Translations under genes and position numbers: made by a program
Notes under the pieces: generated by a model
What the model saw: only the letters and a program-made list of their open reading frames with translations
The model's database searches: none
Told to the model about the DNA's origin: nothing
Shown: piece after piece, positions 1 through 64,000 of the stretch
How positions within the stretch are numbered: the stretch's first letter is position 1
How the letters are laid out: each line of letters starts with the position of its first letter
DNA from: Quercus robur
Lineage: Eukaryota > Streptophyta > Magnoliopsida > Fagales > Fagaceae
Assembly: GCF_932294415.1 (NCBI RefSeq)
Contig: NC_065539.1
Span: 54,083,501-54,147,500 of the forward strand
Reading direction: 5' to 3'
DNA length: 64,000 nt

Positions 1-2884
1 AATGTTTCTCCAGCTCATTACGGTAAGAGAAGCAACCATTGATATATATATATATTACACAAAAGAATTACCAATCAAAAAGAACCATAACCATAACCTG
101 TTCATTCCATAATTCACAACTTTCTCATAACATCAGTACACCAAACCAACATGTTAACCACACTACTTTCTCATGATCATATTCACAGAAGAAGACCTTG
201 ATCCATGTAGAAAACCTATTATATAGGGGTGGGACCATATTGGTCCACTCCAATTTCTCATATGCCATATTCCTTAAATCAGGCCTTCACTCTCAAAAGG
301 ACTCAAATCATGGTAGCAGTTGTTGTCACACCACAGAAGACACTATGAAGCGGTGTGCAGCTTTTGCAGTTTTGAAATCTTTTCAAATCGTATAGCCATT
401 TGTAAACGAAAGGCGTTAAATGCTACAAACCCAAAATCCCACTAGGCAGTTATAAAGCAAATGGAATGAGAAATGAAAAAAAAAAAAAAAAAAAAATCCA
501 TAGACCACCATATCAAGAATTCAGAGAGTAAAATCCAAAAAACAAAAGCTTATAAAACAAATATTAGGGAAAAAATTTCAAGTTTCAAAACCACAACCAT
601 AATGCCATCCAAAACTAAAAATAGATGGACATTTAAATAAATAACCTTAATGTAAAAAGACACACACACACAGAGAAAAGTCCAAAGTTGGTAAAGCAGA
701 CCTAGCCAAAAAGGAAAATCAAAGAAACAAACACAAACATAACTAAACCAATTAGAAGGGGATTGCAATTTGCAAATCAATATGGTCTGAATTTCTAAAT
801 AAACCAAGCTAATAACAGGGCATCAAATTTATAGGTTTTCAAGTTTCCAATGAGCTTAATATGTCAACCACTTAATCTGATGCCTCTATTTAGACTCAAA
901 TCTTCAAATTTATTGAATTAGGCAATAACAGGCCAGCCCTTTAATTCTATGCTAGATGTTCGGTCCATGATGGCCAATTAGGATACCTGTTCTATTAGCT
1001 TCATTAAGCTTTCATTATAGATCTTGCTGCCAATGAGTTGTCCAGTAATGTGATAATCTTTTCATCCAACTCGTTTTGGAAATAGTTGAAAAACTACTAT
1101 CAGGAAACCATCTCACCCATGGGGAGCATACCATGAAAATAAAGTCTTTATATGCAGGAAAATGGAGCAAGGGTAAATCCACTCATTCATCAATATACAC
1201 ACATTCCATATTGCACAATTCTGACGCATATTAGAAGTCTCTGGTCTCCTATTCCAGAAAGTTTTTATTACTTACATCTAGGAAAATTAAGTGGAATGTG
1301 AAAAATGAGCTGACAGTTTCTTTAGTGTGAAACTTTTTTTCTCATGGACAGAATTAGGGTGCTAAATTTTGGATTCTTAAGGATCAGCTCCCCACCCCCC
1401 CTTTTTTTTGTTCCCAAAGTTTTACAATTTGGAAAGTTCAATTAGATGTTTTAAGCTGATGTCTCTTCCAATCAGGTTGCCTATTTAATAGCACCACCAT
1501 TGGGTCAAATTTATCATGATAAATATAAACTTAAATTATTTCAGAAACTATATATCTAATTATATATGCTAAAAAGAACCATCTATAAATAGGAAAAAAA
1601 TAAAAAGATAACAGAGGGTGAGTGGTATTACCCATCAAGAAAATAATTTGGATCACAGCCTTCTAATAACCTGTCCAAGTTTTCTTTAATAATAATATAC
1701 ACCAAAAGAGGTTGGACATTGGTGTAATGGCAAATGCCCTTTGCCCAAGTAATGCGTTATGGGTTTTAGTCTGAGAATCATTCTCTCCAAAATTGGGGAT
1801 AAGGTTATCTACTAACCACCTCTCTCAAACCCCACAAAAGTGGGGAACCTTATGCATTGGTACAACCTTTTTATTTTTATTTTTTATAATATTATACACT
1901 AGAACTATTGAAATTATACATTCATAATTATAGAAGAGTAGAATCATTTATCATAAGGGGGATATACTAGAACGAAGCAGATATCAATTAGGTTCACCTA
2001 AAGGTAAAGGTACCCGTAGCAAATATCACAATTCGCAAAGGGGTAAACTCTATCATTACGTGTTCTGTGCAAATGGTAAAACAAGTTCCCATTCCAATTC
2101 CGGTTTGCATATGACAATGATTGATGTTTCAGAATTCATCAGGTCAAGGGTTGGCTGTTTTCTTATTTTAATAAAATTTTCATTACTTATAAAAAAAATA
2201 CATCAGGTCAATGCTTACAATACACTAATCAACATATTCATTTCCACATAAAAATGAGTAAATACTTTAATTCATAAACTAGATTACTAAAGGGAATACA
2301 TATATTTTCTGTAACTCTAATACAACTACACAAGTATCAAGGACATTAGGATGCTTATCATTTTACTCAACAATAGCATTGAGATCACCATCAACAAGAA
2401 AATAATCAGCTACTCAGGCTTTAACAGCTTGTTTGTGATCAAAAGGTCCAAACAACAATCAAATAGATTGAATGTATCTAGCTTAACACAAAACACAAAG
2501 CAGTCCAAATTAAATCTACTAACTTATAAGCCATTTAAAATCACTTGCAACATTTTTTTTTTTGATAAGTGTCCAGGTGAAAATAAGATATTTATACCTA
2601 ATAATTGCAGGAATTCCCAAGCAGTTATTTTGCTTGATAAATATCATGTCAGTGACTTCCCAGTTCAATCAATCAGTTTTTCAACATCATCAGCCTATCA
2701 ACTTGAGAGCTTCAAATCCAGCTCTAAATAATTTATTTTCCAACTTTTTCATCTCCTCAATCATAATACATACAACAAAACTAGTCCATCTAGGGAAATA
2801 AAAATGGTCTCTTGATTTCTCATATCTCAACACGTACTCTTTCAATACAGCTACATGAATATATTCAACTTGGCCCAACAAAAG
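1..2884 (-). other. Duplicated RPL20 intron sequence, no exon
   Basis: This stretch is the unit 1 counterpart of 25378-28320, which is the large intron of the intact RPL20 gene in unit 2. I see no RPL20 exon here. Exon 2 would lie left of position 1, and exon 1 is missing because homology stops near 2884 and an ARF gene piece follows. About 230-270 bp around 780-1010 is unrelated to the matching part of unit 2 (26275-26540), and unit 2 has about 115 bp near 25495-25600 that is absent here. Open frames in it are short and chance-like. Confidence 0.75.
1706..1885 (+). mobile_element. tRNA-derived SINE (Au-like), unit 1 copy
   Basis: The element begins gaggttggacattggtgta, which contains an A-box-like TGGTGTAATGG. 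A degenerate B-box-like ggttttagtctgagaatc follows, and the element ends in an accttttta tract. This layout matches the plant Au SINE family. Imperfect flanking repeats (aataatatacac on the left, taatattatacac on the right) look like target-site duplications. The same insertion sits at the matching place in unit 2, so it predates the duplication. Confidence 0.7.
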
Positions 2885-2906
2885 TAAGAACAGAGGATGC
2901 TCAGAC

Positions 2907-3356
2907 ATAGGATTTTAGAAGGAAGATCATACGCTGGCAATTGTTGCTTAGACACTTGATTCGTCGTCGCCTCAACCTATACATATTGTAATTCAATCCA
3001 AAAAAAAAAAAAAAAAAAAAACCCACCATTAATAATCAAATATATATATAAATTTGTACTTTATTGTATGAAAAAATATAATAAAAACTAGCATAATCGC
3101 ACGCGCTACCTTTTCGATATGGCCTTGAGGAAAATAGAAAACGAGTTCTCCTTGACGAGGAACAGTGACCAAAGGTCCAGCACAAGCATGCCATAGCTCC
3201 TTGTATATCGCATCCTCTGAATCTAAATCATACACACCGAAAATGTTACATTACAAATTCAAATGATTAATCAGATTGCAAGTTGATTCAAAATTCAAAA
3301 CCCTTGGAATTTAGACCAAAAACTTTACCGGTGACAGGAAAACTCGAAGAAGCCAT
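2907..3356 (-). pseudogene. 5' fragment of an auxin response factor gene (ARF2-like), three exons
   Basis: Three minus-strand exons splice cleanly. Exon 1 is 3329-3356 (MASSSFPVT, donor gtaaag), exon 2 is 3110-3222 (acceptor atttag, donor gtagcg) and exon 3 starts at 2976 (acceptor tatag). The joined reading gives the start of an ARF B3 region: [18 protein letters not shown], then a segment ending [10 protein letters not shown], then VEATTNQVSKQQLPAYDLPS and KILC. ARFs of the ARF1/ARF2 clade have the same order and the same intron after HIEQ. Homology stops near 2907, inside the exon that should continue RVINV, so the B3 domain and everything downstream are missing. The introns are kept, so this is a piece of genomic DNA and not a retrocopy. 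It occupies the place of RPL20 exon 1 in unit 1. A truncated transcript is possible but a working ARF is not. Confidence 0.85.
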
Positions 3357-4800
3357 TTTTCTCTCGAAGAAAATTCAACATGTAAGAATCAGGCCTTATT
3401 GTATGATCGATCTGTTCTTACTTTTCGAATGTGAGTTACTGAGTTTTTGTTTCAGATTATGGAGATTTGATTAGCTTTCAAGTGCCCCAGTTCGATCTAT
3501 ATTTTATTGTTCCGTATCTGATCTTTGACTAGTAATGAGCTTTTTTTTTTCTTTTTTTTGGGTCAAATTCTATTCGAGCAAAAATTCTCTGTGGCTCAGC
3601 AGTTGATCACATTACATCTTTTTTGCATCTGCTTTTGTTGAGCATTATTTTTTCTTCTTCACCCAAAACACTCCGTATTACACTTTTCTGGATAATGTTT
3701 TTTTGTAGACGGTTCAGTACTGAGGAGCAAGTGTGGTGGTCTTTGAAGACTGAGCTGACATAGGCAAGAGAGAGAGATGTCAAGGGAGTTGGTGGTAGGA
3801 CTTTGAATGATGGTGCACTTTCTTTATTTCTGAGTGTGTGTGTGTGTTTTTAATTTATGAATTTTAGATGGCTTTAACATAGGCAATAGATTAAATTCAT
3901 TGTCTAAAAATTACCACTAGAATTATTGGCTTTACATAGGCAATTAACAAATATTGGGCTCTTTCTGAAAGGGCATCTTGAGAAACTAATAAAATGTCTT
4001 GATGACAAAAGGCCAAGCAATGAGTTTTGTAAATTATGCTACCTTTATATTGCCTTATAATTTTTTTATTTTTTTAATCTTTAGTTTAGAAGGCATTACT
4101 TCTCTGCAACAATTATTTATTCACTGTTTTCATTGTTTTATTGTTTTAACTCCATAAGGCCCTATTTGACTAGGCTAGATAAGTTCTTTTTAAGCATTCA
4201 GCTGTTTTGATGTCCTTATATTGGTATTAATTAGATTACCAATTTAAAGTGGAGTTGTTAAAACCTGTTGGTCTAGATATTTATTTGGGATCTCTTTCAA
4301 TACAATCCCTATTAAGACAGCCTTTTTTTTTTTTTTTTTTAATTTTTAAATATATTTTATTTTATTTTATGGGTCCTATTAAGACAACATTGATCCTGCA
4401 TTGTCTCACATTTTAGCATTATAAGGTCTTGGAATCTCCCTTGGGGGCAGTTGCGTGTCTAACATGTTTGTGTGAGAGAGAGAGAGGCTTATAAATTAGC
4501 ACGTGGGTGGAATTTACACTACCAAGAACTATTAGTTCAGTTTATTGTCAGTGTGAACTAGATGATTCTTTTCCTTGGATTTAAAATGATTTCTTGTTCA
4601 TTTACTTTGAAAATTTTCAAGCATGGAATCCTAAGTTACCTCTATTTAGGATTCTTCCTGTTCATCCTTGGCTAAGTTGCCTTGGTAATGGTGGAAAGAG
4701 AATTCATAAAGCCTACTATGTACAAACATCTTTGAAGACATGTTTGTACAGCTCTATTATTTAGATACAATTATTAAACATTGCTTTTCATGTGTTTAAA

Positions 4801-5126
4801 TTTTGGGTAAAATACTATTTTGGTCCCTAAACTTTATTAAAAGTTTGTTTTTCATCCCTAATCTTTAAAAAGTTCTTTTTTCATCCTTAAACTTTGTAAA
4901 GACTTTTTTCAATAGCTTAGAGACAAAAGTAGAAATGAAAAAAGAACTTTTTTCAATAATTTAGGAATGAAAAAAGATATATTTTTTTTTAAGTTTAAGG
5001 ATAGAAATAACACATTTTCAATAGTTTAGGGACAAAATACAAACTTTTCAATAGTTTAGAGACAAAAAACGAACTTCTTAAATTTTAGGGATGAAAAACC
5101 AACTTTTGGTAAACTTTTTCTAATTC
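4801..5126. mobile_element. MITE-like inverted repeat (ggtccctaaacttt type), block B copy 1
   Basis: The left part reads gggtaaaatactattttggt followed by ccctaaacttt. The right part is its degenerate reverse complement, with several tagggacaaa and tagggatgaaaa segments between. This is a widespread class of plant inverted-repeat element. The same element lies at 10597-10872 and 31568-31890, so it was in block B before either duplication. Confidence 0.6.
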
Positions 5127-5245
5127 TTTGTTCCCATCAATGCCAATGAGAAATGTTCTCGAGGCTTGAAGATGGGTTTTCTAATTTTTTATATAATTTT
5201 TACATAGGCTATAAGTCATCTTCATTGGGTAGGATAAGAAAGAAA

Positions 5246-5300
5246 ATGGCGGATGAGAATCAAGTGATTACTTGCCACACTGTTGAGGCTTACGAAAATG
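5246..5300 (+). pseudogene. Orphan thioredoxin h-like first exon
   Basis: The 55 bp from an ATG translate to MADENQVITCHTVEAYEN and end at a possible donor (aaaatg|gtattt). Plant h-type thioredoxins begin with a very similar segment (consensus-like MAEEGQVIACHTVEAW) that often ends near the first intron. No WCGPC active-site exon could be found downstream in this window, so the fragment cannot make a thioredoxin fold. It sits in block B, and its counterpart at 32011-32065 is also open. The third block B copy has only a remnant near 11079. The match is short, so the assignment is moderate. Confidence 0.5.
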
Positions 5301-7385
5301 GTATTTTGACTACTATTCTTCGTTTTTATTTCTGTGTGTGAGTGTGTATTGTCATTAAAAGGGCTTTTGTTAAAAACTAAGCCAAAAATACATTTATACA
5401 CACACAAAAAAAAAAAAAAAAAAAAACAAGGAAGCCAAAAATACAAAGTGGGCATAAAATGTAATAGGTTAAGCAGGTATCAATAATAAAAAAATATATC
5501 TTCATTGTAGATGATTGTAGGTATTTGATGAAGAGCTTCATTTAAAGTGACTGACATCATTCATTATGGAAATTTAACCTTTGGGTTAATGCATTAGCAA
5601 AACCTAACTACTTTGGTTGGAAAATTATGATTTTTGTATTTACTCTTGGGAGATTTTGAACAACAGATTGTATCTTTAAGTCATATATAGGTTCAAAGAA
5701 TCAATATTAGTTACATAGATAAACATAGATTGTATCTTTAAGTCATATATAGGTTCTAAGAATCAATCTTAGTTACATAGATAAACATTGATCGGAGGAG
5801 TTTTTATAATTCATTTGTTAATTTTGTAGATTATTTAAGTTTTCAATTGTAATAAAAATTTTATATGAATGTGATTAGCTACCTTTGACATTTATTTTTA
5901 TTTGTAAGTGTTGTAATAAGCGATGATGATTCAAATGGAAGATCTTTCTTCTTCTTTTTCTTTATTTTATTTTATTTTTGCAATCAAAGAGAGTAGCACG
6001 TGCCACTGCTACTAGTTTCTTTGTAAAAAGCTCGTTGGAGGAGTTTATGAGGTAAATGAAAGACAACCACAAAACAAAACTAGTAATAAAGATGAATTTG
6101 GGCCTAGAAATTTAATACAGAAACTGAGAGAAAGTTGATTCCTATAATTAAGGCTATTTTGCTAGGAAAAAAAACCCTCTTAAATTCCTGCCACATATAC
6201 AAATTAAAAGTTACAAAATACCGCACATTGCACTGCTTGAGGCTTTAAATTTTATCCGTTTACTGTGCCATCTACATAGTTCAAAACAAAAACACAGTTA
6301 AATTGAAAGCGACTGAGGGAGAGAGTCTGATAAACACACAGAGAGAGAGAGAGAGAGAGAGACACAGAGAGAGACAGAGAGAGAGAGAGACAGAGAGAGA
6401 CTGAGTCGATTAGGCACAGAGAGTGGAGAGAGAAAAAACTGAGAAATCTGTCCACCAACTGTGTCAAGCTGTAAGACGGTCTAGGCCCCTGCCACGTCAA
6501 GAATAAACAATGCCTCTGATGGGTTCCTATTCTTTCTCTAACTTTTTTTTTTCCCCACAAATTTAAAGTTAAATTAGTTTTGTTATATGTTTTCAAATTT
6601 TACAATTGCGGTTGGATTTTTGTTCCAGAAATTAGGGTTAAGGAAATCAGAAGTATGATATGTGACTATTTTTATTAAATATTTTCGGTAATGGGTTTGT
6701 TTGAATTCTTCTCTTTTGGATTAAATCATTCAATTTCTTTCTCTGCAGAAATGAAGTGGAATCTTTCTACAATCTAGAGTCTCTAATTTAATCAAAGAAA
6801 AGGTACTAATTTCTTTTCCTAATATTCTCTTCGATTATGGTTTGCTGTCAATTTAGGAATTTGGATTCATGACCCTTTTCCTCTCTATTTGATAAAATCA
6901 AGGAGAACCCCTCACAATATGAAAATCCTACCTGAGTTTTAATGGCCTCTTATCTGTTCTGTTTTTTGTAAGAAGGGGGGGGGGGAGTGAAATTGTGGGA
7001 TTTTGAAATCTGATAGTATGACTTTCTTTATACTAAGTTTATTGCTTTGTAGATTTTAGTTGATTTTTTTTTTTAAAAGAGACTTTTTAAGTCTTGATTT
7101 TGTTGTTTTTGATGTTGGGTTTTAATGAGTTTAAATTGTGAAATTTGAGAGTATAATGTTCTTTGTACAAAGTTGATTACTTTGTAGGTTGTGGCAAAGA
7201 TTAATTTTCTAAGAGATTCCTAAGCTCTGGTTTCGGTGTTTACAATGTTTTGTTTTATTGGCTTTGCATGTAGTATTACATTCTTGAAAGTTAATTAGGA
7301 ATCTGTTTGATATTGAGAACAAATATTAAACAATAGTAAAAGGAATTGCAGCTAGTTCTAAAGTTTTGTTTTTCTGTTTGTTTCA

Positions 7386-8067
7386 TGTAAGGACACAATT
7401 TGTAACGACCCATAATAATGTTGGGTTCGCACGTAAAAAGGCCCAAACAATATCACTTATAGAGCGTAGGTTTGAAAGGTTAGGCCTTGGTCACTGGACG
7501 GTAGTTCGGGCTGGCTCCGGTCAGCGAATCTCGTCCGAGGAGTTTGGGGAGCTCTATGCTCTTATTATTCTCCTCGTTTCTAGGACACCATGGCTGGGAG
7601 GACGGGTTGTCCCCCCCCCCCCCCCCCCTCTCACACTGCCTCTTTTATCCTTTTATACTGGCATTTATCCTCTCACCTGCGTCCACGTATAAGCTCAATT
7701 TCCTAGGACTTATGACCTGTCCTGTCAGCCCATACCTAGAGTGGTTGGGGGTGGTTGTAAAAGCTGAAGAATATGACTCTGTCAGGTGCAGAGTATTGAA
7801 TGACAGTAATGGCAGCTTTCCCTTTGTCCTTGGTCGTTATACTATCAAGCATCTCCTTCTCTATTGACATTGATATTTTTAGATCTTTTCCCATACTGTT
7901 CCTATACCGTTTTTGCCATTTCTTCCAGGGGGACATCGGATATGCCGAGGACAGAATCATCTTCAGCTGCGTCTCAAGACTATTTGGACTTTTGTTACCC
8001 ATCCTCGGCTCGGGCCTTGGGCCCCAACGTAAAAATGGGCTAGGGCCACAAATTATTGGGCCCCACA
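7386..8067. mobile_element. Solo LTR of an LTR retrotransposon
   Basis: The element starts TGTAAGGACACAATTTG and ends GGGCCCCACA, so it has TG...CA ends. It is bounded by an exact 5-bp target-site duplication TTTCA (7381-7385 and 8068-8072). The matching site in unit 2 (about 34087-34093) is empty and carries one TTTCA. About 682 bp with no internal coding sequence or second terminal repeat indicates a solo LTR left by recombination. It inserted after the segmental duplication. I cannot assign the superfamily. Confidence 0.88.
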
Positions 8068-8888
8068 TTTCAAATTTCAATTATGTTTGTTTGTTTACTT
8101 TGCTAATTATGGATTACTTTTGATATTTAAATACCATGAAATATCAGTAAGTTAAGGGGATAATTGGAGACTCTGTCATGTAGTCACATGAGAAAATTCA
8201 GTAATTTAAGGCTTTACATGGTACTTTACTCAATTGAGATTTTTTCTTCTAAATTTGTGAATGATGGAAGTATATGATTTACCTAAATTAAAGTGTAATA
8301 TATCAAATTCTATTACACATCTTTTTTGCATCTGCTTTTGTTGAGCATTTTTTTTCTTCTTTTTTACCCAAAACTCACTGTATTGGGATAATGTTTTTTT
8401 TTTTTTTTTTTTTTTGGGTAGAGCCAAAACTACGGTTCAGTACTCAAGGGCAAGTGTGGTCTCTGAAGACTGAGCTGACATAGGCAATATAGAGAGATGT
8501 CCAGGGAGATGGTCGTAGGTCTTTGATTGATGGCGCACTTTCTTTATTTCTTTTTCTTTTTATTTTTTTTTAATGAATTTTAGATGGCTTTAACATAGGC
8601 AATAGATTCAACTGAGTGTAAAAATTACCACTAGAATGATTGGCTTTACATAGGCAATTAACAAATATTGGGCTCTTTCTGAAAGGCATCTTGACAAACT
8701 AATAAAATGTCTTGATGACAAAAGGCCAAGCAATGGGTCTTCTAAATTATGCTATGTTTATGTTGGCTTATAATTTTTTTTTTAAATCTTTAGAAGGCAC
8801 TACTTCTCTGCAACAATTATTTATTCATTATTTTCAATGTTTTAACTCTATAACTCATTTTTAAGCATTCAATGCTTTAACTCTATAA

Positions 8889-9768
8889 GAGCATTCACAT
8901 CCGGTATTTACAAAAAATTCTATTTTACCATCTCAAAACTCACTTTATCATTTATACCATACAATTTTTCAACACTTCCAACATCTCAACTTTTATTTTC
9001 TTATTCTACTCATTAAAATAATATATCTACCCAATAAAATAATATATTCCCAAAATATATCTATTCTCTCCCATCTCTCTCCTCTCTCTAATTTTTACCT
9101 CTCTTCCACTGAAACCAAACCTGGCAGAAATCACTGTCCAAAAACCATGTAGAAATCCAAACACGGCAAACCCAAACAAAACCCATGGCAAACCCACAGT
9201 CCAACGCCGATCTCCACACCACACCCAAACACCGACTACCCACGCCAATCCGAACCCATGCAACCCACGACAAGCCTAAACAAAACCCCGGCAAACCCAC
9301 AGCCCAACGCTAATCTCCACACCACACCCAAACACCGATCTCTGCGCCAAACCCCAAACGTCGATCTCCACGCCACCACACTAATCTGCAACAAGAGAGA
9401 GAAGAAAAATAATGAGTAGGTGGTGGTTTGCCATGGCCGGTGATAGTGGGTCAGGCCATGGTGTGGTAGCTATGGAGTTTTGAGTTTGAAGAGAAGGAGT
9501 GAGTGGGGACTGAAAGGAGAGGGAGAATCATAGATTGAGAGATGGAGAGAGAGACGTGAGACAGAGAGAGGAATTGACACAATAAAATATTACTTTTTTG
9601 TTTTAGAATTGTGCTACAGTGCAATTCTAAAGGTAGAATTGCACTCTAGCACTATTGCAAAAAATTTGCAATAGTTGAGTTTTACAATTCCGAATGAAGC
9701 ATGGTTTTTGTGTGAACATGGTAAAGTTGCTCTAGATATGGCATTTAGCATGCCCAGTGCAGATGCTC
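8889..9768. mobile_element. Non-autonomous DNA element with GAGCATTC-type ends
   Basis: The left end GAGCATTCACATCCGG matches the reverse complement of the right end (GAGCATCTGCACTGG). The element interrupts block B copy 2, whose other copies (near 4200 and 30975) lack it, so it inserted after that copy arose. The interior has a roughly 60 bp segment duplicated at about 9178-9237 and 9281-9340, then a purine-rich tract. A related end sequence occurs in the element at 18878-19645. I see no clear target-site duplication and no transposase. Confidence 0.7.
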
Positions 9769-10596
9769 TTTGGCATTTTTAAATAGCTGGCCTATGAGAA
9801 ATTAGATTACCAATTTAAGGTGGAGTTTTTGACACCTGTTGGTCGAGATATTTATTTGAGATCTCTTTCAATACAATCCCTATAAAGACAACATTTTTTT
9901 TTTCTATAGGTTCTATTAAGACAACATTGATCCTGCATTATCTCACATTTTAGCATTATAAGGTCTTGGAATCTCCCTTAGACAGTTGCGTCTCTAACAT
10001 GTTTGTTAGAGAGAGAGAGAGAGAGAGTGAGAGAGGTTTATAAATTAGCACATGGGTGGAATTTACACTAACAAGAACTATTAGTTCAGTTTATTGTCAA
10101 TGTGAACTATATGATTATTTTTCCTCTGATTTAAATGATTTCGTGTTCATTTACTTTGAAAATTTTCTAAGTTACCTCTCTTTAGGATTCTTCCTGTTCA
10201 TCCTTGTCTAAGTTGCCTTGGTAATGGTGGAAAAAGAATTCATAAAGCCTACTATGTCATTATAATAATATACTTACTGTCATAGATGTGGCAAGTTATG
10301 TTTTTGGAGATCTATCTTTGATTTTTGCCTATCTATCCCTCCCTACAAGTTATCCATTGCAATCTTGTCTTGATTTCAAGGTTAATAACAGAGCATTATA
10401 TGATTACTTTGAATTTTTTTTTTAATTACAGAGCATTTGCATTTCCTTTTCTTTTGATATGTTCTATATGTGATTACTTTGAAAGAGTTTGAGTGACTGC
10501 ATCTTCTCCATTTAAATGCTTGTTCCATTTTGTTAAGCACATATTGTACAGCTCTAAAAATAGACATAATTTGCTTTTCACGTGTTTAAGTTTTGG

Positions 10597-10872
10597 GTAA
10601 AATACTATTTTAGTCCCTAAATTTTACCAAAAGTTTATTTTTTGTCTCTAAACTATAAAAAATTCTTTTTTCATTCTTAAACTTTGTAAAGAGATTTTTC
10701 AATAGCTTAGAGACAAAAATAGGCATGAAAAAAAATAACTTTCTTCAATAATTTAGGGATGAAAAAATGATATTTTTTTAAAGTTTAAGGATAGAAATAA
10801 AATATATTTAATGGTTTAGGGATGGAAAATGAATTTCTTAAATTTTAGGAATAAAGAAAAACAAACTTTTTT
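10597..10872. mobile_element. MITE-like inverted repeat, block B copy 2
   Basis: This is the second copy of the inverted-repeat element also seen at 4801-5126 and 31568-31890. It is somewhat shorter through small deletions. It came along with block B and is not a separate insertion. Confidence 0.58.
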
Positions 10873-12053
10873 ACTAATTTGTGCTATTTATTGTTTCAGT
10901 GATGTAGAGAAGGAACCATAGGAAGATTGAGTTTTAGTTCTGATGTTGCTTTGCCTTGTGATTCAGCCTGTGATAATCTTTGAATAGTCTTCTCGAGGCT
11001 TGAAGATGACTTTTTTAATTTTTCATATTGTTTTTACATAGGCCATAAGTCATCTTCATTGGGTAAGGTAAAAAAGAAAATGGTATTTTAACCACCGTTC
11101 TTCATTTTTATTTATTTTTGACAAGCTTCATTTTTATTTATGTGTGTGTATTGTCGTTAAAAGGGCTTTCATGAAAATGGCTTTTGTTAAAAACTAAGCC
11201 AAAAATATATTTATACAAAAAAGAAGAAGCTAAAAATACAAAGGTGGCATAAAATGTAATAAGTTAAGCAAGTACCAATAAAAAAAAACTTCATTTGTAG
11301 ATGATTATTGTAAGTATTTGATAAAGAGTTTCATTTGAAGTGACTGACATCATTCATTAGGAAAATATAACCTTTGGGTTAATGCCTTAGCAAAACCTGG
11401 CTACTTTAGTCGGAAAATGATGATTTCTATATTCATTCTTGAGAAATTTTGAACGATAGTTTGTATCTTTAACTCATATATAGGTTCTAAGAATCAATCT
11501 TAGTTACATAGATAGATAATGATCAAAGGAGTTTTTATAATTCATTTGTAGATTTAGTAGATTATTTAAGTTTTCTGTTGTAATCAAAATTTTATATGAA
11601 TTGGATTAGCTACCTTTGTGATTTATTTTTATTAGTAAGTGTTGTAATAAGTCATGCCATTTATTTTTATTAGTAAGTGTTGTAATAAGTCATGATGATT
11701 CAAATAGAAGATCTTACTTCTTCTTTTTATTTTTTAATTTTTTTAAAAAAATTTGCAATCAAAGAGAGTAGCACATACCACCGCTACTAGTTTCTTTGTA
11801 AAAAGCTCGTAGGAGGAGTTTATAAGGCAAATGACTACCACAAAGCGATAGTAGTAATAAAGTTGAAGTTGGGCTTAGAAATAGAAATAAAGGCAGAGGC
11901 TTCCTTCCCTACTTTGGTCCAATATAGTATAGTCCCACTCCCAACTTTCCACTTTCTCAGCCCACTTATATTATTATTATGTAAATACTAAACACTATCC
12001 CATATCTTCCTTCTTTCCAAAAAAAACCTACTCATATTCTTACTCATTACCCT

Positions 12054-12058
<5 letters not shown>

Positions 12059-12087
<29 letters not shown>
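12059..12087. repeat. CT dinucleotide microsatellite
   Basis: An uninterrupted run of CT repeats lies just before ATGGCAGTTAGC. The unit 2 counterpart near 37282-37296 is shorter. The run sits in a leader-like stretch. Confidence 0.8.
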
Positions 12088-12089
<2 letters not shown>

Positions 12090-12095
12090 GAGAGA

Positions 12096-12145
12096 ATGGC
12101 AGTTAGCAAGCACATTGTGTTGCAGTTCGAAAATCTCATGGTGAG
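12096..12145 (+). other. Possible orphan first coding exon, unknown product
   Basis: After a CT-rich leader, an ATG opens MAVSKHIVLQFENLMV and ends at a consensus donor (gag|gtgagt). Upstream at 11886-12058 there are promoter-like features, but no second exon is recognisable before the convergent Ca2+-ATPase begins at 12757. The unit 2 counterpart (from 37303) has an early stop. I do not recognise the peptide. It may be the start of a gene cut off by rearrangement, or chance. Confidence 0.25.
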
Positions 12146-12756
12146 GTGAGTAGTACATCTTAATATCTATAGTCTCTCTGTCACAATTTCTTTTTGCTAA
12201 TTAATCCAATTCCTTTTGGTGGGACGGGGAGCTCATTAATTTTGATTGCTGTGTGCTTTAATTTGTTGGCTTTCCATCCTTTTCTTGCTCAAATTCTATT
12301 AGAGGTTGTCCTGTTTGTCATTGTCTCCTCTACCTTGTAAGCATTCAATTGATGAATATATATACATAACTCCAACTCCACTCCTTGTAATCCTTCTCTT
12401 CTCTTTCCCAATATTTGTTGTGTTTATATGTTTTGTTGTCACTATTACTAGCTTTGCGCAATACTAAGTTCCGTTTGATTTTTAATTTTTAAGTTACATT
12501 CAAACATTCCCTTATATATATAAAATATTATTCAAACTCTCCATATATTTGAATTGAAATACATCATCATATACTAACTAACTACAGTACATCATACACA
12601 AACAAATGAAATATCATCCACAATCTTCCTAAAAAATAATAAAAAAATCATCTACTCAGTGACCTAGCTACAATACATAATTACAAGCAATTAGATATCA
12701 ATCAACCTTGGGCTTGTCTTCAATATGAACGAAAATGGGGTTGGAAGTTCTTGTGT
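12146..12756. other. 3' flank of the Ca2+-ATPase gene
   Basis: This AT-rich stretch is conserved with 37355-37922 of unit 2. It should hold the 3' UTR and polyadenylation region of the minus-strand ATPase. I see no gene in it. Confidence 0.5.
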
Positions 12757-15700
12757 CTATTTCATGTTTAGGTAGCTCAGAAATGGTCTTTTCGGAACAG
12801 GTATCCACTTCACAATCCAACCAATTGGCCAAGATACTATTCCAAATCCAATGCACTCACCCCATTGCCCCCAATTCAACCTTTCTGTACCTGCAAACTT
12901 CTTCAAAAATTCTACCATCACCACCTGAAGGATTATGGTTATGGCTATGATCCCCAAAAACAACTTATTCCTATGTATCCCTTTAAACACATTCTTCTTC
13001 TCAAGCTTTCTTGCATTGAATTCATTGAACACTTGACAAAGGACGAAAGTATTGAAGATCAACGTGTCATTTACCTTCTCAGTCACACCAAAGATTGATT
13101 CACCTTTGAATTGCAAGGTTAGGAGGACGATAATCTGATACAAAGCTTGGGCTAAGAGATTTCTCCACATTATGTTGGTAATAAGTGGTTCAGTTCGACC
13201 TACTGGTGGTTTCGTCATCAACTCCTCGGTGGGCTTCTCTGTAGCAAGAGCTAGAGCACCCAATGTGTCCATAATTAGGTTCACCCATAATAACTGAACT
13301 GCTGTTAATGGGACTTCACCAGCTGAGACAGCTGCCACAAAGTTGATCACAAGGGCAGCAACATTCACGGTGAGTTGGAACTGAATGAACTTTTGGATGT
13401 TGTTGTACACACATCTTCCCCACCTTAAAACTATGGCAACGGAGGCAAAGTTGTCATCCAAAATGACAATATCTGAGCTCTCCTTGGCCACCTCGGTGCC
13501 CTGAATTCCCATTGAAAGCCCCACATCAGCTTCTTTCAATGCTGGTGCATCGTTTGTGCCATCCCCAGTGACTGCAACCACATGACCTTTCTGTTTCAAA
13601 CATTCTACCATCAGTAGCTTGTCAAAGGGTGATGACCTTGCCATCACACAAATTTTATCAACTTTCTCCATTCTCTCCTCTGGTGTGTAGTTTCTGAATT
13701 CAATGCCTTCTACCACTGCTCCACTCATGTCTTGATCAAACCTCAATATTCCACATTCAGTGGCAATAGCTTTGGCTGTGAAAACATTGTCTCCAGTGAT
13801 CATTTTGATGTTCACACCTGCATTTTGGCAATCTTCCACAGCCTTCTTTACCCCTGGACGACATGGGTCCTTAATACCCACCAATCCTAATAGGGTTAGA
13901 CCATCTTCTTCTATCATCTTTTGCTCCATATCATGTTCTTGATCTTCTTTTGAAATTTGCTTATGTGCAAAAGCAATGCACCGGAGGCTGCTGGCTGCCA
14001 TACCTTGAATTCTTTGTTCGAATTTCAACTTTTCACTATCATCTAGATCTTTCATAATTCCAGAAGCATCATAGTAACTTGAACACATTTTCAATATCAT
14101 CTCTGCAGCTCCTTTCCAGTGCACGTGGATTGTATTGTCTGTCTTTCTCCTTGTTATGACTCCGCTTCGTTTCTTCTGTGAATTGAATGCTTCAACGTAA
14201 AGAATCTTATGACTTTGCGTCAATTGTTCCATTTCCATGTTTAGCTCCTGTACAGCCCATGAAAGAATTGCTTGTTCAGTGGGACTGCCTGAAAACTCAA
14301 TTTCAGATCCTGAAGTAGGCCTGTAAACACTACCGGTTGTGTTTAGAGCTACTCCTTCTTGTAGCAGTTCAAGAATATATGGAGCGATTGATGAGTAAGT
14401 AGCTGGTGGAAAAGATTCTTTCCCTAGCCAAAACTTAGTCACCTTCATTTTATTCAGAGTGAGGGTGCCTGTTTTGTCAGTACAAATGGTGGTGGCAGAG
14501 CCCATGGTCTCACAAGCAGAGAGCTTCCGCACCATTGCCTGATCAGCCATCATTCTTTTCATGGAATAAGCAAGCGTAAGTGTCACAGCCAAAGGCAAAC
14601 CTTCTGGAATTGCAACCACGACTATAGTAACTGCAGCAGCTACAAATCTCACCACAGCATTTAGTATGTCATCAACCTTGGTGCTGCTGCCATTGAACTC
14701 TTTATTTCCATTCTCATCTGTAGTATTGCCAGTGAAATATCGAACCAACAAGACTACAAGAACTAGGAAAGCAACTGCCAAACCAACCTTACCTATTGAT
14801 GAAGTTAACTTGTTGAGCCGAACTTGTAAAGGTGTTTGTTCATTGGTATCGCGGCTGATTGAGCTCATCATCTCGCCCCATATCGTGTTCATCCCAACCG
14901 AAGTGACAAGCATCTTGGCGTAGCCATCAACCACCTTAGTACCAGAAAACAGAAATGGATGACTACAATTTACTTCTACATGGTCACTTTCCCCTGTCAT
15001 GCTAGATTCGTCCACTTGCAATGAATGCCCGTCTAAGAATAGCCCATCTGCTGGAACTTGATCTCCAATCTTTAAGCAAATGACATCTCCAACGACAATT
15101 TCAAATATTGAAATCTGTTGACGCCTCCCAGCTCTTACTACTTCAATTTGGATATTGTTGCTGACTTTGGATAACTTGTCAAATTGTCTGTTTTGCCGAA
15201 AGTTACTTATGGTGGAAACAGCAATGACTAGAAATATAGCAACAAATATGCTTCCACCGTCATACCATCCTTCTTTTATTCCATTTTCTTTGATGCCAAA
15301 CACGAGAGAAAGAACAGCACAGCCTAGAAGGATGAGAATGGTAAGATCCTTGAAGGCTTCCACTACAAAATGGAAGAAGCTCTTTGTGGGCGGTCTTTTG
15401 TACGTGTTTGTGCCAAAAGCCTCGTGTCGGTGAGCAATGTCTTCAATATTGCCTTGAATCCCGCTTTCAACATTGGTTTTAAGACCGGATGCCAGTCTAT
15501 CAATGCCTCCAATAATTTGGAGCTTTTCAATGTTTTTCTCTTTCACAAGCTCCGTGAGAGTTTTTTGATCGATTTTTGTGAGACTCGCTTGATCAGTTTT
15601 CAACCTGTTGTCTTGATTGAGATCCAAAATTATGAAAGAATGGGAGGGTGAAATCTTGGTATTTTTCTTCTTTGATAGGGAAGTCTTGAAAAGAGATAGA

Positions 15701-15831
15701 AAGGCTCTATAATAATAGATGGAAACAAAAGCCGAACGCCATCTCTTTTTGGGTTCACTAAGGGTGTTTGGTACATTAAGTAAAGATTGAATGGACTCCA
15801 AGTTGTCGTGGATAATACTAATAGCAGGCAT
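12757..15831 (-). CDS. ACA12: Plasma-membrane-type Ca2+-transporting ATPase (ACA12/13-like), intronless
   Basis: A single uninterrupted frame encodes 1024 residues, the usual size for plant P2B Ca2+ pumps; the Arabidopsis ACA12 and ACA13 genes are likewise intronless. The product expels Ca2+ using ATP. The N-terminus carries the calmodulin-binding autoinhibitory segment (RWRSAFVSIYYYRAFLSL, residues about 30-47). Then come M1-M2 (about 162-208), the actuator motif TGES (279-282), M3-M4 with the Ca2+-site segment VAIPEGLP (406-413), the phosphorylation site DKTGT (D452), the nucleotide-binding KGAAE (573-577), the hinge TGDGTNDAP (755-763), and M5-M10 including the Ca2+-site segment NLIMD (851-855). 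No key residue is missing. The start is the first ATG and gives a normal family N-terminus. The gene lies alone, with no partner gene. A decayed copy is at 37923-41735 and scraps occur at 59965-60027 and 61402-61540. Plasma membrane location is inferred from the family. Confidence 0.96.
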   Translation of the reverse strand: MPAISIIHDNLESIQSLLNVPNTLSEPKKRWRSAFVSIYYYRAFLSLFKTSLSKKKNTKISPSHSFIILDLNQDNRLKTDQASLTKIDQKTLTELVKEKNIEKLQIIGGIDRLASGLKTNVESGIQGNIEDIAHRHEAFGTNTYKRPPTKSFFHFVVEAFKDLTILILLGCAVLSLVFGIKENGIKEGWYDGGSIFVAIFLVIAVSTISNFRQNRQFDKLSKVSNNIQIEVVRAGRRQQISIFEIVVGDVICLKIGDQVPADGLFLDGHSLQVDESSMTGESDHVEVNCSHPFLFSGTKVVDGYAKMLVTSVGMNTIWGEMMSSISRDTNEQTPLQVRLNKLTSSIGKVGLAVAFLVLVVLLVRYFTGNTTDENGNKEFNGSSTKVDDILNAVVRFVAAAVTIVVVAIPEGLPLAVTLTLAYSMKRMMADQAMVRKLSACETMGSATTICTDKTGTLTLNKMKVTKFWLGKESFPPATYSSIAPYILELLQEGVALNTTGSVYRPTSGSEIEFSGSPTEQAILSWAVQELNMEMEQLTQSHKILYVEAFNSQKKRSGVITRRKTDNTIHVHWKGAAEMILKMCSSYYDASGIMKDLDDSEKLKFEQRIQGMAASSLRCIAFAHKQISKEDQEHDMEQKMIEEDGLTLLGLVGIKDPCRPGVKKAVEDCQNAGVNIKMITGDNVFTAKAIATECGILRFDQDMSGAVVEGIEFRNYTPEERMEKVDKICVMARSSPFDKLLMVECLKQKGHVVAVTGDGTNDAPALKEADVGLSMGIQGTEVAKESSDIVILDDNFASVAIVLRWGRCVYNNIQKFIQFQLTVNVAALVINFVAAVSAGEVPLTAVQLLWVNLIMDTLGALALATEKPTEELMTKPPVGRTEPLITNIMWRNLLAQALYQIIVLLTLQFKGESIFGVTEKVNDTLIFNTFVLCQVFNEFNARKLEKKNVFKGIHRNKLFLGIIAITIILQVVMVEFLKKFAGTERLNWGQWGECIGFGIVSWPIGWIVKWIPVPKRPFLSYLNMK

Positions 15832-16500
15832 GGTTAGGGAAGCAAAGGATGAATGTACGAAAATTTAGTAGCTTACTATAAAATAATCTCTTTAAGAAAG
15901 CAAGGAATTGACAATGTAGTAATTAGAAGGCAAGAAAAGCAAACAAATATTTTTTCACGAGTAAATTATAAAAGGATGAATGAGCAAAAAGGTGTTTAGG
16001 AAATTAAAAAAAATCAAAACAAAAGAATATTACTATAGAGATTTGGTTTATGAAATAAGGATTTGTTTGGCTTAATTTATTTTATATACTTAGGTAGGCT
16101 CGTTTTAATTTTGTTTCGAAAATAAAATAAAATTATACAAATAAATTTTTTTAGAATAGGGGTAAAGTATACTATAAGAGAATTGACAATATAGTAGTAA
16201 GAAGAAATAAAATTATGGGATTCTACGTTCCCAAAATCATATATAATTGTGACAGAGAATGATATTATTAGGAAATAAAAGGAGCAATAATAATTAATGT
16301 ATGTAAAAGAGAATGGAGATAGGAAATAGTGTTTAAGAAAGAATTGGAGCTGAAACCTGAAGAAGAAAATGGGAAGCAGAAGTAGATGATGATCTGTGGG
16401 GCTATCGGGAAGCAAAAGGAGTTTGACAAATGTACGTAGTTTATGGTAATTTTTGAAGGCGAAGAATTGAGATGAAATAGAAAAGGGGATAATGTTGACA
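15832..16500 (-). promoter_or_regulatory. Upstream region of the Ca2+-ATPase, possible TATA box
   Basis: This is the 5' flank of the ATPase. Read on the minus strand, a TATATAAA sequence lies at 16081-16088, about 250 bp before the start codon, and would imply a 5' UTR near 200 bases. The region differs from unit 2, where a probable solo LTR (41832-42893) sits immediately upstream of the ATPase relic. The TATA assignment is by sequence only. Confidence 0.3.
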
Positions 16501-17575
16501 TATATATAGTTGTTCGCTTTGCGTGTCGGTCAAATTAAGTCTTCGCTAACTTCACGCGGTCAAATTAATAAGACCCTGTACAACCTCTTGGCTGATGTGT
16601 TGCTCTTTCATTTGGATCAGGATGTCATACGTAACTCGTACGATACGCGCCTTCGTTTTTGCAAGTCAACACGAAACCTTTCATATTATATTTGGGGTTC
16701 AAATTCAATGGTGTTTTCTTAGAGGAAAAGGAATGTTACGTGGCTTATTTGTATTAATTAATTATTTGTGTAGGCATTAAGCAATGTTTATAGTAAGTTG
16801 TGATTCATTCAAATTAGTTACATTAGAACCTCAAATTCTAACTAATTTGAAATGAATCACAACTGACTACAAACATTGCTTATACATATTCCAAAAAAAA
16901 AAAAAAAAAAAAATCAGTATTAGATTAGGAATATGTTATGACATATTCAAATAAGTTAACTTGCATTACAATTAGTTTTCTTGATAATATTATACGAAGC
17001 TAGTGTTTTTTTTAGTTGCAAGTTAGTCTTGTATAAATCCAAATGTGGACAATAAATCTCTCTCAAAAAAAAAAAAAAAAGGAAAATAAATAAAGATTAA
17101 TTATGATTTTCTAAATTACTTACAAATGTTTCGCTAGTCTTACTTGGAGATCTAGATTTTTCTTCAAGAAAGCCTTACTTTTTTTCCCCTCTTAAGTAAA
17201 ATAGAATAAACAATAGATTTGTCCAAAAAAAAATTAACATAACACTCACAAATCAATACATTACTCATTTCGTTAAAAGTAAACTCAGATCTTAACTCTG
17301 AAAAACCCATAGAGCTTAAGTTAGAGCTTCTATTTACCAAATTTTTTTTCTTAGAAAACGATACTATGACTTCCTTTTATGCCAATAAGAAAATTATGGT
17401 TTTTTTAATATTTTGTCACTACCTAGAAATGTTTGAATTTGTTGAAAAATATTGCCGTAGTAAGGTTCATGCAAATAAAGTGGTCAACGTACAGTAGTTC
17501 AACTTCCAAATTCAAGAGTAATAACTTCAGCCAACTTTCCAAATTCAAGAGTAATAACTTCGCCAAATTTCAATC
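16500..17575. repeat. Block D, unit 1
   Basis: This AT-rich non-coding block matches 45480-47176 of unit 2. Both share ctcttagaggaaaaggaatg-like text (16718-16735 and 46456-46475) and a long run ending near ttccaaattcaa. I see no gene. Unit 2 is interrupted by about 755 bp that contains an inverted-repeat element. Unit 1 has a strong hairpin at 16778-16882 that unit 2 holds only in half. Confidence 0.78.
16778..16882. repeat. Near-perfect hairpin, arms about 43 nt
   Basis: The left arm (16778-16820, taagcaatgtttatagtaag...) pairs with the right arm (16839-16882) with two or three mismatches and one bulge, around an 18-nt loop. In unit 2 only one arm is present (46508-46551). The arrangement could be a small MITE or a template-switch inverted insertion. 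It also has the size of a small-RNA precursor, for which I have no expression evidence. Confidence 0.7.
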
Positions 17576-17943
17576 TTTAGAGTTTAATTGGTTTTAGACT
17601 CTTCAGTTTTTGTACCCAGTAATTTCTTGCTACACAAATTAAAAACTTAGATGGATATGTGGCAAAAAAATTAGACTCCAATTGAAATCAAATTTAGAAT
17701 CTAATTGAATTTGGACTCTTAGATTTTTACACTCCATAATTTACTTGGCACAAAATTGAAAACTAAATGGGACATGTGACGCAAAATTGAGAATCTAATT
17801 AGATTTTTTTTTTTTTTTTTTTAAGTTTTGGATATATATATATATATATATATTTATTTGGCATATCACAACTGATGATAGTGTTTACAACAACATCACT
17901 GTAGCTCATGCCAAATTTATTTGGCACTTAACACATCTTATGG

Positions 17944-17979
<36 letters not shown>

Positions 17980-18320
17980 GGTGTTTGAAGTGCTAACTGC
18001 TAACATTTTAGTATTTAGTGCTCAAGGATATATAGTTTAAAAGGAGATCAATCCAAAGGATGATATATTTAATAAATGTACATGTCTATTTAGCTTGAGT
18101 TTATTTGTTTAGTTTTTAATTTTTATGTACAATTTTTTAAAACTTCATTTTTTCTCATTTTGTCCAAATACAGGTATACTTTCCCACACTTTTAATAAAA
18201 GTTTTTTATTATCAAAAAGCTAGATAAGTTAGTTTCCACACTAGTCAATGGGAATTCGAGAAAGATTAAATGAAACACCAAATACATCCTCATAATTCAA
18301 GGATAATTCTAGTGTTATAA
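17576..18320. other. AT-rich spacer with homopolymer tracts
   Basis: No gene is seen. The stretch has T runs at about 17803-17822 and 17947-17978 and a TA microsatellite near 17834-17850. Short phrases such as ttggcac and gagtctaatt recur within it, suggesting decayed inverted or tandem copies. Confidence 0.5.
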
Positions 18321-18438
18321 CTTGTGGCACAACTCGCTCATGTGACGAGTTGTGGTGGGTGGAAGGGTGATAATGGGTTCATGTAGGGACACCCCTCCAC
18401 CAACCACAACTCATCACATAAGCGAGTTGTGACACAAA
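18321..18438. repeat. Hairpin-forming inverted repeat
   Basis: The left arm (18321-18367) contains cacaactcgctcatgtgacg. The right arm (18391-18437) is its near-complete reverse complement, separated by a loop of about 23 nt. The size and symmetry fit a small MITE. It carries no coding sequence. Confidence 0.68.
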
Positions 18439-18624
18439 TTGTGGCTTCAGCATTGTTTGTAATTCAAAACTGGAATGTGAAATTGGCAGGCTTTCAGCCT
18501 GTCGGCCGCACATGGATTCGTGGAACCCCCACGACCATGAACATTCAGAAATTGATCACATGATTAAGTTTTTATAGATCTTTTAAAATAGCAGCAGACA
18601 AACAAAAGTGCAAACTGCCGACGC

Positions 18625-18625
<1 letters not shown>

Positions 18626-18680
<55 letters not shown>
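18626..18680. repeat. Uninterrupted 55-base poly-T tract
   Basis: Fifty-five T residues lie between ccgacgcg on the left and aggccaacgcg on the right, so an acgcg motif flanks the run on both sides. The run could be the tail of a minus-strand retroposed copy or a slippage expansion. I see no recognisable body next to it. Confidence 0.85.
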
Positions 18681-18682
<2 letters not shown>

Positions 18683-18877
18683 GCCAACGCGTTTTTTCTA
18701 AACCGTTTTCTAACCCAACACGTCATTATGGGTTTTTTTAGTACAGCCAATATCAGTTATTCCATTCCCCTTATTTATCTGTTGTTTTGTTACTTGGAGA
18801 AGTCTTAAAACTCTTACGTAATTTTTCTTTTATTCTAAAATTTCTACGAATGCTACGATTAGGGTTTCCAACCCTTA

Positions 18878-19645
18878 GAGCATTCCCATTCGGTAATGCA
18901 AAAAATACACAATTTGCATCTCAAAATACCACTTTATTTATTTTACATCTTAAATTTCATTCTTTATTTTACATATCATCCCATTAAAATAACAATAAAC
19001 CCACCCCCACACCAACAGTCCAACACCATGACAGTGGCTAAACAGCCCAACCCCAGCCAAAAATACACCCAACAACTGCCACAACAATCAATTTAACCCA
19101 GCCAGCAAACTCAGCCATCGCCATAAAACCCAAAACCAAACCCACCAACTACAACACCGTTGACCCTCCATAGCCACAATCACCGCAACAACCCAAAATC
19201 TCAGATCGCCCACCTCCAAAACCCAAATCGTAACCTAACGACCTAAATTGCAGCCCACACATCGTGCTCCTCCTCAAAACCCAGACCCAAAGCAGTCGTG
19301 CTCCTCCACAAATCAAAACCCAAACCCATACAACCACCCTCGTGCTCCTCCATTGTCACCACCACGACCTAGAGTAACCGTTGTTCTAAACTAGAGTGTG
19401 AGTGAGGAGAGAAACAGAGTCAAACAAAGAGTGGGAGAGGACAGAGAGTGTGTGTGTAAAAGATAAATCAAATAAAATAAGAAGAAATAATGGATAGAGC
19501 TCCTTTGGCTGGGATATATATTTCAATCCTACTAATAGTGGGTTGCAAATTTTTTTGCATCTTGTATTTCTGGATGTGGGGTGCTTTTGTGAGTTTTTGG
19601 AGTATTTGAGAATGCATTTTTATATTTTCATTCCCATTCATGCTC
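18878..19645. mobile_element. PIF/Harbinger-like MITE with TTA target duplication
   Basis: The ends are GAGCATTCCCATT on the left and, in reverse complement, GAGCATGAATGGGAATG on the right. A TTA lies immediately outside both ends (18875-18877 and 19646-19648), typical of Tourist/PIF elements. The interior is C-rich, then GA-rich, and has no transposase frame. The interior style resembles 8889-9768. Confidence 0.72.
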
Positions 19646-22600
19646 TTAAAAAGGAGTAATGTACTTCGGACTCATTCAATTGTTCACTGTTAATTAATTA
19701 AAATTTCAAATTTTCATTTTGTTCTTTAAAACTTTTTTTTATGAATTCTAAATCTCTATCATGAATATTTTATATCTATAATTTGAGGATTTAAGGTGTT
19801 CAAAGGTTTGGTGCTTTATTTGTTACCATGTTGTAAACACCGTTTTTTGTAACCAACAACAAAATTTCTAGGCTGAGGATTTTTTATTTTATTTTATTTT
19901 TTTTAAAACAGCTGAGGATGAAATGTTCATTTCACACATCGAATGATAAATTCGTCATTCTATTACATGCTCATAATTTTTCCTTTTTTTATAAAATTAA
20001 ATTTCATAGACTTTAAATAGAAATTTGCATCATAGAAGGCCATTATGGAATTCGATGGCAAAGTGGTCATTTTCATGGTGTAAATTAAAATTTTTTATCA
20101 AGTTATATTAAAGAATGATTTTTATAATTGCATTATATTGAGTCATTATGAAATTTTAGTGACAAAACATCGCTTTCTAGATGAAAATTCGAGTTTTAAT
20201 CAAGTCATGTAAAAGAATGATTTTCATTGGTTGATCAAGTCGTGAAACAATGATCTTCTACTCAAGTTTTATTACACAACTTGAGCGTACACAATAAACT
20301 TGGAAAAATGCAAGATTACCATAGTGAGCTTTGCAAAACCCGATTTTGCCACAATGGAATCTTTCAAAGAACTTGCTAAAAGAAAACTCAAATACCTTTG
20401 AAAACTTGTTTAAGTAAGTTTCATTGGCCATGATAGGGGAGGAAGAAAAGCTCAAACCCAAACCCTTATCTCTCATTCGTGTGTTTTTTTCTTAGTTACT
20501 TGGAATTTCCAACAACTTATATACAAGTAGCTGAATGCATTTGAGGGTTTGTTTTGTCTTTTTCTATATATACATATTTAAGTGCAAGTGCTTGTATTAT
20601 TAAAAAAATCCAATAAAATGGACCAAAAGTGCAATTGTAAGTAAAATTAATGTGAAATTTCAAGGTCTATTACAACCTCTCATGATATATATGGCTAATA
20701 AATTGCATCATTGTTACAGATTCGTATGGAGTTTCGATTGAGCACTCATACTTGTGGTTTAGAATCTTGACATTTAAATTGATAGAAGGTAAATTTTCTC
20801 TTTAGAATCATGTCTATCCTCTTTGAGACTTCAACTACTTCAAGTCCTTTTTGTTTCACCCAAATGAATCCTGGCATCAAAAATCTTAATGAAAAACTAA
20901 GGTCATCACCATAAATTCGTCAAATTTGACAATAAGATCCGAAAAGCTAATTAGTCACCGAATACAATTATTCCTACAAATCATAACCATTTGAGCCAAA
21001 AATCATTTACATATGGAGATGGAAAATCAGGAATGAAACAAAATTTCACCCCTATAGAATGCAATATTGAAAGAGAAGCAGAGACAAATAAACTCTTAAG
21101 AAACAAAACATGCAAGAGCATGTTAACAAAGGATTGAGACTTGAAAAAACTCCTAAAGAACCAAAAGAGAAAACCATGGAGCATTTACAAACCACTTGCT
21201 GCCAAATGCCAATACTCACAAGTAGAATATATTTTATATTAAAATTTTATTATTTAATTGATATTTAAATATATAGAAGGTCTCAATTTAGTACTCATCT
21301 TAGGCCCAAAATACATAGAGCTGTCTTTGCCATTGATTTGATAAAACAAAGACAAAGTCATGCAGTTGAAGAAGAACCATCGGTTGAGGGCTACGATAGC
21401 ATGCGTGGGTTCTGAAGGTGGTGAAAGCTTTTACCTATGGATGTAATATGTACCTGTAGACTCTGTTTACCAAAATAAAAACAATTATATAAATGTAATT
21501 AAATAAAATGAGAAGCAAGAAAACCTTGTGCGAAGTCCCTCCATCGACAACTTGACCTTGGTTTGCATCTCTCACATAGCGACTATGTTGGTATAGGTTA
21601 GGGATAATTATTGGATACTCTCAAAGTACTATAAATGTATACTCTCTATTCTCACATAATTGTGGGTCCCACGAATTAAAATCTATAATGAGACCAACAA
21701 TTCATATGAGACGGAGGAGTACGCATTTCTTGTACTTCCGGAGTATTCAATAATTTTTCATAGATTAGAATGAAATAGAAGTGATTTGATGAAACTGAGT
21801 AACTGACTATGTTTGAAATTGAATTTCAAATTTTAAACTAATGGAAGAGTGTAATGGTTTTATCGGGCTTTTTTTTTTTTTTTTGAAATATCCTTTGAGT
21901 TGGGTTGGATCGAATCGAGGAGGAAGTAGTGGAGCTATTGGCTATGGCCCTAAGCTCACTCTCCCTCTTTTGGCGCTTTCCCTATTGACTATTGAGCGAA
22001 CCGGTTGCCGAATTTTATATCTACCGTGGTAATGGGAAAGAGGACCCCTTTTATTCTATTTTAAGTTCAGTTAGTCAACGGATTTCAGGCATCTGTTTTA
22101 GGGAATATTTCTAAAAATATTTAATTAATTAAAAAAAAAAAGTAAGATTTTTATATTGGACAAAATTTAGTTACAAAATTAGTTGTAATATAAAATTACA
22201 AACTTATTTAATAAAATAAATACTACTACATATTTTGAAAATCTAATCGTTAAATTGCATGTTCTTTACGCTCTTAATATATAAGTCAAATTTTGTATCA
22301 ATTGGATATTATTTACTATATAATTTATAAGCTTATATTTTATGCATAATTTTAAATTACAAAAATTTGCAATTTAAACAATTTATTAATGATATAACTA
22401 TTGATTTATAAGTATGGAGGATATAGGAAGAAGATGTAATCTAATAGTAGATTTGTCAAAATTCACAGTTAATAAAAAGATATTGAGTAAGGTTATAGGC
22501 TACAACCAATTTTGTAACTAAATTTTGTTTTTTATATTTTCTATAAAAATAGTATAAATTTTTTAAAAAAATAATCTATTAACAAATACTTTAAGAGTAC

Positions 22601-22908
22601 TTGTTAATTGGACCAAAATTTTTTTGGCGCAAGCAAAATTCGAATCTATGTTCTTTCTTTCAAAATGAGCACCATGCTTTTCCACAACAAAACCTAAGGC
22701 ATTGCGAGAGTACTTGGTTGGAGGTCAAGAAAAGAAAAGAGAGTAAATCGGTAATGGAGCATTTGACCACAAAAGTCATGTTTGTCCAAAAAAAATGTCT
22801 ATTCAAGTTTTTTGACTGGTTTTCTCTCTTTTTGAAAAAGTTTAAGGATACAATTTTTATTATGATTTTGTTAAATTGCTTGATTGTAAGTGATAAATGA
22901 TTACTTTA
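19646..22908. other. Gene-poor spacer between duplication units
   Basis: I find no gene. The sequence is AT-rich with only short chance frames. A slightly GC-richer patch at about 21896-22033 has an open reading of about 45 codons but matches nothing I know. It is probably decayed intergenic or transposon DNA. Confidence 0.5.
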
Positions 22909-23047
22909 TTATATTACAAATTGCTTAGGAAGAAACCCAACATCTAGACACAGAGCAGACTTGGTTCCACTATGAAGCCTGCGAGTTGGAGCAACGAGTG
23001 GTCCGAATTCATCATCTTCAAGAAATCTTACAACTTGCTGACCAGGA
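22909..23047 (-). pseudogene. Orphan terminal coding exon, unknown product
   Basis: Read on the minus strand, a classic acceptor (ttttttcttcattag) precedes an open segment of 45 residues ending at TAA. It begins PGQQVVRFLEDDEFGPLV and ends LDVGFLPKQFVI. Codon use and the mixed, charged peptide look protein-coding, unlike the surrounding AT-rich DNA. I cannot name the family. A MITE begins 31 bp upstream of the acceptor (23078), and no matching upstream exon is seen before RPL20 exon 2 at 24946. It is either the end of a broken gene or a captured exon. Confidence 0.4.
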
Positions 23048-23077
23048 CTAATGAAGAAAAAATAGTGGATTCATTTA

Positions 23078-23662
23078 GGCTCCGTTTGGGAGTTTATAAG
23101 GGAATGGAATAGAATGGAATGGAATGATTATAAGGGAATGGAAAGGAATGGAATGGAATGAACTAAATTTAAGTAAGGGAAAGGAATGGAAAAGAATGGA
23201 ATGGAATGGAATTAAGTAACCTTGTTTGGATGTTTTAAAATAAAGGAATGGAAAGGAATGAAAATGAATGGAATGTAACTAATCTTGTTTGGGAGCAACA
23301 TGGAGGGAATGGAATGGAATCATTTTCTGATAATATTACTATTAGACCCCTATTTTAAAATAAAGAGTTGAATATATAGGGGTATTTTGGGAGTTTTAGT
23401 AAAAAAATCATTAAATCTAATTCCATTCCCTCCCATTCCTCCCAATTTTGGGGGGAATGAAAATTTGAGGTTTTAAGGGAATAGAGAGGAATGAGTGTTC
23501 CCTCCTATCCATTCCATTCCCTCCCACTTAAACTCCCAAACAAGGGAATGAGCTTTCCATTCCCTCCATTAAAACTCCCAAACAAGGGAATGGAAGAATA
23601 TTCTAAAATGATTCTTTTCATTCATTTCTATTCCATTCCATTCCCTCCTCCCAAACGAGGCC
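23078..23662. mobile_element. Tourist-like MITE rich in GGAAT repeats
   Basis: The terminal inverted repeats are GGCTCCGTTTGGGAG on the left and CTCCCAAACGAGGCC on the right, flanked by TTA on both sides (23075-23077 and 23663-23665). Subterminal regions hold many ggaatggaatg copies on one side and cattccattcc on the other, so the whole element can fold back. It has no coding capacity. Confidence 0.88.
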
Positions 23663-23746
23663 TTAAAGAGTAATTATCCACTACTCACAATTGATAACTT
23701 TAATAAATTGTGACAAAAATTGTATCCATAAAAGAACTGTCATGAG

Positions 23747-24359
23747 TAGGGGTGTTCGTGGTGCGGTGCGATTTTAGGCCATTTTTAACACCGCACTTTG
23801 CGGTGCAGTTTAGCTAAAACCATAACTACACCACACCTTGTTTTTTCGGTCATATATACGGTGCGGTTTAGAGTTTAACTAAAACCATAACCGTACTGCA
23901 CCTCATTTTTATGGTCACATGTGCAATACTATGTATAAGATGCAGTTTGAAGTTGGTATATTTTTCAAATTTTGGGTTTTTCCTACTCAGCCCAAAACTA
24001 ATTATTCCCTATTTTTTGGGCCAAGTTTTTAATTATTAAGCTACTTATTCTTTATTTTGGGTTGGCTTTTCTAGTTAACACTTGCTAGGATTATTAATAT
24101 ATATATTTTTTTTTGGGAAAACTAGGGTTATTAAACTATTAATAATATATTTAATATTAAAAATAAATAAATATATTAATATATAGAGAGGGTGCGGTAC
24201 GGTTTGTGTGGTTTTCTTATTATAAAACTGCAAACCGCATTGCACCATGTGTTGTGGTGCAGTGCGGTGCACTATTACTTGCAGTGCGGAGTGGTTATGC
24301 CATTTTACGAACGGTTTTGGTGCAATTTTGCGGTTTTTGCGGTTTGGCGAACACTCCTA
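23747..24359. mobile_element. hAT-like MITE with 8-bp target duplication
   Basis: The ends are TAGGGGTGTTCG on the left and CGAACACTCCTA on the right, flanked by an exact 8-bp duplication GTCATGAG (23739-23746 and 24360-24367). This is the hAT signature. The interior has repeated gcggtgcg and tgcggtttg subterminal motifs and no transposase. Open frames across it are by-products of the repeats. Confidence 0.9.
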
Positions 24360-24945
24360 GTCATGAGTATCAAAACTTGACACTGTTTAAGTTGAATGAA
24401 ATAGAATCAAGGAACAAAGTCTCCATTATTTTAAGATATTGGAAAGAAAATATTATTTTTCAAAAATCAAATATAATTACTCTAATTTCTTTGTACTTTC
24501 AAATTGTCAATACAATTTATTTTATTTTACATCCCATGTATAAATAATAGATTGCCAATATTGAATATGTTTTTTTAAATAAATAAAAAAATTAAATGTA
24601 AGAGCAATTTTATAGAAAAGAAATCCAACAAATTTTACTAAGACAAATCAACAACAATCTTTAGGAAGTAAAAACTTGAGAGAGAAATTTATATCAGAAT
24701 TTTAGGTCGATATTTCTCAACTGCTTAATAAGCTACCAGTATTTGGAGCTCTTTTATACCAGTGATGCAAAATTATATCACCACAGGGGGCGAAAGAGAA
24801 GGCGAAGAGAGAACAAAAAGAATTTAGGAAAGTGTAAATAAAATTACATGGGATGTTCCAAAAGCCAAAAAAAAAAAAACCCAACTCATAACAGTTCCAT
24901 TATCTTAAAAAGGCAATGAGAAGGATGAGTGGTCTAAGTCAGCAA
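24360..24945. other. 3' flank of RPL20
   Basis: AT-rich DNA downstream of the RPL20 stop. It should contain the 3' UTR. No other gene is seen. Confidence 0.5.
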
Positions 24946-27900
24946 TTACAAAACAATTGAAATGCCTTCCTTTTTAGGAGGAAGCACCACATTCTTGTTT
25001 CCGGGGAATGCATTCCGAGAGATGTCTACCAAGGCCTTGAAACTATATGGTTCATGCATAGACAGTTCTGACAAAACTTTCCTGTTCAGTTGGATGTTCT
25101 CTTTCATTAGTCCATGCATGAAGTTTCCGTAATTAACCTGATAAACACAAACAAGAAGAAAATCATAATCTCACCTATAAAAAAGAAAATATCAGGACAA
25201 AAAAGAGCCAGTAAAATCAATGTCTACCTAATATATTCAATCAAATATTCGCAAAAAATATGAAAATCACTCTACAGAATGTTTTTTTTTTTCCTTTGCA
25301 GACAAGAAGGGCAAGATCTGCATTTGAGCCAACAGTGGAGAACCAGAGAAAATTGGACTTGTCCACAAGGTTACATAATATTTCTCCAGCTCATTGTGGT
25401 AAGAGAAGCAACCATTGATATATATTACACGAAAGAATTACCAATCAAAAAGAGAACCATAACCATAACCATAACCATACAAAACGTATAACATCAGTTC
25501 ACCAAATTCACTGATGTTGGCCTGCATGCACAATAAGATCTTTGTGATTGTGACTTTACCAATCAGCAAAAGGTAAGGAATCACATAGAACTTAGCACAA
25601 CCCGTTCATTCCACAATTCATGACTTTCTCATAACATCAGTACACCAAACCAACATGTTAACCACACTACTTTCTCATGATCATATTCACAGAAGAAGAC
25701 CTTGATCCATGTAGAAAACCTATTATATAGAGGTGGGACCATATTGGTCCAATCCAATTTCTCATATGCCATCTTCCTCAAATCAGGCCTTCACTCTCAA
25801 AAGGACTCAAATCATGGTAGCAGTTTTGTCACAGCTCAGAAGACACTGTAGCGTGTGCAGCTATTGCAGTTTTGAAATCTTTTCAACTCGTATAGCCATT
25901 TGTAAACAAAAGGTTTTAAATGCTACAAAACCCAAAATCCCACTGGGCATTTATAAATCAAATGGAATGAAAAATGAAAAAAAAATACCACAGACCACTA
26001 TACCAAGAATTCACAAAGTAAAATCCAAAAAACAAAAGCTTATAAAACAAAAATTAGGAAAAAAATTTCAAGTTTCAAAACCACAACCATAATGACATCC
26101 AAAACTAAAAATAGATGGACATTTAAATAAATAACCTTAATGTAAAAAGATGCGCGCGCGCGCACACACAGAAAAAAGTCCAAAGTTGGTAAAGCAGACC
26201 TAGCCAAAAAGGAAAATCAGAGAAACAAACACAAACATAACTAAACCAAATAAAAGGGGATTGCAATTTGCAAGAGTCCACCTCATTACTTACCTGTTTG
26301 ACCAATTAAACATATGTCACAGAGAGAGAGAATAATCCTTATATTACCTATTAAACCAACAACAACCAGCCAAGATAAATAGATCAAAACATCTAATGCA
26401 GGACTTACAAAAAGAGAGTATGGGGTGGGAAAACAATTATGTGTTATTAATCGAAAAGTAGTTACATCTTACTTTTTATAAGTAAAAACAAAAAAGACAT
26501 CTTACAATTATTTTTCTTCATGGTAAACCATCAAATACAACTAGGACACCTGTTCTATTAGCTTCATTAAGCTTTCATTATAGATCTTGCTGCCAATGAG
26601 TTGCCCAGTAAAGTGATAAACTTTCCTATCCAACTCGTTTTGGAAATAGTTGAAAAAATACAATCAGGAAACCATGTCACCTATGGGGAACATACCATGA
26701 AATTAAAGTCTTTATGTGCAGGAAAATGGAGCAAGGGTAAATCCACTCATTCATCAATATACACATGTTCCATATTGCAGAATTCTGACGCATAGTAGAA
26801 GTCTCTGGTCTCCTATTCCAGAAAGTTTTTATTACTTACACCTAAGAAAATGAAGTGGAATGTGAAAAATGAGTTGACAGTTTCTTTAGTGTGAAACTTT
26901 TTTTCTCATGGACAGAATTAGGGTGATAAATCTTGGATTCTTAAGGATCATCCCCCCCCCCCCCCCCCCCACCCCCCTCTGGGTCTTTTAGTTTTTTTGT
27001 TCCCAAGGTTTTACAATTCGAAAAGTTCAATTAGTTGTTTTAAGCTGATGTCTCTTCCAATCAGGCTGCCTAATTATATATGCTAAAAAGAACCATCTAT
27101 AAAAAGGGGGAAAAAAAAAGAAAGATAACAGAGGTGAGTGGTATTACCTATCAAGAAAATAATTTGGATCACAGCCTTCTAATAACCTATCCAAGTTTTC
27201 TTTAATAATATACACCAAAAGAGGTTGGACATTGGTGTAATGGCAAGCGCACTTTGACCAAGTGATGCATCATGGGTTTTAGTTTGAGAGTCATTCTCTC
27301 CAAAACTAGGGATAAGGTTACCTACTAACCACCTCTCTCAAACTCTACAAAAGCGAGGAACCTTATGCATTGGGTACGACCTTTTTATTATTATTATCAT
27401 ACACTAAAACTATTGAAACTAAACATTCATGATTATAGAAGAGGGGAATCACTTATCATAAGAGGGATATACTAGAATGAAGCTGATATCAATTAGGTTC
27501 ACCCTCACCATACCATACTGAAAGGTAAAGGTACCTGTAGCAAATATCACAATTCGCAAAGAGGTAAATTCTATCATTATGTGTTCTGTGTAAATGGTAA
27601 AACAAGTTCCCATTCCAGTTCTGGTTTGCATACGACAATTATTGATGTTCTAGAATACGTCAAGTCAATGCTTACAATACACTAATCAACATATTCGTTT
27701 CCACATAAAACTGAGTATACTTTAATTCATAAACTAGATTACTAAAGGGAATACATATATTTTCTGTAACGCTATACAGCTATACAAGTATCAAGGACAT
27801 TGGGATGCTTATCATCTTTCTCAAAAATAGCATTGAGATCACCATCAACAAGAAAATAATCAGCCACTCAGGCTTTAACAGATTGTTTGTGATCAAAAGG

Positions 27901-28927
27901 TCCAAAGAACAACCAAATAGATTGAATGTATCTAGCTTAACACAGAGCAGTCCAAATTAAATCTACTAACTGATAAGCCATTTAAATCACTGGCAACATT
28001 CTTATAGGCCATAGCCAGTGTCCAGGGAAAATAAGATATTTATACCTAATAATTGCAGCCTAGCAGTTATTTTGCTTGATAAATATCATGTCAGTGACTT
28101 CCCAGTTCAATCAATCAGTTTTTCAACATCATCAGCCTATCAACATGAGAGCTTCAAACCCAGCTCTAAATCATTTATTTTCCAACCTTTTCATCTCCTA
28201 AATCATAATACATACAACAACACTAGTCCATCTAGGGAAATAAAAACGATCTCTTGATTTATCACATCTCAACATGTATTCTTTCAATACAGCTACATGA
28301 ATATATTCTACCTGGCACAACAGAAGGCTGTATTAATTTCCCACCTCTTAATATATAAATCAAGTAACAGTATAACACTAGCTCATATACTATGGTTAGC
28401 TCCTAATAACCTGCAATCCACATATGTCTCATTTTACCATATTAATGAAAAACTATTTCGCTTATCCACTATAGAGTGCAGACAACTTCTCTTTGTTCTG
28501 CATCATTTTTACTACTTAATTAAATAGCAAATAGTTACATATGCCAGTTCAAAATGAATTTTTTAAGTCTTCAAGCTCCACAGATCTAAGGATACATAAC
28601 CAAGCATACATAACGGGATGCTCAACGCTAACTGTACCCAATAAACCAAAACATTAATTTGCAGACAAATACAAGTAGCAAATAAAGAAATCAACTAACA
28701 AATAATTATGCAGGAGAAATGAGAAGAAAGGAAAAGCATACACCGTGTTGACGGGTGCCAGCGTTGATGCGCTGGATCCAGAGAGAGCGCATGTCGCGCT
28801 TCTTGTTGCGGCGGTCTCTGTAGGAGTACTGCAAGGCCTTCTCGACTCTCTCTCTGGCTATCCTTATGCAGTTCTTGGCCCTGCCCCTGAACCCCTTTGC
28901 AAGCTTCAATATCCTGTCCTTATGCAT
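24946..28927 (-). CDS. RPL20: Mitochondrial large-subunit ribosomal protein bL20 (nuclear gene)
   Basis: There are two coding exons on the minus strand. Exon 1 is 28742-28927 (62 codons, donor ggt|gtatgc) and exon 2 is 24946-25137 (acceptor ttatcag, stop TAA). The joined product has 125 residues. Exon 1 has the basic rRNA-binding helix region typical of bL20 ([20 protein letters not shown], then [20 protein letters not shown] and NAGTRQHG). Exon 2 continues [10 protein letters not shown], then [13 protein letters not shown] and FKALVDIS. Length and intron position agree with plant nuclear bL20 genes; plastids encode their own L20, so mitochondria are the likely destination. There is no long presequence before the conserved start. 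The intron (25138-28741) is about 3.6 kb and contains a SINE. The duplicated copy in unit 1 keeps intron sequence only. It binds 23S-type rRNA early in large-subunit assembly (family knowledge). Confidence 0.94.
26948..26970. repeat. Poly-C tract
   Basis: A long C run inside the RPL20 intron. The matching place in unit 1 (about 1390-1400) has only a short C run followed by T, so the tract expanded after the duplication or was lost there. Confidence 0.7.
27219..27394 (+). mobile_element. tRNA-derived SINE (Au-like), unit 2 copy
   Basis: This is the same SINE as at 1706-1885, in the RPL20 intron. It shares the start gaggttggacattggtgta and the T-rich end, and has imperfect flanking tatacac / catacac repeats. 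Its presence at the same place in both units makes it older than the duplication. Confidence 0.7.
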
Positions 28928-29760
28928 CTTTCTTTCTTTCTTTGCTCAGCCTATTCACACACACAAACAAACAAACAAACACAAACCCAACTCAATGTCA
29001 TGGTTCAATCATTGATTGCTATATCAACAAAGGAATTTTACCAATAAAGGAAATACCCAACTCAATATGAGTATTAATTGGTAAGAGATGTGATAGTGAC
29101 TCAGTGTGGTTGGGTGGAGTAGGAGGGTTTTAGATTAGAGTCTCAAGTCTGAATAAGTGAAAGCAAATTGGACTACAAAAACTGGCTTGAGCATACCCAT
29201 GAATTAGAAAACCAAGTCAGCCAAAGGTTACATTTTTAAAGCATCAAGATGAATCGGCTTTTGGGAAGTAGTAAGGCTGTGTCTGGTTTAATCAGCTGGG
29301 CTTAGACAAACAGTAATAGGATGTGGTGGGTGGATGTTTTGGGACTATAATTCTCTCATCACTGTGAGGAGGAGTATAATTATTTGTATATGAGCACAAA
29401 GGAAAAATAATTAACTTTGAACTCTTTAGATCTTCAAAATTATAACTTTCTTTTCCTGTGTCTTGTGAGCTATCAAAGTGTTGCAGGCCTAATAAAGTGA
29501 GGCCACACAATAAATAGTACATATCAAACCACTTGCTGCAACCCGTACTCAAATCAAGCTATGAATTTTATTTAATCAGAAAGTCACCTGTTTTTCCATT
29601 GAATCTCAAGCTATGAATCTTTCTAAACTCCCCTAAACCTTTCTTCTAAGCTTTTCAAAAAAAAAAAAAAAATCCAATTTTTGTTGGTTTTTGATGAAAA
29701 TACGAATTAAGAGCAGAGTGAGAGAGAGACAGACCTGTGTTTGAACGCAGAGCCGGAGCC
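28928..29760 (-). promoter_or_regulatory. RPL20 leader and upstream region
   Basis: Upstream of the RPL20 ATG the minus strand reads as an A/G-rich leader (gagcaaagaaagaaagaaag). A CT-rich stretch near 29710-29735 could be the end of a non-coding first exon or promoter DNA. A weak donor-like site at about 29734 would allow a 5' UTR intron. A G run at 29797-29812 (C on the minus strand) lies just beyond. Exact exon limits cannot be set from sequence alone. Confidence 0.3.
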
Positions 29761-30242
29761 GGAGCTATGGATGAGCGACGGTGAGTTGGGGAGTTGGGGG
29801 GGGGGGGGGGGTGGGTGGGACCGTGTGTGTGTATGTGAGAGAAAATGGGTTTTAGGGGTTTTTGAGTTTTCTATAGGGAGGTTAATTCTGTCTTTTCATT
29901 ATAAGTCTAAAAAAAAAAAAAAGGGTATTACTATTTCCTCTGGTTTATTTTTAGTTTTTTTGGTTAGTGAGTAGTGAGTAGAGTGGTAGTGGCTACGACT
30001 CAGTGTTTCAGGGAGAAGAAGGAGATAGGGGAGGTGATGATATATATTAAATATTAAATATAAAAAGAGAAGAGGGGTTTGCTTGCGTTCTTTGTGGTTT
30101 TGCTGTTTCGGCTTCAGCCACAATACCTCTCTAATTCTTTTTATATTTTTATTCATTCCTTTCGGGGTTTCGGCTAATCTCTCTCTCTCTCTCTCTCTCA
30201 ATTTCTTTCTTTCTTTTTAAACTCTCTCTTTATTTCATTCTT
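29761..30242 (+). promoter_or_regulatory. Possible divergent leader with first-exon donor
   Basis: The plus strand holds a CT microsatellite (about 30179-30198), a T/C-rich leader and a splice donor ctt|gtaaga at 30243. This suggests a non-coding first exon of a plus-strand gene running away from RPL20. In unit 1 the duplicated homology begins exactly at this donor (3381). I could not follow the transcript to a recognisable coding exon, so gene identity is unknown and the gene may be dead. Confidence 0.3.
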
Positions 30243-31567
30243 GTAAGAATCAGCCTTATTATATGATCGATCTGTTCTTACTTTTCGAATGCGAGTTACT
30301 GAGTTTTTGTTTCAGATTATGGAGATTTGATTAGCTTTCAAGTGCCCCAGTTCGATCTATATTTTATTGTTCCGTATCTGATCTTTGACTAGTAATGAGC
30401 TTTTTTTTTTCTGGGTCAAATTCTATTCGAGCAAAAATTCTCTCTGGCTCAGCAGTGGATCACATTACATCTTTTTTGCATCTGCTTTTGTTGAGCATTA
30501 TTTTTTCTTCCTTACCCAAAACACTCTCCGTATTACACTTTTCTGGATTATGTTTTTTTGTAGACGGTTCAGTACTGAGGAGCAAGTGTGGTCTTTGAAG
30601 ACTGAGCTGACATAGGCAATAGAGAGAGATGTCAAGGGAGTTGGTGGTAGGTCTTTGAATGATGGTGCACTTTCTTTATTTCTGTCTCTGTGTGTGTGTG
30701 TTTTTTTTAATAATTTTATGAATTTTAGATGGCTTTAACATAGGCACTAGATTAAATTCATTGTCTAAAAATTACCACTAATAAAATGTCTTGATGACAA
30801 AAGGCCAAGCAATGAGTCTTCCAAATTATGCTACCTTTATATTACCTTATAATTTTTTTTTTAAAAATCTTTTGAAGGCATTACTTCTCTGCAACAATTA
30901 TTTATTCACTATTTTCATTGTTTTAACTCCATAAGGCCCTATTTGGCTAGATAAGTTCTTTTTAAGCATTCAGCTGTTTTGATGACCTTATATTGGTATT
31001 AATTAGATTACCAATTTAAAGTGGAGTTGTTAAAGCCTGTCGGTCTAGATATTTATTTGAGATCTCTTTCAATACAATCCCTATTAAGACAGCTTTTTTT
31101 TTTTTCTAATAGGTCCTATTAAGACAACATTGATCCTGCGTTGTTTCACATTTTAGCATTATAAGGTCTTGGAATTTCCCTTAGGGGCAGTTGCATGTCT
31201 AACATGTTTGTGTGTGTGAGAGAGAGAGAGAGAAAGGCTTATAAATTAGCACGTGGGTGGAATTTACACTACCAAGAACTATTATTGTCAATGTGAACTA
31301 GATGATTCTTTTTCCTTGGGTTTAAAATGATTTCGTGTCATTTTCTTTGAAAATTTTCTAGCATGGAATCCTAAATTACCTCTCTTTAGGATTCTTCCTG
31401 TTCATCCTTGGCTAAGTTGCCTTGGTAATGGTGGAAAAAGAATTCATAAAGCCTACTATGTCATTATAATAATATACTTACCATCATATACAAACATCTT
31501 TGAAGACATATTTGTACAGCTCTGTCATTTTGATACAATTATTAGATATTGCTTTTCATGTGTTTAA

Positions 31568-31890
31568 GTTTTGGGTAAAATACTATTTTGGTCTCTAAAC
31601 TTTACCAAAAGTTTGTTTTTCATCCCTAAACTTTAAAAAGTTTTTTTTTTCATCCTTAAACTTTGTAAGGACTTTTTTCAATAGCTTAGAGATAAAAGTA
31701 GGGATGAAAAAAGAACATTTTTCAATAGTTTAGGAATGAAAAAAGATATTTTTTAAAGTTTAAGGACAGAGATAACACATTTTCAATAGTTTAGAGACAA
31801 AATACAAACTTTTTAATAGTTTAGGAACGAAAAATGATCTTCTTAAATTTTAGGGATGAAAGACCAACTTTTGGTAAACTTTTTTCTAAT
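31568..31890. mobile_element. MITE-like inverted repeat, block B unit 2
   Basis: Third copy of the element at 4801-5126, carried by block B. It has the same gggtaaaatactattttggt start and the same inverted layout. Confidence 0.6.
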
Positions 31891-32010
31891 TCTTTGTTCT
31901 CATCAATGCCATGAGAAATGTTATCAAGGCTTCAAGATGGGTTTTCTAATTTTTTATATCATTTTTACATAGGTTATAAGTCATCTTCATTGGGTAGGAT
32001 AAGAAAGAAA

Positions 32011-32065
32011 ATGGCGTACAAGAATCAAGTGATTACTTGCCACACTGTTGAGGCTTACGAAAATG
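32011..32065 (+). pseudogene. Orphan thioredoxin h-like first exon, unit 2
   Basis: The 55 bp translate to MAYKNQVITCHTVEAYEN and end at the same possible donor as the copy at 5246-5300. The open frame and the ITCHTVEAY core are kept, but two residues at the start differ. No active-site exon is found downstream. It is a fragment, not a working thioredoxin. Confidence 0.48.
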
Positions 32066-33071
32066 GTATTTTGAATACCATCGTCTATTGTAGTTAAAAG
32101 GGCTTTTGTGAAAACGGCTTTTGTTAAAAACTAAGCCAAAAATACATTTCTAAAAAAAAAAAAAAAAAAGAAAAAAAAAAAGAAGAAGCCAAGAATACAA
32201 AGTGGGCATAAAATGTAATAGGTTAAGCAGGTATCAATAATAAAAAAATATATCTTCATTGTAGATGATTGTAGGTATTTGATAAAGAGCTTCATTTGAA
32301 GTGACTGACATCATTCATTATGGAAATTTAACCTTTGGGTTAATGCCTTAGCAAAGCCTAGCTACTTTGGTTGGAAAATTATGATTTTTGTATTTACTCT
32401 TGGGAGATTTTGAACAACAGATTGTATCTTTAAGTCATATATAGGTTCAAAGAATCAATCTTAGTGACATAGATAAACATAGATTGTATCTTTAAGTCAT
32501 ATATAGGCTCTAAGAATCAATCTTAGTAACATAGATAAACATTTATCGGAGGAGTTTTTATAATTCATTTGTTAATTTTGTAGATTATTAAGTTTTCATT
32601 TGTAATAAAGATTTTATATGAATGGGATTAGCTACCTTTGCCATTTATTTTTATTCGTAAGTGTTGTAATAAGCGATGATGATTCAAATGGAAGATCTTT
32701 CTTCCTCCTCTTCTTCTTCTTCTTCTTCTTGCAATCAAAGGGAGTAGCATGTGCCACCGCTACTAGTTTCTTTGTAAAAAGCTCGTTGGAGGAGTTTATA
32801 AGGCAAATGAAAGACAACCACAAAACAAAACTAGTAATAAAGATGAAGTTGGGCTTAGAAATCTAATACTATATGTATAAACAGAAGCTGAGAGAAAGTT
32901 GATTCCTATAATTAAGGCTGTTCTACCACATAAGAAGAAAAAAAACCTCTTAAATTCTTGCTATGTATACAATTTAAAAGTTACAAAATACTGCACGTTG
33001 TACTGCAGTCTATATGGTTCAAAACAAAAAAATGGTTAAACTGAAAGAGACTGAGAGAGAGAGAGTCTAAT

Positions 33072-33111
<40 letters not shown>

Positions 33112-34352
33112 AGTCGATTAGGCACAGAGAGTGGAGAGAGAGAAAACTGAGAAATCTGTCCGCCAACTGTGTCAAGAATTAAGACAGTCCAGGCCCCTAC
33201 CACGTCAAGTTTAAACAATGCCTCTGACAGGTTCCTATTCTTACTCTGACTCTTTTTTTTTTTTCCCACAAATTTAAAGTTAAATTAGTTTTATTATATG
33301 TTTTCAAATTTTACAATTGCAGTTGGATTTTTGTTCCAGAAATTAGGGTTAAGGAAATCAGAATTATGATATGTGACTATTTTTATTAAATATTTTCAGT
33401 AATGGGTATGTTTGAATTCTTTTCTTTTGGATTTAAATCATTCAATTTCTTTCTTTGCAAAAATGAAGTGGAATCTTTCTACAATCTAGTCTCTAATTTA
33501 ATCAAAGCAAAGGTACTAATTTCTTTTCCTAACATTCTCTTCAATTATGGTTTGCTGTCAATTTAGGAATTTGGATTCATGACCATTTTCCTCTCTATTT
33601 GTTAAAATCAGGGAGAACCCCTCACAATATGAAAATCCTACCTAAGTTTTAATGGCCTCTTACATGTTCTTTTTTTTGTTAAGGGTGGGGGGGAGTGAAA
33701 TTGTGCGATTTTGAAATCTGATAGTATAACTCTCTTTATACTAAGTTTATTACTTTGTAGGTTTTAGTTGATTTTTTTTAAAAGATATTTTTTAAGTCTT
33801 GATTTTGTTGTTTTTGATGTTGGGTTTTAATGAGTTTAAATTGTGAAATCTGAGAGTATAATGTTCTTTGTACAAAGTTGATTACTTTGTAGGTTGTGGC
33901 AAAGATTAATTTTCTAAGAGATTCCTAAGCTTTGGTTTTGGTGTTTACAATGTTTTGATTTTTTGGTTTTGCATGTAGTTTTACAATCTTGAAAGTTAAT
34001 TAGGAATCTGTTTGGTACTGAGAACAAATATTAAACAAAAGTAAAAGGAATTGCAGCCAGTTTTAAAGTTTTGTTTTTTGTTTGTTTCAAATTTCAATTA
34101 CGTTTGTTAGTTTACTTTGCTAATTGTGGATTACTTCTGATATTTAAATACCATGAAATTAAAAAAAAAAAAATTTAAATACCATGAAATTTCAGTAAGT
34201 TGAGGAGACAATTAGAGAATCTATCATGTAGTCATGTGAGAAAATTCAGTAATTTAAGGCTTTACATGGTACTTAACTCAACTGAGATTTTTTCTTCTAA
34301 ATTTGTGAATGATGGAAGTATATGATTTACCTAAATTATAGTGTAATGTATC

Positions 34353-36076
34353 AAGTTACCTTTGTTAGTTTTCTTAATCCTCTTATACTTTTAAGTTTAT
34401 TTTGGAAGAGAATGATGGGTGGCACCATAGCAAAAGCTTATAAATAGAGGGGTTCACAAATTGAAGAAGCCACAATATTGGGTAATATGTCTTTAGTAAA
34501 CTTTGGTACTTGGTCTTACTATAGTTTGACAATGTACTGCAAATTGACGGTGGGCATGATATTCTGTGTTTGTTTCATACTTCCAGTTGTGCTATTTTGA
34601 TCCTGAAGCTTCTAGTGGGAGGAGATGGAACTGCTGAAGAGAATAGATAGTGCACAGTTATAAAGTAATTTATTCTTCTTTAGTGCTTCTTTTAGGTACT
34701 ATTTATCTATTTCATTATATTATTTACCTCATTCAATGCATTTTCTGTTGTAATGTATGATAAACAATATTCCAAAGTTATTATATGAAGACCAAAAGAA
34801 AATTACAGTTGTATGGTTGTTTGTAATTCTGTTTAGCAAGTCAATGTAGTTAAGTTTTGTGATAGGTGATCTGCAAGATTATAAACTCACAATCCTATTA
34901 GGTAATTCACAACTTAAATTACAAAAGATATCCATCTATGACTAGAGAATGACCACCGAAAGCACAATTGCAATTTGATTATGCACGCCAACTTAGTCTC
35001 ATTGAGTATTTCATTTAGAACTTTCAGTTTATCATTATATAAGCATTACAGAAAAATGTATGCAGACACACACCCACACACACACTCTTATAGAGAGATC
35101 ATCTTTGTTAAAAACATCAAAACATTTCTCCCCGTATTCCATTTTGCTTTAGTTTTTGTTTTATTTTTTCAGGTCTGAGAAAATAGTTTTATAACTTATA
35201 AGTTAATCTATTGGAAACAAAATTTAGAGTTATGTGTACTTATGAGGGAAAATGCTATATTGTATAAAAATTAAATTTATAGCTCTCTTTTTCACTCTCT
35301 TATGCTAATTGCCTATGATGAGTCAATGAATCACTTTGCATAGATTGTTATGTTCTAGGTGTTCACTACTCTTTATATTAAAGGCTTTAATGCTGCCTAT
35401 ATTGATTCTCAGGATAAAACTTCAAATGGAAGTTTAAGACCTAGGGTAAAAGTGTTTGTGAACATGTGCAGAGAGAGAAGCCTGTAATTGCCAGATAAGA
35501 ACAATTGCTGAAGAGTTACAAAAATGTAACAATCAATAATATAACTTTTCAAAAAATTTTGAAACTCTTCCACCTTTCTTCTGATTTGGTAGGTACAGGC
35601 TCCCCTAGCTTATGATGACTTATGCGCAAAAAGTTTTGAGGTGCTGTGGAAGAAATATTTTCTTAAGTTATTGCATTTTTGCTTTAGAAACATCTGTAAT
35701 ATTACTATCCGCCTAATGACCATTATTCAACTATGATATAGCTTTTGATATGGTCTTCTAGGGTAAATATGAAGGCAAATGTTTGATGATTCAAAAAAAT
35801 TTCTTACCATAAATTGTGTAATTTATAAATTTTTATTTACCTAAGTTAGACCATATTTCTTTCTGCTGTCTTATTCTTTTTTTTTTTTTTCAAAAATTTT
35901 AAATATGTGTGTAGGGTATACCGTTGACTCTGTGAATATTAAAGCAAAAATGTTGTTTATACTTAGCTGGTTGAACTTAGACATTGATGCTCAAGATATT
36001 TGTATGCATGAGTAGACAATATCAACCAAGTCATAAATAGTTACTTTCCTGTGCATTACACTGGTTACACGCTCCT
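34353..36076. other. Unit 2 stretch missing from unit 1
   Basis: This AT-rich DNA follows block B in unit 2 but has no counterpart in unit 1, where the second block B copy joins block C directly. One short open patch near 35600-35650 (APLAYDDLCAKSFE) follows a cag and might be an exon remnant, but I do not recognise it. Nothing else is gene-like. Confidence 0.45.
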
Positions 36077-36084
36077 AGAAATAG

Positions 36085-37120
36085 TTACTCCCAAAGATTA
36101 TTAGTTTTTTATGGCTATGTATGCATAATAGCGTGCCTGTGAGGGATGTTCTTGCTGCCAGGGGCATTAATTGCAGCAGGTTATGTCTAGTTTGCAAAAA
36201 TCAAGTAGAGTCTATGGACCACTTGTTGAGAGAGTGTTTGTTTGCACAACATTTTTGGTCTGAGATGGGGGTTTCTCATTTTTTTTATGGCCAGGCACAC
36301 TCAGTGTTTAGATGATTGGCTCTATGAGAATTGTCTTAGCAAGCGGACTCATCAGAATCACATTCTGGGGAGTGCTATATTTCCTTTTGCCATTTGGAAT
36401 CTTTGGAAACATCGTAATAGAGTGATGTTTGATAATGCCCCTCTTAATCTCAATCTTCATAGCTATTGTCCTACCCAAGCTGTGGAGTTTTTCTTTTGTG
36501 TTGATAATATGAGGAAAGCTAAACAGAGAACTATTGTCCGGGTGAAATGGTTCAAGCCCCCTGTTGGATGGTTTAAACTAAATTCGGATGGGGCTTCATG
36601 TGGAAACCCAGGCAAAGCGGGAGGTGGTGGTCTTATAAGGGATTGCAACAGGTTGTGGATCAAAGGGTTTGCGAGGTCTATTGGATTTGCTACCAGCATT
36701 ACTGCTGAGTTTTGGGCATTAAGAGATGGGTTGAAGCTGGCCTTGAATGCAGGAATCCAGCGGCTGATTGTGGAGATAGATGCGAAAGTGGTGGACCTTA
36801 TCAAATCTAATGCAGCCACTAACAAGCCATTTGCCCCTCTCTTCTATGATTGCAGGTGCTTGCTGACAAGGTTCATCCAGGCCCAAGTGGTTCATGTGTA
36901 TAGAGAAGGCAATCGTTGCACAGATGTACTTGCGAGATGGGGTAGCACCATGGCGGAAGCTTTTGCTGTTTTTGATAACCCGCCAAGTCCTGATGTTGTG
37001 CATTTAGTTAATATGGATAATGTTGGCATGTTTGTTAATAGGATAACTGAACTTGATCTCACCTCTACTGTGAGATAGTCTGTTTTTTGTATTTCCTCTT
37101 AACCAAGAAAAAAGAAAAAA
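36085..37120 (+). mobile_element. 5'-truncated L1-type LINE, 3' end with RNase H domain
   Basis: The conceptual product contains the zinc-binding tail of plant LINE reverse transcriptases (CLVCKNQVESMDHLLRECLF). After a frame change near 36310 comes an RNase H domain with its acidic residues in place (FKLNSDGAS, TAEFWAL, VEIDAK, RCTDVLA). The 3' end is A-rich (aagaaaaaagaaaaaaag). An 8-bp target-site duplication AGAAATAG flanks it (36077-36084 and 37121-37128), and unit 1 has the empty site. Only about 1 kb of the element is present, so it is a dead-on-arrival copy inserted in unit 2 after the duplication. Confidence 0.88.
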
Positions 37121-37922
37121 AGAAATAGAGGCAGACGCTTCCTTCCCTTCTTCGGCCCAATATAGAGTATAGTCCCACTCCCAACTTTCCACTTTCTCAG
37201 CCCACACTTATTATTATGTGACGCTACCCCATATCTTCTTTCCAATAAACCTACTTGTATTCTTACTCATTACCCTCATCCTCTCTCTCTCTCTCAGAGA
37301 GAATGGTAGGTATCTAGAAAATTGTATTGCAGTTCGGAAATCTCATGGTGAGGTGAGTAGTACATCTTAATATCTGTAGTCTCTCTGTCATAAATTTTTT
37401 TTTTTGCTAATTAAATCCAATTCCTTTTGGTGGGACTGGGAGCTCATTAATTTTGATTGCCGTGCGCTTTAATTTGTTGGCCTTCCATCCTTTTATTGTT
37501 CCCTCCACCTTTGTAAGCATTCAATTCATGAATATATATATATAGCTCCGCTCCTTGTAATTCTTCTCCTCTTTCCCAATATTTGCTGGGTTGATGTTTT
37601 GTTGTCACTATTACTAGCTTTGCGCAATACTAAGTTCCGTTTGATTTTTAATTTTAAGTTACATTCAAACATTCCCTTATATATATATATATATCAAACT
37701 CTCCACATATTTGAATTGAAATACATCATCATATACTAACTAAATACAGTACATCATATACAAACAAATGAAATATCACTCACAATCTTCCTAAAAAAAA
37801 AAAAATCATTTGCTCAGTGATCTAGTCACCTGGCTACAATACATAATTACAAGCAATCAAACACCAATCAATCTTGGGCTTGTCTTCAATATGAACGAAA
37901 ATGGGGTTGGAAGTCCTTGTAT

Positions 37923-40900
37923 CTTTTTCATGTGTAGGTAGCTCAGAAATTGTCTTTTTGGAACAGGTATCCACTTCACAGTCCAACCAATTGGCCAAGA
38001 TACCATTCCAAATCCAATGCACTCACCCCATTGCCCCCAATTCAACCATTCTGTACCTGCAAACTTCTTCAAAAATTCTACCATAACCACTTGAAGGACT
38101 ATGGTTATGGCTATGATCCCCAAAAACAACTTATTCCTATGTATCCCTTTAAACACATTCTTCTTCTCAAGCTTTCTTGCATTGAATTCATTGAACACTT
38201 GACAAAGGACGATAGTATTGAAGATCAATGTGTCATTTACCTTCTTAGTCACACCAAAGATTGATTCACCTTTGAATTGCAAGGTCATGAGGACGATAAT
38301 TTGACACAAAGCTTGGGCTAAGAGATTTCTCCACATTATGTTGGTAATTTTTTTGCTAATCTGCAATGCATTAATAATCAAAACTGTGGAATACAAGAAA
38401 AGGTATCTTCCAAACAAACAGCAGCTAGGCTAGTGGGAAGATTACCCGAATTGAAAAAACAAGACACATTACCATCTAAAGCAAACTTTGCTGCTGAATG
38501 AGTAGCATAGTTTCTGCTTCTATTGATCCAATTAAAACTACAAGACGAAAAAGACAAAGCAAGACATCTAATATCAAAGATAAAATGTGAAATGGCCCAT
38601 ATGGGGTTATCCGAGCACTCGTGGATGGCATTAATGCATACTTTCGAATCACCTTCAAAAATGACATGGCTCCACCTTTCTCGGGTAGCTAGTTGAATTG
38701 CCCAAGCCATTGCCTCAGCCTTAGCCTACAGGGGGGACCTCTTTGGTGTTATCCTAGCCCAAATATTTAGCACCGCGCCTTGGGAGTTTCTGGCGACAAC
38801 CGCTAAAGCTGCGTTAGAAGAGGAGATCGCCACATCGACGTTAATCTTGATAGTTCCTGGAGGTGGGGAAGACCATTTTGGAGTGGAAGGATCTGGATTA
38901 GAATGCTCCGTTTTGGAGAAGATGAGATAGCATTCATGAACCTTGGAGTGGATAATTTGAATAGACGACTGTAGGTCCACCTCTCCTTTATGATTCAACA
39001 CAACATTGCGAGTATGCTAAATCTCCTCAAGGGTGAAGGCCATGTTGAGGGAAACCGGCCACTGATCTTGGGCTTGATAGAGAGCTAATGGAGGTTTTAG
39101 GATTAGCTTTATGATGTCCGCAGATGTCGAAAGGTGCAACTGGCTTCGTCATCAACTCCTCGGTGGGCTTCTCCGTTACAAGAGCTAGAGCACCCAATGT
39201 GTCCATAATTAGGTTTACCCATAATAACTGAACTGCTGTTAATGGGACTTCACCAGCTGAGACAGCTGCCACAAAGTTGATCACAAGAGCAACAACATTC
39301 ACGGTGAGTTGGAACTGAATGAACTTCTGGATGTTGTTGTACACACATCTTCCCCACCTTAAAACTCTAGCAACAGAGGCAAAGTTGTCATCCAAAATGA
39401 CAACATCTGAGCTCTCCTTTGCCACTTCGGTGCCCTGAATTCCCATTAAAAGTCCTACATCAGCTTCTTTCAATGCTGGTGCATCATTTGTGCCATCCCC
39501 AGTGACTGCAACAACATGACCTTTTTGTTTCAAACATTCTACCATCAGTAGCTTGTCGAAGGGAGAAGACCTTGCCATCACACAAATTTTATCAACTTTC
39601 TCCATTCTCTCCTTTAGTGTGTAGTTTCTGAATTCGATGCCTTCTACCATTGCTCCACTCATGTCTTGACCAATCCTCAGTATTCCATATTCAACAGCAA
39701 TAGCTTTTGCTGTGAAAACATTGTCTCCAGTGATCATTTTGATGTTCACACCTGCATTCTGGCAATTTTCCACAGCTTTCTTTACCCCTGGACAACATGG
39801 GTCCTTTATACCCACCAATCCTAATAGGGTCATACCATCTTCTTCTATCTTTTTTTGCTCCATATCATGTTCTTGATCTTCTTCTGAAATTTTCTTATGT
39901 GCAAAAGCAATGCACCGGAGGCTGCTAGTTGCCATACCTTGAATTATTTGCTAAAATTTCATCTTTTCACCATCATCTAGATCTTTCATAATTCCAAAAA
40001 CATCATAGTAACTTGAACACATTTTCAAAATCATCTCTGCGGCTCCTTTCCAGTGTACTTGGATTGTGTTGTCTATCTTTCTCCTTGTTATGACTCCGCT
40101 TCGTTTCTTCTGAGAATTGAATGCTTCAACGTAAAGAATCTTACAGCTTTGCTTCAATAGTTCCATTTCCATGTTTAGCTCCAGAACAGCCCATGAAAGA
40201 ATTGCTTGTTCAGTGGGACTACCTGAGAACTCAATTTCAGATCCTAAAGTAGGTCTGTAAACACTACCGGTTGTGTTTAGAGCAACTCCTTCTTGGACCA
40301 GTTTGAGAATATATGGATTAATTGATGAGAAAGTAGCCGGTACAAAAGATTCTTTCCCTAGCCAAAATTTAGTCACCTTCATTTTATTCAGCGTGAGGGT
40401 GCCTGTTTTGTCAGTACAAATGGTGGTGGCTAAGCCCATGGTCTCACAAGCAGAAAGCTTTTGCACCATAGCCTGATCAGCCATCATTCTTTTCATGGAA
40501 TAAGCAAGCGTAAGTGTCACAGCCAAAGGCAAACATTCTGGAATTGCAACCACGACTATAGTAACTGTAGCAGCTACAATCCCCACCACAGCATTTAGTA
40601 CATCATTAACCTTGGTGCTGCTGCCATTGAACTCTTTATTTCCATTCTCATCTTTAGTATTCCCTGTGAAATATCGAACCAACAAGACTACAAGAACTAG
40701 GAAAGCAACTGCCAAACCAACCTTACCTATTGATGAAGTTAGCTTGTTGAGCCGAACTTGTAAAGGTGTTTGTTCATTGGTATCACGACTAATTGAGCTC
40801 ATCATCTCGCCCCATGTTGTGTTCATCCCAACCAAAGTGACAAGCATCTGAGCATAGCCATCAACCACCTTAGTACCAGAAAACAAAAATGGATGACTGC

Positions 40901-41735
40901 AATTTACTTCTCCATGTTCACTTTCCCCTGTCATGCTAGATTCGTCCACTTGCAGTGAATACCCGTCTAAGAATAGCCCATCAGCTGGGACTTGATCTCC
41001 AATCTTTAAGCAAATGATATCTCTAACTACAATTTCAAATATTGAAATAGTTGACGCCGACCAGCCCTCACATCAATGTGAATATTGTTGCTGACTTTGG
41101 ATAACTTGTCAAATTGTTTGTTTTGCTTAAAGTTACTAATGGTAGAAACAACAATGACAAGAAATATAGCAACAAATATGCTTCCACCGTCATACCATCC
41201 TTCTTTTATTCCATTCTCTTTAATGCCAAATACCAGAGAAAGTACAGCACAGCCTAGAAGGATGAGAATGGTAAGATCCTTGAAGGCTTCCACAAAAAAA
41301 TGGAAGAAGCTCTTTGTAGGTGGTCTTTTATATGTGTTTGAGCCAAAAGCATCGTGTCGGCGGGCAATGTCTTCATCACTGCCATGAATCCCACATTCAA
41401 CGTTTGTTTGGAGAGTGACTGCTAGTGCATCAGTCCCTCCAATGTTTTGGAGTCTTTCAATCTTTTTATCTTTTACAAGGTTAGTGAGTGTTGGTTGATC
41501 AACTTTGAACCCAATGTCTGGGTTGAGATCCAAAATGACGAAAGATGGAGAAGGTGAAACCTTGAGATTTTTTTGGAGTAGAGAATCTTTGAAAAGGATA
41601 GAAGGGCTCTAGAACAATATATGGAAACAAAAGCGGAGTGCCATCTTTTATTGGGTGTGCTAAGGGAGTGTTGTGCACCAAGTAAAGACTCAATGCGGTC
41701 CTTGTTTTGTAGGATAATATCCTTGAAATGGTTTG
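37923..41735 (-). pseudogene. Ca2+-ATPase pseudogene (ACA12/13-like), unit 2 copy
   Basis: It aligns along its whole length with the intact pump at 12757-15831. The ATG is lost at the N-terminus. A frameshift follows the calmodulin-binding segment (near 41565), another lies in the actuator domain (near 41050), and a stop falls before QIIQGMATSS (near 39950). A LINE scrap of 792 bp (38349-39140) replaces about 24 bp between M6 and M7, and the normal stop codon is read through into 32 extra codons. PEGLP has become PECLP in M4, while DKTGT and TGDGTND are kept. Several long segments are still open, so decay is moderate. It cannot make a full pump. Confidence 0.94.
38349..39140 (-). mobile_element. 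LINE 3' scrap (RNase H domain) inserted in the ATPase pseudogene
   Basis: The minus-strand reading gives IKINVDVAISSSNAALAVVA, then AKAEAMAWAIQLA and VIFEGDSKVCINA, the RNase H layout of plant L1-type LINEs. One in-frame stop lies between the two parts (near 38727). The 3' end on the minus strand is gcaaaaaaa, directly joined to ATPase sequence. Compared with the intact gene, about 24 bp of target are missing, so this was insertion with a target deletion. It is a different LINE subfamily from 36085-37120. Confidence 0.82.
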
Positions 41736-41831
41736 CAAAGCATAATAGGAGTAAAAAAAAATGATGATATTTAAGAAAGCAAGGAACTAACAATAATGTA
41801 GTAGTAATCACAAGAGGAAGAAAAGCAAGAT

Positions 41832-42893
41832 TGTAAAGTTGTGATTTACAACTATGTTTTATGTTGGCTTTATTCCATGACAAATAGTGTTGTACTTGCT
41901 CTAATTTTGTTCCTTGTATTTTGTGGAATTTTATTGTCTTGGGTTTAGTATTAAGTTGGTGAAGACTCAAGCTTAAATGAAGAATCAGTGGATTTCGCGA
42001 GAAGCTCACGAGAAGCTAAGCCGCGAAAGGGCATGTGAGGAGCACATGACTGGAAGCTGAAGAGTCGTGCTAGGCTGTCGTTTTCACGAGTGTCTCGTGG
42101 GTAAGGCCTTCCCGCGAGACAGTTGCGAAACATTCTGCCTGGAGGATTTTTATGTGTGAATTCCTTACCCTTCACCCATACTATATATACCCTCATTACC
42201 CACAAATGTAAGAGAGGCCATTCAGAGAGAAAAACCCTAGATAGGTTTTCTACAACACACACACCCATCTTTTTGAGAGAAAGCTACTCATCCTTAGTGA
42301 GAATTAATTGTAGCCTCTTCTCCTTCCCTTTCCCATTATCATACCTTGAGAGGAGATTTGTACCCAAACACAATCCACACATTTTCAGAGTGTAGTGAGT
42401 GTTTTTGGTGTTGCTGGGAAGTATTGGAAGATGCCAAGGTTGGTAGATGCAACATGGAACTTGTTGCGGGATCTGGAGAGCTAGACAAGACATGGTTCCG
42501 AGAAGTCTTGTTGGAGTAGGAGCTTGGAGGGCTTAGGTACAAATGGTAGATTAGGCTTGGAGGGTCTCTTGCTTACCAATATATCCCAACTGATTGTCTA
42601 GTGGATCAATTACCGCTTGGAGGGCGGCGGAGAGGTTTTTCGCCGAGTTCTTCGGTTTTCTCTTCAATAACACGTTTCGGTGTTATCTGTGTTTGCATCT
42701 CTCTTCCCTACTCTTGTTCATTTCATTTTACTGTTGTGTTGCTTTAAATATGAATTAGAGTAGCTCTTTTGTTTGTTTGCTTGCGTTTACACTATTCCAC
42801 ACTTAGTATTAAGTTAGTGTAAAATTAATCAAGCCATAATTTGAATTGGGGGTCTAAACAAGCTCTTGTATTTTCACACATTTCGAGCATTCA
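41832..42893. mobile_element. Probable solo LTR (Copia, SIRE/Maximus-like)
   Basis: Unit 2 departs from unit 1 here. The insert starts TGTAAAGTTGTGATTTAC, carries a TATA-like ctatatata near 42180, a leader-like stretch and a tail ggtgttatctgtg, and ends near gagcattca. The text is typical of long Copia LTRs of the SIRE/Maximus group. No second LTR or internal coding DNA is present. I could not find a clean target-site duplication, so the right end is uncertain by some bases. Confidence 0.6.
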
Positions 42894-43053
42894 ATAGATA
42901 ATATGGATATAAATGGAACAGAGGAGAATGGAGATATGTGGAGATCGAATATAGTGCTAGCTAGTAGATATGAGAATTGAAGTTGCAGAGAGGGTGGTGG
43001 TTTTTATAAGGTACGTAGATTTCCGAAGTTTGAGATGGAATGTGGGAACATAA

Positions 43054-43615
43054 GGGGCTATTTGACTTCACCTTTTTGATTACTCAATTTCCATCACTCA
43101 TCACTCATCACTCATAACTCATCACTCATCACTCAATTTTTCACACCTGTTTGGCATCATCACCCAATTTCCATCACTCAATATTTTTCATACTATTTGT
43201 GGGCCCATACTTGTCAGCCGGTGCAGCTTTTTTTTTTTTTTTTTTTTGGTTTTCAGTACCCAAACTCACCGAAACTTAAAAAAAAAAAACCCAGAACTGA
43301 AGACCGAACAAGTGAAAAAAAAAAAAAAAAAATCAAAAGGTGGTCAAAAGTTGCAGTTGTGGGTCCCTCCATGTGTGTTTATTTACGGAAATGCCATTAA
43401 GTTATGAGTTATGGAAACTGAAAACAGCCAAAATGTATTTTCAGTTTCCATAACTCATAACTCAAAAATCAGAGAATTGAGTGATGGAAATAGAGTTATG
43501 GAAACAGAGTTATCGTTTGCCAAACAATCTTTTTGCTATGGGTCCCACCATTTTTGTGTTATGAGTTATGTAAATTGAGAATTGAGTTATCAAAATTTGC
43601 AATCCAAATAGCCTC
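43054..43615. mobile_element. Tourist-like MITE with CATCACT repeats
   Basis: The ends are GGGGCTATTTG on the left and CAAATAGCCTC on the right, flanked by TAA on both sides (43051-43053 and 43616-43618). Inside are a catcactcat microsatellite and inverted subterminal copies (ataactcaa / ttgagttat). There is no coding sequence. Confidence 0.8.
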
Positions 43616-43979
43616 TAATTATTCGGGTTTCTGCCCCTTTCTTACTAAGCAACTCAAAAGTTGTTATGTGAAAAAAAGATATGAAAAAGAAAAATTCGGT
43701 CACCTAACAGTAACAATAACAGAAAAATTTGGTCACCTACAGTAACAGTAACAGAATAATTCGGTCACCAAAAACGTGTCGGGCAGTTACGACGCTCTCA
43801 AGTAATTGATCAATCAACGCGCTGGGTTGTGAACCCATAGACCATAGTACCATCATTTTTATACCCTCAAGGTTCCTACTTTCCTTCCACTTCCAGGTAA
43901 GCAAACGGAAGCTTTCTACACCCTTCTGGGCTGTGTTTCCCCAAAAATGTTTTGAAATTGATGGTCGACTGGAAAAGAA

Positions 43980-44126
43980 GGGGTATTTGGTACATGCACT
44001 TAAAACATGTGTTTTATTGTTTAAAAATATGTGTGAAAATACGTGTGAGTAAAAAAGTGTGAAAATATGTGTAATATTGTTTAAAAACTGAAAACATGTG
44101 TTTGAGTTGTCATACCAAACGGGGCC
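43980..44126. mobile_element. Short MITE-like inverted repeat
   Basis: The left end ggggtatttggtacatg pairs with the right end cataccaaacggggcc, and internal acatgtgttt segments are also inverted. It is about 150 bp with no clear target duplication. Confidence 0.55.
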
Positions 44127-45480
44127 TAATATTTCTCAAGTTTCAAATGAATGTCGCTCAAGTTTTACCATGATCTGTGGTCACCCCGAATCATAGTAGC
44201 TATGGTTCAATCTAATATTCCTTAGCGGGGAGTGCTTCTATGGTCACACCTGGGAGGGTGAGTTACAATGGTCTCAAAAAAAAAAAAAAAAAAAAAAATC
44301 AAAATCAAAATCTTCCCATGATCTTGGTTTTCCAAACTTTATGGATTTTAGGATAATAGTACTTCTGAGTGTCTGGGCTTATAGGACTGTTATGTTCCTT
44401 GAGTTTTTAGATTACCAAACTTCTACGGGTCACAAAGTGCAAAACAAGTCTGGTTTTTATCTAAAAGTCTAAAACCCTTTGCAAAAGATTACAAATAAAA
44501 TATCAAATGAATTGAAACACAAACACAACACCATTGTACTAAGTCTCAAATCTTCAACGTCAATCTCCGTCTCTTCTTCCCTCGTCTTTCTCCCTTTAAA
44601 CCTTCTTCTCTCTCCAACCTTAAACACTTGAAAATGTTTTTCAAAGCATTCTTAGAAATGCAACCAAACACTTGGATATATATATATATTTTTTGTAGTG
44701 TTTAGGGCAATTGATTTTTTTATTTTTTTTTAATTTTTGATAACAATAATTGTTGGTCAACTTTATATTGTTTTTCAGTTAACCGTAAAATAAAGACACT
44801 TCTAGTGAAAAATTGTTTACAATTAATTTCATTTGCCATAAAAACATTTTCTGTCTCACCAAAGCTCATTAACCGAACCTCCATTCCTCCCCATTGTGTG
44901 GCCACTCAACTACTAATGTCCTTGGTCTCTGGTTGCCAATCACTATTTTTTTATTCTAAAATTTTTTTTTTTTAAATTATGTGTACTTGGAAGATGAGAA
45001 AATGCGGAGAAATAGTAAAAACAAATTTTGTAGTATTTTTGAAAATGCAACCAAATACTTAAAAATATTTTACAGTTAAAAAATATTTTCCATTGAATCA
45101 AACCCAGCCTAAAACAAATGAAACCTTAGACTTGCATTCACATCAACTCATAAAAAATAGCATGATGCCCATTTAGCCAATGAAGCCCAAATAAACACCC
45201 ACGCCTATTAATGAACCTGCAAAATGAGATTCTACTTCAGTGCTTGTCCAAATTTAGGAGGCACCGTAGCTTATGTATTTCATTTGCTTATTCATTTCTT
45301 CAAAAAAATTTATTCATTTATTGTCATGGCTCTCTCTCTCTCTCCACTCTATAGTTTCTTCTTTTTCTCTCTTAGGCTATTTTTGGCAACATGTAAAGTA
45401 ATTTTCAAATGTAAAATATTTTCAGTTTCAATTTTTAACAAAATAAACGGTATCCAAACACACATTATGTAAGATGAAAC
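44127..45480. other. AT-rich spacer, no gene
   Basis: I see no gene. Fragments such as aaaatattttac and accaaacacttgg recur at about 44620-44700, 45010-45110 and 45375-45465, and look like eroded MITE arms. Confidence 0.45.
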
Positions 45481-47176
45481 ATCTATACAGCTTCTTGACT
45501 GATGCGTTGCTATTTCATTTGAGGGCCAACCCCCGCTCCTCCTATTTACTAATATTTTACATTTGGATCAGGATGTCTTAAGTCATAAGTCATACCCCTT
45601 TCAAAAAAAAAAAGTCATAAGTCATACAATACACGCCTTCGCTTTTGCAAGTCAAACACGAAACCTTTCATATTCATCAGATATCCCACGAAAAAAGGTT
45701 TACTCGTTTTATTTCTTTTAATCAAAATAGAGAATTATTAATCCGAACCACTCACAATCACAATCCATTACTTGATCCACACCATACATAAGCTTGTAAC
45801 AAAATAGTGTCAAATCAAATTCATAATTGAGATTAGAAAGGGCAATGGTCGGAACTCTTGGACAATTCAATTTGAGAAAAAATTGCCAAATGCCCTTTTC
45901 GGGCAAAAATAGCAGCTCTTTGCCCTCTTTTCCAAACTAATTAGGGAAATGTCCATCTTTTGAAACTTGATTTGTGATAAATCGAGTTAGACCCTATAGA
46001 GGCCTTTTTAAGGAGCCTATAGTGACGTTTTTAGGACCTATAGTGGCGTTTTGTAACTCGACCTCTATGAAATTAAGTTATAGGTAAAAAAAATTGCCTA
46101 TAACTCGATTTCATGGAAGTCGAATTACAAAACGCCACTATAGGTCCTTAAAACGTCACTATAGGTCCTAAAAAACGGCGCTATAGGGCTCCAGAATTTT
46201 TTTTTTTTTTAAACTCGATTTATCTCAAATCAAGTTACAAAATATGGACATTTCCCTAATTAGTTTAGAAAATGGGGCAAAAAACTGCTTAAAAATATTC
46301 TAGAACATGAAAGAAACTAATTGAGACAACTCGATCATTTCATACTTCCCCAAAACCACGAAGTGAGAGTTCATTTTGATGTGATTGAAGACCAGTCCAC
46401 ACGACACGAGTTGAAATTTTAGAACCTATATCATATTTGGAGTTCAATGGTATTTTCTTAGAGGAAAAGGAATGTTACGTGGCTTATTTATATTAGTTAA
46501 TTATTTGTATAAGCAGTGTTTCTAGTCAGTTGTGATTCATTCAAATTAGTTTGATTAGATTTGGAATATGTTATGACATATTCAAATAAGTTAACTTGCA
46601 TTACAATTAGTTTTCTTGATAATAAATTATATGAAGCTAGTGTTTTTTTTTTGTTTTATTTGGAAGTTAGTCTTGTATAAATTCAAATGTGGACTATAAA
46701 TCTCTCTCAAGAAAAAAAAAATGTGGATGATAAAATAAAAATTAATTATGATTTTCCAAATCACGTATAAATGTTTAGCTAGTCTGTCTTAGATATTTCT
46801 TTAAAAAAGCCTTACTTTTTTTCCCCTCTTAACTAAAATAGAATAAACAATAGATTTGTCCAAAAACAAATTAACATAACACTCACAAATTAATACATTA
46901 CTCGTTTCATTTAAGTAAACTCAAATTTTTACTCTAAAACACCCATAGAGCTTAGGTTGGGGCAGGAAGGAGCTTCTATTTACCAAATTTTTTCTTAGAA
47001 AACGATGCTATGACTTCCTTTTATGCCAATAAGAAAATTATGATTTTTTTAATATTTTGTCACTACCTAGAAATGTTTGAATTTGTTGAAAGATATTGCT
47101 GTAGTAAGGTTCACGCAAATAATTAAAGTGGTCAACATTAGTTCAACTTCCAAATTCAATAATAACTTCCGCCAAT
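45480..47176. repeat. Block D, unit 2
   Basis: This block matches 16500-17575 and is interrupted by an insert at about 45673-46427 that carries the inverted-repeat element 45905-46290. No gene is seen. Homology with unit 1 ends at cgccaa near 47176. Confidence 0.75.
45905..46290. mobile_element. MITE with long inverted arms (cctatagtg type)
   Basis: The arms are about 170 bp each and centred near 46090. The outer part ccaaactaattagggaaatg at about 45933 is mirrored by catttccctaattagttta at about 46248. Internal segments cctatagtgacg, cctatagtggcg and taactcga also recur inverted. It lies within the part of unit 2 that is absent from unit 1. Confidence 0.78.
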
Positions 47177-47394
47177 TGTTACGGAAAAAATGAAGTAGAT
47201 ACCGAGAAATTATACAGTCCTTAAAGGGGTGACAAATGAGTGGGCTTGGGTGGGTATGGGGTAGGCATAATTGGATTAGGCATATAAAACCCATTTACCC
47301 ATTTAAAACCCATTTAATTAATTGCTTCTAACCCAAATTCAACCCAACCCAATTATTATGGGTAAACCCCAACCCACCCAATTACCCAATTATC

Positions 47395-48945
47395 AAAATT
47401 ACCAAAATGCCACTAAAGTGAAAATGACCAAAGTATTCTAAAATCTTCAAAAATGACCAAAATACCCCAAATTTAAAATTACCAAAATACCCCCCAAAAC
47501 CCAAAAAATGACCAAAATACCCCCAAAACCTAAAGATGACCAAAATACCCTAGAAACCCAAAAAATAACCAAAATACCCCAGAAATCCAAAAAATGACCA
47601 AAATACTCCCGAAACCCAAAAAATGACCAAAATACCCCCGAAATCTAAAAATACCCCCAAAACACAAAAGATGACCAAAATACTCCCGAAACCAAAAAAA
47701 ATGACCAAAATATGCCCAAAACCCAAAAAATTACCAAAATAACCCCGAAACCCAAAAAATAACCAAAATACTCCCGAAACCCAAAAAATTACCAAAATAC
47801 CCCCGAAGCCCAGACAATGACCAATGTACCCCCGAAACCTAAAAATTACCAAAATACCTCCGAAACCTAAATAATGACCAAAATACCCCCGAAACCCAAA
47901 AAATGACCAAAATACTCCTGAAACCCAAAAAATTACCAAAATACTCCCAAAACCCAAAAAATGACCAATGTACCCCTGAAACCTAAAAATGACCAAAATA
48001 CCTCCGAAACCTAAAAAATGACCAAAATACACCCAAAACCCAAAAAATGACCAAAATACCCCAAAAACCTTAAAATGACAAAAATACCCCCAGAACCTAA
48101 AAAATGACCAAAATACCTCTAAAACCTAAAAATTACCAAAATAATAACAAAACCTACAAAATGACCAAATACCCCCAGGAATCCAAAAAATGACCAAAAT
48201 ACCCCCAAAACCCATAAAATGACCAAAATACGCCCGAAACCAAAAAATTACCAAAATACCCCCTGAAACATAGAAAATGACCAAAATACCCCTGAAACCC
48301 GAAAAATGTCCAAAATACCCCCAAAACCTAAAAATTACCAAAATAATCTTGAAGTCTAAAAATTAACCAAAATAACGCTAAAACCTAAAAATGACCAAAA
48401 TACCCCCGAAACCTTAAAAATGGCCAAAATAACCCCGAAGCCTAAAAATTGACCAAAATAACCTAGAAACCAAAAAATGATCAAAATACCCTTGAAACCT
48501 AAAAAATGATCAAAATACCCTCGAAACCCAAAAATTAACTGAAATACCCCTTGAAACCTAAAAAATGACCAAAGTACCCCTGAAACCTAAATGTGACCAA
48601 AATAACCCCTAAACCTTAAAATGACCAAAATATCCTCGAAATCTAAAAAATGACCAAAATACTCCCTAAACATAAAAAATGACTAAAATACCCCCTAAAC
48701 CTAAAAATGACTAAGATAGCTCGGAAACCTAAAGAATGATTGAAATATCCCCAAAACCTAAAAAGTTATTAAAGGACCTCCAAAACCTAGAAAATTACAA
48801 AAAATGGCCCCAAAATCTAAAAGTTAACGAAACACCCCTAGAACCTAAAAAAGTAGTGACATTCTCTCAAAACTTACAAAATGACTGAAATACTCTTAGA
48901 ACCTTTAATTTAATAAAAATACCCTCGAAACATCCAAAATACCCC
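47395..48945 (-). repeat. 29-bp minisatellite array, left arm
   Basis: About fifty degenerate units of the type gaccaaaatacccccgaaac plus ctaaaaaat are tandemly arranged. Because 29 is not a multiple of 3, any open frame shows a 29-residue periodicity (as in the frame 47550-48032). I take those frames as by-products of the repeat, not genes. Confidence 0.9.
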
Positions 48946-48954
48946 AAACCCCTA

Positions 48955-50350
48955 TTTTGGTAATTTTGGAGGCTTCGGGTGTATTTTTTTCATCTTATAG
49001 GATTAGTGGTATGTTGGTCATTTTAGATATTTTGAGGGGTATTTTGGTCGTTTTATAGGTTTAGAGGTATTTTGGTCGTTCTAGGGGTTTCAGGGTATTT
49101 TTGGTAATTTTAGTGGTTTCAGGTTGTTTGTGGCCATTTTAGAGGTTTTGGGTTTATTTGGGTAATTTCAAAGGTTTAGGGGTATTTTTGTCACTTTATA
49201 GGTTTGAGGGTATTTTGGTCATTTTTTAAGTTTCGTGGGTATTTTAGTAATTTTTTAGGATTAGGAGGTATTTTGGTCATTTTTAGGTTTCTAGATTATT
49301 TTGATCAATTTTTAGGCTTCGGGGTTATTTTGGCCATTTTTTAGGTTTTGAGGGTATTTTTGTCATTTTTTAGGTTTCGGGGGTATTTTGGTCATTTTTT
49401 AGGCTTTGGGGGTATTTTGCCCATTTTTTAGGTTTCAGAGGGATTTTGGTAATTTTTAGGTTTTGGGGGTATTTTAGACATTTTTAGATTTTAGGGATAT
49501 TTTGGTCATTTTTTGGATTTCAGGGGTATTTTGGTAACTTTTAGGTTTCGGGGGTATTTTGGTAACTTTTTGGGTGTCGAGGGTATTTTGGTCATTTTTT
49601 GGATTTCAGGGGTATTTTGGTAATTTTTAGGTTTCAGGGGTATTTTGGCAATTTTTTGGGTGTCAGGGGTATTTTGGTCATTTTTTGGGTGTCGGGGGTA
49701 TTTTGGTCATTTTTTTGGGTTTTAGGGGTATTTTGGTCAATTTTTGGGTGGGGGTATTTTGGTCATTTTTGGGTTTTGGGGGCATTTTGGTAATTTTTAG
49801 GTTTCGAGGGTATTTTAGTAATTTTTGGGTTTTGGAGGTATTTTGGTAATTTTCAGGTTGGGGGTATTTTGGTCAATTTTATGGTTTTGGGGGGTATTTT
49901 GGTCATTTTGTAGGTTTTGGGGGTATTTTGGTAATTTTTAGGTTTTGGGGGTATTTTGGTAATTTTCAGGTTTGGGGGGTCTTTTGGTCAATCTTATGGT
50001 TTTGGGGGTATTTTGTAGATTTTGGGGTTATTTTGGTAATTTTTAGGTTTCGAGAGTATTTTGGTCATTTTTTGGGGTTCGGGGGTATTTTGGTCATTTT
50101 TTGGGTTTTGGGGGTATTTTGGTAATTTATAGGTTTTAGGAGGTAGTTTGGTAATTTTTAGGTTTGGGGGTATTTTGGTCAATTTTATGGTTTTGGGGGT
50201 ATTTTGGTCATTTTGTAAGTTTTGGGTTATTTTGGTAATTTTAGGGTATTTTGGTCTTTTTTTAGGTTTTAGGGGTATTTTGGTCATTTTTAGGTTTAGG
50301 TGTTATTTTGGTCATTTTTTAGGTTGAGGGGGCATTTTGGTAATTTTAGT
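48955..50350 (+). repeat. 29-bp minisatellite array, right arm
   Basis: The same unit in opposite orientation (ggtattttggtcatttttta plus ggtttcggg), close to fifty copies with scattered changes and a few shortened units. It pairs with the left arm across a near-zero spacer. Confidence 0.9.
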
Positions 50351-50762
50351 GGTTTTAGGGCATTTTAGAGTTGGGTGATTTGTAGAAATGATAGTTGGAT
50401 CATAATTGGGTCAATTGGATACCCAATTAAAATCCAATAAACATTAATGTTAATTGAGTTTAATTGGGTTAATACCCATTTAACCTAGTTAATAATTGGG
50501 TGAATTTAGGTCTAATTTAAGTGGGTGGGTTTGGGTGGGCAAATGGGTTTGGGTTGATTTTGCCACCCCAAGTGTCCTTATAGTGAACCATGTCATTTGT
50601 CCACCATTCTAGTAAAAGACTTCCACTTGTTTAAAATTATGGAGTTTTAAATAAAAACTGAATACTGATTCAACAATTTTAAATAGGTGAGAGTCTTTTA
50701 CTAGAATGGTGGACAAATGACGTGGTCTACCATGAGAATTTTATAATTTCTCGGAGATACCC

Positions 50763-52100
50763 CCTAAAAGAAAGAACTCCTTTTCCAATTGGTTTGGGTA
50801 AGTAAATTCAGGATTGACAACTTTGACTAACCGAATCGGACACACTGTTTCTCTCTCACACACATATATTGTTAATTACTCTTTTACCCTTGTTCTTATT
50901 ATTTAAATTTCATTTGGTTTGATTATTTGCTTACGGTGCTATGCTTAGAATTTTTAGAAGATGGCATGGGGACAAAAAACACTTGTAAATTGTAATACAG
51001 TTTGTTGTTGTTGTTCTAATGCTATTTTTTTTTTTAGTTAAAAAAATTGTTAAACCCGGCCCATGTGGATTGAGTTAGACCCATGTGATAGGTTGGATTG
51101 AAAAAACCATTCAACTCGACCCATGCACACCCCTTCCTTCACGTTAGTAGCATTTAGGGTAAACTATGTATTTGACCTCTATCATTTACACCATATTTCA
51201 ATTTGGTCTATATCCTTTTGTTGATACCCATTTTCGCGACACATTTTCTACAAGCTCGATTCAACCAAGCCCGACTTCCTTGTGGGCTCCTTTCATATAT
51301 TATATTTTATTTTCTTCTTTTAAGCATAGCTCAAGCCCAAGCCCATGCAACTTATTGGGGATATTGAGAAAGTGTGGTTTGGAGGGTATGGGTCGATTTC
51401 TTTCAAACCTTTTGCATGAGTACAATACATGCGTGCTATTAAGTGGGTAAGGGATATTGGTAGCACCTTAGGCTCATGGAGGAGGTCTTGTATCCAAAAT
51501 TCCCACCCTAAAATAGCTTTTATACTCTGGTTGACTGTGGCCCAAAATTTCTGTCCGAACTATTTTTTCCTTTAAAAATGGTTGGCTCTCATTGGCCAAC
51601 TTCAGTTGCTAGCTTTCATCTAGGTGAGCCTCCCAATGGTCTGAAACAACTGAAAGGGTGGAGCCAATGAGAGTTTAATCAAGTATTTCCCAAATCATGT
51701 TAAAAGTATATCAAACTCTTCCCTAAACAAAAGCAACCCAAGCCAAGACACCAAATTAGTGTCATGGGGATAAAAGCCTCTTCTACTACCAAAAACCCAA
51801 TCATTAGCAACTCTCGAAACTCTATATAAAACTCTCTCTTTAGTTCAAAAATCAACCAACCACGTTTTCCCCCACAGAGCTGAAACTTGAGACTAAAAGC
51901 TAATTCAACCATGTAAAATTCTCATAATTTTGAAGTTTAGGAGTAGAAATATGGGTATAGGGAAACCTTCCCTCTCTTCCTCACAACTTCTCTCAATTTC
52001 ATCTTCTCGATGACTGTGAGTCAAAGTTTCGGACGTATTGTCTTTATGCACTTTTTTGCATTTTTGTTATTGGCATTTTCATTCTCTCTTGTTAAAGCAC
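50763..52100. other. Spacer left of the LTR element, no gene
   Basis: No supported gene. Phrases such as cccggcccatgtgga and ctcgacccatgcac are of the kind found in decayed transposon ends. Short frames here have no recognisable domain. Confidence 0.45.
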
Positions 52101-52540
52101 TGATGATGCCAAAATCGTCAGTTTGGGTCACTCGCGCAATCCGAAGCATTAGACGATCTCATAGGACCTGCAAGATAAAGGAAAGATAGATCAAATAGAC
52201 CACCGGGTTGTGCTCGGTGGGGGAGCCTCCGATGCTTAAGTTAGTATGAACCCATATTTTTCATATTTAGATAGTGTTTAGTAGTAGCTTTTGACATACC
52301 TTCACAAGTGAGATGGATTGACCCTTTTATAGGTGATTTGGATAGCTGTCGTACATAATTGGAGGTGATTATTGCCCATGTATAACAGTTATTGTATTGA
52401 TGGGCGTTTAAGACCGCTGAGTAATGGTCGCCATTAATGTGTTGAATGTGCTTGAGTGGTTACATCTTTTGGTTTGTTAATGATGCAAGGTCGTCCATAT
52501 TAATGGATGACCTTAATGTTTTTTTTTTTTGGACTCATCA
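52101..52540 (-). repeat. 3' LTR (left) of the LARD-like element
   Basis: 440 bp, about 99% identical to 59222-59661 by eye. It starts TGATGATGCC and ends GGACTCATCA on the plus strand. Confidence 0.92.
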
Positions 52541-52690
52541 GTTGCCCCCCCATTCCCAAGTCTGATTTTGCTTTATGCTAGTCAGGCTTAGGGAATGTTT
52601 TTGACCTTTTTAGATTCAGGCTTCTTTATCTTCAACTACTTTCTTCTTTAGGAATGCTAGTATTTCTATGACGACCTTTTGAAGGTCTTT

Positions 52691-52850
52691 TTGGACGTTC
52701 GAGGGATCATAGCTTGATCTTGAAAGTGAGCTAATTTCTTTGGACGATCATTTTTTATCACTACTAAAGAGCAAGCTAATTTCTTTGGACGGCCATTTTT
52801 TATCACTGCTGAAGAATAAGGTGATTTCTTTGGACGACCATTTTTTATCA
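52691..52850. repeat. 45-bp tandem repeat, three copies
   Basis: Units containing ttctttggacg and ccattttttatcac start at about 52736, 52781 and 52826, spaced exactly 45 bp. They lie inside the LTR element. Confidence 0.75.
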
Positions 52851-52929
52851 CATCGATGCTTCTTCCTTTATTCATTTTCTGGTTGTCGTGTTTGATATTC
52901 TTGATTTCTTGCGTTTGTGTGAGAATCCT

Positions 52930-53665
52930 TGTTTGCTTACACTCGTCTAAGGGTATTTAGTCACTTAGCCACTTTTGGGTGACTTACATCCAATTTCGGA
53001 GCTGTCATTTAGACTTTGTCAGCGATTTACATCAATCTAGCGGAATCTTGTCCATTTTTCTTTTTGGTGACTTACATCTATTTAAGGAATTTTGTCACTT
53101 AGGCTTCGTCAGTGATTTACATCCGTCTTGGTGGAATCTTATCACTTAGCCATTTTTTGGTGACTTACATCCATTTAAGGAATCTTGTCATTTAGGCTTC
53201 GTCAGTGATTTACATCCGTCTTGGGGGACTCTTATCACTTAGCCATTTTTTGGTGACTTACATCCACTTAAGGAATCTTGTCACTTAGGCTTCGTCAGTG
53301 ATTTACATCCGTCTTGGGGGACTCTTATCACTTAGCCATTTTTTGGTGACTTACATCCACTTAAGGAATCTTGTCACTTAGGCTTCGTCAGTGATTTACA
53401 TTCGTATTGGCGGAATCTTATCACTTAACCATTTTTTGGTGACTTACATCCATCTAAGGAATCTTGCCACTTAGGCTTCGTCAGTGATTTACATTCGTCT
53501 TGGCGGACTCTTATCACTTAGCCATTTTTTGGTGACTTACATCCACTTAAGGAATATTGTCACTTAGGCTTTGTCGGTGATTTACATCCGTCTTGGCGGA
53601 ATCTTATCACTTAGCCATTTTTTGGTGACTTACATCCATTTAAGGAATCTTGTCACTTATTGCTG
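52930..53665. repeat. 93-bp higher-order tandem repeat in the LTR element
   Basis: The phrase aggcttcgtc (aggctttgtc in the last unit) starts at 53101, 53194, 53287, 53380, 53473 and 53566, an exact 93-bp period over six units with diverged copies on both sides. Each unit is built of two related halves of about 46 bp (gtgacttacatcc and gtgatttacatcc). No coding role is evident. Confidence 0.88.
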
Positions 53666-56600
53666 GAAAGATTCCTTGACGCTATGTCGTTTTGGACCTT
53701 CTTGAGGCCATGTTGATATCTGCATTAAGTAGCACATGCACTTACCAAGGCTTGGTTAAACAAGAATTTTAGAACAATTCATATATAAATAATAAGCTAC
53801 CAATAGCCTAGGTGGACCTTTTTCTTATTTCCTTGTAATCTTAGAGTTTTATCTCTTTTGTGATCTATCTAGTAATGCATACATGTTTGCATGAAACCTT
53901 ACTAGGTGTAAATTTTTATAAACGAATATAAAAGAGACAGAAATAAATGTGTTACCTTAAATGACGACATTATTTTGTCACATACCTTGATCTTTTTATT
54001 GTTGGAATCTTCTTGACAAACTCTTCTCTTTTCAAGATGACAAGCTCCTCTCTTTTCAAGATTTTTCTTAAGCTTAACATGATACTTCATGTGTAAGGCC
54101 TAGATCTCTTTTGCCTTCGATTTTTCGAAGGCATAAAAACTAGGCCATGTTGTTGCCCCCGTTCAAACATGAAGAGTGTAATTCTCATTTGTTGGCGACT
54201 AGAGGAATGCTCTATCGCGATTGGAACCCTTTTTTTTTTTTTGGTGTGCTTTGACGTCTATGGTCATTGCCGTTTGTAATAGCAATTTCCTGTTCCTTCT
54301 TCTTTAATTGTATGCTTAAGTCACTTCAATAGTGCTAGCTGCATGACGATGTACAAATGTGCAATTGCATGCTATACAAGACAAAGTGTATTCTATATGA
54401 ATCATAAAGAAGTATAAAAATTGAAGCTATTTGACTATATGCTTCTTTAAACTGGTCTTTGTTAGGTGCTTGCACAGTATATGATTTTTAGAGCAATTTA
54501 AGAAGATTTTGGTGAGTTGATGGAGATAGCGGAAATTTATTGAGACTTAAATTCATGAACATATTGGGAACACGATCATCTAGAATTTAAGTTTAGGAAA
54601 CTTAATAAAACTTCTCAGATTCATGACGATGAAACATATACTACTAATAATATAGTCATATTAATTGTGATAATTGTAACAATTTTATAGCAATATTTTC
54701 AACATGTTCTACATACACATTGTAATAATCATGCAAGCTTGATATTTATTTAGTTTCAGTAAAATGATCTCATGGATAAAAAGAAAGAAAGAAATGAGTT
54801 ACCTCAATGGAAGACCTTAAATCTCAATACTATTGTGTACGTACCTCGATCTTTTCATTGTTGTAGTCTTCTTGACGAAATCTTCATCATTGAACTTATA
54901 GAGCTCTTCTTCATTGGATTTGTACAACTCCATAATTTATAGGAGTTAAACTCGGCATTTGTGATGTAGATGGAATTTTCAGAACTTTTGGCTATATCTC
55001 TATTTTCTTCTTAAGGGTTTTTCTTCGTCAAATTATGACATTCCCTTAGAAAATTTGGAATATCTATTTTTTGCATATCTGAAGCTAGTAATCTAGCAAA
55101 CCTCTTATAGGTTTATATATTATACAAAATTTTGGGTGAATTGATATAGCTTATGTCCAACCAATATCATTTCATGTAAGAGTATAAAAACTTAGTGAGG
55201 ATTAAAGTCACACTTAATGCCATGCGATCAAATAAAATTGTCTTGTTTTATGTATGAAGCACATGCTCTATAGGCAATTCAATCATTTCTACTTTTTTCT
55301 TGGTTTTGGCGATAGTAGAATAATAAAAGAAATGGATGGACTTAAGATCATTTGATCGGCTAGAGATCAAAAGTCTAAAATAGGTCGCACTAGCTAGAGC
55401 AGATATTACTAGTCAAGTCTTTTAATTTTAGCAAGAAATTATCTAGCCCGTGTCAATTGTGCATGTTTGTACTAATCTTGTAATTAAGCAATTTGCCTTT
55501 CCAACAATCGTTTTCATAACTATTACCCTATTCTCCTGCAACTAAATAACACTTGGCAAAGTGTTTAAACTTTTTAAAAAGTGTTGGAATTCGGTGTGTT
55601 TAATGACATTTGCCATTATGATAAACAATCATCATATTTATCATAGTAAACAGTTATGATCTTATTTTAAACTTATAGCTAGGTTTTTATTTGACAATAA
55701 TGATATTTGTCATTATGTCTAAAACTTGACTTTAAACGTTGTTGCAAATACTTAGAGAGCTAAAAGGAAAAGAAAATTTTAAATCTGACCTTAAGGCCCA
55801 AGAACTAGGCACCATCGTTGCTATATTTTGTTCCAGCTATTTGAAGATGTAGATATATCCAGAGGGTTTGCCCCCGTTTAAACATGAAAGGTACATTCGC
55901 TATTGGATGATGACCAAAAGAAGGGTCTGTCATGGTTTGTACCTGTATTTTTCTTCCTTTGGACTTAATCTTAGTCCCAAAGGAAAATCTTTATAAAATT
56001 TCATGTCTAATGTATTAGAACAAAATTTAGAAACTTATACACCAATGCCTATGAATATGTATGGATAGAGATGAGGTAATATGTTCATGATAGAAAATTA
56101 TGTATAAAATTATAGAGTGATCCCAAAAAGACACTGCTACTCTTTAAAAAAAAATGAGTAGAATGAAGAGATAATTAACTGGATAAATTATTTCATAGTG
56201 CAAGGTGATAGCAATTCAATTTTGGGGGGATAAATATGGAAAATACCATCATCTTAAGTATGATATTTTCAAGATATGAAATTCCATAATCAACTATATT
56301 GGCACCTCAAGCCAAGGTGGCTACTAGTGAATGACATATAGGCCATTTATGAGAAACTTGTGTCTCATTTTACCTTCGTCGATTATATATTTACAGGGAT
56401 GGCAACCTTATGAAATGATAAGAGAAGGTCGTGATATGGCTGTATATAATTCACGAAAGGAAATCATTGCAAACAAATAAGGGAATAAATTCTTGTATAT
56501 ATTGCAGCCCACATGACACACACGTGCACATTGGTTGCCATGTCCGTTTTGTAGCAAAATAGTAGAAATAGCCTACCATCTCTTTTGCTTTCTTTTTATG

Positions 56601-59221
56601 AAAAATGTTTCCTTCATTGGTTGACTATGCAATCTATCAACAAATGTTTAACCATGTAGCATATGGTTCTCTAACTCTTGGCCCTTAACATAGAAATTAT
56701 TTAAACAATAGCAACTATTGTTGGGCAATAATAAGTGTCGCATAACTGACCCGTAAATATGGCGCTAAAAGGAGGGTGAAATATATGATATCTTTCCCCA
56801 TAGTGTGGTTTGAAATAATTTTAGATTTTGCTCTATATATATATAAATATTTTAATCATAATTTGCTCTATTCTAAGCAAGTAATGCTATAATAATATAA
56901 ATGAGAGAAGTAGGGACCTGACTTGGCAAGAAAACCTCTACGACATTCTCAACAGTTGTGCCTATGCCATGAACTTTTTTCAGCTGGATGATTTTTCTTA
57001 TGTCAAGCCTTTTGTTGATCCATTTTGTCAAGCTTTACTAGACTCATTTTGCTCCAAAAAATACTAACAAATTAATAATCTCAATTGTTCTCAAATGATG
57101 AGCTTAATATAGAGTACATGTCCTTCCGTTTAATAGAATCACGTGGAAATAACTTGATACTATTTAGTATTTAGAGGCAATAAGCTCTGCTCGTATATCA
57201 TATATGTGAGTAAGTACTTACTTTGGTGATGTCACTAGTGCGAGCATAAAATAAAAACATTGTCCCTGTATAGCCGCTTTTATTGAATCATACATGTGGA
57301 TTGTGACACTGGGAGAGTCCCACATTTTTCCCTTTGAATGCTCGAAGGCATGATTAGGTATAGATGGAACCATTTAAATTCTCCATTCTCAACGCCAAAG
57401 CAACTTATATTTATACATGGAAAAGTTTGAATAGTAAATTTTGTTCGTTCTATTGTGGAACATTTTAAGATTCAAAATTTCATAATATTTTGAAAATGAT
57501 TTATGCTTAACTATTGCGGTAATTTTGTAAGGACTAAATTTTATAATTCTTTGGCTCTTTCAACCTCAATCCCACCTTGCATTCACTTTGAAAATTATTC
57601 TGTGTGCAAGGCCGAATATGCCATTCATGCATTTTATTCCTAAAGGTTTCTTTTAAATCTTTTCGGAATTGTTCCTTGAAAAACATAGTTTCATTAACCA
57701 ACTGACGGACTAATAACTCATGCATAACTGACTATATAGCATTCTAACCATGTTATGCATTTTCTACTATACTTTCGCCACCAATAAATACACATATAAA
57801 TTTGGGAGATGGCCTTATGTTGTGGCTTTATTACCCATGAATATCAACCAAGATATTATTAGGGTATCATTTATTTTTCTTCATATTCCTCAATTTCAAT
57901 ACCCCCTATTTGAGAAAATTTAAAATGAAAAACGTGCCACATAAAATTCTCAATTATTTAAAGGCACATGAACTTTTCTCAATATAAGGTTCTTCAATAT
58001 AGAAACACCATAGTTGGTGGGGTTCATAAATATTCATGAGATTTAAAATTTTCACATAAACACTTTTTTTTTTTTAATTTTAATTTTAAAGGTACAATAG
58101 TGTTTATAAATACTCACTAAGGAGTACATAGAAAAGACTGTTTTTAGAGAAATGACTTAACCCTTTTTTTTTTTTATGGGAATGACTTAAGTCATTCTTT
58201 CTCTAATAATGTTGAGCATATCATATATATTTTTATATATAGGTGTTAGATGGAGCCTTATCATTAAAAATTCACATTTCAATTATCACCGGACCATCTA
58301 ACATATGGTGTAGAGTAAAAATAATGTTTGCATGCAATTAAAGAATTTATTATGGCATTCAACACTAATTACTCCAGCATATACACATTCAAAAATGTTT
58401 GACAAATAAAGGCTCAATGAACACGTTGCAATCAATTTAAAAAGTGAAACGGTTTATGCCACAAATGAAAATTAAATTAATTTCAAAATTTCCCATTTGA
58501 GTGACCATTAACCATTTAAAATATTATAATTAAATAAAGAGTCTAATTTACTCTTAAACCTTATGTCCAACATAAACTCTTTAAGCAACATCTTATATAA
58601 TATAGCAATATAGCATGGTATATATCATTCATGCAACCTTTTTGACTAACAATAGATCATCCATACGGCTTTATAACAACTCAAAAAATTCATTGTGATA
58701 CATACAAATATGTATCAAAAGAAATTATATGTCATGCATAACATTCTGACACATGACCTCAATTATATTATTATTATTATATATACACATATTTAGGCCT
58801 TAGCAAAAGTTTTAGGTGTTTGCTTATTAAATTTTATTCATATATGGTATTAATATATCGAATAAAATAAGAGATACTTCACCGCAAACTCATAATTTCT
58901 TGCCTCTTTGATTGCCTTTCATTTGAGGGTTTGTTGAGATTTTCGCCATCGAACTCGAAGCCTACAAAATTGAATCTCCCTGAAATTGTTATTCCATAGC
59001 CACGATTCCATTTGCCATCATAAACAATTTATTAATACATATATAACCAGTGAATTCAAAGAAAAATCTAGAAAGATTTTATTCATGGACAAGAAATATA
59101 TATGTAGTGAAGAGATAATCATTGGGTCTCAACCCATGAGGTACTCTAGATTGAACTGAGTGAACCCTTTGTTATAGGAAGAGCTAGATGACTAATCGCC
59201 TCCCCACAGACGGCGCCAAAC

Positions 59222-59661
59222 TGATAATGCCAAAATCGTCAGTTTGGGTCACTCGCGCAATCCGAAGCATTAGACGATCTCATAGGACCTGCAAGATAAA
59301 GGAAAGATAGATCGAATAGACCACTGGGTTGTGCCCGGTGGGGGAGCCTCCGATGCTTAAGTTAGTATGAACCCATATTTTTCATATTTAGATAGTGTTT
59401 AGTAGTAGCTTTTGACATACCTTCACAAGTGAGATGGATTGACCCTTTTATAGGTGATTTGGATAGCTGTCGTACATAATTGGAGGTGATTATTGCCCAT
59501 GTATAACAGTTATTGTATTGATGGGCGTTTAAGACCGCTGAGTAATGGTCGCCATTAATGTGTTGAATGTGCTTGAGTGGTTACATCTTTTGGTTTGTTA
59601 ATGATGCAAGGTCGTCCATATTAATGGATGACCTTAATGTTTTTTTTTTTTGGACTCATCA
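59222..59661 (-). repeat. 5' LTR (right) of the LARD-like element
   Basis: 440 bp. It is preceded on the plus strand by cccacagacggcgccaaac, which is the primer-binding-site region read from the other strand. Confidence 0.92.
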
Positions 59662-59964
59662 AGCACCATTAACTTTTGTTCATTATACATTTAGAATTTT
59701 GGGCTTAATTCTCCACAAATAATCACTTCTAAAGAACCCAAGGGGAGATTTGGGCTAATCTTGCATTTTTGGCCCTTGTCACAAAAATGTCCTCAACACC
59801 TTTCAATTCCGTGTCAATTTAGTCCTTGCCTGCTATCTTTTAGATGAAAATTGCTGATTTCAAGTGTGTCAATTTAGTCTCCAACATGTCAATGTCGTGT
59901 CAATTTAGTCAATGTCGTTATATTTTGGATGGAAATTGTTGGTGTCAGCAATTTTCATCTTATG

Positions 59965-60027
59965 TCTTTCTCCTCAATATGACTCCGCTTTGTTTCTTCT
60001 AAGAATTGAATGCTTCAACGTAAAGAA
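59965..60027 (-). pseudogene. Relic of the Ca2+-ATPase nucleotide-binding domain
   Basis: The minus strand reads LYVEAFNS, a stop, then KKQSGVILRRKT, which matches residues 544-564 of the intact pump (LYVEAFNSQKKRSGVITRRK). Only about 63 bp is recognisable. Confidence 0.75.
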
Positions 60028-60609
60028 ATTAATGGAATCAATTTAGAGGATTGGAAGATCTTTTAAAAATAGGTTTTCCAGTTGAAGCATGACGATGAGC
60101 AAAGAAGTTAATGGAATCAATTCAGAGTAGATCAGAAATTAACGACGTCGTTCATATTCAAACCTGGCAGGGAAATGACGTTGTTCCCCTAGGTTTCTTT
60201 CTTTATTTTCTTTTTCTAATTAACATTTTTCAGTTTTTTTAATTAAAAAATTTTTTAAAATCCAAAACAGCGTCGTTTTGGTTAGCGGACAACAACTATT
60301 AACCAAAGCTTAACAAAGGACTAAATTGACAAAATTTGAAACTTAGAAAATTGAAATGACAAAACTGAAATTAAGAAGACTGAAATGAAAAAATGTAAGA
60401 CTTAGAGAATTAGTTTTGTATTTTGGCCTATTTTTTAAAATAAAACGACAGATAAACTGTTAATGTTTGGCATAAGAAAAAATTAATATGTTAATTAGAA
60501 CATTTGGTTATTCTTAGATTTTTCATCATTATTGATTCGAGCACTTTCACACCAAAGATGCAAAATTAGACTAGTACTGGTATTGATTATTTTCTAGGAG
60601 GGTATTTAT

Positions 60610-60830
60610 ACCATGCTTCACACACCATTTCACAGCCTCATAACGCATGAACAATATTTTCTTCGTATAGTTTACAGTTTTCACACCATCTTTCCGCTAC
60701 AACGCTTCTCTTTGCCATGTTAAAATCAGTTGGAAGGAGATTCTTGTAGGCTATCCACGCAAATCATTTAACTTTAGTTGGTTTTTTGTCTTCCACAATT
60801 CCATCCTTGCTTCACCACTTGAACTTCTTT
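60610..60830 (-). mobile_element. LINE scrap with zinc-binding tail of reverse transcriptase
   Basis: The minus strand reads FAWIAYKNLLPTDFNMAKRS, then RWCENCKLYEENIVHAL and CEMVCEAW, with in-frame stops after KVK and HAL. The CxxC...H...C order is that of the zf-RVT region of plant LINEs. It is far too short to be active. Confidence 0.7.
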
Positions 60831-61401
60831 GTTCTGATCCTTTGTTTCTTGTCTTCCAGAGTTATTTTAGCATATAGTTTAACTGGAAAGCATGGACACG
60901 GTAAAATTGCTAATGTATCGTGGACACGTATCTGATATGGACACAAACGTGCCAAGTACGCACTCAGGAAGAAATTTTTTTTTTTTTTTTTTTTAATTCA
61001 ATTGTTCACTTGTTCTATTTTGATATTGAATATTGTTTATTTGAACTCTTTTTATGGGTGTTTAGTTTATTTGAACTCTTTTATTCATACTTTAAACAAT
61101 ATTTTATTGTCTTAAAATTAATTTTAGATATATTTCCAAACATTTCATTGTTGTTACATATTTTTTAAATCCAAAATAAATATAACTTATTTGAAATATA
61201 AAATATATATACCTAAAAATAAATATTAATTAATTGTTGTATTATTAACGTATCGTATCTTAGTTTTTCAAAAAAATGCCATATCATTGTATTGCATATC
61301 GTGTCCATAATCATGCCATATAGCTGTTTAACCTATTATATTTACTTAAAAAAAAAAAAAAAAACTATATTTATACACAAACCATATTTACGCTCACACT
61401 T

Positions 61402-61540
61402 GATCAGGCAATGTTGAGGAAGCTCTCTACTTGGAAGACCATAGGCTCTGCTACTACCATTTGTAATGATAAAACAAGCACTCTCATGTTAAACCAAATG
61501 AGGGTGACTAAGTTTTGGCTAGGGAAAGTCTCTTCTGCAC
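61402..61540 (+). pseudogene. Relic of the Ca2+-ATPase phosphorylation-site region
   Basis: The plus strand reads DQAMLRKLSTWKTIGSATTI, CNDKTSTL and VTKFWLGK, matching residues about 430-471 of the intact pump. The phosphorylation motif DKTGT is changed to DKTST and other conserved residues differ. It lies in the opposite orientation to the relic at 59965-60027. Confidence 0.85.
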
Positions 61541-61556
61541 CAGATGCTCATCAATT

Positions 61557-61727
61557 TCAGTGGTGGAGCCACGTTGGGGCCGAAGGGGGCCTTGGCCCCC
61601 CCCTCCCCCAAATTTTTTTTTTTTTTTTTAAATTGAAATATATGCACTCATAAATGAAATATCCCAAAATGTTAGAATATTTTTCAAAGAAGGTAGCCTT
61701 CTGGAACCCCCCCCCCCCCCCCCCCCC
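61557..61727. mobile_element. Possible transposon end starting cagtggtggagcc
   Basis: Directly after the ATPase relic comes cagtggtggagccacgttgg, a T run and a long C tract. The start resembles ends of plant repeats of the type CAGTGGCGGAGCC. The right part appears to be interrupted by the hAT-like element at 61736, so its full extent is unknown. Confidence 0.4.
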
Positions 61728-61735
61728 ATCCTCTA

Positions 61736-63230
61736 GGGATGGCCATACCCATTGGGTAATGGATATCCTACCCTACCCGATCCAAATGTTTTGGGTAATA
61801 CTCGGTTCTTCATGGGTAAAACCTAAACGGGTAGGGTATGGATATTACCCGAATAGTTCAGGTAGGGTATGGATATTATCCATACCCGACCCGTAAAAAA
61901 TTAAAAAAAAAAAAAAAAAACCCTAAGTCTCTCCACTTTTACTCACACACACACTCTCTCTCTCTCTCTCACTTGAGCCTCCATCCTCACCGTCACCCTC
62001 TCTCTCTTAGAGCTCTCCAGTCTCCGCCTCTCCTCACAGTCATTCTCTCTCTCTGTATCTCCTCACTGCTTCTGCTCTATTGGTTTCTGGGTTGGGCGTT
62101 TTGGGAAGGCTCTGTCTCTCGCATATACCCACAGTTATTGGTTTTGGCATCGATTTTTTGCTTGATTCTTGTTCCTCGTCTCTGCGAATCAACTAGGTCT
62201 TCCTACCACTCTCTTTCCTCAGGTAAATGACTCATTCTTTTTCCCTCTTTTACTAGTTTGGCTTCAAAAGAAAAATCTTTTCTGTGGGTATCTGGGTTTG
62301 ATGGAAATTCCTTGGGTTTTGCGTGTTTCAACGGAGACTATCAAATTTATACGGTTCTCTTCTATTCCTCCCTGTTCTCCTGTCCTATTTTCATTGATTT
62401 TTTTTGAATAATATGGTAAAAAAAGCCCATTTGAAGTTTCAAAAAGATCGGTGAGATGTGGAAAATTTCCTAGGTTTTGCCTGTTTAAACGGAAAAAAAA
62501 AAAAAAAAAAATTGTGCTTCCATATTCTGTTGCCCTTATTGATATATCGATTTAGAGTCTCTGTGTGAGAGAGAAGAAGTTTCTTGCATTTTGTTCCCCT
62601 TGTTGACATGTCGTTTTCTCTTTGATTTTTCAAATAAAAGCTCTTCACTGATACAGGAAAAGAAATTTCGCATGTGAAATTTCAAAAAGAGCTGTGAGAT
62701 GTGGACCTTTTTCTTGGGTTCTGTTTGAGTGGAAAATATCCTAACTTGTACAGTTTATGCTTTTGTTCTCCCTGTTGACATGCACTTTTCTCTTTAATTT
62801 TTCTAAATAAAAAATTTTGCAAAATTTATTTTAGGAGTTGCCATTTGCTTGACAAACAACTGAAGAGACAGAGGAAAATGTTGCTTCTTTATTTAATTTT
62901 TTATCTAATACAATTTCTATCTCTATCTTCAAAAAAAAAAAAAAAAAAGAGAAAGAGAAAGAAGCAGATACAAACTAATCAATAAATTTTTTTTATTGAT
63001 TAGTTTTTTCTTTTTTAAGATTAGTTAGTTTTTATGTTAAAATGTTTTGAATTAAAAAAAAAAAAAAAAGGTTTCGGGTTTCGGGTAGGGTATGGATATA
63101 CATGGATAATATATTCGGATAAGATTCGGGTATGGATATTAACAGGTAATGATAATCGGGCATCCATGAGTAAACTTTTCGGGTCGGGTATGGGTATACC
63201 CGATTCATACCCTACCCATGGCCATCCCCA
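61736..63230. mobile_element. Non-autonomous hAT-like element
   Basis: The ends are GGGATGGCCATACCC on the left and GGCCATCCCCA on the right, and subterminal gggtatgg and ccatacccg motifs recur in both orientations. Flanks ATCCTCTA (61728-61735) and ATCCTCCC (63231-63238) agree in six of eight positions and fit a hAT duplication. The 1.5 kb interior has a CT-rich leader-like stretch (about 61940-62060) and no transposase. The interior could contain captured gene DNA, but I do not recognise any. Confidence 0.65.
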
Positions 63231-64000
63231 ATCCTCCCTATGTTTTTCAGAGAAACTCCTTTGGTTTAACAATTTTCTGAAGAAAGAAAAATAATTTCAA
63301 AAAATGCCCCTTTTTCGTTTTCTGAAAGAAAAAAAAGTCTCATTAACAATTGAAGGAGCCTATGTTTCACACACTTTTTTTTTCTTCATATTCAAATAAT
63401 TACGCCGCCGATGCCACTGCCAATAGATTTGCAGTTTACGTTCTTTCAGTTTTCTCCTTTGTCTCTCTGTCCCATTTGCCTTCTCCTTCTCTTCTTTACT
63501 TCAAGTAATTGATACTTAGACTAGTGCTATACAATTTATAGACTCCAAGACTTCTACACTATTTTCTCTAATTCCAATACGATAAAGCTATTAAGAAACG
63601 ACCACATGTATGGTTCAAAAACATACACGTCAAAAGCAAACTTGATATATCACTTTAGTAGTTTAGTTTACCCCCAGGTGTGGTACGGGAAAAAAATATT
63701 ACTATAATTTATTTCACAACTTTTTTATTACAAGATATGGTCAAGTGTGATTGGTGGAAAAAAAATAGTGAGTTCACATATAAATAATATAAGACCACTC
63801 ACAACTTGACATGATAAAGTTAGGACAAAAAGTTATAAAATAATTATGGTCTTAGAACCACTTTAGCTTGTCTTCATCTATTCTTTATTTTTTTTAATTG
63901 ATAAATATATTATATAACATATAAATATAATAACTTATTATAAATTTGACAAAATATATTACCAGATATTTTGATTCAATTTATTTTTATGCATTTTTCA
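63231..64000. other. AT-rich end of window, no gene
   Basis: I see no supported feature. The short frame around the hAT right end is formed by its repeats. Confidence 0.5.

What the first reader, a model, noticed from the sequence alone, without database searches (positions are those of the whole stretch)
1..47176. Direct segmental duplication with complementary gene loss
Unit 1 keeps the intact Ca2+-ATPase but only intron DNA of RPL20. Unit 2 keeps intact RPL20 but a broken ATPase. One functional copy of each gene therefore survives, on different units. Such reciprocal loss is expected when dosage of neither gene needs doubling, and it creates presence/absence hazards if haplotypes recombine.
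Basis: partly seen in the sequence, partly recalled or inferred. Interest (0 to 1): 0.75.

Follow-up and report, generated by a model that had tools for sequence, protein, structure and literature searches.

The report
ATPase array beside patched ribosomal gene
Two side-by-side copies of a plant chromosome segment are real, but they are one end of a much larger array of calcium-pump genes; the second copy of a mitochondrial ribosomal gene lost its first exon when a scrap of an unrelated gene from another chromosome took that exon's place.

Summary
The window holds a real direct duplication (unit 1 to window 17534, unit 2 21890-47175; noncoding divergence mostly 6-10%). Unit 1's Ca2+-ATPase is intact and unit 2's is broken.

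Two points change the story. First, the window is the left end of a ~210-kb array with 12 ATPase copies plus shorter scraps; 5 of the 12 have long open frames, so the copy in unit 1 is not a lone survivor. Second, unit 1 does not hold "only intron" of RPL20 (mitochondrial bL20m). Its exon 2 lies just left of the window, intact: 3 synonymous differences and no amino-acid change against unit 2. Only exon 1, found once in the genome, is missing.

In unit 1 that 1,915-bp stretch is replaced by 496 bp. Of these, 477 bp are a 95% copy of the 5' end of an auxin-response-factor gene on another chromosome-scale contig, preceded by short inverted copies of nearby DNA: the signature of break repair with templated filler, well after the duplication.

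So RPL20 is a genuine one-copy loss with a readable cause; the ATPase half is ordinary birth and death in an array. The patch leaves ARF exons 1-2 in frame with RPL20 exon 2; no evidence that this is expressed.

The parts
1..17534 (.). Unit 1, the part inside the window; homology to unit 2 continues left of the window to about C6:54079084
   Evidence: Self blastn blocks
21890..47175 (.). Unit 2
   Evidence: Self blastn blocks
12760..15831 (-). ATPase copy c1 (unit 1): intact intronless P-type Ca2+-ATPase, 1,024 aa
   Evidence: One open frame; Pfam Cation_ATPase_N, E1-E2_ATPase, Cation_ATPase_C; best solved relative Calcium-transporting ATPase 8, plasma membrane-type
37926..41718 (-). ATPase copy c2 (unit 2): pseudogene with frameshifts between codons 43 and 60 and at 238-240, a stop near 39951, and an insertion at 38349-39140
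   Evidence: tblastn frames, ORF list
38349..39140 (-). 792-bp insertion (in place of 24 bp of unit 1) with a reverse-transcriptase-like (RNase H-type) coding scrap, splitting c2
   Evidence: Gap between aligned blocks; Pfam RVT_3 E 1.1e-12 on 38378-38725, no family on 38726-39016
28742..28927 (-). RPL20 (bL20m) exon 1, the only copy found in the genome
24946..25137 (-). RPL20 exon 2 of unit 2; a second intact exon 2 of unit 1 lies just left of the window (C6:54083079-54083270)
25138..28741 (-). RPL20 intron of unit 2 (GT...AG)
1..2884 (-). RPL20 intron remnant of unit 1, continuing left to the intact exon 2
   Evidence: Blocks at 87-91% to 25579-28326; the short first block 81%
28327..30241 (.). 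1,915 bp present in unit 2 only: RPL20 exon 1 and upstream DNA; apart from itself only short matches in the genome
2904..3380 (-). 477-bp patch in unit 1: copy of ARF exons 1-2, intron 1 and part of intron 2 (451/477 identical, 8 substitutions, 18 gap positions) from C3:45926856-45927314
   Evidence: ARF identity
2885..2903 (.). 19-bp filler: with 2880-2884 it contains a 15-bp inverted copy of 3411-3425, overlapped by a 10-bp inverted copy of 3210-3219
3110..3222 (-). ARF exon 2 within the patch; ends in phase 0 at a GT donor, in frame with RPL20 exon 2
59963..61555 (.). Two short scraps of further ATPase copies, in opposite orientation to each other

Best explanation
This is the left end of a tandem array of intronless plasma-membrane-type Ca2+-ATPase genes that grew by repeated duplication, unequal exchange and gene conversion. 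A duplication at this end also carried the neighbouring bL20m gene (RPL20). Both RPL20 copies apparently stayed functional for most of the time since. Then a double-strand break in unit 1 removed 1.9 kb with exon 1 and its upstream DNA. The repair copied a few bases from the opposite flank, a few from the ARF template in inverse orientation, then 477 bp of an ARF gene on contig C3, and joined the ends. Independently, unit 2's ATPase decayed by frameshifts, a stop and an insertion, as several other copies of the array have. Shown: anatomy, copy numbers, foreign origin of the patch, inverted micro-copies, order of events by divergence. Inferred: break repair by template switching (polymerase-theta-type end joining with synthesis-dependent copying), past function of both RPL20 copies, and lack of function of unit 1's exon 2 now.
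For: Array: 12 ATPase copies on one strand over ~210 kb, 5 with long open frames. c5 is a mosaic of c1-like and c2-like parts: 13 of 136 informative sites c1-like before nt 1024, 94 of 119 after; 0 of 1000 permutations reach this. RPL20: exon 1 once, exon 2 twice; the exon 1 stretch has no second copy. Exon 2 differs at 3 of 192 sites, all synonymous, against 66 of 929 in the rest of the same alignment block (Fisher p 0.0016) or 55 of 883 without a poorly aligned edge bin (p 0.007). Patch: 451/477 identity to C3, and homology ends sharply at both sides. The 15-bp inverted copy of the far flank was reached in 0 of 2000 single-base shuffles, the 10-bp ARF copy in 9 of 2000. Timing: patch 8 substitutions in 459 aligned sites (~0.017) against noncoding divergence of 0.064-0.10 in 8 of 10 blocks. 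Mechanism precedent: plant end joining leaves templated fillers that map to the opposing break end (passages of PMC10923293); foreign segments enter as filler in plants (passages of PMC4423477 and PMC3445842).
Against: No outgroup species or other haplotype was available, so the ancestral state and ages rest on within-genome comparison. ARF exons in the patch may be constrained in the source gene, so 0.017 may understate the age. The right junction shows no clear microhomology. The shuffles keep base content only and are not corrected for the several targets tried. The 3381-3919 block is oddly similar between the units (K2P 0.029); a three-way comparison over 3541-4719 did not show whether this is conversion or constraint. 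ATPase Ks (0.20 overall, 0.07-0.48 along the gene) disagrees with flank divergence, so no single duplication date fits.
Confidence: 0.85

Rival explanations
1. True reciprocal loss: one two-gene duplication, then complementary loss of one ATPase and one RPL20 copy because neither gene needs double dosage.
For: Within the window alone the pattern fits: intact ATPase with broken RPL20, and the reverse.
Against: The ATPase exists in 12 copies within ~210 kb, 5 with long open frames; c2's nearest relative over its first third is c5, not c1.
Confidence: 0.08
2. Assembly artefact: the two units are alternative haplotypes of one locus placed in tandem.
For: Tandem arrays are a known trouble spot for assemblies (recalled); no reads were examined.
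Against: Noncoding divergence mostly 6-10% and ATPase Ks 0.20, a foreign patch in one unit only, a stretch between the units without homology blocks linking them (17535-21889), no N in 257.5 kb. The oak genome paper likewise used divergence beyond the allelic level and read coverage to confirm tandem duplicates (passages).
Confidence: 0.04
3. Unit 1 is not dead: the patch created a chimeric gene in which ARF exons 1-2 splice to RPL20 exon 2.
For: Same strand, start codon and GT/AG splice sites present, phase 0 on both sides, an uninterrupted 110-aa frame, and exon 2 without an amino-acid change.
Against: A frame match has about a 1 in 3 chance. Too little time has passed since the patch for absence of changes to mean much (about 1 expected, my own estimate from 0.017). 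Only 24 bp of ARF sequence upstream of the ATG came along, and no promoter is known. No RNA data.
Confidence: 0.04

Closest known systems
Tandemly duplicated gene arrays of long-lived trees (oak, eucalyptus), PMC6086335 and PMC9018854
   Same: Local duplicates of mixed ages, local rearrangement, intact and decayed members side by side (passages)
   Different: The words 'ATPase' and 'calcium' do not occur in the main text of either paper (supplements not seen); the host species here is not identified
Filler DNA / patch repair of double-strand breaks in plants (PMC10923293, PMC4423477, PMC3445842: passages; Wicker et al. 2010: seen only as an entry in a reference list)
   Same: Deletion with an inserted copy from a distant locus and short inverted copies of the opposing flank
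   Different: A natural event that removed one exon of a duplicated ribosomal gene and left a foreign gene's first exons in frame with the remaining exon
Reciprocal loss / divergent resolution of duplicates (recalled)
   Same: Each unit keeps a gene the other has lost
   Different: One of the two genes has several further open-frame copies, so the losses are not complementary in effect
Plant ACA12/ACA13 cluster of autoinhibited Ca2+-ATPases (PMC5920303, passages)
   Same: Single-exon frame; a plant plasma-membrane Ca2+-ATPase (ATPase 8) is the best solved relative
   Different: A large local array; subfamily not tested by a tree with named relatives

Membership tests
Tandem segmental duplication | Direct, collinear homologous units next to each other | tested here: met
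Reciprocal gene loss after duplication | Exactly one functional copy of each gene remains, on different units | tested here: not met
   RPL20 yes; ATPase no, 5 of 12 copies with long open frames
Filler-DNA double-strand-break repair | Deletion combined with insertion copied from elsewhere | tested here: met
   1,915 bp replaced by 496 bp, 477 bp of it from C3
Filler-DNA double-strand-break repair | Short templated copies or microhomology at junctions | tested here: met
   15-bp and 10-bp inverted copies at the left junction; right junction shows no clear microhomology
ACA12/13-type Ca2+-ATPase | Intronless gene | tested here: met
   1,024-aa single frame
ACA12/13-type Ca2+-ATPase | Groups with ACA12/13 in a tree of named ACAs | not tested
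   Best solved match is ATPase 8; no ACA12/13 sequence was compared
Mitochondrial ribosomal protein bL20m | Ribosomal_L20 family, closer to mitochondrial than to plastid L20 | tested here: met
   PF00453 E 3.3e-42; bL20m 9evs E 6.3e-69 against bL20c 28jw E 6.9e-27 and chains named chloroplastic about E 4e-16

The most novel reading that the evidence does not exclude
A chromosome-break patch built a new gene in one step: the start codon, first two exons and splice donors of an auxin response factor were copied into a redundant RPL20 and now splice in frame to its last exon, giving a 110-residue ARF-bL20m hybrid, with duplication providing the freedom to do so.
Probability: 0.04. Interest if true: 0.65.

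Novelty: new member of a known kind. Interest (0 to 1): 0.3.

Why it matters
It is a roughly datable natural example of how a duplicated plant gene is lost: not by slow decay but by one break repair that copied part of another gene into the gap, in the same step making an in-frame hybrid. It also warns that gene-loss patterns read from a fixed window can mislead, since the second exon 2 and the extra ATPases lie just outside it. The sole RPL20 exon 1 sits in a recombination-prone array, so its presence across individuals is worth checking.

Tried and rejected
Rejected: a clean two-unit duplication. Unit 1's ATPase is closer to array copies c7 and c10 (Ks 0.056, 0.067) than to c2 (0.204). Undecided: a conversion tract beside the patch. 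The low divergence at 3381-3780 (8 of 389; Fisher p 0.003 against 76 of 1363 in bins 3781-5280; p 0.0001 against 108 of 1568 with the later bins 22/89, 10/100 and 0/16 included) overlaps a stretch where a third copy is also similar. Rejected: the unchanged protein of unit 1's exon 2 as evidence for present function; too little time has passed since the patch. Searches used three outgroup rows in the wrong orientation; their outgroup values are void and were redone. Dropped before counting: the 12 ATPase copies leave out shorter scraps of the tblastn list (near reg 93463-95042, 116898-117176, 127853-128125, 154700-156293, 166115-166646 and 222181-223765; reg = window + 33500). The DNA search scored 40 of 73 candidates, so its counts are lower bounds. 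Literature, full-text searches: 'ACA12, ACA13, tandem' 10 papers, 9 listed, none with oak in the title; 'auto-inhibited Ca2+-ATPase, tandem, oak' 1 paper, on a moss; 'Ca2+-ATPase, tandem duplication, Quercus, ACA13' 0 papers. These do not exclude a report under other names. Species: genome-search hits fall on 12 contigs plus the plastid-like C42, which would suit 12 chromosomes, as in oak (recalled); not shown. Rfam at gathering scores and ARAGORN: 0 matches in the window.
Full report
What was claimed. It read this as complementary loss.

The duplication is real. Self-comparison gives 13 collinear blocks between 1-17534 and 25377-47175 at 81-94% identity, with gaps of up to several kb between them. 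With neighbouring sequence the homology runs left to about window -4416 and 21890. Substitution divergence is 0.064-0.10 in 8 of 10 blocks; the other two are a low 0.029 at 3381-3919 and a high 0.40 over 100 sites just upstream of the ATPase. Inside unit 1 there is an older partial repeat, 3614-6111 against 8317-11882 at 73-83%.

The window cuts off the picture. It is C6:54083501-54147500 of a 785.7-Mb plant genome in 42 contigs. In the 257.5 kb around it, protein search finds 12 ATPase copies, all on the minus strand, from C6:54096260 to 54305942, and at least six shorter scraps, some inverted. Five copies have long open frames covering nearly the whole protein (c1, c5, c7, c10, c12: 1,016-1,098 aa from the first methionine). 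c4 lacks its first 75 codons but is otherwise open. The other six are broken, c11 only near its end (914-aa frame). The genome DNA search also shows 12 matches of at least 1 kb there, and two at 78-79% identity on C5 (40 of 73 candidates scored). The right flank was not read.

ATPase history. c1 is close to c7 and c10 (Ks 0.056, 0.067) and further from c2 (0.204). c2 groups with c5 in the tree (support 100/100); the two C5 copies fall beside c3, c8 and c11 (99/99), so the array's oldest splits may predate, or have exchanged with, that locus. c5 is a mosaic: before nt 1024, 13 of 136 informative sites match c1; after it, 94 of 119 do; 0 of 1000 permutations are as strong. c8 and c11 also reach 0 of 1000, c10 5 and c4 7; c3, c7 and c12 show no clear break (112, 195 and 51 of 1000), and c6 and c9 are intermediate (24 and 22). 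c1-c2 Ks falls from 0.48 in the first 128 codons to 0.07 in the last. The array has therefore exchanged sequence, and no single date fits c1 and c2. c2 carries two frameshifts, a stop and a 792-bp insertion with a reverse-transcriptase-like scrap. Its loss is one of several in the array.

RPL20. The protein is mitochondrial bL20m: Ribosomal_L20 at 3.3e-42, best solved match bL20m at 6.3e-69, against 6.9e-27 for a bL20c and about 4e-16 for chains named chloroplastic. Unit 2 has a complete two-exon gene of 125 aa with GT...AG ends. In the whole genome, exon 1 is found once and exon 2 twice; the two further matches are plastid-type, at 39-40% identity, one with a stop. The second exon 2 belongs to unit 1 and lies 230 bp left of the window, intact. 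It differs from unit 2's at 3 of 192 sites, all synonymous, while the rest of the same block differs at 66 of 929 (Fisher p 0.0016), or 55 of 883 without a poorly aligned edge bin (p 0.007). Both copies were thus probably under selection for most of their history.

How exon 1 was lost. Between the last shared intron base (2884 / 28326) and the next shared base (3381 / 30242), unit 2 has 1,915 bp with exon 1, found nowhere else apart from short matches. Unit 1 has 496 bp instead. Of these, 2904-3380 match C3:45926856-45927314 with 451 of 477 positions identical, 8 substitutions and 18 gap positions. The C3 gene is an auxin response factor: the copied exon, queried with the source's residue at its end, matches ARF1 at 1.3e-15, and the following C3 exons show pieces of the B3 domain, each below Pfam's cut-off. 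The C3 sequence differs outside both ends of the match. Left of it, 2880-2894 is an exact 15-bp inverted copy of 3411-3425 across the gap (0 of 2000 single-base shuffles), overlapped by a 10-bp inverted copy of ARF 3210-3219 (9 of 2000). Template switching during repair of a break explains this; the right junction has no clear microhomology. Plant end joining is known to leave fillers from the opposing break end, in forward or reverse-complement orientation (PMC10923293, passages), and foreign segments can enter as filler (PMC4423477, PMC3445842, passages).

Order of events. The patch has diverged from its source by about 0.017, the units from each other by mostly 0.064-0.10. On these rough clocks the loss came in the last quarter or so of the time since duplication, which agrees with the unchanged protein of exon 2.

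A possible hybrid. The patch brought the ARF start codon, exon 1 (28 nt), exon 2 (113 nt) and donors on the same strand as RPL20 exon 2. Spliced, they give an uninterrupted 110-residue frame. One in three such patches would be in frame by chance, about one amino-acid change would have been expected since (my estimate), and no transcript data are at hand. I give 4% to this being an expressed, working gene.

Conclusion. The duplication and the RPL20 loss are real. The reciprocal-loss reading fails on the ATPase side. What is worth keeping is the clear record of one gene copy lost by a patched chromosome break.

Noticed in passing
window 47395-50366: A 29-bp minisatellite in two inverted arms meeting near 48950, just right of unit 2
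   Followed up: no
C6:54167447-54173344 (loci L014, L015): ATPase copies c5 and c4 are joined tail to head; c4 lacks codons 1-75, and in several plant ACAs the N-terminus holds the autoinhibitory calmodulin-binding part (PMC5920303 passages)
   Followed up: partly
C6:54143298-54151414 (window 59798 onward), C6:54204532-54213760 and C6:54272016-54280323: A stretch of several kb recurs three times about 60-68 kb apart, with ATPase scraps in the same arrangement: a higher-order repeat of the array
   Followed up: no
window 52099-52540 and 59220-59661: A 442-bp direct pair at 99.1% identity 7.1 kb apart, perhaps the two ends of a young LTR element
   Followed up: no
window 52961-53659: 93-bp tandem repeat, 7.6 copies at 90%, inside the stretch bounded by the 442-bp pair
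   Followed up: no
G000:C6:27289-27549: A plastid-type rpl20 copy with one TGA near the other end of the same contig, probably plastid DNA in the nucleus
   Followed up: no
window 3381-3580: Nearly identical between the units (2 of 192 sites) right beside the patch; conversion during repair or constraint could not be told apart
   Followed up: partly
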